Assembly: GCA_029938715.1 (NCBI GenBank) | Contig: JAOZUK010000013.1 | Span: 1 to 55,055, forward strand | Reading direction: 5' to 3' | From: Bacteroidales bacterium | GTDB taxonomy: Bacteria; Bacteroidota; Bacteroidia; Bacteroidales; GCA-2748055 | DNA: 55,055 nucleotides | Part shown: positions 1-55,055 of the stretch, piece after piece | Layout of the letters: the number at the start of each line of letters is the position of its first letter | Numbering within the stretch: position 1 is the stretch's first letter | Program-made: the position numbers and the translations under genes | The notes under the pieces: model-generated | Seen by the model: the letters and a program-made list of their open reading frames with translations, nothing else | What the model was told of the DNA's origin: nothing | The model's database searches: none

Positions 1-609
1 GATGTGGAAGGGCATGTAGGAGTAATTCTCCATCATCATGCAATGCTTCTTTGTTCTCTCAGAAGTTTCTACTAAATCCCAGCACTCCTGGATAGTCATT
101 GCTGCGGGCACTTCAGTGATCACATGCTTGCCCTGCTCCATGGCATAGACCGCCATTTTTGCATGCATATAGGTAGGGGTGGTGATAAGTACCAGGTCCA
201 GATCCTTTCGTTCACAAAGCTTTTTCCACTCCTCTTCCGAACCGTGGTAGTATTCCGGATTGTGATCCGTATTCTCCAGGCTCTTTTTTATGCGTTCAAA
301 TCGATCTGTATTCAGATCTGCGACAGCTTTAATTTCCACATCAGAGACCCGGGAAATGGTTCCCGCATGATGCGATCCCCGGTTCCCTGTACCGATGATT
401 CCCATCCTCACAGTACTGATTTTTGGGGCGGCAAAGCCCGACATGTTGAATCGTTGTTTGTGATTTTTCTGGTATTGTTCTATTTGCTGAGGCAGGTCAT
501 TGAAGTTCTTTTCATCTTCCAGACTCTGCGCGTACAAAGCATTTGCCGCCGGGAGACTTAAGCCTGCCAGTCCTGCTATTTTCAGAAATTCTCTTCTATT
601 GTTTTTCAT
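1..609 (-). CDS. Gfo/Idh/MocA (GH109-like) oxidoreductase, exported, 3' end outside window
   Basis: The first 203 residues of an NAD-dependent oxidoreductase-fold protein; the rest lies beyond the window edge. It opens with a Tat-type signal (RREFLK at residues 5-10, hydrophobic run, then ALYAQ). A Rossmann nucleotide-binding stretch follows (MGIIGTGNRGSHH), and then TEVPAAMTIQECWDL and KHCMMMEN, which resemble the GH109 alpha-N-acetylgalactosaminidase branch. GH109 enzymes cleave glycosides with bound NAD. The assignment to GH109 rather than to a plain exported Gfo/Idh/MocA dehydrogenase is not certain from half a protein. The ATG shares four bases (ATGA) with the stop of the upstream gene remnant, so it is the last visible member of that minus-strand operon. 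Confidence 0.8.
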   Translation of the reverse strand, partial: MKNNRREFLKIAGLAGLSLPAANALYAQSLEDEKNFNDLPQQIEQYQKNHKQRFNMSGFAAPKISTVRMGIIGTGNRGSHHAGTISRVSDVEIKAVADLNTDRFERIKKSLENTDHNPEYYHGSEEEWKKLCERKDLDLVLITTPTYMHAKMAVYAMEQGKHVITEVPAAMTIQECWDLVETSERTKKHCMMMENYSYMPFHI

Positions 610-1584
610 TTATCAGCTATTTTTAGCTGGACTGGCCCAACCAATCCAGATTTAACAGGACCTAAATGCATTGCTTTTTTAGGAATGGAATAATGGGGTG
701 CAAGTGTATTTGCAACCCGTATTTCAATCTCATTTTCACCCGATTGAACGAGTCCTGACAAATCAAATTTGTACGGTTCAGCCACACATTTCCCAGCCGA
801 GTTTCCATTAACAAAAACTTCAGCGGCCACATACACTTCGCCGAGGTCTATTTCAACTTTCTGTTGCGATTCTTTTTTATCCAGCTTTATTTTCTGCTTG
901 TAAATACCAATACCGGAATAGGTTGGAAGTGCATAATCTTGCCAAAAACCTTGCTGGATAATACCACCTTCTAACTTTAATTTAATTGGTTGATCAAATG
1001 CTGCACCAGCATATTTTCCCAGTTCCATTTCTAAACGTATAGCTACTTTGGATACACCCGTGGGAGGATTCTTTACTCTTGCCACTCCATCATGAACAGC
1101 AACTTCTGTCCCGTTAATCCACGTCAATTGACTGAAAATTTATTTGAGAGGTACCAGTATTTTCGATTTGTGCAGCAGCTTTCTCAAACCAACCATATTG
1201 CCCATATCCAAGCTGATCGTACAACCAAAGTCGCATACCCAACCTTTCGCATTCTTTATGCACATAGGCTATTGTTTCCCACCACTCCTTACTGAACGAC
1301 TCGGGATAGCTTCTGGCAGGAGAACGTTGTATTGGGCAAACCGCTTTTACCCCCTTTGCAGACAACTTTTCAAGTTGCCAGGTCACTCTTTCTTTATCTA
1401 AGGAATCTGCCTCCCACCACCAAAGTGGTACTTCTCCCCAATAGGAATAATCAGGATTTACAAACTTATTCTGCAACTCGGTATAAGTAAGGTTATCAGA
1501 CTGTGCATTTGTATCAATAAATGACACAATCAATACAGATACAAGTAAGACTAAAACATAAGATTTAATTGTACGCTTTTTCAT
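606..1584 (-). pseudogene. GH106-like alpha-L-rhamnosidase remnant with central catalytic part deleted
   Basis: Two pieces of one large exported glycosidase. The 5' piece (1584 down to 1114) has a signal peptide and the GH106-type N terminus (VPLWWWE, VHKECERLGMRLWLYDQLG) and stops at residue 156. The 3' piece (about 1142 down to 606, in another frame) encodes a GH2-like jelly-roll end (DLGEVYVAAEVFVNGN, GLVGPVQLKI) and has no ATG of its own, only a TTG at 1127. The intact GH106 gene at 18150-21290 has the matching N-terminal and C-terminal blocks about 800 residues apart, so roughly 600-700 residues are missing here and the frame is broken at 1114-1145. The ends still keep ATGA overlaps with both neighbours, so decay followed operon assembly. 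An assembly join is the alternative explanation. Confidence 0.8.
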
Positions 1585-2852
1585 AATTCCTCAATTTTCA
1601 CTATCGGTTTTATCTCTTTAATAAATATTTTCAGAATAAGCCAGTTTACCAGGTAAACAGATGCAGCGATCATAAACATAAGGAAATAACTACCGGTTGT
1701 TTCCAGCAGCAGGCCGACAAAAGATGCCGACAATGCACCGCCAATTGCTCCGGTGAAACCACTTAGTCCAATCATTGAGGCTACAGCATTCTTAGGATAG
1801 ATATCGGAAACAATGGTAAATATATTGGCCGCCCAGCCCTGATGCCCTGCAGCGGCCAAAGTAATTAATCCCACTGCCACCCAAAGGTTGGAGATTGAAG
1901 AAACCAGCATTACAGGTAAAACAAGAACAGCACAGATCAGGATCACTGTCTTCCGGGAAAAATCAATGCTCCTGCCCATTCTTATAAACTTTGAGGAAAG
2001 CCATCCTCCCCCAATACCACCGATGCTGGAAACGGCGTAGATTACAATAAGAGGTAAAACAACTTCTTTTATATCTACACCATGGGTTTTACTAAGGAAA
2101 TCGGGTATCCAGAACAAGAAGAACCACCAAACCCAGTCGGAGATAAAACGAGTAGAACATATGGCAACGGTTTCCCTGTATTTAAACAGGTCGCGCCATT
2201 TCATAACTTGCCCCAAATTATTATTTATATCCTCATCCTGGTTGATGTAGTCCAGTTCGGCCTTTGACACCTTAGGGTGCTTTTCAGGGGCCTGGTAGTA
2301 AACCAGCCATAAAACAACCCAGATAAATCCCAATGCACCGGTAATTATAAATGCCCATTGCCAGCCCATTGCAAGGGTTATTGCCGAAACAATTATGGGG
2401 GCTGTTACGGCACCCACTGTGGCGCCTGAATTAAAAAGTCCGGTAGCAAAGGCCCGGTCTTTTTTAGGAAACCATTCGGCCACACTTTTTATGGCTGCAG
2501 GGAAATTTGCCGATTCGCCAATACCCAGTGCAAACCGTGCGACCGCAAAGCTTGCCACACCCCTGGCAGCAGCATGAGCCATTCCAGCGATGCTCCAGAC
2601 AATTATTGCCCAGAGGTAGCCTATCCGCACCCCAAATTTATCGAGTAAGCGCCCGGTGGTGAGCAGTCCTATGGCATAGGCTATCTGGAATGCTGTAACA
2701 ATATAACCGTAGTCGGCTTCGCTCCATCCCAGATCTTCGGCTATAAAAGGTTTTAAAATTCCTATTACCTGCCTATCGATGTAGTTAATGGTGGTTGCAA
2801 AAAACAACAATGTCAGAATTCGCCACCTGTAGTTATTTGAATTTTTAATCAT
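1581..2852 (-). CDS. MFS transporter, hexuronate (ExuT-like, ACS family)
   Basis: A 423-residue inner-membrane carrier with about twelve hydrophobic segments. The segment near the N terminus, NYIDRQVIGIL, and the following AYAIGLLTTGRLLDKFG are typical of the anion:cation symporter family that includes ExuT (glucuronate/galacturonate) and related sugar-acid carriers, which use the proton gradient. Substrate cannot be read from sequence; hexuronate is the family expectation and fits a rhamnose-uronate glycan. I chose the ATG at 2852; a GTG at 2861 would add three residues. The stop overlaps the start of the GH106 remnant (ATGA), and the URO-D-like gene lies 52 bases upstream. Confidence 0.85.
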   Translation of the reverse strand: MIKNSNNYRWRILTLLFFATTINYIDRQVIGILKPFIAEDLGWSEADYGYIVTAFQIAYAIGLLTTGRLLDKFGVRIGYLWAIIVWSIAGMAHAAARGVASFAVARFALGIGESANFPAAIKSVAEWFPKKDRAFATGLFNSGATVGAVTAPIIVSAITLAMGWQWAFIITGALGFIWVVLWLVYYQAPEKHPKVSKAELDYINQDEDINNNLGQVMKWRDLFKYRETVAICSTRFISDWVWWFFLFWIPDFLSKTHGVDIKEVVLPLIVIYAVSSIGGIGGGWLSSKFIRMGRSIDFSRKTVILICAVLVLPVMLVSSISNLWVAVGLITLAAAGHQGWAANIFTIVSDIYPKNAVASMIGLSGFTGAIGGALSASFVGLLLETTGSYFLMFMIAASVYLVNWLILKIFIKEIKPIVKIEEL

Positions 2853-2904
2853 ACTTCTCACTATTTAGTGCTTCCCTTCCAATGATACTCTTGCTGGAAA
2901 TCTC

Positions 2905-4056
2905 TTAATATTTCCCTGCATCTTTTGCGGCTTCAATCATGGCCTTAACATTTTCGATTGGTGTACCCTTCTCGAGGAAATCAGAGGTCGAGAAGATATA
3001 AAAACCACCAGGTTTCCCGGTTTCCATTATTTCCCTGGTTTTCCCGGCAACCTCATGAGGTGAAGCAGTTTTAAGAAAATGAACCTGGTCCAGGTTGCCT
3101 AAAAGGCACATCGAATCACCAAAATAGCCTTTGGCATCCTGCAAGGTATTATCGCCCACAGGGTGTTCTGAGACTGTTTCCCACAAGGTAAATCCCATCC
3201 GTTTGTAATTGGAATATAGCCCTTTGGCCATTCCGCAATTGTGATAGATTGTATACGCACCATGGGAATGAATCGCGTCAATAATGGGCTTTTCATAGGG
3301 CTCCACATGTGCTGAAAAAAAGTCGGAACCGAATATTGCCCCATTGGCTATATTACCCGCAATCCCAACACATTCTAGCTCAGTAGAAGCCAGATGCGCA
3401 TTATAAATAACCATCTGCCCGGACAGTTTTGACAGCAAAGCATCGTATAGGTCCGGAATTTCATACACATCCATCATCAATGATTCTATACTTCGATACT
3501 GGCTGACCATGTTGTAAACACCGCACCATCCCCAAGGTGCAGCTATTCCATCTTCCCCCAGGGCTTTGCGCCATTGGGATGTAATTGTGTTCATTTCGGT
3601 TATGGTTTCCGAATCGATCTCCGGCATGAACTCGATGAATGCCTCAATATCCTCCTGATCCTTCAGAAAGTACTCCTGGGTTGAGAGATGCACCCCCGCA
3701 GAGGCGACTCCGGCATCGGGCCCAACCAGCACCTGGGTAAGTGTTTTTTTCGGAGTTTCGATGGTCGTACGAAAATAAATCCTGCCATTATGAACCTGCT
3801 TCTCCCTGCCAAGTTTCCAACTCGGAAAACTCTTACGCAAGAAGTGGGGAATCTCTAAAGTACGCGGCTTTGCGATCAGGTCGAAATCCAGTTCCCTGGC
3901 TAATTCAAGTGCATCATAAACGCGATCTACCTCTGTTTTCTTAGGATAGAAATAAGATAAATACTCATCCTGCACAAATGGGCTTACCGGTACCCGATCT
4001 GGTATCTGACCTGACAATACAAGTTGTAGTCGCTCTCTTGCTGTTAGGATTTTCAT
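2905..4056 (-). CDS. Uroporphyrinogen decarboxylase-superfamily protein (MtaA-like), first of three
   Basis: A 383-residue cytoplasmic TIM-barrel protein of the URO-D superfamily. The opening (LTARERLQLVLSGQIPDRVPV) is the common start of this group. Late in the protein, TIYHNCGMAKG carries the His-x-Cys pair seen in zinc-dependent MtaA/MtbA corrinoid methyltransferases, and CLLGNLDQ follows. True HemE needs an N-terminal arginine-rich loop that is not evident here, so haem synthesis is unlikely. No corrinoid-binding protein is in the window. The start at 4056 is chosen because a degraded upstream gene stops one base before it (TAA-A-ATG). The role is unknown; demethylation of a methylated sugar or sugar acid would fit the superfamily and context but is inference. 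Confidence 0.8.
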   Translation of the reverse strand: MKILTARERLQLVLSGQIPDRVPVSPFVQDEYLSYFYPKKTEVDRVYDALELARELDFDLIAKPRTLEIPHFLRKSFPSWKLGREKQVHNGRIYFRTTIETPKKTLTQVLVGPDAGVASAGVHLSTQEYFLKDQEDIEAFIEFMPEIDSETITEMNTITSQWRKALGEDGIAAPWGWCGVYNMVSQYRSIESLMMDVYEIPDLYDALLSKLSGQMVIYNAHLASTELECVGIAGNIANGAIFGSDFFSAHVEPYEKPIIDAIHSHGAYTIYHNCGMAKGLYSNYKRMGFTLWETVSEHPVGDNTLQDAKGYFGDSMCLLGNLDQVHFLKTASPHEVAGKTREIMETGKPGGFYIFSTSDFLEKGTPIENVKAMIEAAKDAGKY

Positions 4057-4057
4057 T

Positions 4058-4234
4058 TTAGTTGTGCTGTTTATCGAATTCGTCAAGCCAGTCACGCTGC
4101 ATTTGCAAATCATCCTTAAACTCTTTCAAACCTACATCTTTCCAGTGCGAGCCCATCAAATCGTTGCCATGCAGATAAGTTCCTGAAGTAAATTCAGCCA
4201 GTTCTTCATATATGAAAACTACACTATTATTCCG
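4058..4234 (-). pseudogene. Orphan 3' end of a lost gene
   Basis: An open stretch of 58 codons without a start codon, ending one base before the ATG of the URO-D-like gene. The decoded tail contains YEELAEFTSGTYLHGNDL and DLQMQRDWLDEF, which looks like real protein (charged amphipathic helices, no stops). The tight spacing to the next gene is the usual operon arrangement. Immediately upstream, at about 4219-4420, another frame is open and encodes QCGDCEDGIYTLALQKAQRK before a stop. This may be the earlier part of the same protein separated by a frameshift, or an unrelated open stretch. I do not recognise the family. The rest of 4235-4433 shows no complete gene but holds repeat elements (see 4356-4401). 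Confidence 0.45.
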
Positions 4235-4355
4235 CTAAAATCAATACACAAATTGGCTTTTCTTTGTGCTTTTTGCAATGCTAAAGTGTAGATGCCATCC
4301 TCGCAGTCTCCACACTGAAAAAGCTGTTGTTTGGTTGAATCTATTTCCTGATAGA

Positions 4356-4401
4356 CGTTCGAATAAATGTAAATAATTACATAAAGTCGTTTGAATAATT
4401 G
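4356..4401. promoter_or_regulatory. Operator-like element: 14-bp direct repeat flanking a perfect inverted repeat
   Basis: CGTTCGAATAAATG at 4356-4369 recurs as CGTTTGAATAATTG at 4388-4401, a direct repeat with two mismatches and a 32-bp period (about three helical turns). Between and overlapping them is the perfect inverted repeat ATGTAA-ATAA-TTACAT at 4367-4382. The element lies between the stop of the RbsD/FucU-like gene and the degraded region before the URO-D-like gene. Direct repeats phased this way are typical of AraC-family binding sites. No convincing TAnnTTTG box was found beside it, so promoter function is not shown. Confidence 0.4.
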
Positions 4402-4433
4402 TAGTTCAGGAAAGAAGATTGGTTAACAATATG

Positions 4434-4997
4434 CTAATTCCTTTTAAGCATTAGCTCACGAAGCTGGCTTTCTTGATCGGGTGACCAGTATTTACAATCG
4501 AGCTGAATAAAAACCGAAGAATAAGGAATGGTCTCATTGGTCTTCAATACCAGGGTTTTAAAAAGTTTGGATGCCGCATCGATTTTTACAAATACCGAAT
4601 CGTGCAATAACTCCTGAATATCTGAGTTTCCTATGATTCCGGTTAATGATTTTCGATAATCATCAATTTCAGGAACCAGTTTCCGGTTTATAAAATCCAG
4701 CTCCTTGTCTACGAAAATAATAGGTTTGATATGGCTTGCACTTCCTACCTGATCCAGTGTGTATTGCAAAACACCAAGCAAATCATCTCCGGTATCAATA
4801 GTTATAACTCCCTCTGAATTTTGTAACGGGAAGGCTTTATCAACCACCAAAATCCAATTTCGATGACCTAACAGGGGAATTTCTTTATTGAGCTGTTGTT
4901 TCCAGTCTGACTGAGTATCCGGTTCTTTTTCTTTTTGAATGCATGATGCTAGCAAAATAAAGGAACCTGTCACCAGTAATAAATTTATCCTTTTCAT
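4434..4997 (-). CDS. RbsD/FucU-like sugar mutarotase, lipoprotein
   Basis: A 187-residue predicted lipoprotein: MKRINLLLVTGSFILLASC, with the lipid-accepting Cys at residue 19. The mature part matches the layout of RbsD/FucU pyranose-furanose mutarotases: LLGHRNWILVVDKAFP with the catalytic-type histidine at residue 45 (compare LGH-D-P in RbsD), and near the C terminus IPYSSVFIQLDCKYW, matching the PYANIIL strand of RbsD. Family members interconvert anomers or ring forms of ribose and fucose and normally act in the cytoplasm as ring-shaped oligomers. Here the protein would sit in the periplasm or on the outer membrane, like the exported rhamnose mutarotase at 43501-43899. The family call rests on motifs I aligned by eye. 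Confidence 0.65.
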   Translation of the reverse strand: MKRINLLLVTGSFILLASCIQKEKEPDTQSDWKQQLNKEIPLLGHRNWILVVDKAFPLQNSEGVITIDTGDDLLGVLQYTLDQVGSASHIKPIIFVDKELDFINRKLVPEIDDYRKSLTGIIGNSDIQELLHDSVFVKIDAASKLFKTLVLKTNETIPYSSVFIQLDCKYWSPDQESQLRELMLKRN

Positions 4998-5036
4998 CTA
5001 TTGGATGCTTTTAAATTAATAAAATTGTCATCTATC

Positions 5037-7655
5037 CTATTCATCTAAATCGAAAGATACAATAAGATTAGATCCTGGGTTGACTTTGCAAGCTGATTTC
5101 AAATGAATCGCAATGGTGTTTTCGGTTTGCTTGCTTGAATCAATAGATTGCTTAGCACCGTCGAGCACTACAGATATGTTACTTCCTGTTTTTTGGTCTG
5201 GTGCTGCCAAAACAATAGTTTTAATCTGAGCGTTACCAAATTTAACTTCGATTTCAGAGCTTTGGGTGGAATTGGTCTGGGTTTGTGTAAACAAGCCCCA
5301 GGCAGCGGAAGTAGAAAAGAAGGAAGCATGATCTTCAGGCTGCCATACGGGCTTGAAACCAATGGTTTGTGCCGGTCCATCATATATATATCCCTGTAGG
5401 GCCAGTAGCACCGACCAGCTGCTCAGGGGCCGCACGTAAAAGTCACCACATTCATCCTCTCCAAAAGGACTGCCGGTGCCAAAGACACAGGAATTGTTGT
5501 GCATGTGCACCTCGCCTTCCGAGCGGAATCTTCCGTCGTAGCGTTCCGAAATGGCTTTCACCATGCCGAGCCCCTCTTCGAGCATTCCGTTTTGCAGCAT
5601 GGTGGCAGCGGCAGCATATTCAAAGCCACTCATAACCTCACTGTAGTAGAATATTGAATTCTCAGGCACCTCTCCGGTATGCATAAACATCTGCCATCCG
5701 GTATCTCCTGTACCCAGAAAATCTCTGAACATGGGGAAATAGCCCTCGCCGGTGTCTGTATAGCGGTTGGTGGTATAGATTTCCCCCAGTCCGGCCAGGG
5801 TACGATCCACCGGGTAGATTTGACCCAGGTTGAGCTGGTTGGCCCACCACTGGCCCAGGAACATATCCAGGGAAACCGCATCGGCCATGATCAGGGTGTT
5901 GGGCAGGTTCTCCGTCTTTTCGATGTAGTAGCCCAGGCTGTCACTCCACAGCTGCTCGTTCTGATTCTGAATGCCAACATTCCATATTTGTTTGTATGTG
6001 GCAGCGTTCTCCTCCTCGTCCATGATCGCAGCCATCTTTTCGCAGGCTTTCAATGCGGCCATGTAGAGCGATCCGATCCATGGGGAAGTGCCCGAAACAT
6101 TGCAGTCCAGGGTATTGTGATAGCTTCCCGACAACATGCCATCATGATTGTCGTCATAGGTAGAAATGGCAAAGTCCATGGCCTTTTTTGTCCGGGGCCA
6201 GGCAGTCCTTAAGAATTCATTGTCTTCTGACAGGAGATGTTCCCGGTAGACACCCAGTATGGAGCCGAAGTGACCGTCAAAAGCATTGATCGGTTGTCCC
6301 TGCCTCGCGGGAAGCAGGCCATCTTCCATCTGGGTATTCAGGTCGATCTCCCTCAGGATCCGTCCCAATTCAGGATAGAGGCGGGCGTGGCCCTGGGCAT
6401 AGTGAATGACATGTTTCACATTTCCGAACCATTCTTCCTTATAGGAGGTACTCTCCCAGATGCCAAAATACCCCTCTTTGGTCCAGAACGTTGTGGGAGA
6501 CTTGAGCACACAAATATTGGAGGTGATGCGATCCAGCACGTAACGGGGAATGTTAGAGGAATACATGGTCTGGTGGTAGAGCCTGGTGCTTGCATCCAGA
6601 TAGTCAAAATTCTCTGCCACATAAGCGTCCACTTCTCCGGCATCCTTCCACCAGTTCTCATACTGGCTGCCCCCTTCCACGAAATACCATTCGGGAATAT
6701 CGCTTCGTCCAAAGGTGCCTCCGGGGAAATGCCAGCTTAAAACGAAAGTGATCGTTCTCTCTTCGCCTGGTTCCAATACGAATCCAGTCGCCAGAGCTCC
6801 ATCCACAGTGGTTTCGGGTTGCGGACTTGAGGCACTCTTCTCACCCCTTAGTATCCCATCTTCTGAAAAGTCTTCAAGAAGGGATGAGTTATTTTCCCAT
6901 GATGCTGTGTAGCTAACCTCTTTGGCATAAGCTGACAATTGCATACTACCGGCCGTTCCGCTCATTTTTAAACTGGTTTTGCCAGGCTCTTCAACAATGC
7001 TGTTCTGGTTTTGTCCATACCCTTTGCAAACGCGGTGATTTTCTCCGGCAATCGTATCATAGCCTGTAAATCCAACCGCATTTTGTTGCGTTGCTAATAG
7101 GCTTACCTCCACCTCCTCAGAGGAGGGATTGGATACCTTGAACCGAAAGATGCCACAGGGGATGGCTGAATTCTTCAGATCCATTGGAATTAAGGGATTA
7201 TAGGCTTCCAGGCTCATTTCCACCGGCAGCTCATCATCCTCAAATTGAAACCATCCAAAGGGATATTCCCCCTGGAAGCTAAGGCTGCTCATGGCAGGGA
7301 AGGAACCCACTGAAGAGGTCTGAAGGGCTTTTACATGCGTGACGCTATCTGTTTTGGTACGTATTGCAAAGAAACTATTGGGAACAATCCCTGATCCTGC
7401 ACGCTCCTCATAATTATTGAATATCTGCCACCAGGCGCGCTCGGCCTTGCCATTCATTCGAATCACGCTTCCACCCAGTGCCCCCACTGGAAAATCCAGA
7501 CCCGTGAGGTATTCACCCTCGTAGGTCACTGGTGGGTCGATCTCTGCTTTTTTCTCAAAGAGACTCTGTTGATCAGCGGAATCAGATTGCTTACAACTTT
7601 GAGTGGTTGGCAGTATCATTGAGATACCGATGAGGAGTAAAATTCTGTGTGTCAT
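5037..7655 (-). CDS. GH116-family beta-glycosidase (GBA2/DUF608-like), lipoprotein
   Basis: An 872-residue exported glycosidase. The signal peptide ends at TTQSC, a lipobox. An N-terminal beta-sandwich (GLDFPVGALGGSVIRMNGKAERAWWQIFNNYE) is followed by an alpha/alpha-barrel from about residue 340, with typical GH116 blocks: GFEYAAAATMLQNG, GMVKAISERYDGRFR, GEDECGDFYVRPLSSWSVLLALQGY. Candidate catalytic residues are Glu401 (IWESTSY, nucleophile) and Asp517 (YHNTLD, acid/base), by analogy with E527/D677 of human GBA2. GH116 enzymes remove beta-linked glucose, xylose or N-acetylglucosamine; specificity is not readable here. The start at 7655 gives a clean signal peptide and avoids overlap with the upstream gene; in-frame sites up to 7763 would overlap it. 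Confidence 0.85.
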   Translation of the reverse strand: MTHRILLLIGISMILPTTQSCKQSDSADQQSLFEKKAEIDPPVTYEGEYLTGLDFPVGALGGSVIRMNGKAERAWWQIFNNYEERAGSGIVPNSFFAIRTKTDSVTHVKALQTSSVGSFPAMSSLSFQGEYPFGWFQFEDDELPVEMSLEAYNPLIPMDLKNSAIPCGIFRFKVSNPSSEEVEVSLLATQQNAVGFTGYDTIAGENHRVCKGYGQNQNSIVEEPGKTSLKMSGTAGSMQLSAYAKEVSYTASWENNSSLLEDFSEDGILRGEKSASSPQPETTVDGALATGFVLEPGEERTITFVLSWHFPGGTFGRSDIPEWYFVEGGSQYENWWKDAGEVDAYVAENFDYLDASTRLYHQTMYSSNIPRYVLDRITSNICVLKSPTTFWTKEGYFGIWESTSYKEEWFGNVKHVIHYAQGHARLYPELGRILREIDLNTQMEDGLLPARQGQPINAFDGHFGSILGVYREHLLSEDNEFLRTAWPRTKKAMDFAISTYDDNHDGMLSGSYHNTLDCNVSGTSPWIGSLYMAALKACEKMAAIMDEEENAATYKQIWNVGIQNQNEQLWSDSLGYYIEKTENLPNTLIMADAVSLDMFLGQWWANQLNLGQIYPVDRTLAGLGEIYTTNRYTDTGEGYFPMFRDFLGTGDTGWQMFMHTGEVPENSIFYYSEVMSGFEYAAAATMLQNGMLEEGLGMVKAISERYDGRFRSEGEVHMHNNSCVFGTGSPFGEDECGDFYVRPLSSWSVLLALQGYIYDGPAQTIGFKPVWQPEDHASFFSTSAAWGLFTQTQTNSTQSSEIEVKFGNAQIKTIVLAAPDQKTGSNISVVLDGAKQSIDSSKQTENTIAIHLKSACKVNPGSNLIVSFDLDE

Positions 7656-7710
7656 ATTATTTCTTTTTATGCTTTTCCAATTTGATCTTTTGTACATAAT
7701 CATTAGAATT

Positions 7711-9426
7711 TTAATTTTCGATTTGTGGAGGTTTAATAGGCATGGAGTGAGCATTACCTGCATGATAGATCTTCGTCAATTCGTCGAATGCTGCTTTCAG
7801 TGTTTCTCCCTCAAGCTTCCCCTTACGCTCGAACATCTCTTTGTCAATGAGTGCCCGCAGGTAGAAGATTCGCCAGCGCCAACTTTTTTTGACTTCTTCC
7901 GTTAGTTTGCTCTCTGCATTAGAGACCAGATGAAAAGCGCGTACGGCATTCTCTGTAATACCAAAATCCCCATTATATCCACGAGCATGGTTTTGTTCGA
8001 AAATATGGACGACCTCCAGCATATCGTCGGCCACGTCGGGCGAAAACTCGAAGGAGATGTACTCTCTGACAATCTCCTCAGCCTTTCTATTGGGATTCCA
8101 GTAAAAGCCTGCAATTATCGCCTTATTGACATCCTCATATATGCCTTCTGAATAGGGTGCCCCACCTACTGCCTCATGTTTAATGCGGTCCCAAAGCTTT
8201 TGGAAATGTGCCGGTGCCGGGTTTGTGCCATAACCACCCCAGGGGTTCATGCCAAACATGCTGATCTCCGGAAAATTCACCAGAGGCAGTTGACCGGGGA
8301 TACCTTGCTCGAGCAGGTATTTTGGAAAGTAGTCGTCATGACCGTCTGCCATAATATAGTTAACCCAGCTATTGTCTTCTTCCAAACTTTTTTTAAGACC
8401 TACCCATTCACCGTCCGGATTGTTGTCGTCTTCATTCTCAAAGCACCAGGTTGACAATACGATCTTGCAATGTGGAAACATGGCCCGGACCTGTTTCGTC
8501 ACCTCTTTGGATATGTCTAAGTATCCTCTTGCGCCCCACGGCCAGCAATGTTCGCACGCACAACCTCCTTCGTCGTAGGGCCAGAGCGTAAAATAGTCCA
8601 GCCCGACGCTTTTGAATTCATTCAACAGCCCGTCATGCAGCTCCATGATCAGCTTGCAGGCCTGAGGTTTGTTGACACAGAGATTGGAACCAAAGTTCCC
8701 ACGACGATGCCCCGGGACTTCTACTCTCCTCAAATCCTCAGATGCGTTTTTGTATCCCTCACCCGGTACCTGCAGCAAACCGACCTGCAAACCACACTGT
8801 TTGGCGTGAGCAAGGACGGTCGTGAAACGTTTGAGCCATTCCTGGGCCCCCGGATCGGTCAGTCCGTCGAATTGCCAGGTAGGGTAATGCACTAAAATTG
8901 TATTGTATCCCCAGAGTCCAATGTCTTCTATATAATGCCTGACCTCCTCAATAGGAGCGGCTTCATAATAATTCATAAAATGGGTTGCCAGGTAGACTGC
9001 CCTGAATGTCCCATTTGGTGAGGATTCTCCACGCCACACACCGGGCGTAAATCCTCCCTGGTCATACCGGGCTGTTCGGAGAAATTTACCAATACCATAA
9101 AGAACTCCGCGTTCATTTCCACCTATTATCCTGACAGAGCCAGCTTTACCATCCTCAATCCGGAATCCCTCTTCTCCAGGACCCGATTCAATGGATAGCT
9201 GAATGTTGAGTTGCGATTTCGAGCTCTTATTTGTCTCAATTTTTGCATCACATCGCTGGGTTATCTGTCTTTCCAGTATACCCGAGATGTTCCTGAGTGC
9301 AGGACTACTTTCTTTTCCTATAACAACCCTTACGGATTCAAAGGTAATGGCAGTCTCTTCGAGATTTCCCTTCTGGCAAGAGCTTAAAAGAACTGCAAAA
9401 CAAGCAATAAAGGCTAATGATTTCAT
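7711..9426 (-). CDS. GH20/GH67-like exported glycosidase, lipoprotein
   Basis: A 571-residue predicted lipoprotein (MKSLAFIACFAVLLSSC). Residues of about 25-130 form a small alpha/beta domain of the type preceding GH20, GH67 and GH84 barrels (VRIIGGNERGVLYGIGKFLR). A TIM-barrel-like region follows (YYEAAPIEEVRHYIEDIGLWGYNTILVHY) with a Cys-rich acidic loop, LWPYDEGGCACEHCWPWG, at about residue 300, and WHDD-like acidic patches later. Hexosaminidase- and glucuronidase-type enzymes share this architecture, so the substrate could be a hexosamine or a uronic acid. I cannot place it in a single family. It leads the minus-strand run that continues with GH116, and a promoter-like pair lies just upstream (9445-9475). 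Confidence 0.65.
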   Translation of the reverse strand: MKSLAFIACFAVLLSSCQKGNLEETAITFESVRVVIGKESSPALRNISGILERQITQRCDAKIETNKSSKSQLNIQLSIESGPGEEGFRIEDGKAGSVRIIGGNERGVLYGIGKFLRTARYDQGGFTPGVWRGESSPNGTFRAVYLATHFMNYYEAAPIEEVRHYIEDIGLWGYNTILVHYPTWQFDGLTDPGAQEWLKRFTTVLAHAKQCGLQVGLLQVPGEGYKNASEDLRRVEVPGHRRGNFGSNLCVNKPQACKLIMELHDGLLNEFKSVGLDYFTLWPYDEGGCACEHCWPWGARGYLDISKEVTKQVRAMFPHCKIVLSTWCFENEDDNNPDGEWVGLKKSLEEDNSWVNYIMADGHDDYFPKYLLEQGIPGQLPLVNFPEISMFGMNPWGGYGTNPAPAHFQKLWDRIKHEAVGGAPYSEGIYEDVNKAIIAGFYWNPNRKAEEIVREYISFEFSPDVADDMLEVVHIFEQNHARGYNGDFGITENAVRAFHLVSNAESKLTEEVKKSWRWRIFYLRALIDKEMFERKGKLEGETLKAAFDELTKIYHAGNAHSMPIKPPQIEN

Positions 9427-9444
9427 AGAGATAGTGTACACACA

Positions 9445-9475
9445 CAAAATAGATGATATAATTAGTCAGCGCAAT
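9445..9475 (-). promoter_or_regulatory. Bacteroidota-type promoter for the 7711-9426 gene
   Basis: On the minus strand an ATTG (9475-9472) is followed after 20 bases by TATTTTG (9451-9445), close to the TTTG-N19-21-TAnnTTTG pattern of the primary sigma factor of Bacteroidota. The gene starts about 20 bases further. The -7 element is one base short of consensus. No equally good pair was found for the divergent plus-strand operon beginning at 9603. Confidence 0.35.
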
Positions 9476-9602
9476 GGATAAAATGGCTCATCCTTTGCAT
9501 ATTTTGCACCTGTAAAGGGAGGTAATTGTGTCGTAATTGCCCTCGATTAGGAGGAAGCAGCCAAGATTGGGACAATACAAGAAAAGACAATAACTTTAAC
9601 TT

Positions 9603-10385
9603 ATGGAAAACAAAAGTTTTGATCTATCAGGAAAACAGGCAATCGTTACCGGGGGAGGAAGCGGTATTGGCAAAGCCATAGCAATTGCCCTGGCTGGCCA
9701 GGGGGCAGAAGTGTGCATTCTGGATTTGAATATTGAAAATGGCCAGCATGTTGCAGATACTATTGTAGCTTCTGGTGGAAAGGCTGTTTGCATCGCTTGT
9801 GATGTGTCGGATTTTGAAAGTGTAAATGGTGCCTTCCATACAGCGACTGAAGGTAAACGTTTGGATATACTGGTCAATAATGCAGGAATTGCCCATATTG
9901 GAAGTGTTGGTAATACATCGCCCGATGATTTTGATACCATCTATGGCGTAAATGTGAAAGGGGTTTTTCATTGTCTTAAAGCGGGTGTGGAGAGGATGAA
10001 ATCAAGTGGTGGAGCAATCATTAATATATCTTCCATTGCTGCACATGTAGGATTGTCCGACCGGTTTGCTTATTCCATGAGCAAAGGGGCCGTACATAGC
10101 ATGACCCTATCGGTGGCCAAAGACTATCTTTCGGATAAGATAAGGTGTAACTCTATCGCCCCGGGAAGAGTTCATACCCCGTTCGTAGATGGGTTTTTAG
10201 CTAACAACTACCCTGGGAAAGAGGAGGAGATGTTTGAGGCATTATCCAAAACCCAACCCATCGGAAGGATGGGAAAACCAGAAGAAATTGGGTCATTGGC
10301 GCTCTACCTCTGCTCTGATGAGGCCTCTTTCATAACAGGTAGCTGCATCTCTATTGATGGGGGATTTATTACCTTGAATACCTAG
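9603..10385 (+). CDS. SDR dehydrogenase, probable 2-keto-3-deoxy-L-rhamnonate/fuconate 4-dehydrogenase
   Basis: A 260-residue cytoplasmic short-chain dehydrogenase with all marks of the classical group: the nucleotide loop TGGGSGIGKA, NNAGIA, the active-site serine in NISSIAA and the YSMSK catalytic pair, ending in the usual GGF motif. The next gene encodes a fumarylacetoacetate-hydrolase-family protein. That pairing is known from the non-phosphorylative L-rhamnose and L-fucose routes, where the SDR oxidises the 2-keto-3-deoxy acid at C4 with NAD and the hydrolase splits the 2,4-diketo product to pyruvate and L-lactate. The nearby L-rhamnonate dehydratase makes rhamnonate the likely substrate. 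Substrate is inferred from context; the SDR family is certain. Confidence 0.8.
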   Translation: MENKSFDLSGKQAIVTGGGSGIGKAIAIALAGQGAEVCILDLNIENGQHVADTIVASGGKAVCIACDVSDFESVNGAFHTATEGKRLDILVNNAGIAHIGSVGNTSPDDFDTIYGVNVKGVFHCLKAGVERMKSSGGAIINISSIAAHVGLSDRFAYSMSKGAVHSMTLSVAKDYLSDKIRCNSIAPGRVHTPFVDGFLANNYPGKEEEMFEALSKTQPIGRMGKPEEIGSLALYLCSDEASFITGSCISIDGGFITLNT

Positions 10386-10403
10386 AAATAAAATATTGGC
10401 GAT

Positions 10404-11255
10404 ATGAAATTAATCAGATTCGGTACACCCGGAAATGAAAAACCAGGCCTGGAAGTGAAAGGTATCCGTTATGATGTAAGTCACCTGGTGGAAGATTACA
10501 CGGAAGATTTCTTCGCAAATGATGGAATAAATAAGCTAAAAAAGGAATTTGATCCGAAAACATCAGCCCTTGTTGGTCCTGGAATTAGATTGGGAGTACC
10601 CGTAAAAAAACCCGGCAAGATTATTTGTATCGGTCTGAATTATCTCAATCATGCAAAAGAGAGCGGAATGGGCATACCCCGGGAGCCGGTGGTGTTTTTT
10701 AAGGCTACCTCGTCACTTACCGGACCGAATGATCATATTATCATGCCAAAGAACAGCAAGAAAACAGACTGGGAAGTAGAGTTGGCAGTGGTGATAGGCA
10801 AGCGGGCAAATTATATAAACAAAGAAGAGGCCCTGGATTTCGTTGCCGGATATGTATTGCACAATGATGTAAGTGAGCGGGAGTTTCAACTGGAGAAAGG
10901 CGGGCAATGGGTGAAAGGGAAAAGTTGCGATACATTCGCTCCTATTGGACCCTACCTGGTTACAAGGGATGAAATTGCAGATCCAAATAGTCTGAGATTG
11001 TGGTTGTCTCTGAATGGCAAAAGGGTACAGGATGGAAATACAAACGATTTTATTTTTAATGTCCAGGAAGTCATCTCCTACCTCTCTCAGTTTATGAGCC
11101 TGATGCCAGGGGATATAATTTCTACAGGAACACCAGAGGGAGTAGGGCTTGGATTTGATCCTCCTGTCTACCTGAAGGACGGAGATGAAATCGAATTGGG
11201 AATTGATGGTCTTGGGACCGCAAAACAAATTGTCAAAGCCTGGAGCAATGAATAA
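10404..11255 (+). CDS. FAH-family hydrolase, probable 2,4-diketo-3-deoxy-L-rhamnonate/fuconate hydrolase
   Basis: A 283-residue member of the fumarylacetoacetate hydrolase family. Metal-binding acidic residues are visible in DWEVELAVVIGKRA and HNDVSERE, and the product-side loop STGTPEGVGLG is conserved. Start KLIRFGTPGNEKPGLE and the KIICIGLNYLNHAKE block are typical of the sugar-acid branch often annotated as ureidoglycolate lyase. Following the SDR by 18 bases, it is expected to cleave the 2,4-diketo-3-deoxy acid into pyruvate and L-lactate in the cytoplasm. The 3' end overlaps the start of the transporter gene by eight bases, implying translational coupling. Confidence 0.85.
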   Translation: MKLIRFGTPGNEKPGLEVKGIRYDVSHLVEDYTEDFFANDGINKLKKEFDPKTSALVGPGIRLGVPVKKPGKIICIGLNYLNHAKESGMGIPREPVVFFKATSSLTGPNDHIIMPKNSKKTDWEVELAVVIGKRANYINKEEALDFVAGYVLHNDVSEREFQLEKGGQWVKGKSCDTFAPIGPYLVTRDEIADPNSLRLWLSLNGKRVQDGNTNDFIFNVQEVISYLSQFMSLMPGDIISTGTPEGVGLGFDPPVYLKDGDEIELGIDGLGTAKQIVKAWSNE

Positions 11256-12522
11256 TCCAGAAAAAAAATCCATTCCAAAGAGAATATGGTATATGATGCT
11301 TGCTGTGGGACCGGGTATCTTCGCCATTGGTTATACCATAGGGACAGGCAGTGTCACCTCCATGGCAAAAGCGGGCAGTGAATTCGGGACGCAGCTAATG
11401 TGGGTGCTTGCCCTGAGTGTTCTCTTCTCGTGGGTCATGATGGAAGCCTACGGCCGTTATGCAGTGGTGACGGGAGGAACAGGCATGCACAGCATCAGGG
11501 GCAAGATCAAATACGGTGGTGCCCTGGCGATTGCCATAATTGCAGGCTGTGTGATGGCCCAATGGACCTGTCTGTCAGGGATCATTGGACTCACCTCCAA
11601 TGCCATCTATGAATTGATCCACATTTTTTTCCCGGGAACCTCTCCAACCAATTACTGGGCTGTATTGGGCATCGCCATTTTTATGACGATTATACTGTAT
11701 GGAATTCTGCTATTGGGTGACTATTCATTATTTGAAAAAATCCTCGTAATATTTGTGACAATCATGGGTGTATCCTTCATTATCTCCATGTTTATTGTAC
11801 TCCCGGCACCAGGTGAGATACTCAGGGGATTTGTTCCCTCCATTCCCCAGGTGCCTGGTGGAAAGCTCATGGTTGCCGCATTTGTAGGCACCACCATGGC
11901 AGCTCCGGTGTTTGTTACCAGGCCCTTATTTATTAAAGGGAAGGGATGGGGAAAAGAGAACACAAAGGAACAATCCAGAGATGCTATCGTTGCAGCAATC
12001 CTGATGTTTGTGGTCAGCGGATCGATTATAGTAGTTGCCACCGGTGCCCTTTTTCACGAGGGGAAGGCGATCAACAAGGTACTCGACATGGTTTATACCC
12101 TGGAGCCTGTTGCAGGTAAATTTGCGGTTGCCATTTTTATGGTAGGTACACTTAGTGCGGGGATATCCTCCATCTTTCCCATACTGATGGTTGCCCCTCT
12201 GTTAATAGCCGATTATCGCAAAGGTGAGCTTGATACCAAATCCACCCAATTCAAGGTTATCACCGGTATAGCAGCTCTGATCGGTCTGACTGTCCCCATA
12301 CTCGGTTCAAATCCAATTATTGCTCAAATAACCACCCAGGTTTCCGGTGTATTCGTACTCCCACTGGCCATTGTGGGCATAGCCATCCTGGTCAACCGAA
12401 AAGAGATGGGCAGACATCGGGCAGGCATCGCTTTGAACAGTGGTATGATAGCTGCCTTTCTGTTTGCCTGTTTTATGGTTTATACAGGGATTAATGCATT
12501 GATTGATTTGTTTGGAAATTAA
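11248..12522 (+). CDS. Nramp-like transporter lacking the canonical metal-site residues
   Basis: A 424-residue integral membrane protein with about eleven hydrophobic segments and the Nramp/APC-fold opening GPGIFAIGYTIGTGSV. True Nramp manganese/iron carriers have DPGN in the first helix and MPH in the sixth. Here the first site reads TIGTGSV and the second TTMAAPVFV, so the Asp, Asn and Met that bind the metal ion are all replaced. Fold is Nramp-like but divalent metal transport is doubtful. Sitting between the diketo-acid hydrolase and a 2-keto-3-deoxy acid aldolase gene, it more likely moves a sugar acid, a small carboxylate or the sugar. The ATG at 11248 is chosen because it overlaps the preceding stop by eight bases; an upstream in-frame start would lie deep in the hydrolase gene. 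Confidence 0.75.
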   Translation: MNNPEKKSIPKRIWYMMLAVGPGIFAIGYTIGTGSVTSMAKAGSEFGTQLMWVLALSVLFSWVMMEAYGRYAVVTGGTGMHSIRGKIKYGGALAIAIIAGCVMAQWTCLSGIIGLTSNAIYELIHIFFPGTSPTNYWAVLGIAIFMTIILYGILLLGDYSLFEKILVIFVTIMGVSFIISMFIVLPAPGEILRGFVPSIPQVPGGKLMVAAFVGTTMAAPVFVTRPLFIKGKGWGKENTKEQSRDAIVAAILMFVVSGSIIVVATGALFHEGKAINKVLDMVYTLEPVAGKFAVAIFMVGTLSAGISSIFPILMVAPLLIADYRKGELDTKSTQFKVITGIAALIGLTVPILGSNPIIAQITTQVSGVFVLPLAIVGIAILVNRKEMGRHRAGIALNSGMIAAFLFACFMVYTGINALIDLFGN

Positions 12523-12529
12523 AATAGAA

Positions 12530-13294
12530 ATGAAGATGATTCAAGAATTCAAAAAGAGATTACGCGATGGTGAAACGGTATTCGGACCATTTATGAAAAC
12601 TTCCGATGCTGCCTTTGTGGAAATTGCCGGTCATGCAGGATTTGATTTTGTGATCCTGGATATGGAACATGCCCCCTTTACTTATTCAAATCTACAGAAC
12701 CTGGTCATGGCTGCTGAATTATCCGGGACCCTGCCCATTATCCGGGCTCAGAATTCCAGTGATATTTTTATTTCAAAGGCCCTGGATTTAGGTGCATTGG
12801 GCGTTCAGATCCCCCATATTACAAATGCAGATGAGGCAAAAGCATGTATTTCTGCTGCAAAATTTCACCCTGAAGGGCAGAGAGGAATGGACCCTTTCGT
12901 AAGGGCCGCCTCCTACTCATCCATTCCGGCTGCTAAATATTTTTCCCAGGCCAATGAAGCCCTGATTATTATACAACTGGAGGGCAAGGAGGCCATAGAT
13001 AATCTGGAGGAGATCTTGAATGTGGATGGTATTGACATTCTCTTCATCGGACCCTATGACCTTTCTCAGTCCATGGGTGTACCGGGACAGGTGGATCATC
13101 CCATCGTTGTTAAGCATATGGAATCAATCGTAAACCGGGCGAGGGAACGAGGAATTGTGGTCGGCACTTTTACCGATACCCTTGAATCAGCCCGGATGTG
13201 GAGAGATGCCGGAATCCAGTATATCTCCCACGCCGTGGATGTGGCCATATTCACCAATGCATGCAAGGACCTTTTAAAGCAATTACACCTCTAA
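12530..13294 (+). CDS. HpcH/HpaI-family aldolase, probable 2-keto-3-deoxy-L-rhamnonate aldolase (RhmA-like)
   Basis: A 254-residue class II aldolase of the HpcH/HpaI family. Recognisable blocks are VILDMEHAPF (base histidine), IIRAQ (arginine), GALGVQIPHI, IIQLEGKEAI (metal Glu) and LFIGPYDLSQSMG (metal Asp). The family includes RhmA (YfaU), which splits 2-keto-3-deoxy-L-rhamnonate to pyruvate and L-lactaldehyde using Mg or Ni/Co. The L-rhamnonate dehydratase gene lies just downstream on the other strand, which supports that substrate. It follows the transporter by seven bases. Its 3' end overlaps the convergent dehydratase gene by 12 bases. Other 2-keto-3-deoxy acids cannot be ruled out. Confidence 0.8.
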   Translation: MKMIQEFKKRLRDGETVFGPFMKTSDAAFVEIAGHAGFDFVILDMEHAPFTYSNLQNLVMAAELSGTLPIIRAQNSSDIFISKALDLGALGVQIPHITNADEAKACISAAKFHPEGQRGMDPFVRAASYSSIPAAKYFSQANEALIIIQLEGKEAIDNLEEILNVDGIDILFIGPYDLSQSMGVPGQVDHPIVVKHMESIVNRARERGIVVGTFTDTLESARMWRDAGIQYISHAVDVAIFTNACKDLLKQLHL

Positions 13295-14566
13295 TTCATA
13301 GCCAAATCCAGGGCGATCCTGGGGAACCATATATATACCTTCCGGTCCTCTTGTAATTCCATTCTCTTCGGCGTACATTTCATACACCTCTTTTGGTCCT
13401 CCGGGGGCAGGCATAAACATTTCGCACCATGGACTATTGTTAGTAGCCATGATATAATGTGGAGCACCACCTCTCCATCCTCCATGGGGAATTACCGGTA
13501 TGCCGTGTGCTGCAGCCATGGCTCCGATTCTTCGTAGTTCAGTGAGTCCGCCACACCAATTCATATCGGGCTGCCAGATCTTGGCGCCATCGTAATCAAG
13601 CAATAATTGAAAACCATATCGGGTGTATTCATGCTCGCCGGTTACAATTCTTGTGGATGTGATCTGCTTATTCAAACGACCGAATCCCGCATATTCATCA
13701 GGTGGCAGGCACTCTTCCATCCAGTATACCCTGTAGGGTTCAAGCATTTTGGCAAATTCGATGGTATAATCTTCTGTGAAAGCCATCCAGCAATCCAGCA
13801 TAATCTCGCCATCCGGACCTAAGAGTTTTCTTGCCCTATCCACCAGTTCGACATTTTTTCTCATGCCTTCCCTTCCATCAGCGGGACCATACGGTACGGC
13901 AAGTTTTAATTTTGTGTATCCAAATTCGACGTGTTGTTCAAGATCATTTCCTGTACAATAGGCAGGAATCCGCTCCTTGGTCTTGCCACCCAGCAACTGG
14001 TAGACAGGAACTTCCAGTGCCTTTCCGATAATATCCCAAAGTGCATTGTCAACAGCACTAATCGCATTAATGACCAATCCTTTTCTTCCGTAATAGAGGG
14101 TGGACCGCCACATGATGTCCCAGAGCCGTTCCACGTTAAAGGGATCTTCACCCATCAGCAATTTAGTCAGGTGGTTTTCAATCACAAATCCGCCGCCTGG
14201 TCCTCCATATCCGATGCCCGAAATACCTTTGTCGGTTGTGATTTGCACCGTGGAAGGACCCAGATCACCTGATAGGAACAATGCCCTGTAGGCTTTATAT
14301 TCCGGGTAAATGGACATGGGATTGGCAATTTCCGCCTTCATTGACCAGGATCCCTCACTGGGCTTGTATTCTGGCCAGGGTTTTTTCCGCCTGGGTGTAA
14401 CCATCTTCACCTCAGTTATTTTCAACTTGCTTTTCAATTCCTGAAAGGGCAAGGGCGGAAGGTTAATTTCAGTAGACCTGGGCGTTACCGCATTCAATTG
14501 ACTAAAAGGCAATCCCAGCGCGGGAGCTGATAGTGCACCGACCTTAATAAATTTGCGACGTTCCAT
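13283..14566 (-). CDS. rhmD: L-rhamnonate dehydratase-like enolase-superfamily protein with Tat-type signal
   Basis: A 427-residue enolase-superfamily dehydratase. Blocks shared with E. coli RhmD by eye include ANPMS-YPEY, TLYYGRKGLV, ALWDIIGKALEVPVYQLLGG, LDCWMA, MEECLPPDEYAGF, TGEHEYTRYG, WCGGLTELRRI and the PHGG loop; these hold the metal-binding acids and the catalytic histidine. The reaction is L-rhamnonate to 2-keto-3-deoxy-L-rhamnonate plus water, feeding the aldolase and SDR/FAH genes that face it. Unusually, the N terminus MERRKFIKVGALSAPALG is a twin-arginine-type signal, suggesting export or a vestigial leader. A good promoter pair lies upstream at 14592-14623. A related sugar-acid substrate remains possible. 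Confidence 0.8.
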   Translation of the reverse strand: MERRKFIKVGALSAPALGLPFSQLNAVTPRSTEINLPPLPFQELKSKLKITEVKMVTPRRKKPWPEYKPSEGSWSMKAEIANPMSIYPEYKAYRALFLSGDLGPSTVQITTDKGISGIGYGGPGGGFVIENHLTKLLMGEDPFNVERLWDIMWRSTLYYGRKGLVINAISAVDNALWDIIGKALEVPVYQLLGGKTKERIPAYCTGNDLEQHVEFGYTKLKLAVPYGPADGREGMRKNVELVDRARKLLGPDGEIMLDCWMAFTEDYTIEFAKMLEPYRVYWMEECLPPDEYAGFGRLNKQITSTRIVTGEHEYTRYGFQLLLDYDGAKIWQPDMNWCGGLTELRRIGAMAAAHGIPVIPHGGWRGGAPHYIMATNNSPWCEMFMPAPGGPKEVYEMYAEENGITRGPEGIYMVPQDRPGFGYELEV

Positions 14567-14591
14567 AAGATTTGCTATAAATATTTATGAA

Positions 14592-14623
14592 CCAATTTAG
14601 AACTTGTAGGTTAGAATGTCAAA
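14592..14623 (-). promoter_or_regulatory. Bacteroidota-type promoter for the rhamnonate dehydratase gene
   Basis: On the minus strand, TTTG (14623-14620) is followed after exactly 20 bases by TAAATTGG (14599-14592), a close fit to TTTG-N19-21-TAnnTTTG. Transcription would start near 14586 and leave a leader of about 20 bases before the ATG at 14566. This suggests the dehydratase can be transcribed on its own rather than only from the upstream glycosidase gene. Confidence 0.5.
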
Positions 14624-14687
14624 TTATTAGCTTTGCCTAAAAAGCCATGGATACCTCAGTACTACCAGTGAGCAGACCTATTATTGG

Positions 14688-15959
14688 CTATTTGATCTCC
14701 TGCCGCATGTACCTGATCTCATCGTAGAACCAATTGTAATCGCCCTCCTTGAAGAAGGGATATTTTCCCTCTTCCCATCTCCATCCCACCTGGATGGTAT
14801 AGAACAGGTAAAGCCACTGCTTTCCTTCACGCTCACAAACCAGTGCCTGCGGTACATGGTTGGCATCGATACCCGGATCGGGATCGATGTAGTACTGCTT
14901 TTTCCAGGTCAGGCCATCCGTCGACGTGGCCATTTTCAACTGTCTGAGTTGCCATCCGCTTACCTCCTGTCCTTCAGGAGCTTTAGCTTTGGTGTAACCC
15001 GGTGCGTCGGAGAAGCTCACATAACAGTCACCCACCTTGACGATCTCAGGATTGGGCCAGCCTGTCAAAAGAGGCTCATCGGGAGAATGAACAAAGGTGA
15101 ACTCACTGGTGCGAAAGTCCCCGGTATTTTCGGCCAGGCCCACAATGCTTCCCATTCCTTTTCCCATGTTCCTGTAATCAAAATAGAGTTTCCATTTGTC
15201 CCCTTCCTCATCCCACAACAGGCAGGGACGGTGGAAATCACCAACCCGGTCAGGAGCAGGATCGGGTGGGTACTTTGTGTCAGATTTTCCAAGCATCAGG
15301 GGTTTTTCCGTCTTGGTCCAGTTGATCCCGTTTTTTGAAGTAGCACCCATCACACACTGGATCATCTTTGCCGGGTAGCCCTCTATTTCCATGTTTGAGA
15401 AAGTAGGAGGGAGGATGGGTTTGTCACTGTCCGGATCGGTAAAGGCAAAGGAGGTGGCACTGTATGCCATGTAGTATACTCCGTCCTTATACACTATAGA
15501 AGGATCACCCGTGTGGAAAGTCTCATAATAGTCCTCCGGGTCGGGGGAGGAGTAGAGCACGGAGAACCATTTGCTGTTCACGCCTTCCGCATCCCAGGTT
15601 CCGTCTTGGCAATAGACCTCCCAGGTGTCGAGATCACTGCCCCTTGCAAAATAGATGGCATCCGCACCGGCCTGTCCGGGATTGGCAATTTCACTCACCC
15701 ACCCAAAAAACCACATGCGATAGGGGAATTCTTCATCGGGAACCTCTATTACGCAGGGCTGGTAGGCATGCATAAATCCCTTGAAGGCAGGCTGTTGAAA
15801 TCTTTCCCAGCCCTCCAGAGGAAATTCCGAACAAGTTTCAGTGCTTTGGGTTGTATCCTGGTTGCCGGAATTGCCGCGATTGGTTCCGCATTGTGTAATT
15901 GAAAGTGTGAGACTCAGGATCATGAGCAGGGAAGTCAGTGGCAGTTTCTTGGTTTTCAT
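14688..15959 (-). CDS. Five-bladed beta-propeller glycosidase-like lipoprotein (GH43/GH32-like fold)
   Basis: A 423-residue lipoprotein (lipobox SITQC near residue 24). Repeated blade signatures are visible: MWFFGWVSE, SIVYKDGVYYMAYSATSF, GATSKNGINWTKTEKPL, HRPCLLWDEEGDKWKLYFDY, NPEIVKVGDCYVSFSDAP and ATSTDGLTWKKQ. Such alternating display-and-dating motifs are typical of GH32, GH43, GH117 and GH130 propellers. Catalytic acids cannot be placed with confidence, so arabinanase, galactosidase or phosphorylase activity cannot be chosen. The ATG at 15959 is preferred because it places the signal peptide at the terminus. It lies downstream of an SDR and an isomerase-like gene in a minus-strand operon with a rhamnosidase. 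Confidence 0.6.
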   Translation of the reverse strand: MKTKKLPLTSLLMILSLTLSITQCGTNRGNSGNQDTTQSTETCSEFPLEGWERFQQPAFKGFMHAYQPCVIEVPDEEFPYRMWFFGWVSEIANPGQAGADAIYFARGSDLDTWEVYCQDGTWDAEGVNSKWFSVLYSSPDPEDYYETFHTGDPSIVYKDGVYYMAYSATSFAFTDPDSDKPILPPTFSNMEIEGYPAKMIQCVMGATSKNGINWTKTEKPLMLGKSDTKYPPDPAPDRVGDFHRPCLLWDEEGDKWKLYFDYRNMGKGMGSIVGLAENTGDFRTSEFTFVHSPDEPLLTGWPNPEIVKVGDCYVSFSDAPGYTKAKAPEGQEVSGWQLRQLKMATSTDGLTWKKQYYIDPDPGIDANHVPQALVCEREGKQWLYLFYTIQVGWRWEEGKYPFFKEGDYNWFYDEIRYMRQEIK

Positions 15960-15990
15960 GGTACCTCTATTTTGTGTTAAATTAATATAC

Positions 15991-16701
15991 TCAGTCAAAC
16001 GCTAAACCGCTCTGACGCCTAATGTAGAGATGATCGATGGTACCCTTCCCCTTCCGGGTCACTAAAAACTCTACAATTTCGGCTATCTCTTCAGGTTGAA
16101 TCAGCTGTTCGGTATCAATATCGGGCCTCATTTCCCGGACCATCTCCGTATTTACGCCACCTGGTGATATCAAGTGGACCTTAATACCATCTTTCTGGAC
16201 CTCTTTAGCCAGCACATTGGTAAATCCTGTCAGGGCATGCTTTGAGGAAGCATAAGCTGCCTGGTCCCTATAGCCTTTAAAACCCACCACCGATCCAATG
16301 TTAATGATCACCGGGTTAGGGCTCACCTTTAGGTAAGGGATGGCTGCCTTGCTTAAGAAGAATGGGGCCCGGGCATTTACAGCATGCACTTTGTCCCAGG
16401 TTTCCATATCCGTTTCCAGGAGGGGGCCGGAATGTGACATTCCAGCATTATTAACCAGCACATCCATCTGACCGAAGTGTGAAACAGTTTTCTCCATAAT
16501 ATGGCCAGGTGCATTTTCCTGGCCAAGATCTGCTACTACAGTAAGGCATCTCCCCCCGGTTTTCTCAATTTCAGATTTAATTTGATCAAGGAGTTTAGCA
16601 GTTCGTCCTACAATCACCAGATTATAGTGAAGTTCAGTAAGCTTTAATGCGATGGCTTTACCAATTCCTCGGGTTGCACCTGTAACAATTGCTGTTTGCA
16701 T
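15991..16701 (-). CDS. Short-chain dehydrogenase/reductase
   Basis: A 236-residue cytoplasmic classical SDR: TGATRGIGKA nucleotide loop, VNNAGMS, INIGSVVG with the active serine, and YASSK. The C terminus is shorter than average. The gene begins five bases after the stop of the isomerase-like gene, and the two are probably co-translated. A sugar dehydrogenase or a ketose reductase would fit. The window otherwise lacks an obvious L-rhamnose 1-dehydrogenase, so this is a candidate for the first step of the acid route, but nothing in the sequence fixes the substrate. Confidence 0.8.
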   Translation of the reverse strand: MQTAIVTGATRGIGKAIALKLTELHYNLVIVGRTAKLLDQIKSEIEKTGGRCLTVVADLGQENAPGHIMEKTVSHFGQMDVLVNNAGMSHSGPLLETDMETWDKVHAVNARAPFFLSKAAIPYLKVSPNPVIINIGSVVGFKGYRDQAAYASSKHALTGFTNVLAKEVQKDGIKVHLISPGGVNTEMVREMRPDIDTEQLIQPEEIAEIVEFLVTRKGKGTIDHLYIRRQSGLAFD

Positions 16702-16706
16702 ATGGA

Positions 16707-18119
16707 TTAACAGATTTTCACCACTTTCATATTTAATACTTTCCCCAATTTATCCAGCTTATGGGCTATATGTCCGACCCCAATGGCACAATGGTGGGAG
16801 GGACCTTGTCCCGACCACTGGTTCATAAATTCACGCGCGCCTAAGGAAAAGCGGTAGCGGCTGTTGGTATTCCCGATCTGGAGGATGGGTCCGGGAACCG
16901 ACTCCCCTTCAGCCACCAGCAGGAATACACCTTCGGGATTTTCCACCACCGAAAGCAGAGTAACCGGACCATGTTTAACGGTCATCTGGATGGAGAGCCC
17001 TTTGCCGGGTTTTCCGTGGTAGATGGGAAGGGGCACCAGCTTTACCGGGCCCTCGGCAATGACCGGATGGGCTGGGCCATCATGCCCCAGCATCACAATG
17101 TCATCTTTAAAGTCCATCAAATAAAATTCGGAAAAAGAACCCCCGGTTCCAAATTCAGCCATGATTTTCATGGCCTGAGCATTTTTGACCTCGCATTCAC
17201 CTGCAACAGGAATATTCTTTCCTGTCAGTATAGTATTCCCGGCAATCACAGAGGTCACGATATTCTCATAGTCATTTCCAGGCTCACCTTCATAGTAGTA
17301 GGCGAGTGAACCCAGGTTGTGATTTTCGATGAGCTTATCCAGGGCCACGGAGGTCCGTGCAGCTCTTTCAATCTCTTCCGGTTCGCATTCCTCCACCACC
17401 TCAAAGGTCTCATTGAACTCGGTTATCTTCTGGTTGACTTCCTCCTGGGTGGTTTCCTCCCTGTGCCTGTTTAGTTCACACATCTCCACCAGTTCGATGT
17501 GATTGCCAAAGCTGGCCGATTGTTTGGTCAGGTCGGTATAGACATCCAGCATTCCTCCGTAATAGTGACCCAGGACGCCTAAGCGGTTCTCCCGCATGGC
17601 ACCGGCCACCCTGGCCGCTTCGGTCCATGCTTCTATCTCTGCCCATGCTTCAGGATCTTCCAGGTATCCAGTGACAAAATCATACCCGATACCGGCCCGG
17701 TTAAACACCGATGCAATTTCAGGCACGGAGCAGGCCTGGCAATGTTCCAGCCAAATCCCGGTCATTTTACCCCGGTCCCCCAGCTTGTTAAATGCTTCGT
17801 AGTCCAGTTGTGGTACAGGCTGAAGGTTGAGTATGACCATGGGTACCTTCAACTTTTGAGCTACAGGCAATACGGTGGATGAGAGTGCATAGGTGGAGAC
17901 AAACAAAAATACGATCTCCACATCATGGGTATGAAGCAAACTGGCTGCCTCCCTGGCTTTTACCGGGTTGTCTGCCAGCCCGGCATCGATGACCTCCACT
18001 CCAAAATCCTCAATCTTCTCCTTAATCTGCTTCTGGTAGCCCAGAAGGTTCTCCAACAATCCATCAAACTGGTCCCAATAAGTATCCAGTCCAATCCCAA
18101 ATAATCCAACTTTTGTCAT
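16707..18119 (-). CDS. L-arabinose/L-fucose isomerase-like protein
   Basis: A 470-residue cytoplasmic protein of the AraA/FucI structural group. The N terminus (KVGLFGIGLDTYW) and the FVSTYALSSTVLPVAQ segment resemble the Rossmann-like first domain. Metal-ligand blocks are recognisable: PVAGECEVKNAQAMKIM (Glu), SFSEFYLMDFKDDIVMLGHDGPAHP (Glu and His) and SHHCAIGVGHIAHKL near the C terminus (His). The family interconverts aldoses and ketoses with Mn. The sequence is far from classical AraA, so the sugar is open; the SDR partner and rhamnosidase upstream suggest a deoxy or pentose sugar released from the same glycan. Length fits the family (about 470-500). Confidence 0.75.
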   Translation of the reverse strand: MTKVGLFGIGLDTYWDQFDGLLENLLGYQKQIKEKIEDFGVEVIDAGLADNPVKAREAASLLHTHDVEIVFLFVSTYALSSTVLPVAQKLKVPMVILNLQPVPQLDYEAFNKLGDRGKMTGIWLEHCQACSVPEIASVFNRAGIGYDFVTGYLEDPEAWAEIEAWTEAARVAGAMRENRLGVLGHYYGGMLDVYTDLTKQSASFGNHIELVEMCELNRHREETTQEEVNQKITEFNETFEVVEECEPEEIERAARTSVALDKLIENHNLGSLAYYYEGEPGNDYENIVTSVIAGNTILTGKNIPVAGECEVKNAQAMKIMAEFGTGGSFSEFYLMDFKDDIVMLGHDGPAHPVIAEGPVKLVPLPIYHGKPGKGLSIQMTVKHGPVTLLSVVENPEGVFLLVAEGESVPGPILQIGNTNSRYRFSLGAREFMNQWSGQGPSHHCAIGVGHIAHKLDKLGKVLNMKVVKIC

Positions 18120-18149
18120 CTATAATTCTATTAGTTCTAAAATCTATTC

Positions 18150-21100
18150 CTATTGTTTGTATATGGTCACAGGCCCCAATAAGCCGGAGCTTAACAGGGG
18201 TGAATCTTTTGTGTAGTGTTTAAAGGAGGTAAAGGTGAACCGCTGACTGGGTCTTGCTTCATTTTTGAGCACCCAATCCGGCCATTTTTCCTCAACAATG
18301 CCATCATCTTCATAAGCCTCATCACCAATGAGTCGGTTGGCCCATAAGTTGACCACCTCTATCTCAAGGGAATTATTTTTCTCTTTCACTGCATTGGTAA
18401 TATCAACCTGCCAGGGGGTGGTCCAGACAATCCCGAGATCTTTCCCGTTAAGTTTTATCCTTGCCATATTGTTTACCTCACCCAGATCAAGAAACAATCT
18501 TTCGGCTTTCCCTGCCTGTTCACAATCGAAAGTTTTGGAATAGCTTGCCTTCCCAGAATAGTATTTAATTCCTTCCTCCGGCCGTGTGATCCAGTCTTCC
18601 AGCTGATCGAACCTTACCTTTTCGGGTCCTCCCCATTTGGAATCAAAAGCCACGTCCCAGGTACCCTCAAGGGTGGCTACTTTACTCTTTGGATAAAAAT
18701 TCTGATTCCCTTGCTCAGTCCCGATTCGATTTTTTTCATCGAATACAATGATATAGCCCTCGTAGGCTTCAAATTGCAGGGGAATACTAATGATACCATC
18801 AGTCTCTGTATATTCGGGCAGGGCACGAATCTCTCCGTTTAGTGGATTCCATAGCTCGGGGTATCTGCCTTTTACACGGAATTCACAATCTACCGAGATT
18901 TGCTTACCGGTTCTGTTGGATACAAAATAGAGGTCACGATTTGACATTTTCCTATGGATGTACCTAACGGTCCCGTCTGAATTAAAATCGGGTTGTATGC
19001 CGTTGCTTTTCAGGTAGCTTGCAGTGGACTGGTAATTGGGGTATAACTCTTCTCCATCTGGATTGGAATAGGCTCCTCCCCACAGGATCGTCCCTTTCCC
19101 ATATATAATTTCAGATTCCTTTTGAGGAATTTCAAAACCGCTCCATAGTTTTTTACTGATGGTTTTTACTTCCTGATCGCAGGCTGGAAAGTTGGCCAGT
19201 CCGGGTGATCGATCCACCGGATTTCCAATAATGGTGGCTCCCTGTTTTACAAGCGATTCAATTTTAGAGATCAGTTCAGGAGTCATGGATCTGACTTTGG
19301 GCAGTACCAAAAGATGGTAGCTGGCTCCGCCATCGAAAACAATCTTGTTGTCTTTGACTCTTGCCCGTTCCATAAGGATGCGGGGGCTGCACCCGTCAAA
19401 ATTATATCCTTTCCGGTCGGGCATAAATTCTTTGGCATCCTCAGATTCGGTGGCTATGATTTGATCTGTCTCGGCATCAAATCCAAATTCGATATGGCCG
19501 GCCAGATACTGGTTACCGTCCACTGCCGAGGCAGGGGGGAGAAACACATGCGGGGCCCCTTCGGGGATCAGGTACAATACATCGGCAACCCCTTTCCCCT
19601 GTTGTAACATGGCCTGGCTGCGGGCAAGGTATGTGTGATAGGCTCCGGACATCTCCCACCAGGTTTGCCCCCGGTCCCAATGCACACCATAAGGGCCCAT
19701 GGTCATCCCCGGACGGAATTGTTCCCCGATAGACTTATGGGCGAAGGTGTGAAATACCAGCCTGTTGATGCCGGAACAAAAGGCCCAGTCAGTCTGATTT
19801 TTTATGGAGCCGGGGTAACTTTTCCATGCAACCAGGTGGGAGGTGAAAGCTTCAGCAGCTACCACCGATCGTCCGTATAGATTTGCTATTGACGTTCCCT
19901 CAAAAGTGCTGAAGCCCGTACTGAAACCAAAGCCTTTGTTCCAGAATTCGCACATGGGGACATCGGCATAGGAGCCCAGGTCCAGGTCGGTGTTGGGATT
20001 CATATCGTAGGGCTCAATAGAGAGGCCCATGCCATACTTTCTTCCGAAGCTTTTAAAATATTCCACATGGTTTTTAAGTATTAATTCCTGGGATACCATT
20101 CGCAGATCCCATAAGAACCGTTCGCTCTCTTCCACATTGCCCACAATCATCCCCGTATACACAGGAAGATAAGGCAGGGGATCATAACCTTTCAGTTCCT
20201 CAAACTTGCGCCTGAAATCATCTGTCCAGTTCTGGGCCCCCATTTCCCAGCTGTCCATATGAATCATCTTCCAACCACCAGCTTTAGTGGAGTCGGGTTG
20301 TATCTTTTCAATGAGCGGAATCATAAAAGTCTCCAGGTGATGTTTCATGGCCTCGGAACTCATCTTGTCACACTCAAAACCCAGTCCGGGTATGGGTGCC
20401 GGCCGCGTGATGGCCCCGTTATTTCGCCTTCCAAACCGCAAGATGGTCCATTTGCCTTCCGGAACTTCCCAGCTTAAGGTTCCGTCCTCCTGCATATATT
20501 TCGATATATCGATTACATCTCCCGTAGGTATCCCATGTGCATTTCCACTGAAATTCTCAGCACTGACGACAGGTTCAGGAATGTATTGTTTTACTCCTTT
20601 CTGAGAACTGAAAGGGGGGCGATAGTAGAGGGCTTTCTCGTCTGAGTCAGCAATTGTCCCCTTGTTGTCCGTTGAAGGAAATGCAAGGACGGCCACCTCC
20701 TGGTAATAGTCTTCCCAGCGTTTTCTAAGCTCAGGTGTAAATCCTCCCAGCCCGAAAAAAGGATTACGTCCCTTTGGAACTTCCAGTTTCCGGTTTAAAC
20801 TGACAGGTCCTGCTACCTCAAGTTCACTGGCCACCAGGTGCTGCATGGATTCTTCCATTTTCACCCAGGGACCACCGCTGCCTGTCCAGCCCGGTCCCGA
20901 ACCAAGGGTAAGGACAATACCCAGCCGTTCGCACTCTTTTACAGCATGTGTAAAGCTTTCCTGCCACTCTTCACTGAGGAACTTTACCGGACCCTGAGGC
21001 ACTCCAACATTTACCTCCAGGAAAAGTACATGTCCGATACCTACCTCTTTCATGGATTCCAGGTCGGCTGTCATCTCTTCCCTGGAGAGGTTGCCATCCA

Positions 21101-21290
21101 TAAAGTACCAGTATACACCCGGACGGGCCGAATTGGGAGGATCCAAAAACAAGTTTGTCAGATCCTGGTAGTCCACCTCCAAAGTGGAGACAGTTTTGGG
21201 GCCATCTTGATCAACCCTCTGGCAATTAAGGGTTACTAATAAGATGGAAGTGATTAGTAATAATTTCAGTAAATGTCTTTTCGGGTTCAT
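18150..21290 (-). CDS. GH106-family alpha-L-rhamnosidase, lipoprotein
   Basis: A 1046-residue exported enzyme with a lipobox at LLVTLNC (about residue 23). The N-terminal TIM-barrel region has GH106 blocks: PGVYWYFMDGNLSREEM, TADLESMKEVGIGHVLFLE, KECERLGIVLTLGSGPGWTGSGG, HMDSWEMGAQNWTDDF and AAEAFTSH. The C terminus is a GH2-like jelly-roll (FLDLGEVNNMARIKLNGKDLGIVWTTPWQVDI). GH106 enzymes are inverting, calcium-dependent exo-rhamnosidases. It is the intact counterpart of the remnant at 606-1584. It is transcribed divergently from the AraC regulator, and a TACTTTTG box in the shared region faces it. Confidence 0.88.
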   Translation of the reverse strand: MNPKRHLLKLLLITSILLVTLNCQRVDQDGPKTVSTLEVDYQDLTNLFLDPPNSARPGVYWYFMDGNLSREEMTADLESMKEVGIGHVLFLEVNVGVPQGPVKFLSEEWQESFTHAVKECERLGIVLTLGSGPGWTGSGGPWVKMEESMQHLVASELEVAGPVSLNRKLEVPKGRNPFFGLGGFTPELRKRWEDYYQEVAVLAFPSTDNKGTIADSDEKALYYRPPFSSQKGVKQYIPEPVVSAENFSGNAHGIPTGDVIDISKYMQEDGTLSWEVPEGKWTILRFGRRNNGAITRPAPIPGLGFECDKMSSEAMKHHLETFMIPLIEKIQPDSTKAGGWKMIHMDSWEMGAQNWTDDFRRKFEELKGYDPLPYLPVYTGMIVGNVEESERFLWDLRMVSQELILKNHVEYFKSFGRKYGMGLSIEPYDMNPNTDLDLGSYADVPMCEFWNKGFGFSTGFSTFEGTSIANLYGRSVVAAEAFTSHLVAWKSYPGSIKNQTDWAFCSGINRLVFHTFAHKSIGEQFRPGMTMGPYGVHWDRGQTWWEMSGAYHTYLARSQAMLQQGKGVADVLYLIPEGAPHVFLPPASAVDGNQYLAGHIEFGFDAETDQIIATESEDAKEFMPDRKGYNFDGCSPRILMERARVKDNKIVFDGGASYHLLVLPKVRSMTPELISKIESLVKQGATIIGNPVDRSPGLANFPACDQEVKTISKKLWSGFEIPQKESEIIYGKGTILWGGAYSNPDGEELYPNYQSTASYLKSNGIQPDFNSDGTVRYIHRKMSNRDLYFVSNRTGKQISVDCEFRVKGRYPELWNPLNGEIRALPEYTETDGIISIPLQFEAYEGYIIVFDEKNRIGTEQGNQNFYPKSKVATLEGTWDVAFDSKWGGPEKVRFDQLEDWITRPEEGIKYYSGKASYSKTFDCEQAGKAERLFLDLGEVNNMARIKLNGKDLGIVWTTPWQVDITNAVKEKNNSLEIEVVNLWANRLIGDEAYEDDGIVEEKWPDWVLKNEARPSQRFTFTSFKHYTKDSPLLSSGLLGPVTIYKQ

Positions 21291-21349
21291 TTGTTATAAT
21301 TGAAGTGAGTTCTCTACACGCTATTTATGGATTATTCATTGGTAATTAT

Positions 21350-21382
21350 CAAAAGTATATATATTTACACATCAATGTCAAG
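21350..21382 (-). promoter_or_regulatory. Promoter for the GH106 rhamnosidase gene in the divergent region
   Basis: On the minus strand CTTG (21382-21379) precedes TACTTTTG (21357-21350) by 21 bases; the latter fits TAnnTTTG perfectly. Transcription would start near 21343 and run into the gene at 21290. On the plus strand TATATTTA (21360-21367), 18 bases after TTG at 21339-21341, is a weaker candidate for the AraC gene, so the two promoters would overlap face to face in 133 bases. Confidence 0.4.
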
Positions 21383-21423
21383 ATCAGATCTGCTGTTTCA
21401 GTTGTGTAATGTGATAGCTGTTT

Positions 21424-22296
21424 ATGGATGATTTTTATAAATATCTCCAGGTAAATCAGGAATACGCCTTCAAGGAACTGGTGGTTCATAATGCCGGTCA
21501 TACCCATATTAAACCTGATACGGTATATCCTCCGGGTCGGCACCCCGATCACCACCATTTTAGTTTTGGGCAGGGCAGGGTTATTGATGAGTACCAGTTG
21601 ATCTACATCACAGCCGGAAAAGGTATTCTGCAGACACAGTCCGGCGGGAAATTTGAGATTGGGGCCGGAGATGGTTTTCTGCTTTTCCCGGGGGAGTGGC
21701 ATCGCTATAAACCAGATATCCGGTCGGGCTGGACCGAAAATTGGGTGGGATTCAAAGGGAACAACTCTTTTTTGCAAAGCTCAGAACACCTGCTTTCCAG
21801 GAAGAGCCCCAAGTTCAGCATTGGAATGGATGACCGGCTCATCAGGCAGTTAAGCAATATTTTTGAGATGGTGAAATCGGATTTTGTAGGGGCCGAGTAT
21901 GTCCTTTCGGGATCGGTGATTTTTCTGATTGGACATATTCTCACCCACCTGAAAAGGAAGGAATTAAAGATCACCAGTCAAACCGATGAAATCATCATGA
22001 CAGCAAAATCTCTTCTTGAAAGCCGGTTTTCGGAAAAGGTGAACCTGGAGGATATTGCCGGTCAGCTGAACATCTCCTATGTGTGGTTCCGTACCTATTT
22101 CAAGAAGCACACGGGTTTTTCCCCCTATGACTACCTGCTGAATATCCGCATCAATCACGCCAGGTTGCTCTTAAAGAATTCCAACAGTTCGGTCAAAGAG
22201 ATCAGTCAATCCTCAGGATTTGAGTCCCAGCAGCAATTCAGCAAGACCTTCAAGAAGAAGACCGGGCTAAGCCCTGTCCAGTTCAGGAATCATTGA
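21424..22296 (+). CDS. AraC-family transcriptional regulator with cupin sensor
   Basis: A 290-residue regulator. Residues of about 20-130 form a cupin-like ligand domain (DEYQLIYITAGKGILQTQSGG, GDGFLLFPGEWHRYKPD), as in AraC/RhaS. Residues of about 190-290 hold two helix-turn-helix motifs: VNLEDIAGQLNISYVWFRTYFKKHTG and VKEISQSSGFESQQQFSKTFKKKTGLSPVQFR. It lies between the divergent GH106 gene and the plus-strand glycosidase run, so it most likely senses a sugar released from that glycan, plausibly rhamnose, and activates one or both. Bacteroidota polysaccharide loci more often use hybrid two-component or sigma/anti-sigma control, so an AraC regulator here suggests monosaccharide sensing. Confidence 0.9.
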   Translation: MDDFYKYLQVNQEYAFKELVVHNAGHTHIKPDTVYPPGRHPDHHHFSFGQGRVIDEYQLIYITAGKGILQTQSGGKFEIGAGDGFLLFPGEWHRYKPDIRSGWTENWVGFKGNNSFLQSSEHLLSRKSPKFSIGMDDRLIRQLSNIFEMVKSDFVGAEYVLSGSVIFLIGHILTHLKRKELKITSQTDEIIMTAKSLLESRFSEKVNLEDIAGQLNISYVWFRTYFKKHTGFSPYDYLLNIRINHARLLLKNSNSSVKEISQSSGFESQQQFSKTFKKKTGLSPVQFRNH

Positions 22297-22395
22297 GAGA
22301 CTTTTGCCACCCAATTTATTGGAAGATGATTTGGGGTCACCTCATTTTCATTGTGCAAAATGCCAAAAAGTGTAACAGATTTGCCAATTTATTCA

Positions 22396-22426
22396 TTGAT
22401 TGACAATCCCCGTTCACCTATTTTTA
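22396..22426 (+). promoter_or_regulatory. Possible promoter of the plus-strand glycosidase run
   Basis: TTG at 22396-22398 is followed after 20 bases by TATTTTTA (22419-22426), similar to TAnnTTTG. It is about 40 bases before the ATG at 22465. The ten-base string CCAATTTATT occurs twice upstream, at 22311-22320 and 22384-22393, next to TTGCC in both cases, and may be regulator half-sites. Evidence is by eye only. Confidence 0.3.
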
Positions 22427-22464
22427 TTGCAACCAACTAACTGTAACTCTTAACCCGTCTACAT

Positions 22465-23736
22465 ATGAAATATTCGCTTTATTTCCTTGTTGTGATCCTT
22501 TTCGTTGCAGCTTCATGTGGAAGTGGCTCCAGGGATCAGAAAAAACTGATTCTCACAGATCAAAGCGGTACAGATACCATTACCATTGAGGATATTGAAT
22601 TGCTAAAGACTATTGCCTCTCTTAGAAATGAGTTGATCCATGTGGGTCAAATGCAAATGGAAGAGGTGACCCTGGCTGACCAGAAGAAAACTACAGGGAT
22701 TATCAGTGAATTATTAGATCGCGCTGAACAGAAGATTCTGGGTGAACTTCCTTCGGGAAGGTTTCCATGGAGTTGGGCAGGTTTTGATGAGCCGGAAGGA
22801 GTGGTAGAAATGGCCGAAGAATTTCTGAAGGTATTGGCCAGTGGTAAAGATCCACTGGAAGGCAAATTTGCTGAACCCGGAGGTACTGTTATTGACCATG
22901 CCATTATCAAGAAGGATAATCTCTGGCACCTGATCTACATAAGGGGGATGGCCGGAACTAACTGGCCCGATTATCCAACGTCCAATTTTGGTCATGCGGT
23001 GAGCCAGGACCTTATGAATTGGCAAATCGAAGAACCTGTACTGGAAACAGTGAAGGAGGGTTTCGACACCTACCAGGTGTGGGCCCCCCATATTATCGAA
23101 CATGCGGGAAAATATTGGAACTTTTACACAGGAGTGAATGATTCAGTAAGCCAGGCCATCTGCCTGGCTACTTCAGAAGATCTTTTCCACTGGGAACGCT
23201 ACGAGGGAAATCCTTTGCTCAACAGCATGCCCTGGGGGAAATGGGACCTGAGTCAATGGTCGGATTGCCGCGATCCCATGGTGTTAAAGGATGGCGACAT
23301 GTTTTACTGCTACTATACAGCAGGCAGGATGATACCGGATACAGAACAGTTTGAATACTGCATGGGGATTGCCAGTTCAAAGGATCTTTTGAATTGGAAA
23401 GATGAAGGGTTCAGGAGCTTTGAACATTCCCTTGAAACCCCTCCCGAGTCTCCATTTGTTGTGAAGAAGAACGGAGAGTTCTATCTATTCTATACAAACT
23501 ACAAGCATGGGATTGTGTATGTGAAAAGCGATAATCCCCTGGATGGCTGGAAGGAGGACCCGGATGATCCACAGAGTATTATTGAGGGTGTATCCGCGTC
23601 TGAAATTTTCGAAGAGAACGGGAAGTGGTATATCACGTACATTTCGCATATGGCAAATGCACTGCACTTTTTTGAGATCAGGGAGGTGATCTGGAATGAC
23701 GATGGATCAGTATCGGTTCAGGATGCAGATATATAG
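22465..23736 (+). CDS. Beta-propeller glycosidase-like lipoprotein (GH43/GH32-like fold)
   Basis: A 423-residue lipoprotein (VILFVAASC lipobox at residue 19). After a helical N-terminal stretch of about 100 residues, the five-bladed propeller signatures start: GTVIDHAIIKKDNLWHLIYI, WAPHIIEHAGKYWNFYTG, SDCRDPMVLKDGDMFYCYYT, ESPFVVKKNGEFYLFYTN and SEIFEENGKWYITYISH. These resemble the WAPHI / RDP / ESP loops of GH43 and GH32 enzymes, in which an Asp, an Asp and a Glu do the catalysis; Asp in CRDPM and Glu in PESPF are candidates. It heads the plus-strand series after the AraC gene and lies 15 bases before the next gene. Precise family is unsure. Confidence 0.65.
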   Translation: MKYSLYFLVVILFVAASCGSGSRDQKKLILTDQSGTDTITIEDIELLKTIASLRNELIHVGQMQMEEVTLADQKKTTGIISELLDRAEQKILGELPSGRFPWSWAGFDEPEGVVEMAEEFLKVLASGKDPLEGKFAEPGGTVIDHAIIKKDNLWHLIYIRGMAGTNWPDYPTSNFGHAVSQDLMNWQIEEPVLETVKEGFDTYQVWAPHIIEHAGKYWNFYTGVNDSVSQAICLATSEDLFHWERYEGNPLLNSMPWGKWDLSQWSDCRDPMVLKDGDMFYCYYTAGRMIPDTEQFEYCMGIASSKDLLNWKDEGFRSFEHSLETPPESPFVVKKNGEFYLFYTNYKHGIVYVKSDNPLDGWKEDPDDPQSIIEGVSASEIFEENGKWYITYISHMANALHFFEIREVIWNDDGSVSVQDADI

Positions 23737-23751
23737 CAAAATTTCAAAAAA

Positions 23752-26700
23752 ATGAAAAGAAAAAGCAGTTACCGTTCAATACCTAAGGCGGCACTCATTG
23801 TGTGGATGTTATGTGTAGCTATAAATGTGAATAGCCAGGCTCCCTCAGGTCTTAGCATATCTCCCGAATCCCTTTCGGTATGGACCAGTGTGGGCAAGGG
23901 TACTTTTGAAGTAAAGAAAAATGAGACTCCGTCTGATTTGAGAGGCATTGCTCCAGTCCATAAGCTATACTGGAGAGCGGCCAACGACTCTTCGGCAGGA
24001 GTACTTCAATCGAATCCATTTATCATTGAGAAAGCCATTCAGCAGTTTAATATTGCCGGCGGCTCGGGGTTCAACAGGCAAAGAGAGGCTGAATTTATCC
24101 GCTTGAGACTGAGAGCAAAGAAAGGAGATGTACTTCTGAGGGAGACCACTACCAATGGCTATGGTGCCCTAACCACCGAAAGATGGTTTACTCCGGACCT
24201 CATTGGAAAAAAGGTATATCTGGAGATCTATTCTGCGGCACTGGAGTCCTTTTTTGGTGTACCCGATATTTGGATGGCGCTTGAGAATTACCATCAAACC
24301 AATTTTCCTGAACCTGACCAGGCAGTTGGAGTCAGCCTTCAGGCAGTTCCCATTGATGAAAATGCCACGTTAACCTTTTGCAGAAGCCTTCCTTTCCTGG
24401 CATCTGCCCCCGGTTTTCGGGGCCCATCTACAAGAGAGCTTGATGCGACCACCGAAACCATCCCGGTAAATGCGCAGGCCGAAGCACTCTATCTCCTGGG
24501 AATGATTAATCAGGGTTGGGAGAATGGAGTTGCACACTGGGGTGAACATACTGAAACACTTTGGGAAAGAGAGGACCAGGTTTATATTGGAAAGAAGCTG
24601 GGAACCCTGGTGATTCAATATGCTGAAGGGAATAGGGATAGCATCCCGCTTATTTTTGGGTCCAATATGTGGTTTTCAAATCACTGGACCCATGGGGCAA
24701 GTCATAATGTATCTGTGCCTACTAAAGAACCTTTTGCATCCAGACCTGAGTATATGTCAGTGCTTAGAAGTACCCTGCTGGTACAGGAGGATATATATGA
24801 GGGTTCTTTTGCCTCCGATTACAAACACTATTTCCTGTCCATCAAACCGAGACCCCACGTGATTTCATCCATAGAAGTTATTAATGATCACGGTACCAGG
24901 GGACGCCCTATGATTTCGGCCATTACCCTCCGGGGAAAGAAGCAAAAGGGGTTGCATAGTTTTAAAAAGATGAAGGTATCTGCAGACGATCTGGAACCTC
25001 GTCTGGATGTTATCAACCCACCGGACTACATACTTGATGCTTCCCGGTTGGCTCAAATCCTTTATACCCACGAAAGCGATCTGCCGCAACAGCCCGATGA
25101 GGTTTTAATCCCCGAGTCGATGGATGCCACTCATATTCAGTTTCTTGGAGGCAAAGAGGCAGTTTGGCTGAGTAATGTATGGGCAGCCAACCTGGTTCAA
25201 CTTCATGAAAAATTTGATCCTGAAACAGGGTACTTTCGGGAGACCGGTGTTGATTGCCCATTTTATGGAGGCTATTCGGGACTGGGTACCTGGTGTGAGC
25301 AGGGTATTTACCCGGCCGCCTACTCCCGAACCAGTGATCATTTTGTAACCCTTGCCATGCGGCATATCAATCTGCCTCAGCGGGAGACAGCTTTTGTTGA
25401 TTTTTGCGATACCTGGCTCTATTTTTACCGGTCCAACCGCGACCCTGAGAAAGGTCCGCCCAATGATCTGCTGGATCTGGATCGCTATCCTGAAGATGCA
25501 CCTCCCCACTGGTCCATGGAGCTTAGCAGGCCGCCCACAACTGGCGGACAACTGAATGTGAACGAGATCCATGGGGATGAGGAGATGGACGGTCATGCTT
25601 CCACCATTGTGGGACGCTGGTATGCCTGGCGTCTGCAGGGTGGAGATTCTGATGAATGGTTGACCGGAAAAAGAGAGGATGTGTATGGATACAGCCGCTG
25701 GGAAAGTACCCGGGATGCAGCCGAATTTATCTGCTGGTTGATGGACTACACCGGCCGCGATATGGTTTACTCTGAAGGCGAGTTTACGGGGTGGGGCGGA
25801 ATCGGAAGGGATTATTGTCTGGTACCCAAAGGGATGTCTGAGGAGACCGATCCTGAGAAGATCAGGGAGAATTATGCCAATGCCAATATGTATGAACCCT
25901 ATCCCAACTTTGCATGCATGACTGCCTTAAATTGTGCAGCAGAGATGGCCGATGCGGTTGGAAATAAAGATGAAGCTGAGAGATGGAGGCAATATGCCTT
26001 GACCATTCGCAATGGTATGGTGCGACAGCTTGTAGCAGGTGATTTTAATAACCTGACCTGGAGAATCTCTCCATACTCAGTACTGACCACCTTTCAGGAC
26101 AGGCTGGTGCAGACCTGGTTCTCCCTCTACCTGGATGGACTCGATCCCACCCGGTGGGACCAGGAGATGCTTTCCATTACCCGAAACACCTTCCAGGAGC
26201 ATATGAATATGCCCTATGGACATGCACCGGTCCTTGCCATGGGATACGGTCAGGGCTGGCTCACTCATGCATCACTGCTATTGGATGAAATGGATCATGC
26301 CAGTAAGCTGCTTGTTAATACAGCCCGCTACACTTATGATAAAAACATGGAGTATGTGAATGAATCGGAGGGTGTGGACTGGCGTAAGTGGCGCTGGATC
26401 GTTCCCGAAGGGGTGAACCTGCTGCCCGATGGAAGCTGGCACCGGATCAACGATCTCTCCAATGGCGCCAACCAGGGACCTGTAATGCATGCCATTGAAG
26501 CCAGTGCAGGGGTGGATGACACCAATCCTGATCATATCCGGATCATGCCCCGGGTACCGGATCCGCTTGAAGGGATCGATGTAAGTAATCACATGGTTCT
26601 TTTGCCGGATGGAGTGGGATTTAAAAAGGCCCGGGTAGACTTCCGTTTCGAAAAGGGAGGAGTCTTTTCAATGAACAGCTCCGATCCTATCCCTTTACTC

Positions 26701-26877
26701 TCCATTCGTTTAGGACCCTTGTCAGATAAAAGTATGGCAGAAGAAAGCATGAAGTTGATTTCAGCAGAAGGGCCTAAATGTCGCCTTGAGTCTTCCGGAG
26801 TTTTCAAAGGTGACACAGCCTGGTGGATCTGGGTAGAAGACCTGGAAAATACCGATCAAATAACCATTAATTACTAA
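23752..26877 (+). CDS. Large exported helical-barrel glycosidase-like protein, unclassified
   Basis: A 1041-residue secreted protein with an N-terminal signal peptide (LIVWMLCVAINVNSQ). Residues of about 40-480 look like beta-rich domains. Residues of about 500-960 resemble an (alpha/alpha)6 barrel: GTWCEQGIYPAAYSRTSDHF, EMDGHASTIVGRWYAWRLQG, AAEFICWLMDYTGRD, YPNFACMTALNCAAEMADAVG and RWRQYALTIRNGMVRQLV. A beta end follows with LLPDGVGFKKARVDFRFEKGG. No catalytic motif that I can name is present. Its position between a propeller lipoprotein and other glycosidases, with 18 bases to the next gene, argues for a glycan-degrading role. It could be a new or divergent family in the GH78/GH95/GH127 clan-like fold. 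Confidence 0.6.
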   Translation: MKRKSSYRSIPKAALIVWMLCVAINVNSQAPSGLSISPESLSVWTSVGKGTFEVKKNETPSDLRGIAPVHKLYWRAANDSSAGVLQSNPFIIEKAIQQFNIAGGSGFNRQREAEFIRLRLRAKKGDVLLRETTTNGYGALTTERWFTPDLIGKKVYLEIYSAALESFFGVPDIWMALENYHQTNFPEPDQAVGVSLQAVPIDENATLTFCRSLPFLASAPGFRGPSTRELDATTETIPVNAQAEALYLLGMINQGWENGVAHWGEHTETLWEREDQVYIGKKLGTLVIQYAEGNRDSIPLIFGSNMWFSNHWTHGASHNVSVPTKEPFASRPEYMSVLRSTLLVQEDIYEGSFASDYKHYFLSIKPRPHVISSIEVINDHGTRGRPMISAITLRGKKQKGLHSFKKMKVSADDLEPRLDVINPPDYILDASRLAQILYTHESDLPQQPDEVLIPESMDATHIQFLGGKEAVWLSNVWAANLVQLHEKFDPETGYFRETGVDCPFYGGYSGLGTWCEQGIYPAAYSRTSDHFVTLAMRHINLPQRETAFVDFCDTWLYFYRSNRDPEKGPPNDLLDLDRYPEDAPPHWSMELSRPPTTGGQLNVNEIHGDEEMDGHASTIVGRWYAWRLQGGDSDEWLTGKREDVYGYSRWESTRDAAEFICWLMDYTGRDMVYSEGEFTGWGGIGRDYCLVPKGMSEETDPEKIRENYANANMYEPYPNFACMTALNCAAEMADAVGNKDEAERWRQYALTIRNGMVRQLVAGDFNNLTWRISPYSVLTTFQDRLVQTWFSLYLDGLDPTRWDQEMLSITRNTFQEHMNMPYGHAPVLAMGYGQGWLTHASLLLDEMDHASKLLVNTARYTYDKNMEYVNESEGVDWRKWRWIVPEGVNLLPDGSWHRINDLSNGANQGPVMHAIEASAGVDDTNPDHIRIMPRVPDPLEGIDVSNHMVLLPDGVGFKKARVDFRFEKGGVFSMNSSDPIPLLSIRLGPLSDKSMAEESMKLISAEGPKCRLESSGVFKGDTAWWIWVEDLENTDQITINY

Positions 26878-26895
26878 CAGCTAATCATTTACCAT

Positions 26896-28926
26896 ATGAA
26901 AAATATAAGAAATTGGGTCTTCAGGACGGTAGCAGTTGTATTTATACTGTACTCTATCTCTCCGGGATGGGCGGCCGACCGTACATGGTCCAACAGAGGA
27001 ACTGATAATGGGACAGTTCATTCGCTTGGAAATGGGAATATGCTGGTCTATGAAACCGGTCCGGAGATTACAACCATCTATCCGGGTCCTTATACTACCC
27101 CATCACTGTATAAACTATTGGTGGAGGAAGACCGGTCTGTGATGGTGAACTCCCATCGGGAACCAGGAACCGCCATATGGACACATTCCATGAGGAGAGA
27201 TGGGGAGGTACTGGGACTTATGACAGATTTTGTGGATGCCGATCTTCCATGTATGGTGAGGCATTTTGACCTGGAGAAAGGGATGCGGTTCCGTCTGGAA
27301 CTAATCCCTGGTTTACAAATCTTGCAGACGGACACAGAAGAAGGAGGGAGACTGCTGCTCAGGATGGATCCGGGCGAGCGAATCTACCAGTATTATGTCT
27401 ATCCACGGCCCCTCTATCACCAGATTTCCTGGATAGGGAAAGTCACCATAGAGGCTTCTGAAGACCCTGATGTTATTTATTTCCACATCCAACCCGGTGA
27501 GACGGATCTTTTTTTAGTGGGAGGACCGGAGTATGACGAAGTGATAACGCATGCAGAAGCAGCATTTGAAAAAGGTTATTCCGGACTCCTGGAAAGAACC
27601 AGGAAGTGGTGGGAGAGTTTTACTTCAGACAGACACGATTTTGAAGTCTTGTTTCCTGCCAATCTTCCGGAACGCGATAAATTGCTGCGGACCATCGATG
27701 AAGTATCGGTCATGATTCGAACCCAGCAGTCTGAATCGGGAGCAGTTATGGCCGGATATCCTTATCCGCTGGGTTATGTAAGGGATCAATACGGAGTTTC
27801 CCGTGGATATCTTGCTCTGGGCTACTACGAGGAGGCAAAGAATATCCTCAGGTTTTACCATGACATCTGGGAAAAGACCGGTGAGCTTCATTGTGCACAG
27901 GGAATTGGTGTGGATGGTATCTTCCATATTCATGAGAACGATGATGTGGAGAGTCCCGGGTACCTTATTATGCAGGCATTTGACCTGCTTGAAAAGACTG
28001 GTGATCAGGAATTTATCATATCTATTTTCCCTATGCTTGAATGGTGCTGGAAGGTGCAAAAAAGGCACCTTATAGGCAATATGCTTCCCTTCAATGGAGA
28101 TGAGACATACGTGGCGGGCGGGATACTTCCCAGGTCTGCCCTCAATGATGGTTCGGCGGAAGCCACCATGCTGTTTATTGATGGAGGAGAAAAATTGCTG
28201 GACTGGATTGAGAATCAGGGATTATGGAATCGGGAGAAAATCGAATCTGAAAGGAGTTTGCTGACCAGTGTACGGAATGATTTCAGGAGTAATTTCTGGT
28301 TAGATGGTCAGCTAATCACAAATAATCCAACCAGGACAACACTTGATGAGATGCCCCGTTTCCGGCATGGAGTATGTGAGCGTGGAGGCCCCGATTGTCT
28401 GGTTTATCGCAAGTCCGCGATTGGTGGGTTTGGTGGGATTGACTGGACACAACAGGATGAAAACGGACGTTACCAGTGTATGAATTGCCTGGCTATGGGA
28501 GCATTGCCTTTGGCAGATAAGAGAATCTATAAGCTTTTGACAGTAAGCCTGACACCTCTCTATTTCCAATCCGGTCTGATTACTCCCAAAGAGTTAAAAC
28601 CTGCTGTTGAGGAGATCAATAAATCCTTTCAGAAGACAGGAGTCCTGACTTCGAGAACGGCCAGCGAAACCATTGGGGATAACCAGCGATCGGTGGGGTA
28701 TGATTATGGATTGGTTTTGTTCTCCATGTTAAAGACCGGGACCGGAGGATCGGAGGATGTGTATCTTAAAACACTTGAAATCGTGGATGAAATCGGCGCA
28801 TGGAGTGAGTACTACCTGGGAGATACCCCCAGCGGTACACGCTGCCGGCCATGGGAAAGCGCCATCAACTTGGAAGCCCTGATAGAATTTGGCTTGCTAC
28901 ATCAGAAAATTTTTATGAATGATTAA
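26896..28926 (+). CDS. Exported six-hairpin glycosidase-like protein, unclassified
   Basis: A 676-residue secreted protein with a signal peptide (VFILYSISPGWAA). The first 230 residues appear beta-rich; the remainder resembles an (alpha/alpha)6 toroid as in GH15, GH63 and GH78: YPYPLGYVRDQYGVSRGYLALGYYEEAKNIL, HENDDVESPGYLIMQAFDLLEKTGDQEF, NGDETYVAGGILPRSALNDGSAEATMLFI and the final GTRCRPWESAINLEALIEFG. Acidic residues in RDQYG, GDETY and WESA could be catalytic, which I cannot confirm. The gene overlaps the following GH28-like gene by eight bases, so the two are translationally coupled. Confidence 0.6.
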   Translation: MKNIRNWVFRTVAVVFILYSISPGWAADRTWSNRGTDNGTVHSLGNGNMLVYETGPEITTIYPGPYTTPSLYKLLVEEDRSVMVNSHREPGTAIWTHSMRRDGEVLGLMTDFVDADLPCMVRHFDLEKGMRFRLELIPGLQILQTDTEEGGRLLLRMDPGERIYQYYVYPRPLYHQISWIGKVTIEASEDPDVIYFHIQPGETDLFLVGGPEYDEVITHAEAAFEKGYSGLLERTRKWWESFTSDRHDFEVLFPANLPERDKLLRTIDEVSVMIRTQQSESGAVMAGYPYPLGYVRDQYGVSRGYLALGYYEEAKNILRFYHDIWEKTGELHCAQGIGVDGIFHIHENDDVESPGYLIMQAFDLLEKTGDQEFIISIFPMLEWCWKVQKRHLIGNMLPFNGDETYVAGGILPRSALNDGSAEATMLFIDGGEKLLDWIENQGLWNREKIESERSLLTSVRNDFRSNFWLDGQLITNNPTRTTLDEMPRFRHGVCERGGPDCLVYRKSAIGGFGGIDWTQQDENGRYQCMNCLAMGALPLADKRIYKLLTVSLTPLYFQSGLITPKELKPAVEEINKSFQKTGVLTSRTASETIGDNQRSVGYDYGLVLFSMLKTGTGGSEDVYLKTLEIVDEIGAWSEYYLGDTPSGTRCRPWESAINLEALIEFGLLHQKIFMND

Positions 28927-30376
28927 GATTACACCTCTTCTTTCGATTATTTCCGTTATAATTCTTCTATGTTCCTGTCAGACAGAATCCTCCCACCTTA
29001 TCATACCTGTTCAGGTAGGTGAGGAGCCTTCTGATGATTTTTCTCTTATGGTGAATAAGCGGGAGACCTTTGTTTACCGGGCAAGGGTTTCTGCCTACCC
29101 GATCAATCAGGTGTGGCCGGGCTATCAACGCCCTGAGGAACAGACCGAACTGGCTTCATTTGCCTACTTTGACTGTGACGGTCCCGTGGAAGTAGAGCTT
29201 ATTTCCGCTAAGCAGGTTTATGAGGTTACTATCCGTCCATTATCCTACGGGATCGTTCCTGTAATTGATGGTAACACCATTCGATTCGATCTGCCCGGAC
29301 CTAAAAAAATAGTGGTTGAGGTGAATGACCGGCATCATGCATTTCATCTATTTGCCAGCCATATCGAATCGGACAAACCGGACCCAATGGATCCGAAAGT
29401 GCATTATTTCGGACCAGGGATTCACGAACCAGGTACCATTACCCTGGAAAGTGATGAAACAGTCTATATTGATACCGGTGCTATTGTATTCGGTAACATC
29501 GAAGCAAGTGATGCAAAACATATCAAGATTGCCGGGCATGGGATTCTGGATGCAAGTAAAATAGGACGATTTGATGCAAGGCAGATGGTATCACTGGATC
29601 GTTGTGAGGACGTTACAGTGGAAGGCATCATCTGCCGTGATCCACATGTCTGGACGGTTATAGCAAGGAATTGCAGGAACGTCAGGATTTCCGATTTAAA
29701 ACTTATTGGTCTCTGGCGTTACAACGCCGACGGGATCGACCTGGTGAACAGCCAGGATGTTTTGATAGAGGATTGTTTTATCAGGGCCTTTGATGATAAC
29801 ATTGCCTTAAAAGGAATGAAAAGACGAGACCTTTTTATGGATGGATCAAGTTTGAGAAATATCGAGGTCAGGAACTGTGTACTCTGGAATGACTGGGGCC
29901 GGGCTCTTGAGATTGGTGCTGAGACAGTTGCTGATTCCATTTACAACATCAGGTTTCTGAATTGTGATATCATACATTTCGTACATATAGCAATGGACAT
30001 TCAGAATGGTGATCGAGCCCTGATTACCAATGTGCTTTTCGAGAATATCAGGGTGGAAGAGCCCATCAAGGACCGGGCCCAAATTGCAGAATATGTCTAC
30101 CCTCTTGATGAAATTGGCAAACTGGTGGATTTAAATATCCGTGCCAATAATTATAGCAAGGATACCATTCGTGGTAAAATTGAAAACATTACTTTCAGGA
30201 ACATCACTTATACAGGGACTCCATTCCCTCATACCACCATGGAAGGATTAAGTGCAATGCATTCTATCCGTAATATTTACTTTGAGAATATAGTTATCAA
30301 TGAGAAAAGGATAGAGGGTCTGGAAGACCTGAACCTTCAAACCAATGAGTATGTGAGTAGTATCAACGTCAAGTAA
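28919..30376 (+). CDS. GH28-like polygalacturonase-fold lipoprotein
   Basis: A 485-residue lipoprotein (VIILLCSC lipobox). Residues of about 165-470 form a right-handed parallel beta-helix with the GH28 acidic trio: Asp271 in YNADGID and Asp292/Asp293 in AFDDNIALKG. The 21-residue spacing equals that in fungal endopolygalacturonases (D180, D201, D202). The second GH28 signature GHG is absent; the corresponding region reads WNDWGRALEIGAET. Hydrolysis of an alpha-linked uronate or rhamnose backbone is the family expectation (polygalacturonase, rhamnogalacturonase), and the missing histidine loop points to a divergent specificity. The gene starts within the end of the previous one. Confidence 0.75.
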   Translation: MIKITPLLSIISVIILLCSCQTESSHLIIPVQVGEEPSDDFSLMVNKRETFVYRARVSAYPINQVWPGYQRPEEQTELASFAYFDCDGPVEVELISAKQVYEVTIRPLSYGIVPVIDGNTIRFDLPGPKKIVVEVNDRHHAFHLFASHIESDKPDPMDPKVHYFGPGIHEPGTITLESDETVYIDTGAIVFGNIEASDAKHIKIAGHGILDASKIGRFDARQMVSLDRCEDVTVEGIICRDPHVWTVIARNCRNVRISDLKLIGLWRYNADGIDLVNSQDVLIEDCFIRAFDDNIALKGMKRRDLFMDGSSLRNIEVRNCVLWNDWGRALEIGAETVADSIYNIRFLNCDIIHFVHIAMDIQNGDRALITNVLFENIRVEEPIKDRAQIAEYVYPLDEIGKLVDLNIRANNYSKDTIRGKIENITFRNITYTGTPFPHTTMEGLSAMHSIRNIYFENIVINEKRIEGLEDLNLQTNEYVSSINVK

Positions 30377-30421
30377 TCCATTATTTACAGTTAAATATTC
30401 TTTACTACAATCTTCGTCAGC

Positions 30422-32962
30422 ATGCGCCATTTTGTTATTTTATACCCTAGGATTCTATTTCTCACCATAATAACTGGTTTTTTATTCAATGCCTGCCAGA
30501 ATCAAAAAACCTCATTTCCAGGACCCTCTCCAGCAACTCAGCCCTATAACTGGTTCACTGCAGAAAAGCTGGGTCCCGATGTTTTGGAATCGCCTGATCC
30601 CCTGGTGGGGTGGAGGTGGAAGGACCCTCAAGCGACTGATGAGCTGGAGGTATACACCCTTCGACCTGTCTCTGTTCACTCCGGTCAGGATGGATCATTT
30701 GAAGAACTTCAGGCACTGGTTAGTGGGAATGGCCCTGTGACAGTAAAGGGTACAGGGACCATCATGATGGATTTCGGACAGGTGAATGCAGCCTGGCTTG
30801 AGTTTGATTCTGACGATTTTAACGGAAGTGTGGAAATGAGTATCAGCGAGTACAATGAACCTGCGATACTGAATGCCGGGGCTCAACACCGGATCAAGAC
30901 CCTGGAGCCCGTAAAATATGGCAACACCTACCGGCTGGAGCTTAATGATGAACTTTATGAAGGAGTTCGCTTCGGCTGGATCCATGTCCGATCCATCGAT
31001 GCACCCTGGCACATCCGGGATGTCCGCCTGGTATGCCAGATCAAGCCCACAAATTATAGAGGCAGTTTTCAGTGCAATGATCCCGAATTGACCCGGATAT
31101 GGTACACGGGAGCGTACGGTGTGAAGCTTAACCTGCTTAAAGATTTTTATGGGGCCATCCTAATGGAACGGAGCGACCGTTTTTCATGGACGGGTGATGC
31201 ATTCACTTCCCAGGCAGCTTCACTGGTGGCTTTTGGGAACTACGATTTTATCCTGACCAACATTCATCATACCGCCGATCAGAATAATGGTATCCTTAGT
31301 TACTCCATGTACTGGATCCAGAGCCTTGTGGACTACTATTACTATACAGGTGACAGTGCCACGCTAATCCACTTCATAGACAATGCAAGGATAAAACTGG
31401 ACCGGGCCTATTCACATTATGGCACCGATCCCAAATTGACTTTTTACGGCTGGGATGAACGAATTGGAGCCGGTTTTGAGGATCACAGTTGCAAGGAATC
31501 TCAGAATGCCTACAAAATGTTATGCATCGATTCCTGGCAGGATTTTGCACGGATGATGGAATCTTTAGGACGAACTACGCTGTCAGCGAAATATGAAGGT
31601 TATGCCCTGGAGAAAATTGAAGAGCTCAGACAGGATCCGGAGTGGTATGCCGGATTTGGTGTCCATGCAGCTTCAGATGCGATCAATGCTGGTTTTACCA
31701 GTCACATCGAGCAGGAAGTCCTGTTCCACAAAGTTTTCAGTGATCGATTGAACCGCTTATCCTATTCTCCTTTTAACCAGTATTTTATCATTCAATCCCT
31801 GGCAAAGGTGGGAAGGCCCAATGAAGCACTGGAGACCATCGGGGACTGTTGGGGAGGACAGTTGGATTATGGAGCCACTTCTTTCTTCGAGGTTTACAGA
31901 CCTTCGTGGAATAAGGTCCTGGGATTCAATGATGCCCCTCCCAATAATCAGTGCGGTTACACCAGTTTTTGCCATCCCTGGGGAGGTGGCGTGGTCAAAT
32001 GGCTCACTGAAGAAGTTCTTGGTATAAAGCCAGTCCAACCGGGTTTCCGGCAGTTTGATGTTTTCCCGCATCCAGGGACTAAACTCACACAGGTGAGTGG
32101 TACAATGCCCACTCCCATGGGGGGTATCCACGTTTCTTATGACGTGAGTAAGGGAAACTATGAAATCGATGTACCGGACGGACTGGAAGCCAGGATCGGC
32201 ATTCCCTTTCTGGGGAAGGAGATCGTGGAGATTGAGCTTAATGGCAAGCTGGTCTGGTCCCAATCACAATCCCAATCCCAATCACCAGATCACGTTAGGG
32301 ATCAAATTGACGTAGAGAAGGATTTCATTGTTTTCCCGGGCAGGGTTGGGGGCAGTCATATTTTTAGGGTGAGCTATGAAGGTGAGCAAAAGGCATACCC
32401 TGGATCAAACTGGATTTATCCTGCTGGTGCACCCGTTGAGGATGCAGAGACATCGGGAAACTGGATGGGAATTTATGGCTCTGATGGATATATATTGTGT
32501 GCATATCATCACAATAGCGATACCGTTCAGGATGAATTGCACCTGCCTGCTTATGTGAAGGAAGTCAACTATTCCAGGCAGCTTGGCATGCAATGGGCAG
32601 ACGGAGTCAGTGATTCCAGGGCTCCTGCACCCGGACCAGGCAACGAAGCACCCCGGAATGTAGGTGCCATCTATACACAGGATCCCCTGGCAACCCTTCA
32701 GACCATGACCGTGGACATTCATATGAAAGCGGGGACCGAGCACCAGATTGCTCTCTATTTTGTGGATTGGGACGATGCCGGGCGGAGACTTGCAGTGGAG
32801 ATGTTCGACCTAGAATCACGCCGGATCATTGCTCCGGTTCAGGTGGTAAATGATTATTCAGGTGGTAAATTCCTGGTTTTTAAATACAACGCCCCGGTTC
32901 GTTTCCGGATCAATCACATCCGGGGGCCCAACGCCACCCTGAGTGGGATATTTTTTGATTAA
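30422..32962 (+). CDS. GH78-like alpha-L-rhamnosidase, lipoprotein
   Basis: An 846-residue lipoprotein (lipobox TGFLFNAC). Order of parts: N-terminal beta domains (MMDFGQVNAAWLEFDS, typical of GH78 sugar-binding sandwiches), an (alpha/alpha)6 catalytic region from about residue 220 with the block MERSDRFSWTGDAFTSQAAS, then EVYRPSWNKV and CGYTSFCHPWGGGVVKWL, and a beta-sandwich from about 540 (MGGIHVSYDVSKGNYEI). A serine-glutamine repeat linker follows at about residues 613-621. The last 220 residues add a jelly-roll-like domain not usual for GH78. GH78 enzymes are inverting exo-alpha-rhamnosidases; with GH106 the locus has two rhamnosidase families. Confidence 0.8.
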   Translation: MRHFVILYPRILFLTIITGFLFNACQNQKTSFPGPSPATQPYNWFTAEKLGPDVLESPDPLVGWRWKDPQATDELEVYTLRPVSVHSGQDGSFEELQALVSGNGPVTVKGTGTIMMDFGQVNAAWLEFDSDDFNGSVEMSISEYNEPAILNAGAQHRIKTLEPVKYGNTYRLELNDELYEGVRFGWIHVRSIDAPWHIRDVRLVCQIKPTNYRGSFQCNDPELTRIWYTGAYGVKLNLLKDFYGAILMERSDRFSWTGDAFTSQAASLVAFGNYDFILTNIHHTADQNNGILSYSMYWIQSLVDYYYYTGDSATLIHFIDNARIKLDRAYSHYGTDPKLTFYGWDERIGAGFEDHSCKESQNAYKMLCIDSWQDFARMMESLGRTTLSAKYEGYALEKIEELRQDPEWYAGFGVHAASDAINAGFTSHIEQEVLFHKVFSDRLNRLSYSPFNQYFIIQSLAKVGRPNEALETIGDCWGGQLDYGATSFFEVYRPSWNKVLGFNDAPPNNQCGYTSFCHPWGGGVVKWLTEEVLGIKPVQPGFRQFDVFPHPGTKLTQVSGTMPTPMGGIHVSYDVSKGNYEIDVPDGLEARIGIPFLGKEIVEIELNGKLVWSQSQSQSQSPDHVRDQIDVEKDFIVFPGRVGGSHIFRVSYEGEQKAYPGSNWIYPAGAPVEDAETSGNWMGIYGSDGYILCAYHHNSDTVQDELHLPAYVKEVNYSRQLGMQWADGVSDSRAPAPGPGNEAPRNVGAIYTQDPLATLQTMTVDIHMKAGTEHQIALYFVDWDDAGRRLAVEMFDLESRRIIAPVQVVNDYSGGKFLVFKYNAPVRFRINHIRGPNATLSGIFFD
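32258..32284 (+). repeat. Short tandem repeat encoding a Ser-Gln linker
   Basis: Tandem six-base units of the form TCMCAA, 27 bases in all, encode the four-and-a-half-fold SQ repeat of the GH78 protein. Alternate serine codons (TCC and TCA) are used. Because the unit is six bases, slippage would change linker length without breaking the frame. Confidence 0.75.
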
Positions 32963-32986
32963 AGAACCTTAACAAAAGAGTGAATA

Positions 32987-35900
32987 ATGAGAGAGCTGGC
33001 TTTTATTTTCTGCCTGTCCGGCATGATCAACCTTGTGAATGCACAGGATTGCCCCCATATACCCGAATGGTACTTTACTGAGAATGAGGAGTGCTGGACC
33101 TTTAGCAACAACCTCTCAGGGACCGTTAGTGACGGGATTCTGACCCTGACCATTGAAGGGGGTGATCCGTTTATGACCTCTCAAAGCGGTCTGAATATTA
33201 ATGCTGAGGATAACTGGGAGATCCTCTTACGAATGAAGAACAATACCCCGGATACCACCGGTCAGGTCTATTTTATTACAACTACGGATCATGGATGGAG
33301 ACAGGAAATGTCAAGGTCCTTTAAAGTGGTGCCCGAGGATTCAATTTTGCGTGATTATGTAATTGATATGAGTCAGGTTCTCTCCTGGAAGGGTTTCATT
33401 GAGCAATTTCGCCTTGATCCTGTGGCCTCAGCAAATTCTGGTACTGTGGAAATTGATCATATTATTATAACCCAACCTGACTGTGAAAAACAATACATCA
33501 CTTTCCAGTCCATTGAGAACAGGACCGTATATGATGATCCTTTTGTGCTTCAGGCATCTTCTACTTCGGGGTTTCCCATTGAATTTGCGGTTACGGTGGG
33601 ACCTGCCATCATCCAGGATTCCCTGTTGACCCTTACAGGCGAGGCTGGTGTGGTGGTGGTGACAGCCAATCAGGCCGGTGATTCAAGCTATTGTGTTGCC
33701 AGGGAAGTAAAACAGGCATTTCTTGTGAATGATACCATCGACCATGATACGGTTCAGACTCAATATTATACCGATCATTGGCTGGCTACCGATGCTCTGG
33801 GCAGATCGTTATCCACATATGATGCTGCCGGTCCGGTCAGGGACGAAAAGCTCGTTGGTGTTTTCTATTATGTCTGGCATGGAACCCACGGAGAGATTCC
33901 ATATGATATTACTGAAATTTTAAAACAACCCGAGGCAGAACGACAATGGGGAGCGGTGAATGCATTTCATTGGTGGGGTGAGCCTGAACATGGTTATCAC
34001 AGGTCAGAAGATCCCTGGGTAATCCGCAGGGATCTGCAGATGCTCACCAATGCAAAAGTGGATTTTCTGTTCATTGATGCGACCAATGCATATACCTATC
34101 TCAATGTGGTCAGGGAAGTTTGCAATGTCTCAGCGCAAATGAGGTCCGAAGGAATTCCCACACCCGATATCTGTTTTATTACCAATTCCTACAGTGGAGT
34201 TACCATGAATAAGATCTTCAATGAGTTTTACGCCACCGGTGACTATCAGGACCAGTGGTTTATGTGGGATGGTAAGCCCCTGATCATGGGGCAAGCCGAT
34301 GATCCTGAACTGCTTCCCCATGTGAAGGATTTTTTTACCATCAAATACAGCTGGGCCTGGACCAATACGAAGAATGAACCAAACCACTGGCAGTGGCTTG
34401 ACACCTATCCGCAGGACTGGGGTTGGAGTGAGGATCCGGATATCCCTGAGCAGATTATAGTCTCCGTTGCCAATCATCCCCTGTCCAATACAGGAACCAG
34501 CTACCATGATGGCGAACTCCCTCCTGTGAATGAGCAGTATCTGACTGAATACACGGGTCACGGCTTACATGCGAAAGAGCAGTGGGAGAGGGCACTTGAG
34601 GTGGATCCTGAAGTATTGATGGTTACCCAGTGGAATGAATGGACCGCACAACGGTTTATATGGGACCAGGGGGCCGGTACGTATGGCGGCAGACCCATAT
34701 CCAACGGTGATTCATATTTTGTTGATGCATTTACAGAAGAATTCAACCGAGATATGGCTCCCATGAAGGGAGGACACACCGATAATTTTTACTATCAACT
34801 ACTTTCCAACATCAGACAGTTTAAGGGCATGGAGGCCCCTCAGCAGTTCTCTGTACCACAATCCATCAGTGTGGACGGAAATTTTACGGAGTGGGACCAT
34901 GTGATTCCGGCATTTTCTGATCCATCCGGTGATGTAATGCACCGGAATTTCAGAGGAATTGATCCGGCCACTACATATTTGAACAGCACCGGTCGAAATG
35001 ATGTTCTATTATCCAGGGTCACATTTGACGATGATTCTATCTATTTCTATGTGAAAACCAAAGATCCGTTGACTCCTGTATCCGATACACTCTGGATGCT
35101 GCTGCTGCTGGATGTGGACAGGAATGCATACACCGGTTGGGAAGGATACGACTATGTGATCAACCATGAGATACTATCCACCGGTCTCTCCACACTTAAA
35201 AAATGGAACGGAACTGAGTGGACCCAAAGTGCAAATGTGAGTTATGCAGCCCATGACAATATGCTTGAACTCTCCGTTTCCAGAACCTCCATGGGACTTG
35301 ACAGCGAAGCTCCTGAATTCTATTTCAAATGGGCCGATAACCCCGTCGAACTATCTGATATAAGCACTTTCTTTATGAATGGGGATGCGGCACCCGATCG
35401 CCGTTTTAAATATCATTTTGGCACCACCGAACCTCTGTATACACCTCAATCGGCTTTTAAGGAGCATCAGATTCCCGGGGAGATTCAGTTTGAAGATTTC
35501 GACAATGGCGATGCAGGTCTCGCTTATGCAGATGCTGATATCGAAAACAGGGGAGGTCATTACAGACCCGAATCATCTGTGGATATTGGGGAGAAGACAG
35601 ATGGGGGTTTTTATGTGGGCTGGATCAACCATGGCGAATGGTTGGAGTATGAAGTAAATGTTAAGTCCATTGGGAAGTTTCGAATGAGCATCGATTATGC
35701 ATCTGAGGAAGGTGGACAGGGTGCCATTCTTTATGTGGATGAAAGCATTACTCCAGACACCATCAGCTTTCCTTCAAGCGGGGGTCTTGACAACTGGACA
35801 AGTATCAGTGATCTGTTCATTCAGCTGACAGCCGGAACTCATATGCTTCGGATAGAGTTCGTGGATGCACGGGATGATTTAAACCTCGATAAAATTTCCA

Positions 35901-36646
35901 TTACAGAAGAAGAGGTGGTATATCCAGGTGAGGGAGAGGGACTATTTCGAAGCTTATGGACAGCGGCTGTGGGTGGACGCGGATGGTTTGAGGATTCCAT
36001 TTGTGGGGAGATCGATCCGGTTATTGACCATCAGTGGGAGGATGTCTCGCCAGGTTGTGGAATTGACAAAGATTTTTGGAATGCCCGTTGGGAAGGAGTG
36101 CTAGAGCCTCTGTTGTCAGAAACCTACACGCTTTACCTGACGGTTGATAATCTGGGTAAGCTGTGGCTCAACAATGAAATACTGATTGATGCATGGAAAA
36201 GCGGCTCCTCTGGTGAAGCCCATACAGCAGTCATCGACCTGGAAGCCGGCAAAAAGATTCCCATCCGGCTAGACTTTGCCGAAGCCCTGGGAAGTGCCTA
36301 TGTCAAACTTGAGTGGGAAAGCCCCGGCAATCCCAGGGAAGTCATTCCTTCCGCCCAGTTATACCCGGAAATAGTTACCGGAATCGACCATAGTGGAATG
36401 AATCCTTCTGACTATATTAGCATCTATCCAAATCCCGCAGAAAATTCTATTACCATCCATGTTTCGGGTGCGGTCTCAGTAATGAAGATCAGGATCTGTG
36501 ACCTGCAGGGTAGAATCATTTATGATGTTTCTCCTCCGGCTCTGGAGCGGTTTACAATGAATATGAGTGAGTGGAACAGGGGACTCTATTTTGTTGAAAT
36601 TGAGACAAATTACGGAACGTCCGTTAAGAAACTGATTTTGCGATAA
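32987..36646 (+). CDS. Multidomain T9SS-secreted GH71/GH99-like protein with CBM6 and PA14 domains
   Basis: A 1219-residue surface or secreted protein. Order: signal peptide; two N-terminal beta domains to about residue 260; a TIM barrel of the GH71/GH99-like type (residues of about 275-610: GVFYYVWHGTHG, VNAFHWWGEPEHGYHRSEDPW, VDFLFIDATNAYTY, TQWNEWTAQRF); a DOMON/CBM9-like sandwich (640-820); a CBM6-like module (840-970: YRPESSVDIGEKTDGGFYVGWINHGEWLEYEV); a PA14 module (about 985-1125: LTVDNLGKLWLNNEILID); and a T9SS type A sorting domain at the end (ISIYPNPAENSITI, RGLYFVEIET). The GH99-like barrel would be an endo-acting enzyme on a mannose-like or unknown linkage; the substrate is unknown. 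Confidence 0.75.
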   Translation: MRELAFIFCLSGMINLVNAQDCPHIPEWYFTENEECWTFSNNLSGTVSDGILTLTIEGGDPFMTSQSGLNINAEDNWEILLRMKNNTPDTTGQVYFITTTDHGWRQEMSRSFKVVPEDSILRDYVIDMSQVLSWKGFIEQFRLDPVASANSGTVEIDHIIITQPDCEKQYITFQSIENRTVYDDPFVLQASSTSGFPIEFAVTVGPAIIQDSLLTLTGEAGVVVVTANQAGDSSYCVAREVKQAFLVNDTIDHDTVQTQYYTDHWLATDALGRSLSTYDAAGPVRDEKLVGVFYYVWHGTHGEIPYDITEILKQPEAERQWGAVNAFHWWGEPEHGYHRSEDPWVIRRDLQMLTNAKVDFLFIDATNAYTYLNVVREVCNVSAQMRSEGIPTPDICFITNSYSGVTMNKIFNEFYATGDYQDQWFMWDGKPLIMGQADDPELLPHVKDFFTIKYSWAWTNTKNEPNHWQWLDTYPQDWGWSEDPDIPEQIIVSVANHPLSNTGTSYHDGELPPVNEQYLTEYTGHGLHAKEQWERALEVDPEVLMVTQWNEWTAQRFIWDQGAGTYGGRPISNGDSYFVDAFTEEFNRDMAPMKGGHTDNFYYQLLSNIRQFKGMEAPQQFSVPQSISVDGNFTEWDHVIPAFSDPSGDVMHRNFRGIDPATTYLNSTGRNDVLLSRVTFDDDSIYFYVKTKDPLTPVSDTLWMLLLLDVDRNAYTGWEGYDYVINHEILSTGLSTLKKWNGTEWTQSANVSYAAHDNMLELSVSRTSMGLDSEAPEFYFKWADNPVELSDISTFFMNGDAAPDRRFKYHFGTTEPLYTPQSAFKEHQIPGEIQFEDFDNGDAGLAYADADIENRGGHYRPESSVDIGEKTDGGFYVGWINHGEWLEYEVNVKSIGKFRMSIDYASEEGGQGAILYVDESITPDTISFPSSGGLDNWTSISDLFIQLTAGTHMLRIEFVDARDDLNLDKISITEEEVVYPGEGEGLFRSLWTAAVGGRGWFEDSICGEIDPVIDHQWEDVSPGCGIDKDFWNARWEGVLEPLLSETYTLYLTVDNLGKLWLNNEILIDAWKSGSSGEAHTAVIDLEAGKKIPIRLDFAEALGSAYVKLEWESPGNPREVIPSAQLYPEIVTGIDHSGMNPSDYISIYPNPAENSITIHVSGAVSVMKIRICDLQGRIIYDVSPPALERFTMNMSEWNRGLYFVEIETNYGTSVKKLILR

Positions 36647-36653
36647 ATTCGCC

Positions 36654-37973
36654 TCATTTTAAACTATTCTTCAAAAAACTTTCTATGATATAGAAAGGCA
36701 GAGAAACTAATGGATTTCCTGCTTTAAAAGGTGCTTGCGAAATTTTAACAGCCTTTTTACTCTGGTATTTTTCCAGGAAAAGATGAAGGCTTTTCATACG
36801 TCCTACCGAACCTGATTTGACTTCTACAGGGACAATTTGAGCTTTCAACTCCAATAAATAATCTATTTCAGCTGTGCTGTTTTTCGCTTTGCGGCCCCAG
36901 TAATACAGGGCCGGTTTAGTAAAAGGATCATGATATGCAATAAGTTCCTGCCCTACAAATTGTTCAGCTACAGCTCCTTTAAATATAGCTGTAAATTCTT
37001 TTTCTTTAACAGTTTCCGCATATATCCCACTTATAGCATGAAGCAGTCCAACATCCAGAAACAAGACTTTATAATAAATTTCATTCGCACTTGCAGCTAA
37101 TGGGATACCTGCTCCGCTTGCCTGCCTTACTCTGGTAACAATGCCGGCCGTTTCCAGTAATTCTAAGGCTTCTTTCAGGTCTCTCGATTTGACAGTTCTA
37201 TCCACCTGTGCATAGACGAATTTTTGTCCTACCATACCGGGGACTGCACTAAAAGTTTTCTTGAGGTACTGATGTTTTGACTTTCGGGCGTATTTTGCAA
37301 AATCATCAACATATGTATCAAGAATTGAACGTTGTATTCTTTGACAGTTTATTATGTCGTGTGTTGTTATGTACTCCTGTACCACTGCTGGCATGCCACC
37401 CGTTATAAAATACTTACGGATATATTCATTGAGCTTTGTGTGGAGGTTGTTTGGAAGGCTTTTTAATCTTGAAAAATCAGACAGGTAGGCACGTAGTTCC
37501 GATTCGCCTAAAGCAATCAGGAATTCACTAAAAGATAGAGGGAACAGATATAAATATTGAATTCGACCAACAGGTACCTTGAAGTTCTCTGACCTTAGCG
37601 CAAACTCAAGCAGTGAGCCTGCCGCTATGATATGGGTAGAAGGCATCTCTTCAAAAAAGTACCGCAATGACATGATTGCCTTCGGGCATTCCTGAATTTC
37701 ATCAAGAAACAGTAGGGTTTTTCCAGGCTCTATTCTTTCACCTTTGTATAAAGATATTTTTTCAAGAATGTCAACAGGATCATATGTATTGAAGATATCT
37801 TTATACTCAGGGTTCCTTTCAAAGTTAAGAGTGACAAGCTTGTTAAACTCCTTTTCTCCGAACTCATTTATTGTGAATGATTTCCCGGTTTGCCTTGCTC
37901 CCCTTATCAATAAAGGACGACGATTCTTTTGATTTTTCCATTCACACAATTGTCTATATATGTCCCGTTTCAT
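36654..37973 (-). CDS. AAA-family ATPase with DUF4143 C-terminal domain
   Basis: A 439-residue cytoplasmic protein. The N-terminal AAA domain has Walker A GARQTGKS (residues 25-32) and Walker B TLLFLDEIQE (about 85-94). The C-terminal DUF4143 part has an EIDYLLELKAQIVPVEVKSG block resembling the restriction-endonuclease fold (acidic residue, then E-x-K). Proteins of this family occur in many copies in Bacteroidota and archaea, often as mobile or addiction-like genes, with no firm function. It is unrelated to carbohydrate use, faces against both neighbours, and looks richer in A/T by eye than the flanking genes. This suggests later insertion between the glycosidase run and the rhaI operon. It ends eight bases from the convergent T9SS gene. 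Confidence 0.85.
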   Translation of the reverse strand: MKRDIYRQLCEWKNQKNRRPLLIRGARQTGKSFTINEFGEKEFNKLVTLNFERNPEYKDIFNTYDPVDILEKISLYKGERIEPGKTLLFLDEIQECPKAIMSLRYFFEEMPSTHIIAAGSLLEFALRSENFKVPVGRIQYLYLFPLSFSEFLIALGESELRAYLSDFSRLKSLPNNLHTKLNEYIRKYFITGGMPAVVQEYITTHDIINCQRIQRSILDTYVDDFAKYARKSKHQYLKKTFSAVPGMVGQKFVYAQVDRTVKSRDLKEALELLETAGIVTRVRQASGAGIPLAASANEIYYKVLFLDVGLLHAISGIYAETVKEKEFTAIFKGAVAEQFVGQELIAYHDPFTKPALYYWGRKAKNSTAEIDYLLELKAQIVPVEVKSGSVGRMKSLHLFLEKYQSKKAVKISQAPFKAGNPLVSLPFYIIESFLKNSLK

Positions 37974-38016
37974 CTTTTCAATTAGAATATCAAGTGCTCT
38001 TTGTCATTACTCAAAG

Positions 38017-38048
38017 CAAATATAGATCATTATTGGCTGTTATCCAAG
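38017..38048 (-). promoter_or_regulatory. Promoter of the AAA/DUF4143 ATPase gene, overlapping a repeat
   Basis: On the minus strand CTTG (38048-38045) precedes TATATTTG (38024-38017) by 20 bases; the latter is a perfect TAnnTTTG match. The CTTG lies within the first copy of the repeat array (38035-38052). Transcription would begin near 38010, giving a leader of about 37 bases. A protein bound to the repeat would cover the -33 box. Confidence 0.45.
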
Positions 38049-38118
38049 GATAAGTCGGTATAAAAATGGCTAATATCCAAGGTTAAAATGATATTGAGAC
38101 GGTTAATATCCAAGGTTT
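38035..38118. repeat. Three operator-like repeats with exact 33-bp period
   Basis: An 18-bp motif, consensus GGYTAATATCCAAGGTTA, occurs at 38035-38052, 38068-38085 and 38101-38118. Starts are exactly 33 bases apart, about three helical turns. The first copy contains a near-perfect inverted repeat (TTATCC-AA-GGATAA); the others keep the core TATCCAAGG but weaker symmetry. The array lies between the divergent ATPase and rhaI genes, covers the predicted -33 box of the ATPase and is 150-235 bases before rhaI. The spacers are not conserved, so protein binding fits better than simple tandem duplication. No further gene is seen in 37974-38268. Confidence 0.7.
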
Positions 38119-38268
38119 TATTGCTTTTATCTCGAGATGAATTGATACACCCTGAAAGCGAGAATCAATTTTCTTTTGTTAATTTTAATGCAGTTTCAAA
38201 TCCATTCATTGAATACATTCCAGAACAGTTATTGAGTAACTGAAATGCTATCCATAAGACTATAAAAT

Positions 38269-39498
38269 ATGACTATGAACAATCAGAAAAACCAAGACCA
38301 GCTGGCTGAACAGCTCGAAAGGAAAGGGCTTAACCTTGCAGCTATAAAAGAGAGCCTGAAAAACCAGGTAATTGAACTTCCTTCGTGGGCAGTTGGAAAT
38401 TCAGGGACCCGTTACGGTACATTTCGTGACCCGGGTGCTGCGCAAACCATTTGGGACAAGATCGATGACTGTGCTGAGATCCAGCGATGGGTTGGTATTT
38501 GTCCCAAAATGGCCTCCCATGTACTTTGGGATGTAACAGATGATGGCAAGTATACTCCGGTGAAAGAGTATGCAGAAAGCAAGGGCATGTCCATAGGTAC
38601 GGTACACCCTAATACCTTTATGGGTCAGCAATTTCGTTTTGGAAGCGTGTGTAACCCGTTTGAAGATGTACGCAACAGCACCCTGGAGCATTTCAGGGAT
38701 TGTGTCCGCATCACCCGGGAAATGGGCTCAAAGTCAATAGGTATCTGGCTGGCCGATGGTACCAACTATCCCGGTCAGGACAACCTGTTTGAAAGAAAAC
38801 ACCGGTTGGAAGAGGGACTGGCGGACCTGTATGGGGCCATGGACCCTGACATGACACTGTTTGTTGAATATAAGCCTTTTGAACCTGCTTTCTACACCAC
38901 TGATATAATGGATTGGGGTATGTCGCTCCTGCTCTGTAATAAGCTGGGTGACCGGGCAAAGGTTCTTGTGGACCTGGGGCACCACTTGCCAGGGGTGAAT
39001 ATCGAACAGATTATTGCCATTCTGCTGGATGAAAAGAAACTGGGAGGCTTCCATCTGAATAATTGCAAATATGCGGACGACGACCTGATGGTGGGATCCA
39101 TCAATCCCCTGGAACTGTTCCTGATCTATGCCCAGCTCACAGAGAAAGAGGCCCATGGCAATAGCGATGAAATCACCTATATGCTTGATCAATCGCACAA
39201 TATCGAACCCAGCATCGAGGGTATAATACAGTCTGTGATGAATACCCAGACTGCCTTTGCCAAAGCATTGATAATCGATCGCAAGGCACTGGCTGCGGAA
39301 CAGCAGGAGGGCGATGTAATGATGGCCAACCGGATACTTATGGATGCCTATGAGACGGATGTAAGGCCCCTGCTGGCCCAGGTAAGGGCCGAAATGGGTC
39401 TGGAGCCTGATCCGCTGCTGGCCTACCGACGGGGTGGATATGCCGAAAAGATTGTAAAAAAGCGAAAAGGAACAGGTACTAATACATTAGGAGGATAA
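38269..39498 (+). CDS. rhaI: L-rhamnose isomerase, Pseudomonas stutzeri type
   Basis: A 409-residue cytoplasmic TIM-barrel isomerase converting L-rhamnose to L-rhamnulose. Metal and catalytic residues fall at the spacing of the P. stutzeri enzyme: Glu200 (FVEYKPF), Asp235 and His238 (VLVDLGHH), His262 (GGFHLNN) and Asp residues in KYADDDL, against E219, D254, H257, H281 and D289/D291 in that enzyme (both gaps 35 and 27 match). This subtype is sequence-distinct from E. coli RhaA and accepts a wide range of aldoses. The C-terminal Gly-Gly codons form a strong AGGAGG at 39489-39494, just before the next start, unusual in a phylum that rarely uses Shine-Dalgarno pairing. Confidence 0.92.
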   Translation: MTMNNQKNQDQLAEQLERKGLNLAAIKESLKNQVIELPSWAVGNSGTRYGTFRDPGAAQTIWDKIDDCAEIQRWVGICPKMASHVLWDVTDDGKYTPVKEYAESKGMSIGTVHPNTFMGQQFRFGSVCNPFEDVRNSTLEHFRDCVRITREMGSKSIGIWLADGTNYPGQDNLFERKHRLEEGLADLYGAMDPDMTLFVEYKPFEPAFYTTDIMDWGMSLLLCNKLGDRAKVLVDLGHHLPGVNIEQIIAILLDEKKLGGFHLNNCKYADDDLMVGSINPLELFLIYAQLTEKEAHGNSDEITYMLDQSHNIEPSIEGIIQSVMNTQTAFAKALIIDRKALAAEQQEGDVMMANRILMDAYETDVRPLLAQVRAEMGLEPDPLLAYRRGGYAEKIVKKRKGTGTNTLGG

Positions 39499-39499
39499 G

Positions 39500-40552
39500 A
39501 TGATGACAGGAAGAGAACGCATGATCGCAGCATTACGGAGAGAAAAACCAGACCGGCTGCCCACACTTGAATGGATCATAAGCCCTAAGGTGATCAGGGC
39601 CATGACCGGTCAGGATTCAGAGATTGAATTTATACGCCAGATGGGTCTGGATGCCATCGCCATCGGCACCAATATGAAGAAGGAAAAGGTGGATGACCGC
39701 CATTTCAAGGACGAATGGGACATCACCAGGGTATCTTATGATGACTACCCCAATGCGGTAGGCCATCCCGTACAGGATGAAGCTGACCTGAAAAAGATTA
39801 AGATGCCCGATCCCGATGCGGACTATCGTTTCGACGATATTCGTGCTGCCATGGATGAGCTGCAGGGAGAGAAAGCAGTGGTGATTCGTCTGAGAGATGT
39901 CTTTTCGCAGCCCCGGGACCTGATGGGGTTTGAAAATTTCCTGATGGGTTTTTACACCCAGCCTGACCTGGTCTCACGAATCATGGAGATGAGCGTGGAC
40001 TACAACAGTCGTCTGGCAGAGAATGTAAAGTCACTGGGGGGTGAGATTATTGTGGTAGGGGATGATATTGCCGATTCCAGTAGCCTCCTGCTTAGTCCCG
40101 AGCTCTACAGGGATATGGTAAAGCCCCATTTCAACAAGCTGATTCGCAAGTTTAAGGATCTGGGTCTCTATGTAATTAAGCATACCGACGGGAACATTAT
40201 GGATGTGATCGAAGATCTTGTGGATTCGGGTATCGATTGTCTCGATCCCATTGATCCGCTGGCTGGTATGGATATCAAAGCCATCAAAGAGAAGTATGGA
40301 TCAAAGGTCTGCCTCAAAGGAAATGTGGATTGCGTAAAGACACTAGTAGATAAGAGTCCCGAAGATGTTATTGCCGAAACCAAACAGTGCATTCTGGATG
40401 CCTCAGTGGGCGGAGGCCATATCATCTCCTCCAGCAATTCAATTCATGCAGGGATCAATCCTGTGAATTACAGGATATTCCTGGAGGCAGTGGAGGAGTT
40501 TGGCTATTATCCGCTTGATATGAATAAATTGAAATCAGAAGTCAATGGATAA
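39500..40552 (+). CDS. Uroporphyrinogen decarboxylase-superfamily protein, second of three
   Basis: A 350-residue URO-D-like TIM-barrel protein located exactly between rhaI and rhaB, one base after the first and overlapping the second by eight bases. The opening TGRERMIAALRREKPDRLPT and the late blocks VIKHTDGNIMDVIEDL, CLDPIDPLAGMD and CLKGNVDC are family features. Where the first paralogue has a zinc-type HNC, this one has HTDG, so the zinc-thiolate site of MtaA is not complete. Haem synthesis is improbable in this setting. In many rhamnose operons this place would be taken by the aldolase RhaD, which is not in the window, but nothing shows that the protein replaces it. Function unknown. 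Confidence 0.8.
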   Translation: MMTGRERMIAALRREKPDRLPTLEWIISPKVIRAMTGQDSEIEFIRQMGLDAIAIGTNMKKEKVDDRHFKDEWDITRVSYDDYPNAVGHPVQDEADLKKIKMPDPDADYRFDDIRAAMDELQGEKAVVIRLRDVFSQPRDLMGFENFLMGFYTQPDLVSRIMEMSVDYNSRLAENVKSLGGEIIVVGDDIADSSSLLLSPELYRDMVKPHFNKLIRKFKDLGLYVIKHTDGNIMDVIEDLVDSGIDCLDPIDPLAGMDIKAIKEKYGSKVCLKGNVDCVKTLVDKSPEDVIAETKQCILDASVGGGHIISSSNSIHAGINPVNYRIFLEAVEEFGYYPLDMNKLKSEVNG

Positions 40553-42032
40553 AAGAAGGTACGTAGCCTTTGACCTGGGGGCGGAAAGCGGGAGGGCTGT
40601 CATAGGCTCTTTTGATAAAGGTCTGCTGAACTGCAAAGAGGTCTATCGATTCCCCAATAAGAGTACTGCCATGGGAGGCCAACTTTACTGGAATATGATT
40701 GGAATTTATGATCATCTGCTGGAAGGTCTTAAAACATGTACTAAACTTGTGGGTCAGGGGATAAACGGAATCGGGGTGGACAGCTGGGGCGTTGATTATT
40801 GCCTCATTGATGCACAGGGTAACATGGCAGGCAATGCCTTTAATTACCGTGACCCCCGCACCACAGGTACCCCGGAAATTATTGAAAATACGCTTGGTAG
40901 TGAACAGTTGTATGAAAAAACCGGTGTTCAGATGTTGCCTTTCAATACCCTGAACCAGCTGATTGCTGCAGTAAGGGCGGAGGACCCTACACTGGAAATA
41001 GCGGATCGCTTACTGTTTATTGCCGACTTTTTTCATTACTGTTTTACCGGGAAGAAGGTGGCAGAGTTTACTGCCGTGAGCATCTCGCAACTATACAACA
41101 ATGGAACAGGACAATGGGATGATGCCATCTTTAATGCATTTGGCATTCGCCGGAAGATTGCCCCCGAAGTGGTGCAGGCAGGTACGGTTATAGGAGACCT
41201 TAAGCCGGAGATAGCCCGCCTGGTTGGACTGGACAGGACGAAGGTGATTGCCCCTGCTGTACACGATACCGCCAGCGCAGCGGTATGTATCCCCACCATA
41301 GAGGTAGGTGGCTGGGCATTCCTGAGTTCCGGGACATGGTCCATTGTGGGCCTTGAACTGGATGCACCCATCATGGATGAGAAGAGTATGGCCATGAACA
41401 TATCCAATTCAGGCGGGGTATTGGGGAAAACACTCTATCTGAAAAATGTGATGGGGCTATGGATACTTCAGCAATGCAAAAGGATATGGAACAAGAAATC
41501 TCCGGTTCTCGATTATTCCGATATCGTGAACCGGGCTTTTAAAGCAACACCTTTTTCAGCCTTAATCGATCCGGATGACCTTCGCTTTCTCAATGCAGAG
41601 GATATGGTTGCAGAGGTGATCAGCTTTTGTAAAAAGAGTGGACAGAAGGTGCCCGAATATGACGATATCGGTACCATCAGCCGGATTATCTTCGAGAGCC
41701 TGGCCCTGAAGTACCGGTTTGTACTGGAACAGTTGATGGAAGGTGCCGGAAAGGAGGTGGAAACCATCTATCTCATCGGGGGAGGCGGTAAGAATGAGTT
41801 GCTGACCCAATTCACGGCCAATGCTACCGGGCGCAAAGTAATCACTGGTCCGTCGGAAGCATCATCGGTGGGTAATATCATGATGCAGGCTGTGGGCGAT
41901 GGCATGATCAGCTCATTGGGAGAGGTCCGGACGATTATCATGAACTCTTTCGGAGTCAGAGAGTACACTCCGCACTACCCCAAAGAGTGGCAGACCATAT
42001 ATGATCGCTTTATATCGCTTATTTATAAATAA
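40545..42032 (+). CDS. rhaB: L-rhamnulokinase
   Basis: A 495-residue FGGY-family sugar kinase that phosphorylates L-rhamnulose at O1 with ATP. Visible features: the phosphate loop VAFDLGAESGRAVIG, substrate-side GIGVDSWGVDYCLID and NYRDPRTTGTPE, the FLSSGTWSIVGLE adenosine region and IGGGGKNELLTQFTANATGR near the C terminus. The EFTAVSISQLYN segment is typical of rhamnulokinases rather than xylulose kinases. Length fits RhaB (about 480-490). It is translationally coupled to the URO-D-like gene before it. The stop, TAA, touches the sulfatase reading frame that follows. Confidence 0.9.
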   Translation: MDKRRYVAFDLGAESGRAVIGSFDKGLLNCKEVYRFPNKSTAMGGQLYWNMIGIYDHLLEGLKTCTKLVGQGINGIGVDSWGVDYCLIDAQGNMAGNAFNYRDPRTTGTPEIIENTLGSEQLYEKTGVQMLPFNTLNQLIAAVRAEDPTLEIADRLLFIADFFHYCFTGKKVAEFTAVSISQLYNNGTGQWDDAIFNAFGIRRKIAPEVVQAGTVIGDLKPEIARLVGLDRTKVIAPAVHDTASAAVCIPTIEVGGWAFLSSGTWSIVGLELDAPIMDEKSMAMNISNSGGVLGKTLYLKNVMGLWILQQCKRIWNKKSPVLDYSDIVNRAFKATPFSALIDPDDLRFLNAEDMVAEVISFCKKSGQKVPEYDDIGTISRIIFESLALKYRFVLEQLMEGAGKEVETIYLIGGGGKNELLTQFTANATGRKVITGPSEASSVGNIMMQAVGDGMISSLGEVRTIIMNSFGVREYTPHYPKEWQTIYDRFISLIYK

Positions 42033-42064
42033 ACCTAATCCTTTCCCTTTTTGCCCTGGCCGGA

Positions 42065-43486
42065 TTGAATGCCTGTAACATGGCAGATAAATCCACTGAA
42101 AGGCCCAATATAATCTATATCATGCTTGACGAGGTGGGCTACTATGAGACTTCGTATATGGGAAATAAAAAGCTTATGACCCCCAGCATTGATAAAATGG
42201 CTGAGGAAGGGGTATTATTCACGAACGCATACGCCGGTGCCTCTTTATGTGCGCCGACCAGGGTTAGCCTGATGACCGGAAAACACATGGGGCATACCAG
42301 CATGAGAACTAATTCGGGAGGCATGCCGATCCGGGCAGATGAAGAAACAGTTGCATCAATGCTTAAAAATGCCGGGTATGCAACAGGTGGTTTCGGGAAA
42401 TGGGGTTGTGGAAACCGTGGAACGTCCGGTGTACCGGAGAAGCATGGATTCGATGTTTTTTTCGGGTATTATGACCAGGTGCATGCGCACTCATTTTACC
42501 CGGAATACCTGATCAGGAACAGCACAGAAGTTCCTTTAAAGGGTAATACAGGAGTTTTTTATACGGGTGAGACACATGCTCAGGAAGAAATCTTCAGGGA
42601 ATCGGTAAACTTCATTAAAGAGAATGCTGGCAGGCCATTTTTTTGCTATTTACCCTGGACTCCTCCACATGGTCTATGGGGAATACCGGAAGACCATCCA
42701 TCTTACAAACTATTCGCAGATAAGGAATGGAAAGTAAAAGGTTCATGGAAAGAAGATGATGGCATTCGTTACGCAGCCCTGCTTCACATGGCAGACACCC
42801 AGATCGGTGAAATATTCAGATTGCTAAAAGAGCTGGGGATCGATGATCAGACCATTGTATTTTTCAGCGGGGACAACGGAGGGGCAAATTATTTCAGCTC
42901 GGAAGAGAATCCCCGTGGCCTGTTTGGTCCGAATGTGAATCCTGAAACCGGCGAAGAATTCAAAGGGAATAAGGGAAATGTTTATGAAGGAGGAATCAAA
43001 GTACCCATGGCCGTACGTTGGCCGGGAAAAATTAAACCAGGCACAACAAATGACATGCTTTGCTACTTCCCGGATTTTATGTCCACTGCAGCAGACCTTG
43101 CGGGAGTGGATGTGCCTGTAGAATGTGACGGGCTATCCATTCTTCCCACCCTGCTTGATAAGGGAGATCAGCAACAACATGACTATATGTTCTGGTTAGC
43201 CGGTAAACAGCATGCTGTTCGTTCCGGGATATGGAAAGCTTATGCCACATTATCGGAAGAGGAAGGCCTGGTAAACTGGGAACTGTATAACCTGAAACAA
43301 GATCCAGGAGAAACGAATAATATTGCGTCATCTGAGAGTAAGGTATTGTCTGAATTAAAAGAGGTTATGAAAGAGGCTTATGCTGAGCCTGTCGGGGGCG
43401 AGATATATGATAATGAACTGTATCGGAAAGACCATATAATCAACAGACCGAAACCTCAGAAAAACAGAACATCCCAAAACCAATAA
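42065..43486 (+). CDS. Formylglycine-dependent S1 sulfatase, probable lipoprotein with damaged start
   Basis: An alkaline-phosphatase-superfamily sulfatase. The formylglycine motif reads CAPTR (Cys62 from the TTG at 42065), followed by the expected MTGKHMG. The first metal ligands read LDEVG where DDxG is usual. SGDNGG and KGNVYEGGIKVPMAVRWPGK mark the C-terminal metal and sulfate site. It removes a sulfate ester from a sugar; position is unknown. Only TTG 42065 or ATG 42080 are legal starts, and neither gives a full signal peptide. The frame upstream to 42029 encodes NLILSLFALAGLNAC, a lipobox, and starts with ATA inside the rhaB stop. The true 5' end may therefore be 42029. Confidence 0.85.
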   Translation: MNACNMADKSTERPNIIYIMLDEVGYYETSYMGNKKLMTPSIDKMAEEGVLFTNAYAGASLCAPTRVSLMTGKHMGHTSMRTNSGGMPIRADEETVASMLKNAGYATGGFGKWGCGNRGTSGVPEKHGFDVFFGYYDQVHAHSFYPEYLIRNSTEVPLKGNTGVFYTGETHAQEEIFRESVNFIKENAGRPFFCYLPWTPPHGLWGIPEDHPSYKLFADKEWKVKGSWKEDDGIRYAALLHMADTQIGEIFRLLKELGIDDQTIVFFSGDNGGANYFSSEENPRGLFGPNVNPETGEEFKGNKGNVYEGGIKVPMAVRWPGKIKPGTTNDMLCYFPDFMSTAADLAGVDVPVECDGLSILPTLLDKGDQQQHDYMFWLAGKQHAVRSGIWKAYATLSEEEGLVNWELYNLKQDPGETNNIASSESKVLSELKEVMKEAYAEPVGGEIYDNELYRKDHIINRPKPQKNRTSQNQ

Positions 43487-43500
43487 TGAAAAATCAGTAC

Positions 43501-43899
43501 TCAATCCAGGTGATAGACCTCCTCCATAGGGGCCCACCAGACACCAGTCCCTGCTGATTCCACGGGTTCCTGGCAGGGATCTGTAAGTTTCCACCAGGCC
43601 TGGGTGAGGGAATCCTCAGCCATCTTTTTCATGTCTTGTTCAAAGTCATCTCCGGTATATTCAAAGTAGCTAAAGAGATGCCCGTCACGATAATAGATGG
43701 AGTAATTTCTTATGTTGCATTGCTTTAGCTTTATATTTATTCCGGGCCAGGGATCGGCATGCAGCGCTTTATACTCATCCAGTTTTTCAGGCTTCACTCT
43801 GATGACCGAGCCATATCTGACGATTTCCTCCTTCTCCTGAAAACAGGACTGAAGGAGGATGATCATCATACCTATAATCCAATACCTTGGTTTCAACAT
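43501..43899 (-). CDS. rhaM: L-rhamnose mutarotase, exported lipoprotein
   Basis: A 132-residue RhaM-family protein that interconverts alpha and beta anomers of L-rhamnose. The mature part has YGSVIRVKPEKLDEYKALHADPWPG, with Tyr43 and His47 at the same four-residue spacing as the catalytic Y18 and H22 of E. coli RhaM, then NIRNYSIYYRDGHLFSYFEY and the WWKLTDP tail. A signal peptide with lipobox LLQSC (Cys19) precedes it, while known RhaM is cytoplasmic. It is thus expected to act outside the inner membrane, ahead of the symporter gene lying 18 bases upstream. The gene converges with the sulfatase gene, 14 bases apart. Confidence 0.85.
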   Translation of the reverse strand: MLKPRYWIIGMMIILLQSCFQEKEEIVRYGSVIRVKPEKLDEYKALHADPWPGINIKLKQCNIRNYSIYYRDGHLFSYFEYTGDDFEQDMKKMAEDSLTQAWWKLTDPCQEPVESAGTGVWWAPMEEVYHLD

Positions 43900-43917
43900 C
43901 TTGTTATATATTTTTTG

Positions 43918-45540
43918 TCAACCGAAATAGATATACAGCAGCACCATGATTATAAGGAGTACCAGAGCCCAGATCCTGGTGTCTTTGATGCTGCGGATCC
44001 TGGATCTGTATCCCTTGAGATGCTCCTTGGTGAAGATAAGATTTTCTATTTCAGCCAATGGCCTGGGTCTGGATGTCAGACTCAGCACATTGAATAAAAC
44101 AACACACATCACAAACAACCACCAGGCCTGCATCAGGAAGGGGATTCCCAGTCCATCCGTAATAAACTTTGCACCCGAAATGGGTTCAAAATCGAAACAA
44201 AATACAATGCTTCCTGCCAGGAGCCCGAATATCAGCGTTGACAGGGCCACCCTGTCATTCCCCTTTTTGGATAGGATCCCCATGACAAATACAGCTGCAA
44301 CTGGCGGGGAGAGCATGGACAGCACAACGGATATGGCATCGAAGATGCTTTCAAACCGGCCGATCCAGGGGGACCAGGAGATTGCCAATATAATGACAAC
44401 CAGGCTGGCGATTCGCCCGGCCCTCAACACATTCTTATCTGGTGTGTCTGGTCGTATTCTTTTGACAATATCGATAGAGACGAGTGTTCCCACACTGTTC
44501 AATGCTGCTGATATGGTACTCATCAGGGCAGCAAGCAGGGCAGCTGTCATCAATCCCACCAATCCTTTGGGCAGCACATTGGAGATCAGCACCATCAGTG
44601 TGTCATTGGGATCGGTAATGATATCCCGGAAAAGGACATAGGCCAGGATACCCGGGAATACCATGATAAATACGGGCAGGATCTTCAGAAATCCGGCAAA
44701 AATCGGTCCGTTCTGGGCATCTGATAGCCTTTTTGCCCCCAGCACCTTCTGTACGATGGTCTGATCGGCACACCAGTAATAGATCCCTAGTACAGGGTAA
44801 CCGAGCAGGATGGCATACCATGGAAGTATGGAATCTTTTCCAGACTGAAGCATGTCAAGTTGACCGGGTTTCAGGGCTGCTTTCAAATCAGCCATAGTAT
44901 GGATCCCCTGATCTGGAAGCATGGCGATGGCCAGCACAGTTAGCAGGGTGGCCCCGCCAATGAGTATGACGGACTGAAATGATTCAATCACTACGATGGC
45001 CCGCAATCCACCCAGGATGCTATAGAGGGTTGTAATGAAAGCGATCACCAGGATCGATACCATCACATCTACCCCAAAGATGACCTTCATCACCACAGCA
45101 CCGGCATAAAGACTGATCCCTATGTGGGAGAAAAGTGCTGTGATCACCACAATGAAGGCAAAGAAGGACCTGGAATTGGGGCCAAAGCGTTTCTCCAGGA
45201 ACTCAGGCAGGGTGGATATCCGGTTCTTAAAGTAGAAGGGAGCAAAAAACAGCGCGAGGATGATCAACAGAAAGGTGGCCATCCACTCAAAATTGCCCCA
45301 GACGATTCCATCCTTGAATCCATTGGCTGCCAGACCCACCATATGGATGGTGGAAATATTGGCTGCAAAAAGTGCCGCCCCGATCATCCCCCAGTTCAGG
45401 GACCGGCCAGCCAGAAAGAATCCCTCACTGCTGATACTCTTTCTCCTGGCCGATAGTATACCGATCAGAATAATGATCAGCAGGTAGGCCAGGATAATCC
45501 CTGCATCAATAATTGAAATATTTTCTCTAACGGGTCCCAT
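43918..45540 (-). CDS. Sodium:solute symporter (SGLT-like), probable rhamnose uptake
   Basis: A 540-residue inner-membrane protein with about fourteen transmembrane segments of the SSS family. Blocks: SEGFFLAGRSLNWGMIGAALFAANISTIHMVG, YSILGGLRAIVVIE, GYPVLGIYYWCADQTIVQKVLGAKRL and AALLAALMSTISAALNSVGTLVSIDIVKR. The YYWCADQ-VQKVLGAK segment is characteristic of the SGLT/sugar branch. Co-transcription with the rhamnose mutarotase suggests rhamnose or a related sugar taken up with sodium, but the substrate is inferred. Its first 14 bases overlap the end of the third URO-D-like gene, and the mutarotase follows 18 bases later. Confidence 0.85.
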   Translation of the reverse strand: MGPVRENISIIDAGIILAYLLIIILIGILSARRKSISSEGFFLAGRSLNWGMIGAALFAANISTIHMVGLAANGFKDGIVWGNFEWMATFLLIILALFFAPFYFKNRISTLPEFLEKRFGPNSRSFFAFIVVITALFSHIGISLYAGAVVMKVIFGVDVMVSILVIAFITTLYSILGGLRAIVVIESFQSVILIGGATLLTVLAIAMLPDQGIHTMADLKAALKPGQLDMLQSGKDSILPWYAILLGYPVLGIYYWCADQTIVQKVLGAKRLSDAQNGPIFAGFLKILPVFIMVFPGILAYVLFRDIITDPNDTLMVLISNVLPKGLVGLMTAALLAALMSTISAALNSVGTLVSIDIVKRIRPDTPDKNVLRAGRIASLVVIILAISWSPWIGRFESIFDAISVVLSMLSPPVAAVFVMGILSKKGNDRVALSTLIFGLLAGSIVFCFDFEPISGAKFITDGLGIPFLMQAWWLFVMCVVLFNVLSLTSRPRPLAEIENLIFTKEHLKGYRSRIRSIKDTRIWALVLLIIMVLLYIYFG

Positions 45541-46834
45541 TTTGCATCACCTCTTCCATGCAAATTTGCTGCCAGTCCCAGAGCCGGCGGGGATCATACC
45601 TAACGGTCGAAATATCTTTCATAATCATCTCAATGTGGCACCTTCTATCGGCTTGTTCCAGGAAATCCCTGATCTCATGCCTGGCACGGTTTGAATCAAA
45701 TTCCTTATCAGCAAAAATAGCAGGATTTGGTTTACGGCTGATCACATAATCGTCGCCCAGCCCTTCAATAGCCTTCCTGGTATCATTCCAGGGACTGCAA
45801 GAGACCTTTCTGAGGTTTGGGATCCTTTGCAGCAGGTGGCTTTTGTCTGCCATTGGTTCGCAGCATCCATAGTATGTAAGGCTCCACCGTTCCAACCATT
45901 TCAGGTCATGTTCTATGGCAAATTCCCAGTGCATTTCAGGAGAGACTTCAGAAAATATCTGGGCATTGGAACATCCCCACATATTGTGTGGTTTGATCCA
46001 TTCAGGATCAAAGGGTTTTCCCGGCATCTCCACAGTATGGCCATATCCCCCTGATCCGATCCGGGTGTTGTTGCAATCCAGGGAGAGCAGGTTCTGCTCC
46101 TCGAACTGGTCCAGTTCGACCATCCAGGCTTCAACCATTCTTTCGTAGAAGGCATGTACCATATCGGGACGCAGGATCAGGTCCATCATGGCTTCCTGGA
46201 TTCCCCACCAGCGGATCAGGAAATCCCATGGGGTGAACCAGATATGGGATTGGCCCTGCTTTTTTACCGGCAGCACAGGGCTGAATATATCATTCATCAG
46301 CTGGAACTTGATTTCTGTGGCTTCCCTGTTATGGGTAATGGTGGGGATCTTTAGCTTCTCCAGGTCATCCATATCCTGAATCTGGATATTGAAATGGCGG
46401 GAGACGATGTCGCTGGATTCATCAGTGATGGCCAGGTCCACATCCTCAATGATACCAAAATCAGTACTGTGAATGGAAAGAGGACAATCGAGCCAGGGAT
46501 TGATAATCATATCTCCGGGCATGTGTTTCCACTGGTAGATGGTCTTGCGCATAAGATCTTCCTGGGAGCGGGCCCACTCATTCTCACATCGAATGGTCAG
46601 TTCATCATTGTAATTTATTTCATGCCATGGAATCTCATCGATCCAGATCATGGGCCGTTCCGATTCAAGGTCATTAAGCTTTTGCCACAAACGTGCCTTC
46701 TCCTTGTGGATGGGTAGAGATGCAATGCGGGCCCACTCTTCCGCCAGTGCCCTTAAGACATCGATCTCCCTCTGTTCAAGTAAGATCTCTTCGGCTACCT
46801 CTGGTGCAGTCCTGTGGCTGGGGTCATGTAACAT
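45527..46834 (-). CDS. Uroporphyrinogen decarboxylase-superfamily protein, third of three
   Basis: A 435-residue cytoplasmic protein of the broad URO-D/cobalamin-independent MetE-like barrel group, more distant than the other two. It starts with an extra helical region (TAPEVAEEILLEQREIDVLRALAEEWARI) and has WIDEIPWHEINYNDEL, FTPWDFLIRWWGIQEAMMDLILRPDMVHAFYERM and, late, LTYYGCCEPMADKSHLLQRIPNLRKVSCSPWND, in which two cysteine positions could bind zinc as in methyltransferases. It is translationally coupled to the symporter, so it probably acts on the imported compound or its derivative. Methyl transfer from an O-methyl sugar is one possibility; the sequence does not settle this. Confidence 0.7.
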   Translation of the reverse strand: MLHDPSHRTAPEVAEEILLEQREIDVLRALAEEWARIASLPIHKEKARLWQKLNDLESERPMIWIDEIPWHEINYNDELTIRCENEWARSQEDLMRKTIYQWKHMPGDMIINPWLDCPLSIHSTDFGIIEDVDLAITDESSDIVSRHFNIQIQDMDDLEKLKIPTITHNREATEIKFQLMNDIFSPVLPVKKQGQSHIWFTPWDFLIRWWGIQEAMMDLILRPDMVHAFYERMVEAWMVELDQFEEQNLLSLDCNNTRIGSGGYGHTVEMPGKPFDPEWIKPHNMWGCSNAQIFSEVSPEMHWEFAIEHDLKWLERWSLTYYGCCEPMADKSHLLQRIPNLRKVSCSPWNDTRKAIEGLGDDYVISRKPNPAIFADKEFDSNRARHEIRDFLEQADRRCHIEMIMKDISTVRYDPRRLWDWQQICMEEVMQNGTR

Positions 46835-46895
46835 GGGAGTACCGGGTTTTACGTGATCAGAAGTTGGATTGTTATTTATGAGTTTATGTACAGAT

Positions 46896-49598
46896 TTATT
46901 TGTCGGGAACCTCCATCAGGATCTCCTGGTATATATCGGGCCTTCGCTGTTGGGCATTTCTGTTATGAGCGCGTGCATCACGTAACCGTTTTAGGTTAAG
47001 AGTGGCTGTAATGTATTGTTCCCCACTCTCGATACAAGATACTTTAATATTTCCAGGCCACTCTGCAATCATGGTCCCGCTTCCATAGGCCTGGTTGGTA
47101 CAGATCATTGAAACAGTGTTGTGCCACATGGCTGTTTTAACAATGTGATCTTCCACCGATCCAAATCGGCTGTTGGGCCATACCAGAATTTCGGCGCCTT
47201 TTAGCGAGAGGATCCGGAAGGGTTCCGGGAACCAGCCGTCGTAGCAGGTAAGGATTCCGATTTTTGCAAAGTCCAGTTCGAATACAGGAAATTCCTCTCC
47301 TCTTTTCATAATCCATTCCGGATCGTTCTCCAGGAACCACTGTTCATCCTTTCCTGCAGGAGGTTCACTGAAAGCAGGTTGTCCTTCATATTTGTCTACC
47401 GCCGCATGGGTTTTATAGTATTTACCTTCAATTTCACCATTCCGACCGAAAAGGAGAATGGCATTGGCAAAACTTCCATCCTCAAATAGCTCCCAGCTGC
47501 CTATAATCACATAGATGTTATTTCGGGAAGCAGCTTCTGCAATGGCTTCTGTCTCCTTTCCGGGAACCTGGATCCTGCCCAGAATATACTCCGGGAAGAC
47601 CACCAGTTGAGCGCTGTCATTTGCTGCCCGTTCGATGTATGGAATTACTTTCCCTACCAGGTCAATCTCCAGGCCGGGGGTTACGGTTTTATCATATCCC
47701 GTTAACTGAACCGCTGCTACTTTTACAAGGTCGGTCCGCTTCATGTGAAGCCAGGTGGAAATGTGGGTCTCGTTCCAGTTGTTTACCGAGGCGTAATCCA
47801 CCATGGATATGTTTCCTTCGGTGGTAGGAACCTTGAATTGCATCCTGGTTCCAGGCAGTTCAGGTGTTTCAGGTGTGATTTCTACATATCCCTCACTGGA
47901 AATTATTGAAACAGGGTTGTTATAATCCGGATCTATATTCTCATCTCTTGAGAGTACAACAGGACCCCTTACCAGTGCTTTAAAATAATCTCCCTTCCGA
48001 TTGCTTCCATGTGGAGCGTCCAATACACGACATCTCATATCCAGCTCAAGTTCGATCCTGTCGCCCCCGGACCATTTTCTTGTGATCTCCGCATAGGTGC
48101 CAGGTGTGACTTCCATGGGCTGACCATTCACTTTAAGCAGGGTAGAGGTGCTCCATTCCGGTATTCGCAGCCTCAGTGTATATTTTTCTTTTACCGACGA
48201 CTCCAGCTCTATTTTCACCTTCCCACTTATGGGAAAATCTGTATCGATGATCAGTTTAGCAGGATTTCCTCCTGGGCTTGAAAGATTCACTATAGAGGCA
48301 TTATAGAGGTTAATGACCGGTCCTTCCCCGGAAGACATAACAGCCACATAGGGTAGATAGGCCAATCCCATGGGGCCATTGAGGTTGCAACAGGTCACAT
48401 GAACACTATTGATGATTCCTCCCCAGCCTGTGGTAATTGTTTTCGATCCATTCAAACGGTTCACATAGCTAAATCCGTCACCTCCTGGTTTCATGGCACC
48501 TGTTAATCCGTTATAGGCATATTTTTCGATCATATCCATGGCTGAAGGTTCTCCCGTCAACCTCAGAATCTGGCTACAGAGTTTCAACCAGGTAACTCCC
48601 ACACAGGTTTCCATCATCCTGTTCATATCCGGATTGGTCTGCTCCAGGGCAGTATTTCCCCAGCCTTCACCCATAACGGCTGGATGATGAATATCCCCTC
48701 CGGCATTACCGATGATGGTAATTTCCTTTTCGATAATTTTATGATATAGGTTCATAAAAGCCTGCTTCCAGTGTTCATTGCCAGTGGCACGGTAGTATTC
48801 CACCAATCCCTCAAACAATGACATCATTTCATAGGCCTTTGGATAGACGCCTCCAATATCCATCGGATCTACATTATTAAAAGCATCTTCGATGACATTG
48901 TGCCCCAGAGCCCCGCCCTCATCTTCAACAATATACCTGGCAAAATCGAGGTAAGATGGTTCTCCGGTCAGCCAATACAAGCGCATCATGGGTTCAAGCA
49001 AGGTGCTCGATTCGATGTGATTTGGACTCCATCCCTGGTCAACTATCCTGGTTTTGGGTGGAGGTCCAATCTGCTCTATGATGCAATTGGCCTGGTTCAC
49101 CATGGCTTCCAGTACTGCTGGATCCTGTTCCACATGGGTATAATAGCCGTGAAGCCCCAGCAACACATATTTTCTTTCCCAAAGATCTCCACCAGGTCCA
49201 TCGGGTTGATCAGGTATTTCTGAACAGCTGATGCTGCCATTCTCCCTGACTGTTGTTAACAGATCTTTTACCGTTGATTGAAGGATCATTTTTAATTCCT
49301 GGTCCTGCGAATAACGGAAGAACATACTCCCCGAACGAACAGCCTTGCCCCACATTTCACCCTGGGCAAAGAAGTTTCGGCCGCTGCGGAAGAGCTGGAC
49401 CAGGCTGTCATAGGGAACTACACCCTTGTTCCAGTGCTCCATGGAGCGCTCTATATCCTCCTCAAAAAAACCGTTGAATTGGATGGAATGTGCAGGTAAG
49501 GGAGTAAAACGATCGTTAACTGTCGAACTATTGGTACATGTACATGTGAGTATTGTCAAACCTGTCAGCAGGAGTGTTGGAAATACCTTGTTTCTCAT
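46896..49598 (-). CDS. GH127-like beta-L-arabinofuranosidase fused to a carbon-nitrogen hydrolase, lipoprotein
   Basis: A 900-residue exported two-enzyme protein (lipobox ILTCTC). Residues of about 40-615 form a GH127/DUF1680 barrel plus sandwich, with Glu330/Cys332 in METCVGV and Cys403/Cys404 in HVTCCNLNG; these match the zinc and nucleophile set E338, C340, C417, C418 of HypBA1. Residues from 625 to about 895 are a full nitrilase-superfamily domain with the Glu670-Lys729-Cys785 triad (VVFPEYILG, KYYKTHAA, ILTCYDGWFPEPF). Both active sites look intact. GH127 removes beta-L-arabinofuranose; the nitrilase part would hydrolyse an amide or nitrile. One continuous frame without a linker stop argues for a real fusion. 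Confidence 0.85.
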   Translation of the reverse strand: MRNKVFPTLLLTGLTILTCTCTNSSTVNDRFTPLPAHSIQFNGFFEEDIERSMEHWNKGVVPYDSLVQLFRSGRNFFAQGEMWGKAVRSGSMFFRYSQDQELKMILQSTVKDLLTTVRENGSISCSEIPDQPDGPGGDLWERKYVLLGLHGYYTHVEQDPAVLEAMVNQANCIIEQIGPPPKTRIVDQGWSPNHIESSTLLEPMMRLYWLTGEPSYLDFARYIVEDEGGALGHNVIEDAFNNVDPMDIGGVYPKAYEMMSLFEGLVEYYRATGNEHWKQAFMNLYHKIIEKEITIIGNAGGDIHHPAVMGEGWGNTALEQTNPDMNRMMETCVGVTWLKLCSQILRLTGEPSAMDMIEKYAYNGLTGAMKPGGDGFSYVNRLNGSKTITTGWGGIINSVHVTCCNLNGPMGLAYLPYVAVMSSGEGPVINLYNASIVNLSSPGGNPAKLIIDTDFPISGKVKIELESSVKEKYTLRLRIPEWSTSTLLKVNGQPMEVTPGTYAEITRKWSGGDRIELELDMRCRVLDAPHGSNRKGDYFKALVRGPVVLSRDENIDPDYNNPVSIISSEGYVEITPETPELPGTRMQFKVPTTEGNISMVDYASVNNWNETHISTWLHMKRTDLVKVAAVQLTGYDKTVTPGLEIDLVGKVIPYIERAANDSAQLVVFPEYILGRIQVPGKETEAIAEAASRNNIYVIIGSWELFEDGSFANAILLFGRNGEIEGKYYKTHAAVDKYEGQPAFSEPPAGKDEQWFLENDPEWIMKRGEEFPVFELDFAKIGILTCYDGWFPEPFRILSLKGAEILVWPNSRFGSVEDHIVKTAMWHNTVSMICTNQAYGSGTMIAEWPGNIKVSCIESGEQYITATLNLKRLRDARAHNRNAQQRRPDIYQEILMEVPDK

Positions 49599-49605
49599 AG
49601 TATAA

Positions 49606-50205
49606 TCACTTCGTTTTTATTAAATCAATAATTGCAGCGCCACCCGGTTCCAGGTACCATTCCATAAGTGAATTTACATTCCCCGCAGGATTTGCAGCAA
49701 TGGATGTAAACAGCTTATCAGTTTTCCAACCGGGCGAAAGAGAAAGGGAAAAAGAGGCAGCTTCTTCACAGCTGGCATTGGGTTCGTCTCTGACCACATA
49801 GCCAGCAAAAGCAGGATGTCCTTTATAGCTCTCCACCACCTGATGAATGACTGCAGTGTCTACCGCGATATCGGGCTTTAGCGCAAATGGTAAAATCCTT
49901 AAATCGATGGGTACAATACTGAAACCGGTCTTCTCGGCAAGGTCCATAGCCTTAAGGTTCTGCTCCTCATTGAAAGTCCCATTCCCCGGAACCAGGTATT
50001 CAATACCTGCTTCTTCGATCTCCTGATATCTTTCCAGGGTGACCTCTTCCAAAGGTGGACCTGAATAGGCCATAATGATGAACTCATTCAACAGGCCGGC
50101 CTTGTTCTGTTTGCTATCTATTGGAGCTTTGTTATTACCGTTACTGCATCCCAAAAGGAAGGAGATCAGAAAACCAACAGCAATATGATTTATCAGGTTT
50201 TTCAT
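49606..50205 (-). CDS. Truncated glycosidase-like lipoprotein, probably decayed
   Basis: A 199-residue lipoprotein (lipobox FLLGC). It begins as the front half of a TIM barrel: NEFIIMAYSGPPLEEVTLERYQEIEEAGIEYLVPG, HPAFAGYVVRDEPN. After about 170 residues the barrel breaks off and the protein ends MEWYLEPGGAAIIDLIKTK, which reads like the last strand of a C-terminal beta domain. Related barrels with this start generally continue for hundreds of residues, so an in-frame internal deletion joining front and tail is likely. It lies seven bases before the GH127-nitrilase gene and after an orphan signal peptide. Retained activity is doubtful. I cannot name the family. Confidence 0.6.
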   Translation of the reverse strand: MKNLINHIAVGFLISFLLGCSNGNNKAPIDSKQNKAGLLNEFIIMAYSGPPLEEVTLERYQEIEEAGIEYLVPGNGTFNEEQNLKAMDLAEKTGFSIVPIDLRILPFALKPDIAVDTAVIHQVVESYKGHPAFAGYVVRDEPNASCEEAASFSLSLSPGWKTDKLFTSIAANPAGNVNSLMEWYLEPGGAAIIDLIKTK

Positions 50206-50233
50206 TCAAATGGATTTTACTTGCTCCTGTACA

Positions 50234-50314
50234 TTAGTTGATTTTCTCACTCTCCTGGCTAAAATTCGTTAGACTAAAAGCAAGAAGTAAACCAAGGGAG
50301 AAAAGGCTTTTCAT
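50234..50314 (-). pseudogene. Orphan signal peptide, 26 codons
   Basis: A complete start-to-stop frame encoding MKSLFSLGLLLAFSLTNFSQ followed by ESEKIN and TAA. The first twenty residues are a textbook Sec signal with a cleavage site after FSQ, but there is almost no mature protein. It sits in the gap between the 762-residue exported protein and the truncated lipoprotein. It is best read as the 5' end of a secreted-protein gene whose body was deleted; a real microprotein or leader peptide is the less likely alternative. Confidence 0.55.
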
Positions 50315-50331
50315 GTTATGTGTTTTTTAAC

Positions 50332-52620
50332 TTAGTCTGTATATGGAACAGGAATGCCAAGGCGGGTCCAGTTGCCTGTAATTTTCAATAATTGAGGAGG
50401 GATGTTCCCGTCCCACCCCTGGAGAACACCTTCATATTCGCCTTTTTCATTGATCCAGAAGGCAAGGTCCATGCGCTCATTAAGCAAGATATCCATTTCA
50501 CCTGATTTAAAATATTTTAAACCTCCTGCTGCCAGGGTTTCTACTCGTCCTTCCTGATTCAGGCGGACTGCTGCAACCCCTGTGGCGTCGAATGAAACCC
50601 GGTGATTCTGAACTTTTATTTCTGATAAGATTTGATCACCTGCAACATTTTCAGTCCCGGCCAAATGGATCACAGTGCCATCAATAAGACGGCAGTGACC
50701 TGTTGTTGGAGGAGCACTGAATGTGTGGGTGGAGTATTTGAGAGTTCCCGTTGCAGGGGTTTGGAGAGGAATTTGGTTTTTGTCAACGACTGAGCGAATC
50801 TCTTTTAACAGAGACAGGGGGTCATCAAATGAGACCATATTTTTTGGCAATAACTCTTCACCACCATAGGGCTGCCCATTAAAATCCCGGGTCCAGCTCC
50901 CAACCCGGTAGAGGGCAGTTTTCCCCTTTGAAGCATTTATGAAAAATTCGCCTACCGATTCCCTGCTAAATTCCGGGTGGTACAGGATAACTGCTGCATA
51001 CCGCTGATCACCATAGCTTATCCATCCATTTTCATCCATCTGAAGATGGCCGGATTCAATCTCACTTGAGGGTATCAGATCAGCAGGGATGCCTGAGCTC
51101 CAAAGGCTATCTGCCAGGTCCATTCCCACATCATCGTAGGATGGACCCGCCCAGTTCATGGTATTGGCATGCCCGAATATGACGGCCACCGGACAATCGA
51201 GGGCGCTGTTGCTGATGTAGTTAAGCAGGCGGATCCTGCTCTCTGCGCGCATAAGATCTCCTCTCAAAAGTTCTAGCCGCTCATCCTCTCCCAGGGTATT
51301 TTCAGTGCTGGGATAGATCCTGTGATAGTTTATTCTACCACCTGCAAGGGCATGGCTCCATATGGAAGTTTCGTAGTCCCGCTTGTTATCGGCATAATAC
51401 ATGTTGTACCAGAGGGGACTGCCCCATTTTTTTGCAAGTGAAGTTCGCACCGGATAAGGTGTATGTTCATCGGTTTGTGCCCAATCACGAGTTGAGGCCC
51501 ACCAATCCAGACCATTCTTTTTGTATTCGTTTAGATCGGGGTAGGGCCACCAGGTTGGATGTGTAGCCACCACTGCCTGCGAACCAAATACCTCCTTCAC
51601 AGAGTGGTAGAAATCATCCTCCATCTGGCTGTTTCGTTGCCAGGACATCTCCATGAAATGATTAATGGCCATCTGTCGTTCTCTCTCCTTTCCCGCTATA
51701 CCCAGATGCATCAACAAACAATCGTGAAGCAGCTCGCGCCCCCCGGTTTTTTCAGAGTAAGCCTTAGCCCTGTGCTTTGAGTACCAGTATTGATTTTTCT
51801 CAGGATTCCCATCAAAACAGGGAGGAAATCCCCATTCATCCTTGCAGACTCCTGCCAGTGGAACATCTGCATATCGCTCCAGGAGCTCATGTTGAAAGGA
51901 GCTCAAATGGGGAGCAAATACATCAGGTGCCAAATGGGTGAAGGAGACCATCACACAGGCGTAATTCCCCATGCTTTTTTTATTCCGTGGTATTTGGACG
52001 TGCACCGAATCCCTGGAAGAGGATATCAGGGTACATTCACTGGTGATCTCTTTCAGTGACGATAAATCTATTCCATCAGAGGTCCTGTTGTAAGCATAAA
52101 CCCTTTGCAATGCACCGCTCAGGGGAATGTAGTGTGTGGTCCTGAAGGTGTAATGATCGCTTAGATCCTGGCTGTATGTAACTGTTTCAACTGCATCTTT
52201 CCCGGAAAGTTCAATCTCTTGCAGTACCAGCATCTCCTGAAGCTCATCGGGATATTTTGCCTGGAAGGCTCGTCTCGCAAGGCGTACATCCAGATCCACC
52301 ACCAGCGGGATGCCTTTTTGTATGGCATATTCAGCGGCAAGTTTGATTTGATTCTGAAAATAGGGATCTGTAATCTCTTTTTCCGGAATCCTGAAGGTTG
52401 TGGTCAACAGGTTATAGGGGGAGTGAATGCTGGCCCTGTCCAGAAACTTCTGATATCCTAATGGTTCAAGCTGCTCTGTATGCCAGAACCAGCAGCCAAG
52501 CACAGGCATCACATGATCGGGTAGACGTATAGAAAGCTCCTTGCCGGAATTCTGTGCAGTTGCAGATAGAAAACTGACAAAAATCAAGCAGGTAAGTAAA
52601 ATCCTTATTTTCATTTTCAT
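50332..52620 (-). CDS. Large exported protein of unknown family, possible glycosidase
   Basis: A 762-residue secreted protein with a signal peptide ending at LSATAQ. The first part has features of a TIM barrel: MPVLGCWFWHTEQLEPLGYQKFLDRASIHSPYNLLTTTF, AAEYAIQKGIPLVVDLDVRLARR, VPLAGVCKDEWGFPP, VVATHPTWWPYPDLNEY and IWSHALAGGRINYHRIYP. The acid in CKDEWG and the WWPYPD stretch are candidates for the active site. A flavodoxin-like region follows (VAVIFGHANTMNWAGPSYDDVG, AAVILYHPEFSRESVGEF), reminiscent of GH42-type middle domains, then beta-rich ends. ATG 52620 is preferred over TTG 52623. Glycan degradation is suggested by neighbours and fold impression only. Confidence 0.5.
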   Translation of the reverse strand: MKMKIRILLTCLIFVSFLSATAQNSGKELSIRLPDHVMPVLGCWFWHTEQLEPLGYQKFLDRASIHSPYNLLTTTFRIPEKEITDPYFQNQIKLAAEYAIQKGIPLVVDLDVRLARRAFQAKYPDELQEMLVLQEIELSGKDAVETVTYSQDLSDHYTFRTTHYIPLSGALQRVYAYNRTSDGIDLSSLKEITSECTLISSSRDSVHVQIPRNKKSMGNYACVMVSFTHLAPDVFAPHLSSFQHELLERYADVPLAGVCKDEWGFPPCFDGNPEKNQYWYSKHRAKAYSEKTGGRELLHDCLLMHLGIAGKERERQMAINHFMEMSWQRNSQMEDDFYHSVKEVFGSQAVVATHPTWWPYPDLNEYKKNGLDWWASTRDWAQTDEHTPYPVRTSLAKKWGSPLWYNMYYADNKRDYETSIWSHALAGGRINYHRIYPSTENTLGEDERLELLRGDLMRAESRIRLLNYISNSALDCPVAVIFGHANTMNWAGPSYDDVGMDLADSLWSSGIPADLIPSSEIESGHLQMDENGWISYGDQRYAAVILYHPEFSRESVGEFFINASKGKTALYRVGSWTRDFNGQPYGGEELLPKNMVSFDDPLSLLKEIRSVVDKNQIPLQTPATGTLKYSTHTFSAPPTTGHCRLIDGTVIHLAGTENVAGDQILSEIKVQNHRVSFDATGVAAVRLNQEGRVETLAAGGLKYFKSGEMDILLNERMDLAFWINEKGEYEGVLQGWDGNIPPQLLKITGNWTRLGIPVPYTD

Positions 52621-52630
52621 CAAAGCGTCT

Positions 52631-53527
52631 TTAATCGATTCTTACAAGTCCTTCAAAGCTTAAATGTTGCTCCTCGATACCAAGTGAGTCCATTAATTCT
52701 CTGATTTCAATGGTTTGCAGAGTCCCTGTGTTATATCCTTCTCCCTGGTCGTTCTCATACACCCATGAGGGTGTTGGCCATAAGCAAACCCTGAAATCAA
52801 TATTGCGGTAGAAGTCTTTGGAAACGCCCTGCTGACCATGGTGAGCCATTTGCAGGTAATCGCAATCCAGGTCATTCCTGTATGGCCCATTGTATAAACG
52901 GTCTCCTCCTTCAATTCCCATATCTCCTAAAAACAGCATGGACTTTTTTGCATCCCACACCCGTATGGCCATGGAAGAGTTGTTATAGGGGTTGACTGTG
53001 ATGTCGTGGTTTGCCACACTTAAAATTTTGAAATAGGTCTGGTCTATCTCTACCGTCATCCCTGGTTGCGCATAATTCACAACCTGGATTCCCGAACTGT
53101 CAAGGTGGTGGTAAAAACTCTCGGTCAGCGTAGCGTTCTGGGCCTCATTGGCCTGATAAAAAGAAGGGGGTAATGCAGAGTGATAGACGGTTTTAATCCT
53201 TATCTCACCCGGCTCCATTAAAATCTGATTCAATGCCCCCATATGATCGGAATGAGGATGACTGATAAACCATGCTTCCACATCGTTCCCCAGGGCGGCC
53301 AGGAAACCTTTTAGAAAAGCGGTCTCTGCTTTAACCCCTCCATCCATAACAACCACTTTCCCGTTATTCATCTGGAATACATAGGAATTACCAATGGTAT
53401 TGATCTGTGAAGGCAGCTGCCAAAGTGTAAAATTAGAAGCTTCCTGGGAGAGGAGCGAGACTTGAATGGACAGCATCACAAATGCTGACAAAACAATAAT
53501 GATCTTGATGGATTTGATCTTCTTCAT
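52631..53527 (-). CDS. Exported metallo-beta-lactamase-fold hydrolase (ComEC-like group)
   Basis: A 298-residue exported protein of the MBL fold. The metal site reads ISHPHSDHMG (His90, His92, Asp94, His95), further ligands are in LFLGDMG and YLQMAHHGQQG, as in the ComEC/Rec2 C-terminal domain. Signal: a hydrophobic N-terminal segment ending near LLSQ. MBL proteins hydrolyse esters, lactones, phosphodiesters or beta-lactams; a lactonase or esterase acting on a sugar lactone would fit the context, but there is no specific evidence. It sits 15 bases after the sulfatase and 10 bases before the large exported protein in the minus-strand operon. Confidence 0.75.
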   Translation of the reverse strand: MKKIKSIKIIIVLSAFVMLSIQVSLLSQEASNFTLWQLPSQINTIGNSYVFQMNNGKVVVMDGGVKAETAFLKGFLAALGNDVEAWFISHPHSDHMGALNQILMEPGEIRIKTVYHSALPPSFYQANEAQNATLTESFYHHLDSSGIQVVNYAQPGMTVEIDQTYFKILSVANHDITVNPYNNSSMAIRVWDAKKSMLFLGDMGIEGGDRLYNGPYRNDLDCDYLQMAHHGQQGVSKDFYRNIDFRVCLWPTPSWVYENDQGEGYNTGTLQTIEIRELMDSLGIEEQHLSFEGLVRID

Positions 53528-53542
53528 AATGATTTCGTGTGC

Positions 53543-54979
53543 TTATTTAAGATCTGGACTATAGGCCGGGTTGGGGATGGGAATCAGTCCCTCGGTTTCA
53601 TCAATCAGACCATCCATTCGTTTCGCAAGCTTTTTTACACGTTTTGGTTCAGATGAGGCCAGGTCCACTGCTTCACTCTCATCATCAGCAAGGTTATAAA
53701 GCTCATACCTGTCGCTTTGATCGGGATTGTCGCAATACCACCGGATCAGTTTCCAGTCGCCCTGTCGCAACGAAGTGGATGGGCGATTGTGGGGATAGTG
53801 ACAGAAGATCTCATCCCGGACCGCAATGTTGTTTTCCAGGGTGGGCTTCATACTCACTCCGTCAAATTCGAGCCCTTCGGGTACTTCCCATCCAAGCATA
53901 TCCACAAAGGTGGGAAAGAAGTCGGTGGATTGTTGTAAGGCATCCGTTACCGTTCCTGCCTCTACTTTACCGGGCCAGACCACAATCAGAGGGACACGTG
54001 TACCTCCTTCATAGATGGAGCCTTTACCATTGCGCAAGGGTGATGCACTGGAGACCGGCACTCCATGGAATTCCTCTGGCATGTGCTGTTTATTGGAATT
54101 GATATAGGGACCATTGTCTCCCACAAAAATAATAACAGTATTGTTCAGAACTCCCGCCTGGTCGAGTGCTTCAACAAGCCGGCCCACCACTTCGTCGAGT
54201 GTTTCCAGCATGCCTGCATAAACCGGGTTGCGTTGAGGGGAAGCAGGATCGGCTTTGGCACGGTACTTATCAATCTGGTGTTCCTTGGCCTGCCAGGGTG
54301 CATGTACCTCCCAGGCCCAGTAGTTGAGGAAGAAGGGCTCGTTTTTGTGTTCATGGATATACTTGACAGCTACATCGGCCATCAGGTCCTCCAGGTTGTC
54401 GCCGGGTTTTCCGCGACTGTCATAAATCGGGAACGGGTAAAAGAATCCAGCAGCCAGGGGACTGGGAGCCGGACTATGGGGAATATCCAGGTCAAATCCC
54501 TGATCCAATGGACTGTATGGTACCGGACCCAGATGCCATTTGCCTATATGGGCAGTGGCATATCCCTGGGCTTTGAATGCTTCGGCCAGAGTGTAGTATT
54601 CTGTTTTAAAGCGGGTCAGGCTTACAGCATCCAATGTCTTTTTTCTGGCTGGAGCTGACTCAGCCAGTTGTTTATCAAGGACCAGTTTATTCAGGTGGCA
54701 AACAGGCACGGTAATCCCAATTCGGGAAGGATATAAGCCGGTCATGATGCTGGCCCTTGTTGGGGAACAGAGGGGATTTGCAGCATAGGCCTGGGTGAAT
54801 TTCATCCCTTTATCGGCCAGGGCATCAATGTTGGGAGTTTCATGAAAGGTACTTCCATAGAGGGAAAGATCGTTCACTCCCAGGTCATCAGCCAGAATAA
54901 AGACTACATTGGGCGGATCGATCGCTGAAACCAGTGTAATTGCAAATACTCCAATTAATAATGCGACTAATTTTTTCAT
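53543..54979 (-). CDS. Formylglycine-dependent S1 sulfatase, secreted
   Basis: A 478-residue secreted sulfatase. Signal peptide MKKLVALLIGVFAITLVSA. Metal ligands Asp31/Asp32 (LADDLG), formylglycine motif CSPTR with Cys71, then SIMTGLYPSRIG, AHIGKWHLG, VGDNGPY and SIYEGGTRVPLIVVWPGK. All core residues of active S1 sulfatases are in place, unlike the CAPTR/DE variation of the other sulfatase at 42065. It should desulfate a sugar residue in the periplasm or outside the cell after maturation by a formylglycine-generating enzyme not present in the window. It is the first gene of the minus-strand operon that runs to the rhamnose mutarotase. A TTG six bases upstream is the alternative start. Confidence 0.9.
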   Translation of the reverse strand: MKKLVALLIGVFAITLVSAIDPPNVVFILADDLGVNDLSLYGSTFHETPNIDALADKGMKFTQAYAANPLCSPTRASIMTGLYPSRIGITVPVCHLNKLVLDKQLAESAPARKKTLDAVSLTRFKTEYYTLAEAFKAQGYATAHIGKWHLGPVPYSPLDQGFDLDIPHSPAPSPLAAGFFYPFPIYDSRGKPGDNLEDLMADVAVKYIHEHKNEPFFLNYWAWEVHAPWQAKEHQIDKYRAKADPASPQRNPVYAGMLETLDEVVGRLVEALDQAGVLNNTVIIFVGDNGPYINSNKQHMPEEFHGVPVSSASPLRNGKGSIYEGGTRVPLIVVWPGKVEAGTVTDALQQSTDFFPTFVDMLGWEVPEGLEFDGVSMKPTLENNIAVRDEIFCHYPHNRPSTSLRQGDWKLIRWYCDNPDQSDRYELYNLADDESEAVDLASSEPKRVKKLAKRMDGLIDETEGLIPIPNPAYSPDLK

Positions 54980-54994
54980 ATGCAATTAACTTAA

Positions 54995-55037
54995 GTGCAT
55001 TTAAATATACATCAAGTCTGGGTGTGAGTAAATGCAC
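54995..55037. promoter_or_regulatory. Operator-like inverted repeat upstream of the sulfatase operon
   Basis: GTGCATTTA (54995-55003) and its exact complement TAAATGCAC (55029-55037) form a 9-bp inverted repeat with a 25-base spacer, centres 34 bases apart. Between them, on the minus strand, is a TATATTTA that resembles the -7 element. The left arm therefore lies just downstream of the likely core promoter of the sulfatase operon, where a dimeric regulator could act. The window ends 18 bases later, so the full promoter is not visible. Confidence 0.35.
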
Positions 55038-55055
55038 AAATTGGGAGATATATTG

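Follow-up and report, generated by a model that had tools for sequence, protein, structure and literature searches.

URO-D superfamily proteins of a Bacteroidales rhamnose locus as candidate components of corrinoid-dependent sugar O-demethylation

Introduction

The URO-D superfamily proteins MtvB, OdmB, VdmB and MtoB, which are O-demethylases, and the chloromethane enzyme CdmB share with the proteins considered here both their superfamily and the kinds of partner with which they work, namely a corrinoid protein, an activase and a methyl-THF methyltransferase. Their substrates are methoxylated aromatics or haloalkanes as far as PMC13222342 sets them out, whereas the URO-D proteins of the present locus lie in glycan loci, apart from one shared hub. 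The type 1 mlp clusters are alike in that a single corrinoid protein and a single Ram/RACE activase go with several proteins of the UroD superfamily; they differ in that they have been proposed for methyl-sulfur or methyl-selenium compounds and in that the clusters described in the relevant part of the source are without a folate methylase (PMC10418091). The words sugar, rhamnose and polysaccharide do not occur in the main text of that paper. The methylcobalamin:coenzyme M methyltransferases MtaA and MtbA include the nearest solved sequence, 4ay7, but two of the proteins described below, UROD1 and UROD2, fall far under the cut-offs of these families and have the H-x-C...C zinc set incompletely or not at all.

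Among the O-methylated sugars of charophyte algae, mosses, ferns and bacterial polymers are 2- and 3-O-methyl rhamnose, according to PMC7612518 and PMC11320575 in the parts that bear on them. The one bacterial route of sugar demethylation that we found described is a P450 monooxygenase of marine Bacteroidetes, which demethylates 6-O-methyl-D-galactose (PMC8360166). As in the process proposed here, removal of the methyl group from algal sugars makes them usable, but the reaction is oxidative and yields formaldehyde (PMC8360166). The P450 proteins are unrelated to the URO-D proteins. P450 demethylation requires O2. In the open-licence literature, no report that connects enzymes of the URO-D superfamily to loci for rhamnose or glycans was recognised from the titles and abstract openings of the matches listed.

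Here, a stretch of 55,055 nucleotides from a Bacteroidales bacterium (contig JAOZUK010000013.1), called the window, is compared with these systems. Its three URO-D superfamily proteins may well serve in corrinoid-dependent O-demethylation as the methyltransferase-I (ether-cleaving) components, each linked to the uptake or catabolism of sugars, and we favour this reading with reserve.

Organization of the rhamnose locus

The rhamnose genes of the window are interleaved with URO-D genes. The gene for an L-rhamnose isomerase of the Gram-positive type, RhaI (38269..39498, plus strand; TIGR02635, 4.3e-156, 519.6 bits), is followed on the same strand by UROD2 (39500..40552, 350 aa; PF01208, 1.2e-35) and by the gene for the rhamnulokinase RhaB (40545..42032; TIGR02627, 1.2e-128, 429.5 bits). 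The names RhaI and RhaB are those of the best-scoring NCBIfam models, although the scores lie just below the model cut-offs of 531 and 528 bits, respectively. By the ORF coordinates, a gap of 1 nt separates the end of RhaI (39498) from the start of UROD2 (39500), and UROD2 and RhaB overlap by 8 nt; the ORFs of this RhaI–UROD2–RhaB module do not include an aldolase gene. On the minus strand, UROD3 (45527..46834, 435 aa), a divergent member with an invariant Y-x-C-C motif as judged by hhalign and a family alignment, overlaps a sodium:solute symporter gene (43918..45540; PF00474, 3.2e-66) by 14 nt, and the L-rhamnose mutarotase gene rhaM (43501..43899; PF05336, 1.3e-30) comes next. UROD1 (2905..4113, minus strand, 402 aa; PF01208, 3.4e-23, and motif alignment) is partnered with an MFS transporter gene (1581..2861, minus strand; PF07690, 3.3e-63) located 43 nt downstream, and a gene for an RbsD/FucU-like protein (4434..4997, minus strand; PF05025, 1.2e-5) lies upstream. 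A reading of this DNA made from the sequence alone had placed three URO-D-like genes close to transport or rhamnose genes, and this close coupling is borne out by the spacings given above; its coordinates hold for UROD2 and UROD3, but the end of UROD1 moves from 4056 to 4113 with an upstream ATG.

The same locus encodes a GH106 alpha-L-rhamnosidase (18150..21290, minus strand; PF17132, 2.7e-175), and an alpha-L-rhamnosidase-like protein of the GH78 type is encoded at 30422..32962 on the plus strand (PF17390, 3.4e-11; PF17389, 9.1e-7). A sugar-acid module recognised by Pfam occupies 9603..14566 on both strands, with an SDR, an FAA hydrolase, an Nramp-like transporter and an HpcH aldolase on the plus strand and an enolase-superfamily protein on the minus strand.

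Superfamily assignment and metal-binding motifs

UROD1 and UROD2 pass the gathering score of PF01208, which is the sole Pfam match of UROD2 at E<=0.001; PF00596, the class II rhamnulose-1-phosphate aldolase family, is not matched. UROD3 has no Pfam or NCBIfam match at E<=0.001 and no credible sequence match in the PDB, but a profile of 10 UROD3 sequences aligned with a profile of 12 UROD2 sequences by hhalign gives a probability of 97.3% (E 2.5e-11), and UROD3 is assigned to the URO-D superfamily on this profile comparison. All three URO-D-like ORFs are real. A single-sequence AlphaFold2 model of UROD3 has a pLDDT of 34. The AlphaFold2 model of UROD2 (pLDDT 81.8) has as its lowest-E PDB match 4ay7, a methylcobalamin:CoM methyltransferase; the match to HemE is as good, with near-equal E-values and a higher TM-score for 3cyv.

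The HemE motif is an N-terminal R-Q-A-G-R. This motif is missing from UROD1, UROD2 and UROD3 and from 22 other URO-D ORFs of the same genome (at least two partial frames), and against the TIGR01464 cut-off of 302.95 bits UROD1 scores 25.9 and UROD2 33.5, with no match of UROD3 at E<=0.001. These data agree with the sequence-only reading, in which none of the three resembled HemE, and a function as HemE is rejected. The NCBIfam cut-offs for MtaA, MtbA and CmuA are likewise not reached by the URO-D proteins of the window, the best score being 104 bits against 244. In the motif alignment, UROD1 has H-N-C-G without the later Cys, and UROD2 has H-T-D-G in place of the H-x-C zinc site and Ser in place of the later Cys, so the complete MtaA-type zinc set (H-x-C plus the later C) is absent from both. 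The C-C pair of UROD3 is invariant in its family alignment. The Cys/His sets like those of zinc methyltransferases that had been noticed in two of the proteins are borne out in part only, with H-N-C-G in UROD1, H-T-D-G in UROD2 and the C-C pair in UROD3. UroD-superfamily members without zinc have been described, CdmB being an example given in PMC13222342.

Rhamnose linkage in relatives

Relatives of UROD2 with at least 56% identity adjoin RhaI in 4 of 4 genomes, and the RhaI–UROD2 pairing is found again in three other genomes, including Clostridia. Among 60 relatives of the window's organism UROD2 has no close counterpart, the best matches reaching 32–33%, and when GTDB contigs were scanned for UROD2 only two relatives came up. 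Outside the close UROD2 group, rhaI is absent from all 18 regions examined. In G520, a cassette on one strand comprises ABC transporter genes, a URO-D gene, UROD3, RhaI, UROD2, RhaB, an isomerase-like protein and a corrinoid protein. The isomerase-like protein is 38% identical to the protein encoded at 16707–18119 of the window; the matches of this window ORF to isomerases are weak only. A neighbour of the UROD2 homologue in L040 was considered as fucose-isomerase-like and rejected, since neither Pfam nor a BLAST comparison with the window protein gave a match.

The UROD3–symporter pair is seen in 5 of 6 places, the window's own genome included, with RhaM within the examined stretch in three of them; the pair is present in G007, G011, G014 and G021. 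Among Clostridia UROD3 regions, a rhamnose isomerase is found in 2 of 11 and not in the other 9. The sequence-only reading had offered linkage to rha genes as a check; the closest relatives of UROD2 and some of the UROD3 family show it, and more distant relatives do not.

URO-D genes across the genome

The genome of the window (945 contigs, a fragmented assembly with 4.3% contamination) has 24 PF01208 matches, none of them HemE-like, and a second UROD3-type gene. URO-D genes are thus not special to the rhamnose locus. Same-strand pairs of MFS and URO-D genes are also present on contigs C746 and C91, with MFS proteins 46–47% identical. The 65 neighbours of own-genome URO-D genes include 6 sulfatases and 5 sugar transporters, whereas 71 control proteins include no more than one of either kind, and these two are the commonest families among the 25 of 84 families listed. 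By tblastn density, sulfatases are enriched near URO-D genes (p 0.035); glycosidases (p 0.19) and transporters (p 0.34) are not individually enriched. The URO-D proteins on C156 and C712 have H-I-C-G-N and the later Cys in the motif alignment, like MtaA. A second rhamnose operon on contig C767 encodes RhaM and RhaA, which both exceed their cut-offs, together with a kinase, a RhaT-like transporter and a class II aldolase of unassigned specificity, and further class II aldolases are encoded elsewhere in the genome.

A corrinoid hub and its co-occurrence with URO-D genes

The window yielded no corrinoid protein, as the sequence-only reading had said, but contig C869 of the same genome carries a stand-alone one (PF02310 and PF02607). 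It is accompanied by a RACo-type reductive activase (PF14574 and PF17651), a methyl-THF:corrinoid methyltransferase (PRK07535, over cut-off) and a formate-THF ligase (PRK13505, over cut-off). Of the 15 same-genus genomes that have the corrinoid protein, 7 had their hub region examined, and all 7 keep the four genes, with 75–92% identity for the hub proteins other than the activase and 60–65% for the activase.

Across 61 genomes, the corrinoid protein is present in 27 of 32 with non-HemE URO-D proteins and in 0 of 29 without (Fisher 2e-12). With one genome per family, the counts are 6 of 8 and 0 of 26 (2e-5). The corrinoid protein is missing from 29 of the 29 genomes without non-HemE URO-D proteins by a strict criterion and from 26 of 29 by a loose one. 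Five genomes (G005, G021, G027, G043 and G055) have non-HemE URO-D proteins without the corrinoid protein, and low completeness is no explanation for its absence in G021 (92% complete) or G055 (100%). G021 still has the UROD3–symporter pair.

In the hub regions examined of the window's genus, that of the window's own genome included, hub and URO-D genes are unlinked. Outside the genus, a URO-D gene lies at most two genes from the corrinoid protein gene in 9 of 12 regions examined. Of 12 corrinoid protein regions in Clostridia and other genomes with UROD2 homologues, 4 (G520 included) have a URO-D gene at most five genes away, and the other 8 have none at that distance. The corrinoid neighbourhoods L172–L174 of relatives resemble type 1 mlp clusters by eye. 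In G014, of the same genus, one open frame encodes a URO-D protein followed by both B12-binding domains, a natural URO-D–corrinoid fusion. The URO-D part of the fusion shares 48% and 44% identity with the MFS-paired URO-D proteins on C746 and C91 of the window's genome, respectively, and the gene is adjoined by three sulfatase-like genes.

Proposed function and alternative explanations

Gene context supports a corrinoid function for the URO-D proteins of the window. The observations counted for O-demethylation are gene identities, linkage, conservation, the co-occurrence of the corrinoid protein with non-HemE URO-D proteins and the G014 fusion. We infer that UROD1, UROD2 and UROD3 transfer methyl groups, that they do so from an O-methyl sugar, of the rhamnose or fucose type, and which sugar each of them would use. 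In the proposed mechanism, glycosidases and sulfatases would free an O-methylated 6-deoxy sugar, which would be imported by the transporter paired with a URO-D protein. From the sugar, the URO-D protein would transfer the methyl group to the single shared corrinoid protein encoded on C869, the acceptor being its Co(I), and the RACo-type activase would keep the cobalt reduced. The pterin-binding methyltransferase would pass the methyl group from the corrinoid to tetrahydrofolate, a MetF-type reductase and the formate-THF ligase would oxidise it with release of formate, and the demethylated sugar would enter RhaI–RhaB.

It has to be considered whether the methyl donor is a sugar at all. The URO-D proteins could be corrinoid methyltransferases acting on methoxylated aglycones freed by rhamnosidases (e.g., from flavonoid or phenolic rhamnosides) or on another methyl compound, with RhaI and RhaB using the sugar. 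The known UroD-superfamily O-demethylases MtvB, OdmB and VdmB use methoxylated aromatics, according to the part of PMC13222342 that deals with them, and the locus has GH106 and GH78-type rhamnosidases in a genome with a corrinoid hub. However, UROD2 is squeezed between RhaI and RhaB, the RhaI–UROD2 arrangement recurs in other genomes, and URO-D neighbours are most often sulfatases and sugar transporters among the families listed, and we regard such a donor as unlikely. It is less likely still that the URO-D proteins serve mlp-type pathways for methyl-sulfur or methyl-selenium compounds, or accept methyl groups in an MT-II or SCMT-like manner, and are found in glycan loci incidentally. Kountz and Balskus assign Mlps of the UroD superfamily, along with corrinoid and Ram/RACE proteins, to the metabolism of methyl-sulfur or selenium compounds (PMC10418091, in the part concerned), and the URO-D proteins on C156 and C712 have the MtaA-like motif with the later Cys; but UROD1 and UROD2 are without the full motif, rhamnose genes cluster with the closest UROD2 and several UROD3 relatives, and glycan genes are enriched among own-genome URO-D neighbours.

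UROD2 taken by itself occupies the usual aldolase slot between isomerase and kinase in a module without an aldolase, has lost the H-x-C zinc motif and has a 43% homologue in L040 whose gene shares a run with one for an FGGY kinase, so it could be a non-orthologous stand-in for a lyase, either the class II rhamnulose-1-phosphate aldolase or a related enzyme. This explanation is weakened because the genome has both the corrinoid hub and, in the rhamnose operon on C767, a class II aldolase; other class II aldolases are present in this genome and in G061 and G062, and UROD1, UROD3 and the URO-D–corrinoid fusion would be left unexplained. A role as such a stand-in is accordingly judged improbable. 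Least probable is that the URO-D proteins decarboxylate a sugar acid or otherwise act without a corrinoid, the co-occurrence with the hub reflecting an anaerobic lifestyle only. The superfamily takes its name from a decarboxylase, the window has the sugar-acid module, and the fold matches to HemE are strong, but the corrinoid protein is missing from all 29 genomes without non-HemE URO-D proteins by the strict criterion and from 26 of them by the loose one, and URO-D and corrinoid genes adjoin in several genomes and are fused in one. Of the two roles on sugars that had been suggested for these proteins from the sequence, O-demethylation is the best-fitting and is partly supported; nothing in these data speaks for the other, decarboxylation of a sugar acid.

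Conclusions

Under O-demethylation, a wider arrangement can be put forward tentatively, in which URO-D genes scattered singly in glycan loci of Bacteroidota-like anaerobes and Clostridia, each alongside a transporter or sugar enzymes of its own, feed one corrinoid–folate–formate hub for anaerobic sugar demethylation, and several of them stand in one rhamnose locus for differently placed O-methyl groups. If the URO-D proteins described here do demethylate sugars, anaerobes would own a corrinoid route for this reaction, with formate as an extra yield, and there would be a testable role, with a defined set of partners, for the many genes annotated as URO-D in the genomes of glycan degraders.

Three URO-D-superfamily genes in the rhamnose locus

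The glycan-use locus of contig C242, which makes up the window and belongs to an assembly of 6.2 Mb in 945 contigs (97% complete, 4.3% contamination), encodes glycosidases of the GH106, GH78-like, GH28, GH43, GH116 and GH127 types, two sulfatases, a sugar-acid module and the rhamnose genes rhaI, rhaB and rhaM. The sequence-only reading placed three URO-D-superfamily genes in this one locus, and this is confirmed. UROD1 (2905–4113, minus strand) and UROD2 (39500–40552, plus strand) match PF01208; UROD3 (45527–46834, minus strand) has no Pfam match, and its family profile aligns to the UROD2 family profile with 97.3% probability. Since UROD1 and UROD2 share only about 25% identity across some 200 residues, they are not recent duplicates. 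UROD1 lies 43 nt from an MFS transporter gene, UROD2 is tightly packed between rhaI and rhaB, and UROD3 overlaps a sodium:solute symporter gene, which is followed by rhaM.

In a single 900-residue ORF (46896–49598), a region of the GH127 beta-L-arabinofuranosidase type is linked to a carbon-nitrogen hydrolase domain. An Nramp-family (metal-ion-type) transporter (11185–12522) is encoded within the sugar-acid module, flanked by FAA hydrolase and HpcH aldolase genes, and its substrate may be other than a metal. Two large proteins of 1041 and 676 residues (23752–28926), encoded near GH28 and rhamnosidase-like genes, have no Pfam match at E ≤ 0.001 and are possibly unnamed glycosidases. Since RhaM (43501–43899) and an RbsD/FucU-like protein (4434–4997) start with signal sequences that by eye are lipoprotein-like, both may act outside the cytoplasm. 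An AAA_14/DUF4143 gene (36654–37973), with a third-position G+C of 0.334 against 0.445–0.588 in 11 other window genes measured, immediately precedes the rhaI module, and a similar gene adjoins a UROD2 homologue in another region, L040.

URO-D proteins across the genome

URO-Ds turn out not to be peculiar to the rhamnose locus. The genome has 24 PF01208 matches and a second UROD3-type gene on contig C191, alongside three rhamnosidase genes (two of GH78, one of GH106) and one for a class II aldolase. The view that they do not resemble HemE is upheld: the best own-genome match scores 232.8 bits, and 9 of 60 relatives have one match each above 300 bits, taken as HemE. The N-terminal HemE motif R-Q-A-G-R is missing from every one of the 25 URO-D ORFs of the genome that were checked, a set that includes partial ones.

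The 65 neighbours of the own-genome URO-Ds (two genes per side, 20 of 24 hits) include six sulfatases, five sugar transporters, four Gfo/Idh/MocA oxidoreductases, three 3-keto-disaccharide hydrolases and two GH106 rhamnosidases, whereas no such family has two members among 71 control proteins of other contigs, in a family list ordered by member number and extending down to single members. A tblastn count of sulfatase, glycosidase and transporter genes gives 14 within 211 kb around 21 URO-Ds and 1 within 153 kb of control sequence; taken one by one, only the sulfatase difference is below 0.05. MFS and URO-D genes are same-strand neighbours three times, in the window and on contigs C746 and C91.

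Corrinoid hub and its co-occurrence with URO-D proteins

The sequence-only reading that no corrinoid protein is present holds for the window but not for the genome, since contig C869 encodes a stand-alone one. Of four places over the cut-off in a search for B12-binding domains, one is in a short stand-alone frame, the 222-residue protein of C869; a fifth place, under the cut-off, is within a 294-residue frame. A RACo-type reductive activase gene directly follows the corrinoid protein gene, and methyl-THF:corrinoid methyltransferase and formate-THF ligase genes are on the opposite strand. All four genes of this hub are kept in 7 of 7 regions fetched from the same genus, where 15 genomes have it. 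Two of these regions (L164 and L165) contain a formate channel gene (PF01226), L164 also encodes a MetF-type reductase bearing a DUF5981 domain, and inspection by eye shows similar ORFs in other regions. Together with the reductase and the channel, the hub would convert the methyl group of the corrinoid protein to formate. Growth supported by methyl oxidation to formate is described for engineered Acetobacterium woodii in PMC10284823.

Co-occurrence was analysed in 61 genomes (own plus 60 relatives), with counts entered by hand into Fisher tests. A stand-alone corrinoid protein by a strict criterion (best E ≤ 3.5e-75, frame ≤ 310 residues) is found in 27 of 32 genomes with at least one non-HemE URO-D versus 0 of 29 without (2e-12). 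A looser criterion, which adds G039, G044 and G030, gives 27/32 versus 3/29 (3.8e-9); the strict counts are 14/16 versus 0/24 among the 40 genomes listed as at least 90% complete, and 6/8 versus 0/26 with one genome per family. Five genomes (G005, G021, G027, G043 and G055) have a non-HemE URO-D and no corrinoid protein. Of 12 regions fetched outside the genus, 9 (L169–L176 and L179) have a URO-D no more than two genes away from the corrinoid protein, and L177, L178 and L181 do not; three genomes with two copies are represented by one each, and the G019 copy was one known beforehand to adjoin a URO-D.

A natural fusion is found in G014, a genome of the same genus, where a single frame that runs off the contig end (region L182, 7438–8880) encodes a URO-D domain and, after it, both B12-binding domains. 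The URO-D portion shares 48% identity with the own-genome URO-D on C746 and 44% with that on C91, the two that have an MFS partner as in the window; over shorter stretches it is 29% identical to UROD2 and 24% to UROD1. Three sulfatase-like genes adjoin the fusion. The fusion directly connects the glycan-locus URO-Ds of the genus with corrinoid; CmuA is likewise a fusion of this type.

Rhamnose linkage in other genomes

In a class-wide sample of 395 genomes around the own genome, only the latter has a strong UROD2 match; in the class to which G061 (a Christensenellaceae record) belongs, a match at 1e-40 is found in 30 of 391. Linkage to rhaI is seen among close relatives and not among more distant ones: the UROD2 proteins with 56% identity or more, four in all (window, G061 region L039, G525 and G520), directly adjoin rhaI, whereas none of 18 other fetched regions (26–48% identity) contains rhaI. 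Among those 18, an FGGY kinase gene is nearby in L040 and L091, and rhaM and an L-fucose isomerase gene in L096. The G520 cassette carries, on one strand, ABC transporter genes, a URO-D, UROD3, rhaI, UROD2, rhaB, an isomerase-like protein and a corrinoid protein; about 33 kb of G525 contains a rhaB-like gene, rhaA, UROD3, an ABC transporter similar to that of G520, UROD2, rhaI and three further URO-Ds. At least one corrinoid protein is present in all 12 UROD2-homologue genomes tested (of 31 known), although such proteins are possibly common in that class, and 4 of the 12 regions examined (L089, L204, L208 and L210) have a URO-D no more than five genes from one. The one-hub pattern is reversed in G616, a genome with 21 corrinoid-protein matches.

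Of 391 genomes in the G061 class, 61 have UROD3 matches, and 2 of 11 such regions examined (G520 and G525) contain a rhamnose isomerase. The G490 region has GH29 and GH95 fucosidases alongside, and that of G608 groups UROD3-like, URO-D, methyl-THF methyltransferase and corrinoid genes. Among the window's relatives, 5 of the 6 places with UROD3 have a symporter gene after it, and three (window, G007 and G011) also have rhaM in that stretch.

Possible functions of the URO-D proteins

UROD2 might be thought to supply an aldolase to the rhamnose pathway. Contig C767, however, already carries a second rhamnose operon. It encodes RhaM and RhaA, which score over the cut-off, a RhaT-like transporter and a kinase, which score below it, and a tandem class II aldolase whose specificity is unassigned. 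The RhaI–UROD2–RhaB set of the window is therefore an additional rhamnose module; the nearest relatives found for its UROD2 come from the G061 class, and this is consistent with acquisition for a modified rhamnose. An aldolase role of UROD2 is thus unnecessary and rather unlikely. In each of two rhamnose-related loci (L041, 1462–2757; L239, 7815–9104), the genome encodes a protein of 429–431 residues with class II aldolase domains in tandem, and the two proteins share 65% identity.

The predicted fold of UROD2 resembles HemE as well as it does a methyltransferase. AlphaFold2, given three sequences, models UROD2 with confidence (pLDDT 81.8, pTM 0.84); in Foldseek, the Methanosarcina methyltransferase 4ay7 has the lowest E-value, with HemE structures nearly equal, and the HemE structure 3cyv is above 4ay7 in TM-score. 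The MtaA zinc set is incomplete in both UROD1 and UROD2. In the UROD2 family, His228 is conserved in 12 of 12 sequences and Cys278 does not vary either, while position 230 has Asp in 10 sequences and Cys in the other 2; a C-C pair is present in 10 of 10 UROD3 family members. PMC13222342 describes CdmB as a zinc-free corrinoid methyltransferase of the URO-D superfamily, and PMC7612518 and PMC11320575 report O-methyl rhamnoses in charophyte algae, mosses, ferns and bacterial polymers.

O-demethylation, raised as an example by the sequence-only reading, remains the best of the readings, its partners being encoded elsewhere in the genome, invisible in the window. The URO-Ds probably function as corrinoid methyltransferases, and the chance that they do so with an O-methylated 6-deoxy sugar as substrate is slightly better than even. 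Corrinoid methyltransferase systems are already known, but no description of a sugar-linked, hub-sharing form was found in the open-licence literature searched.
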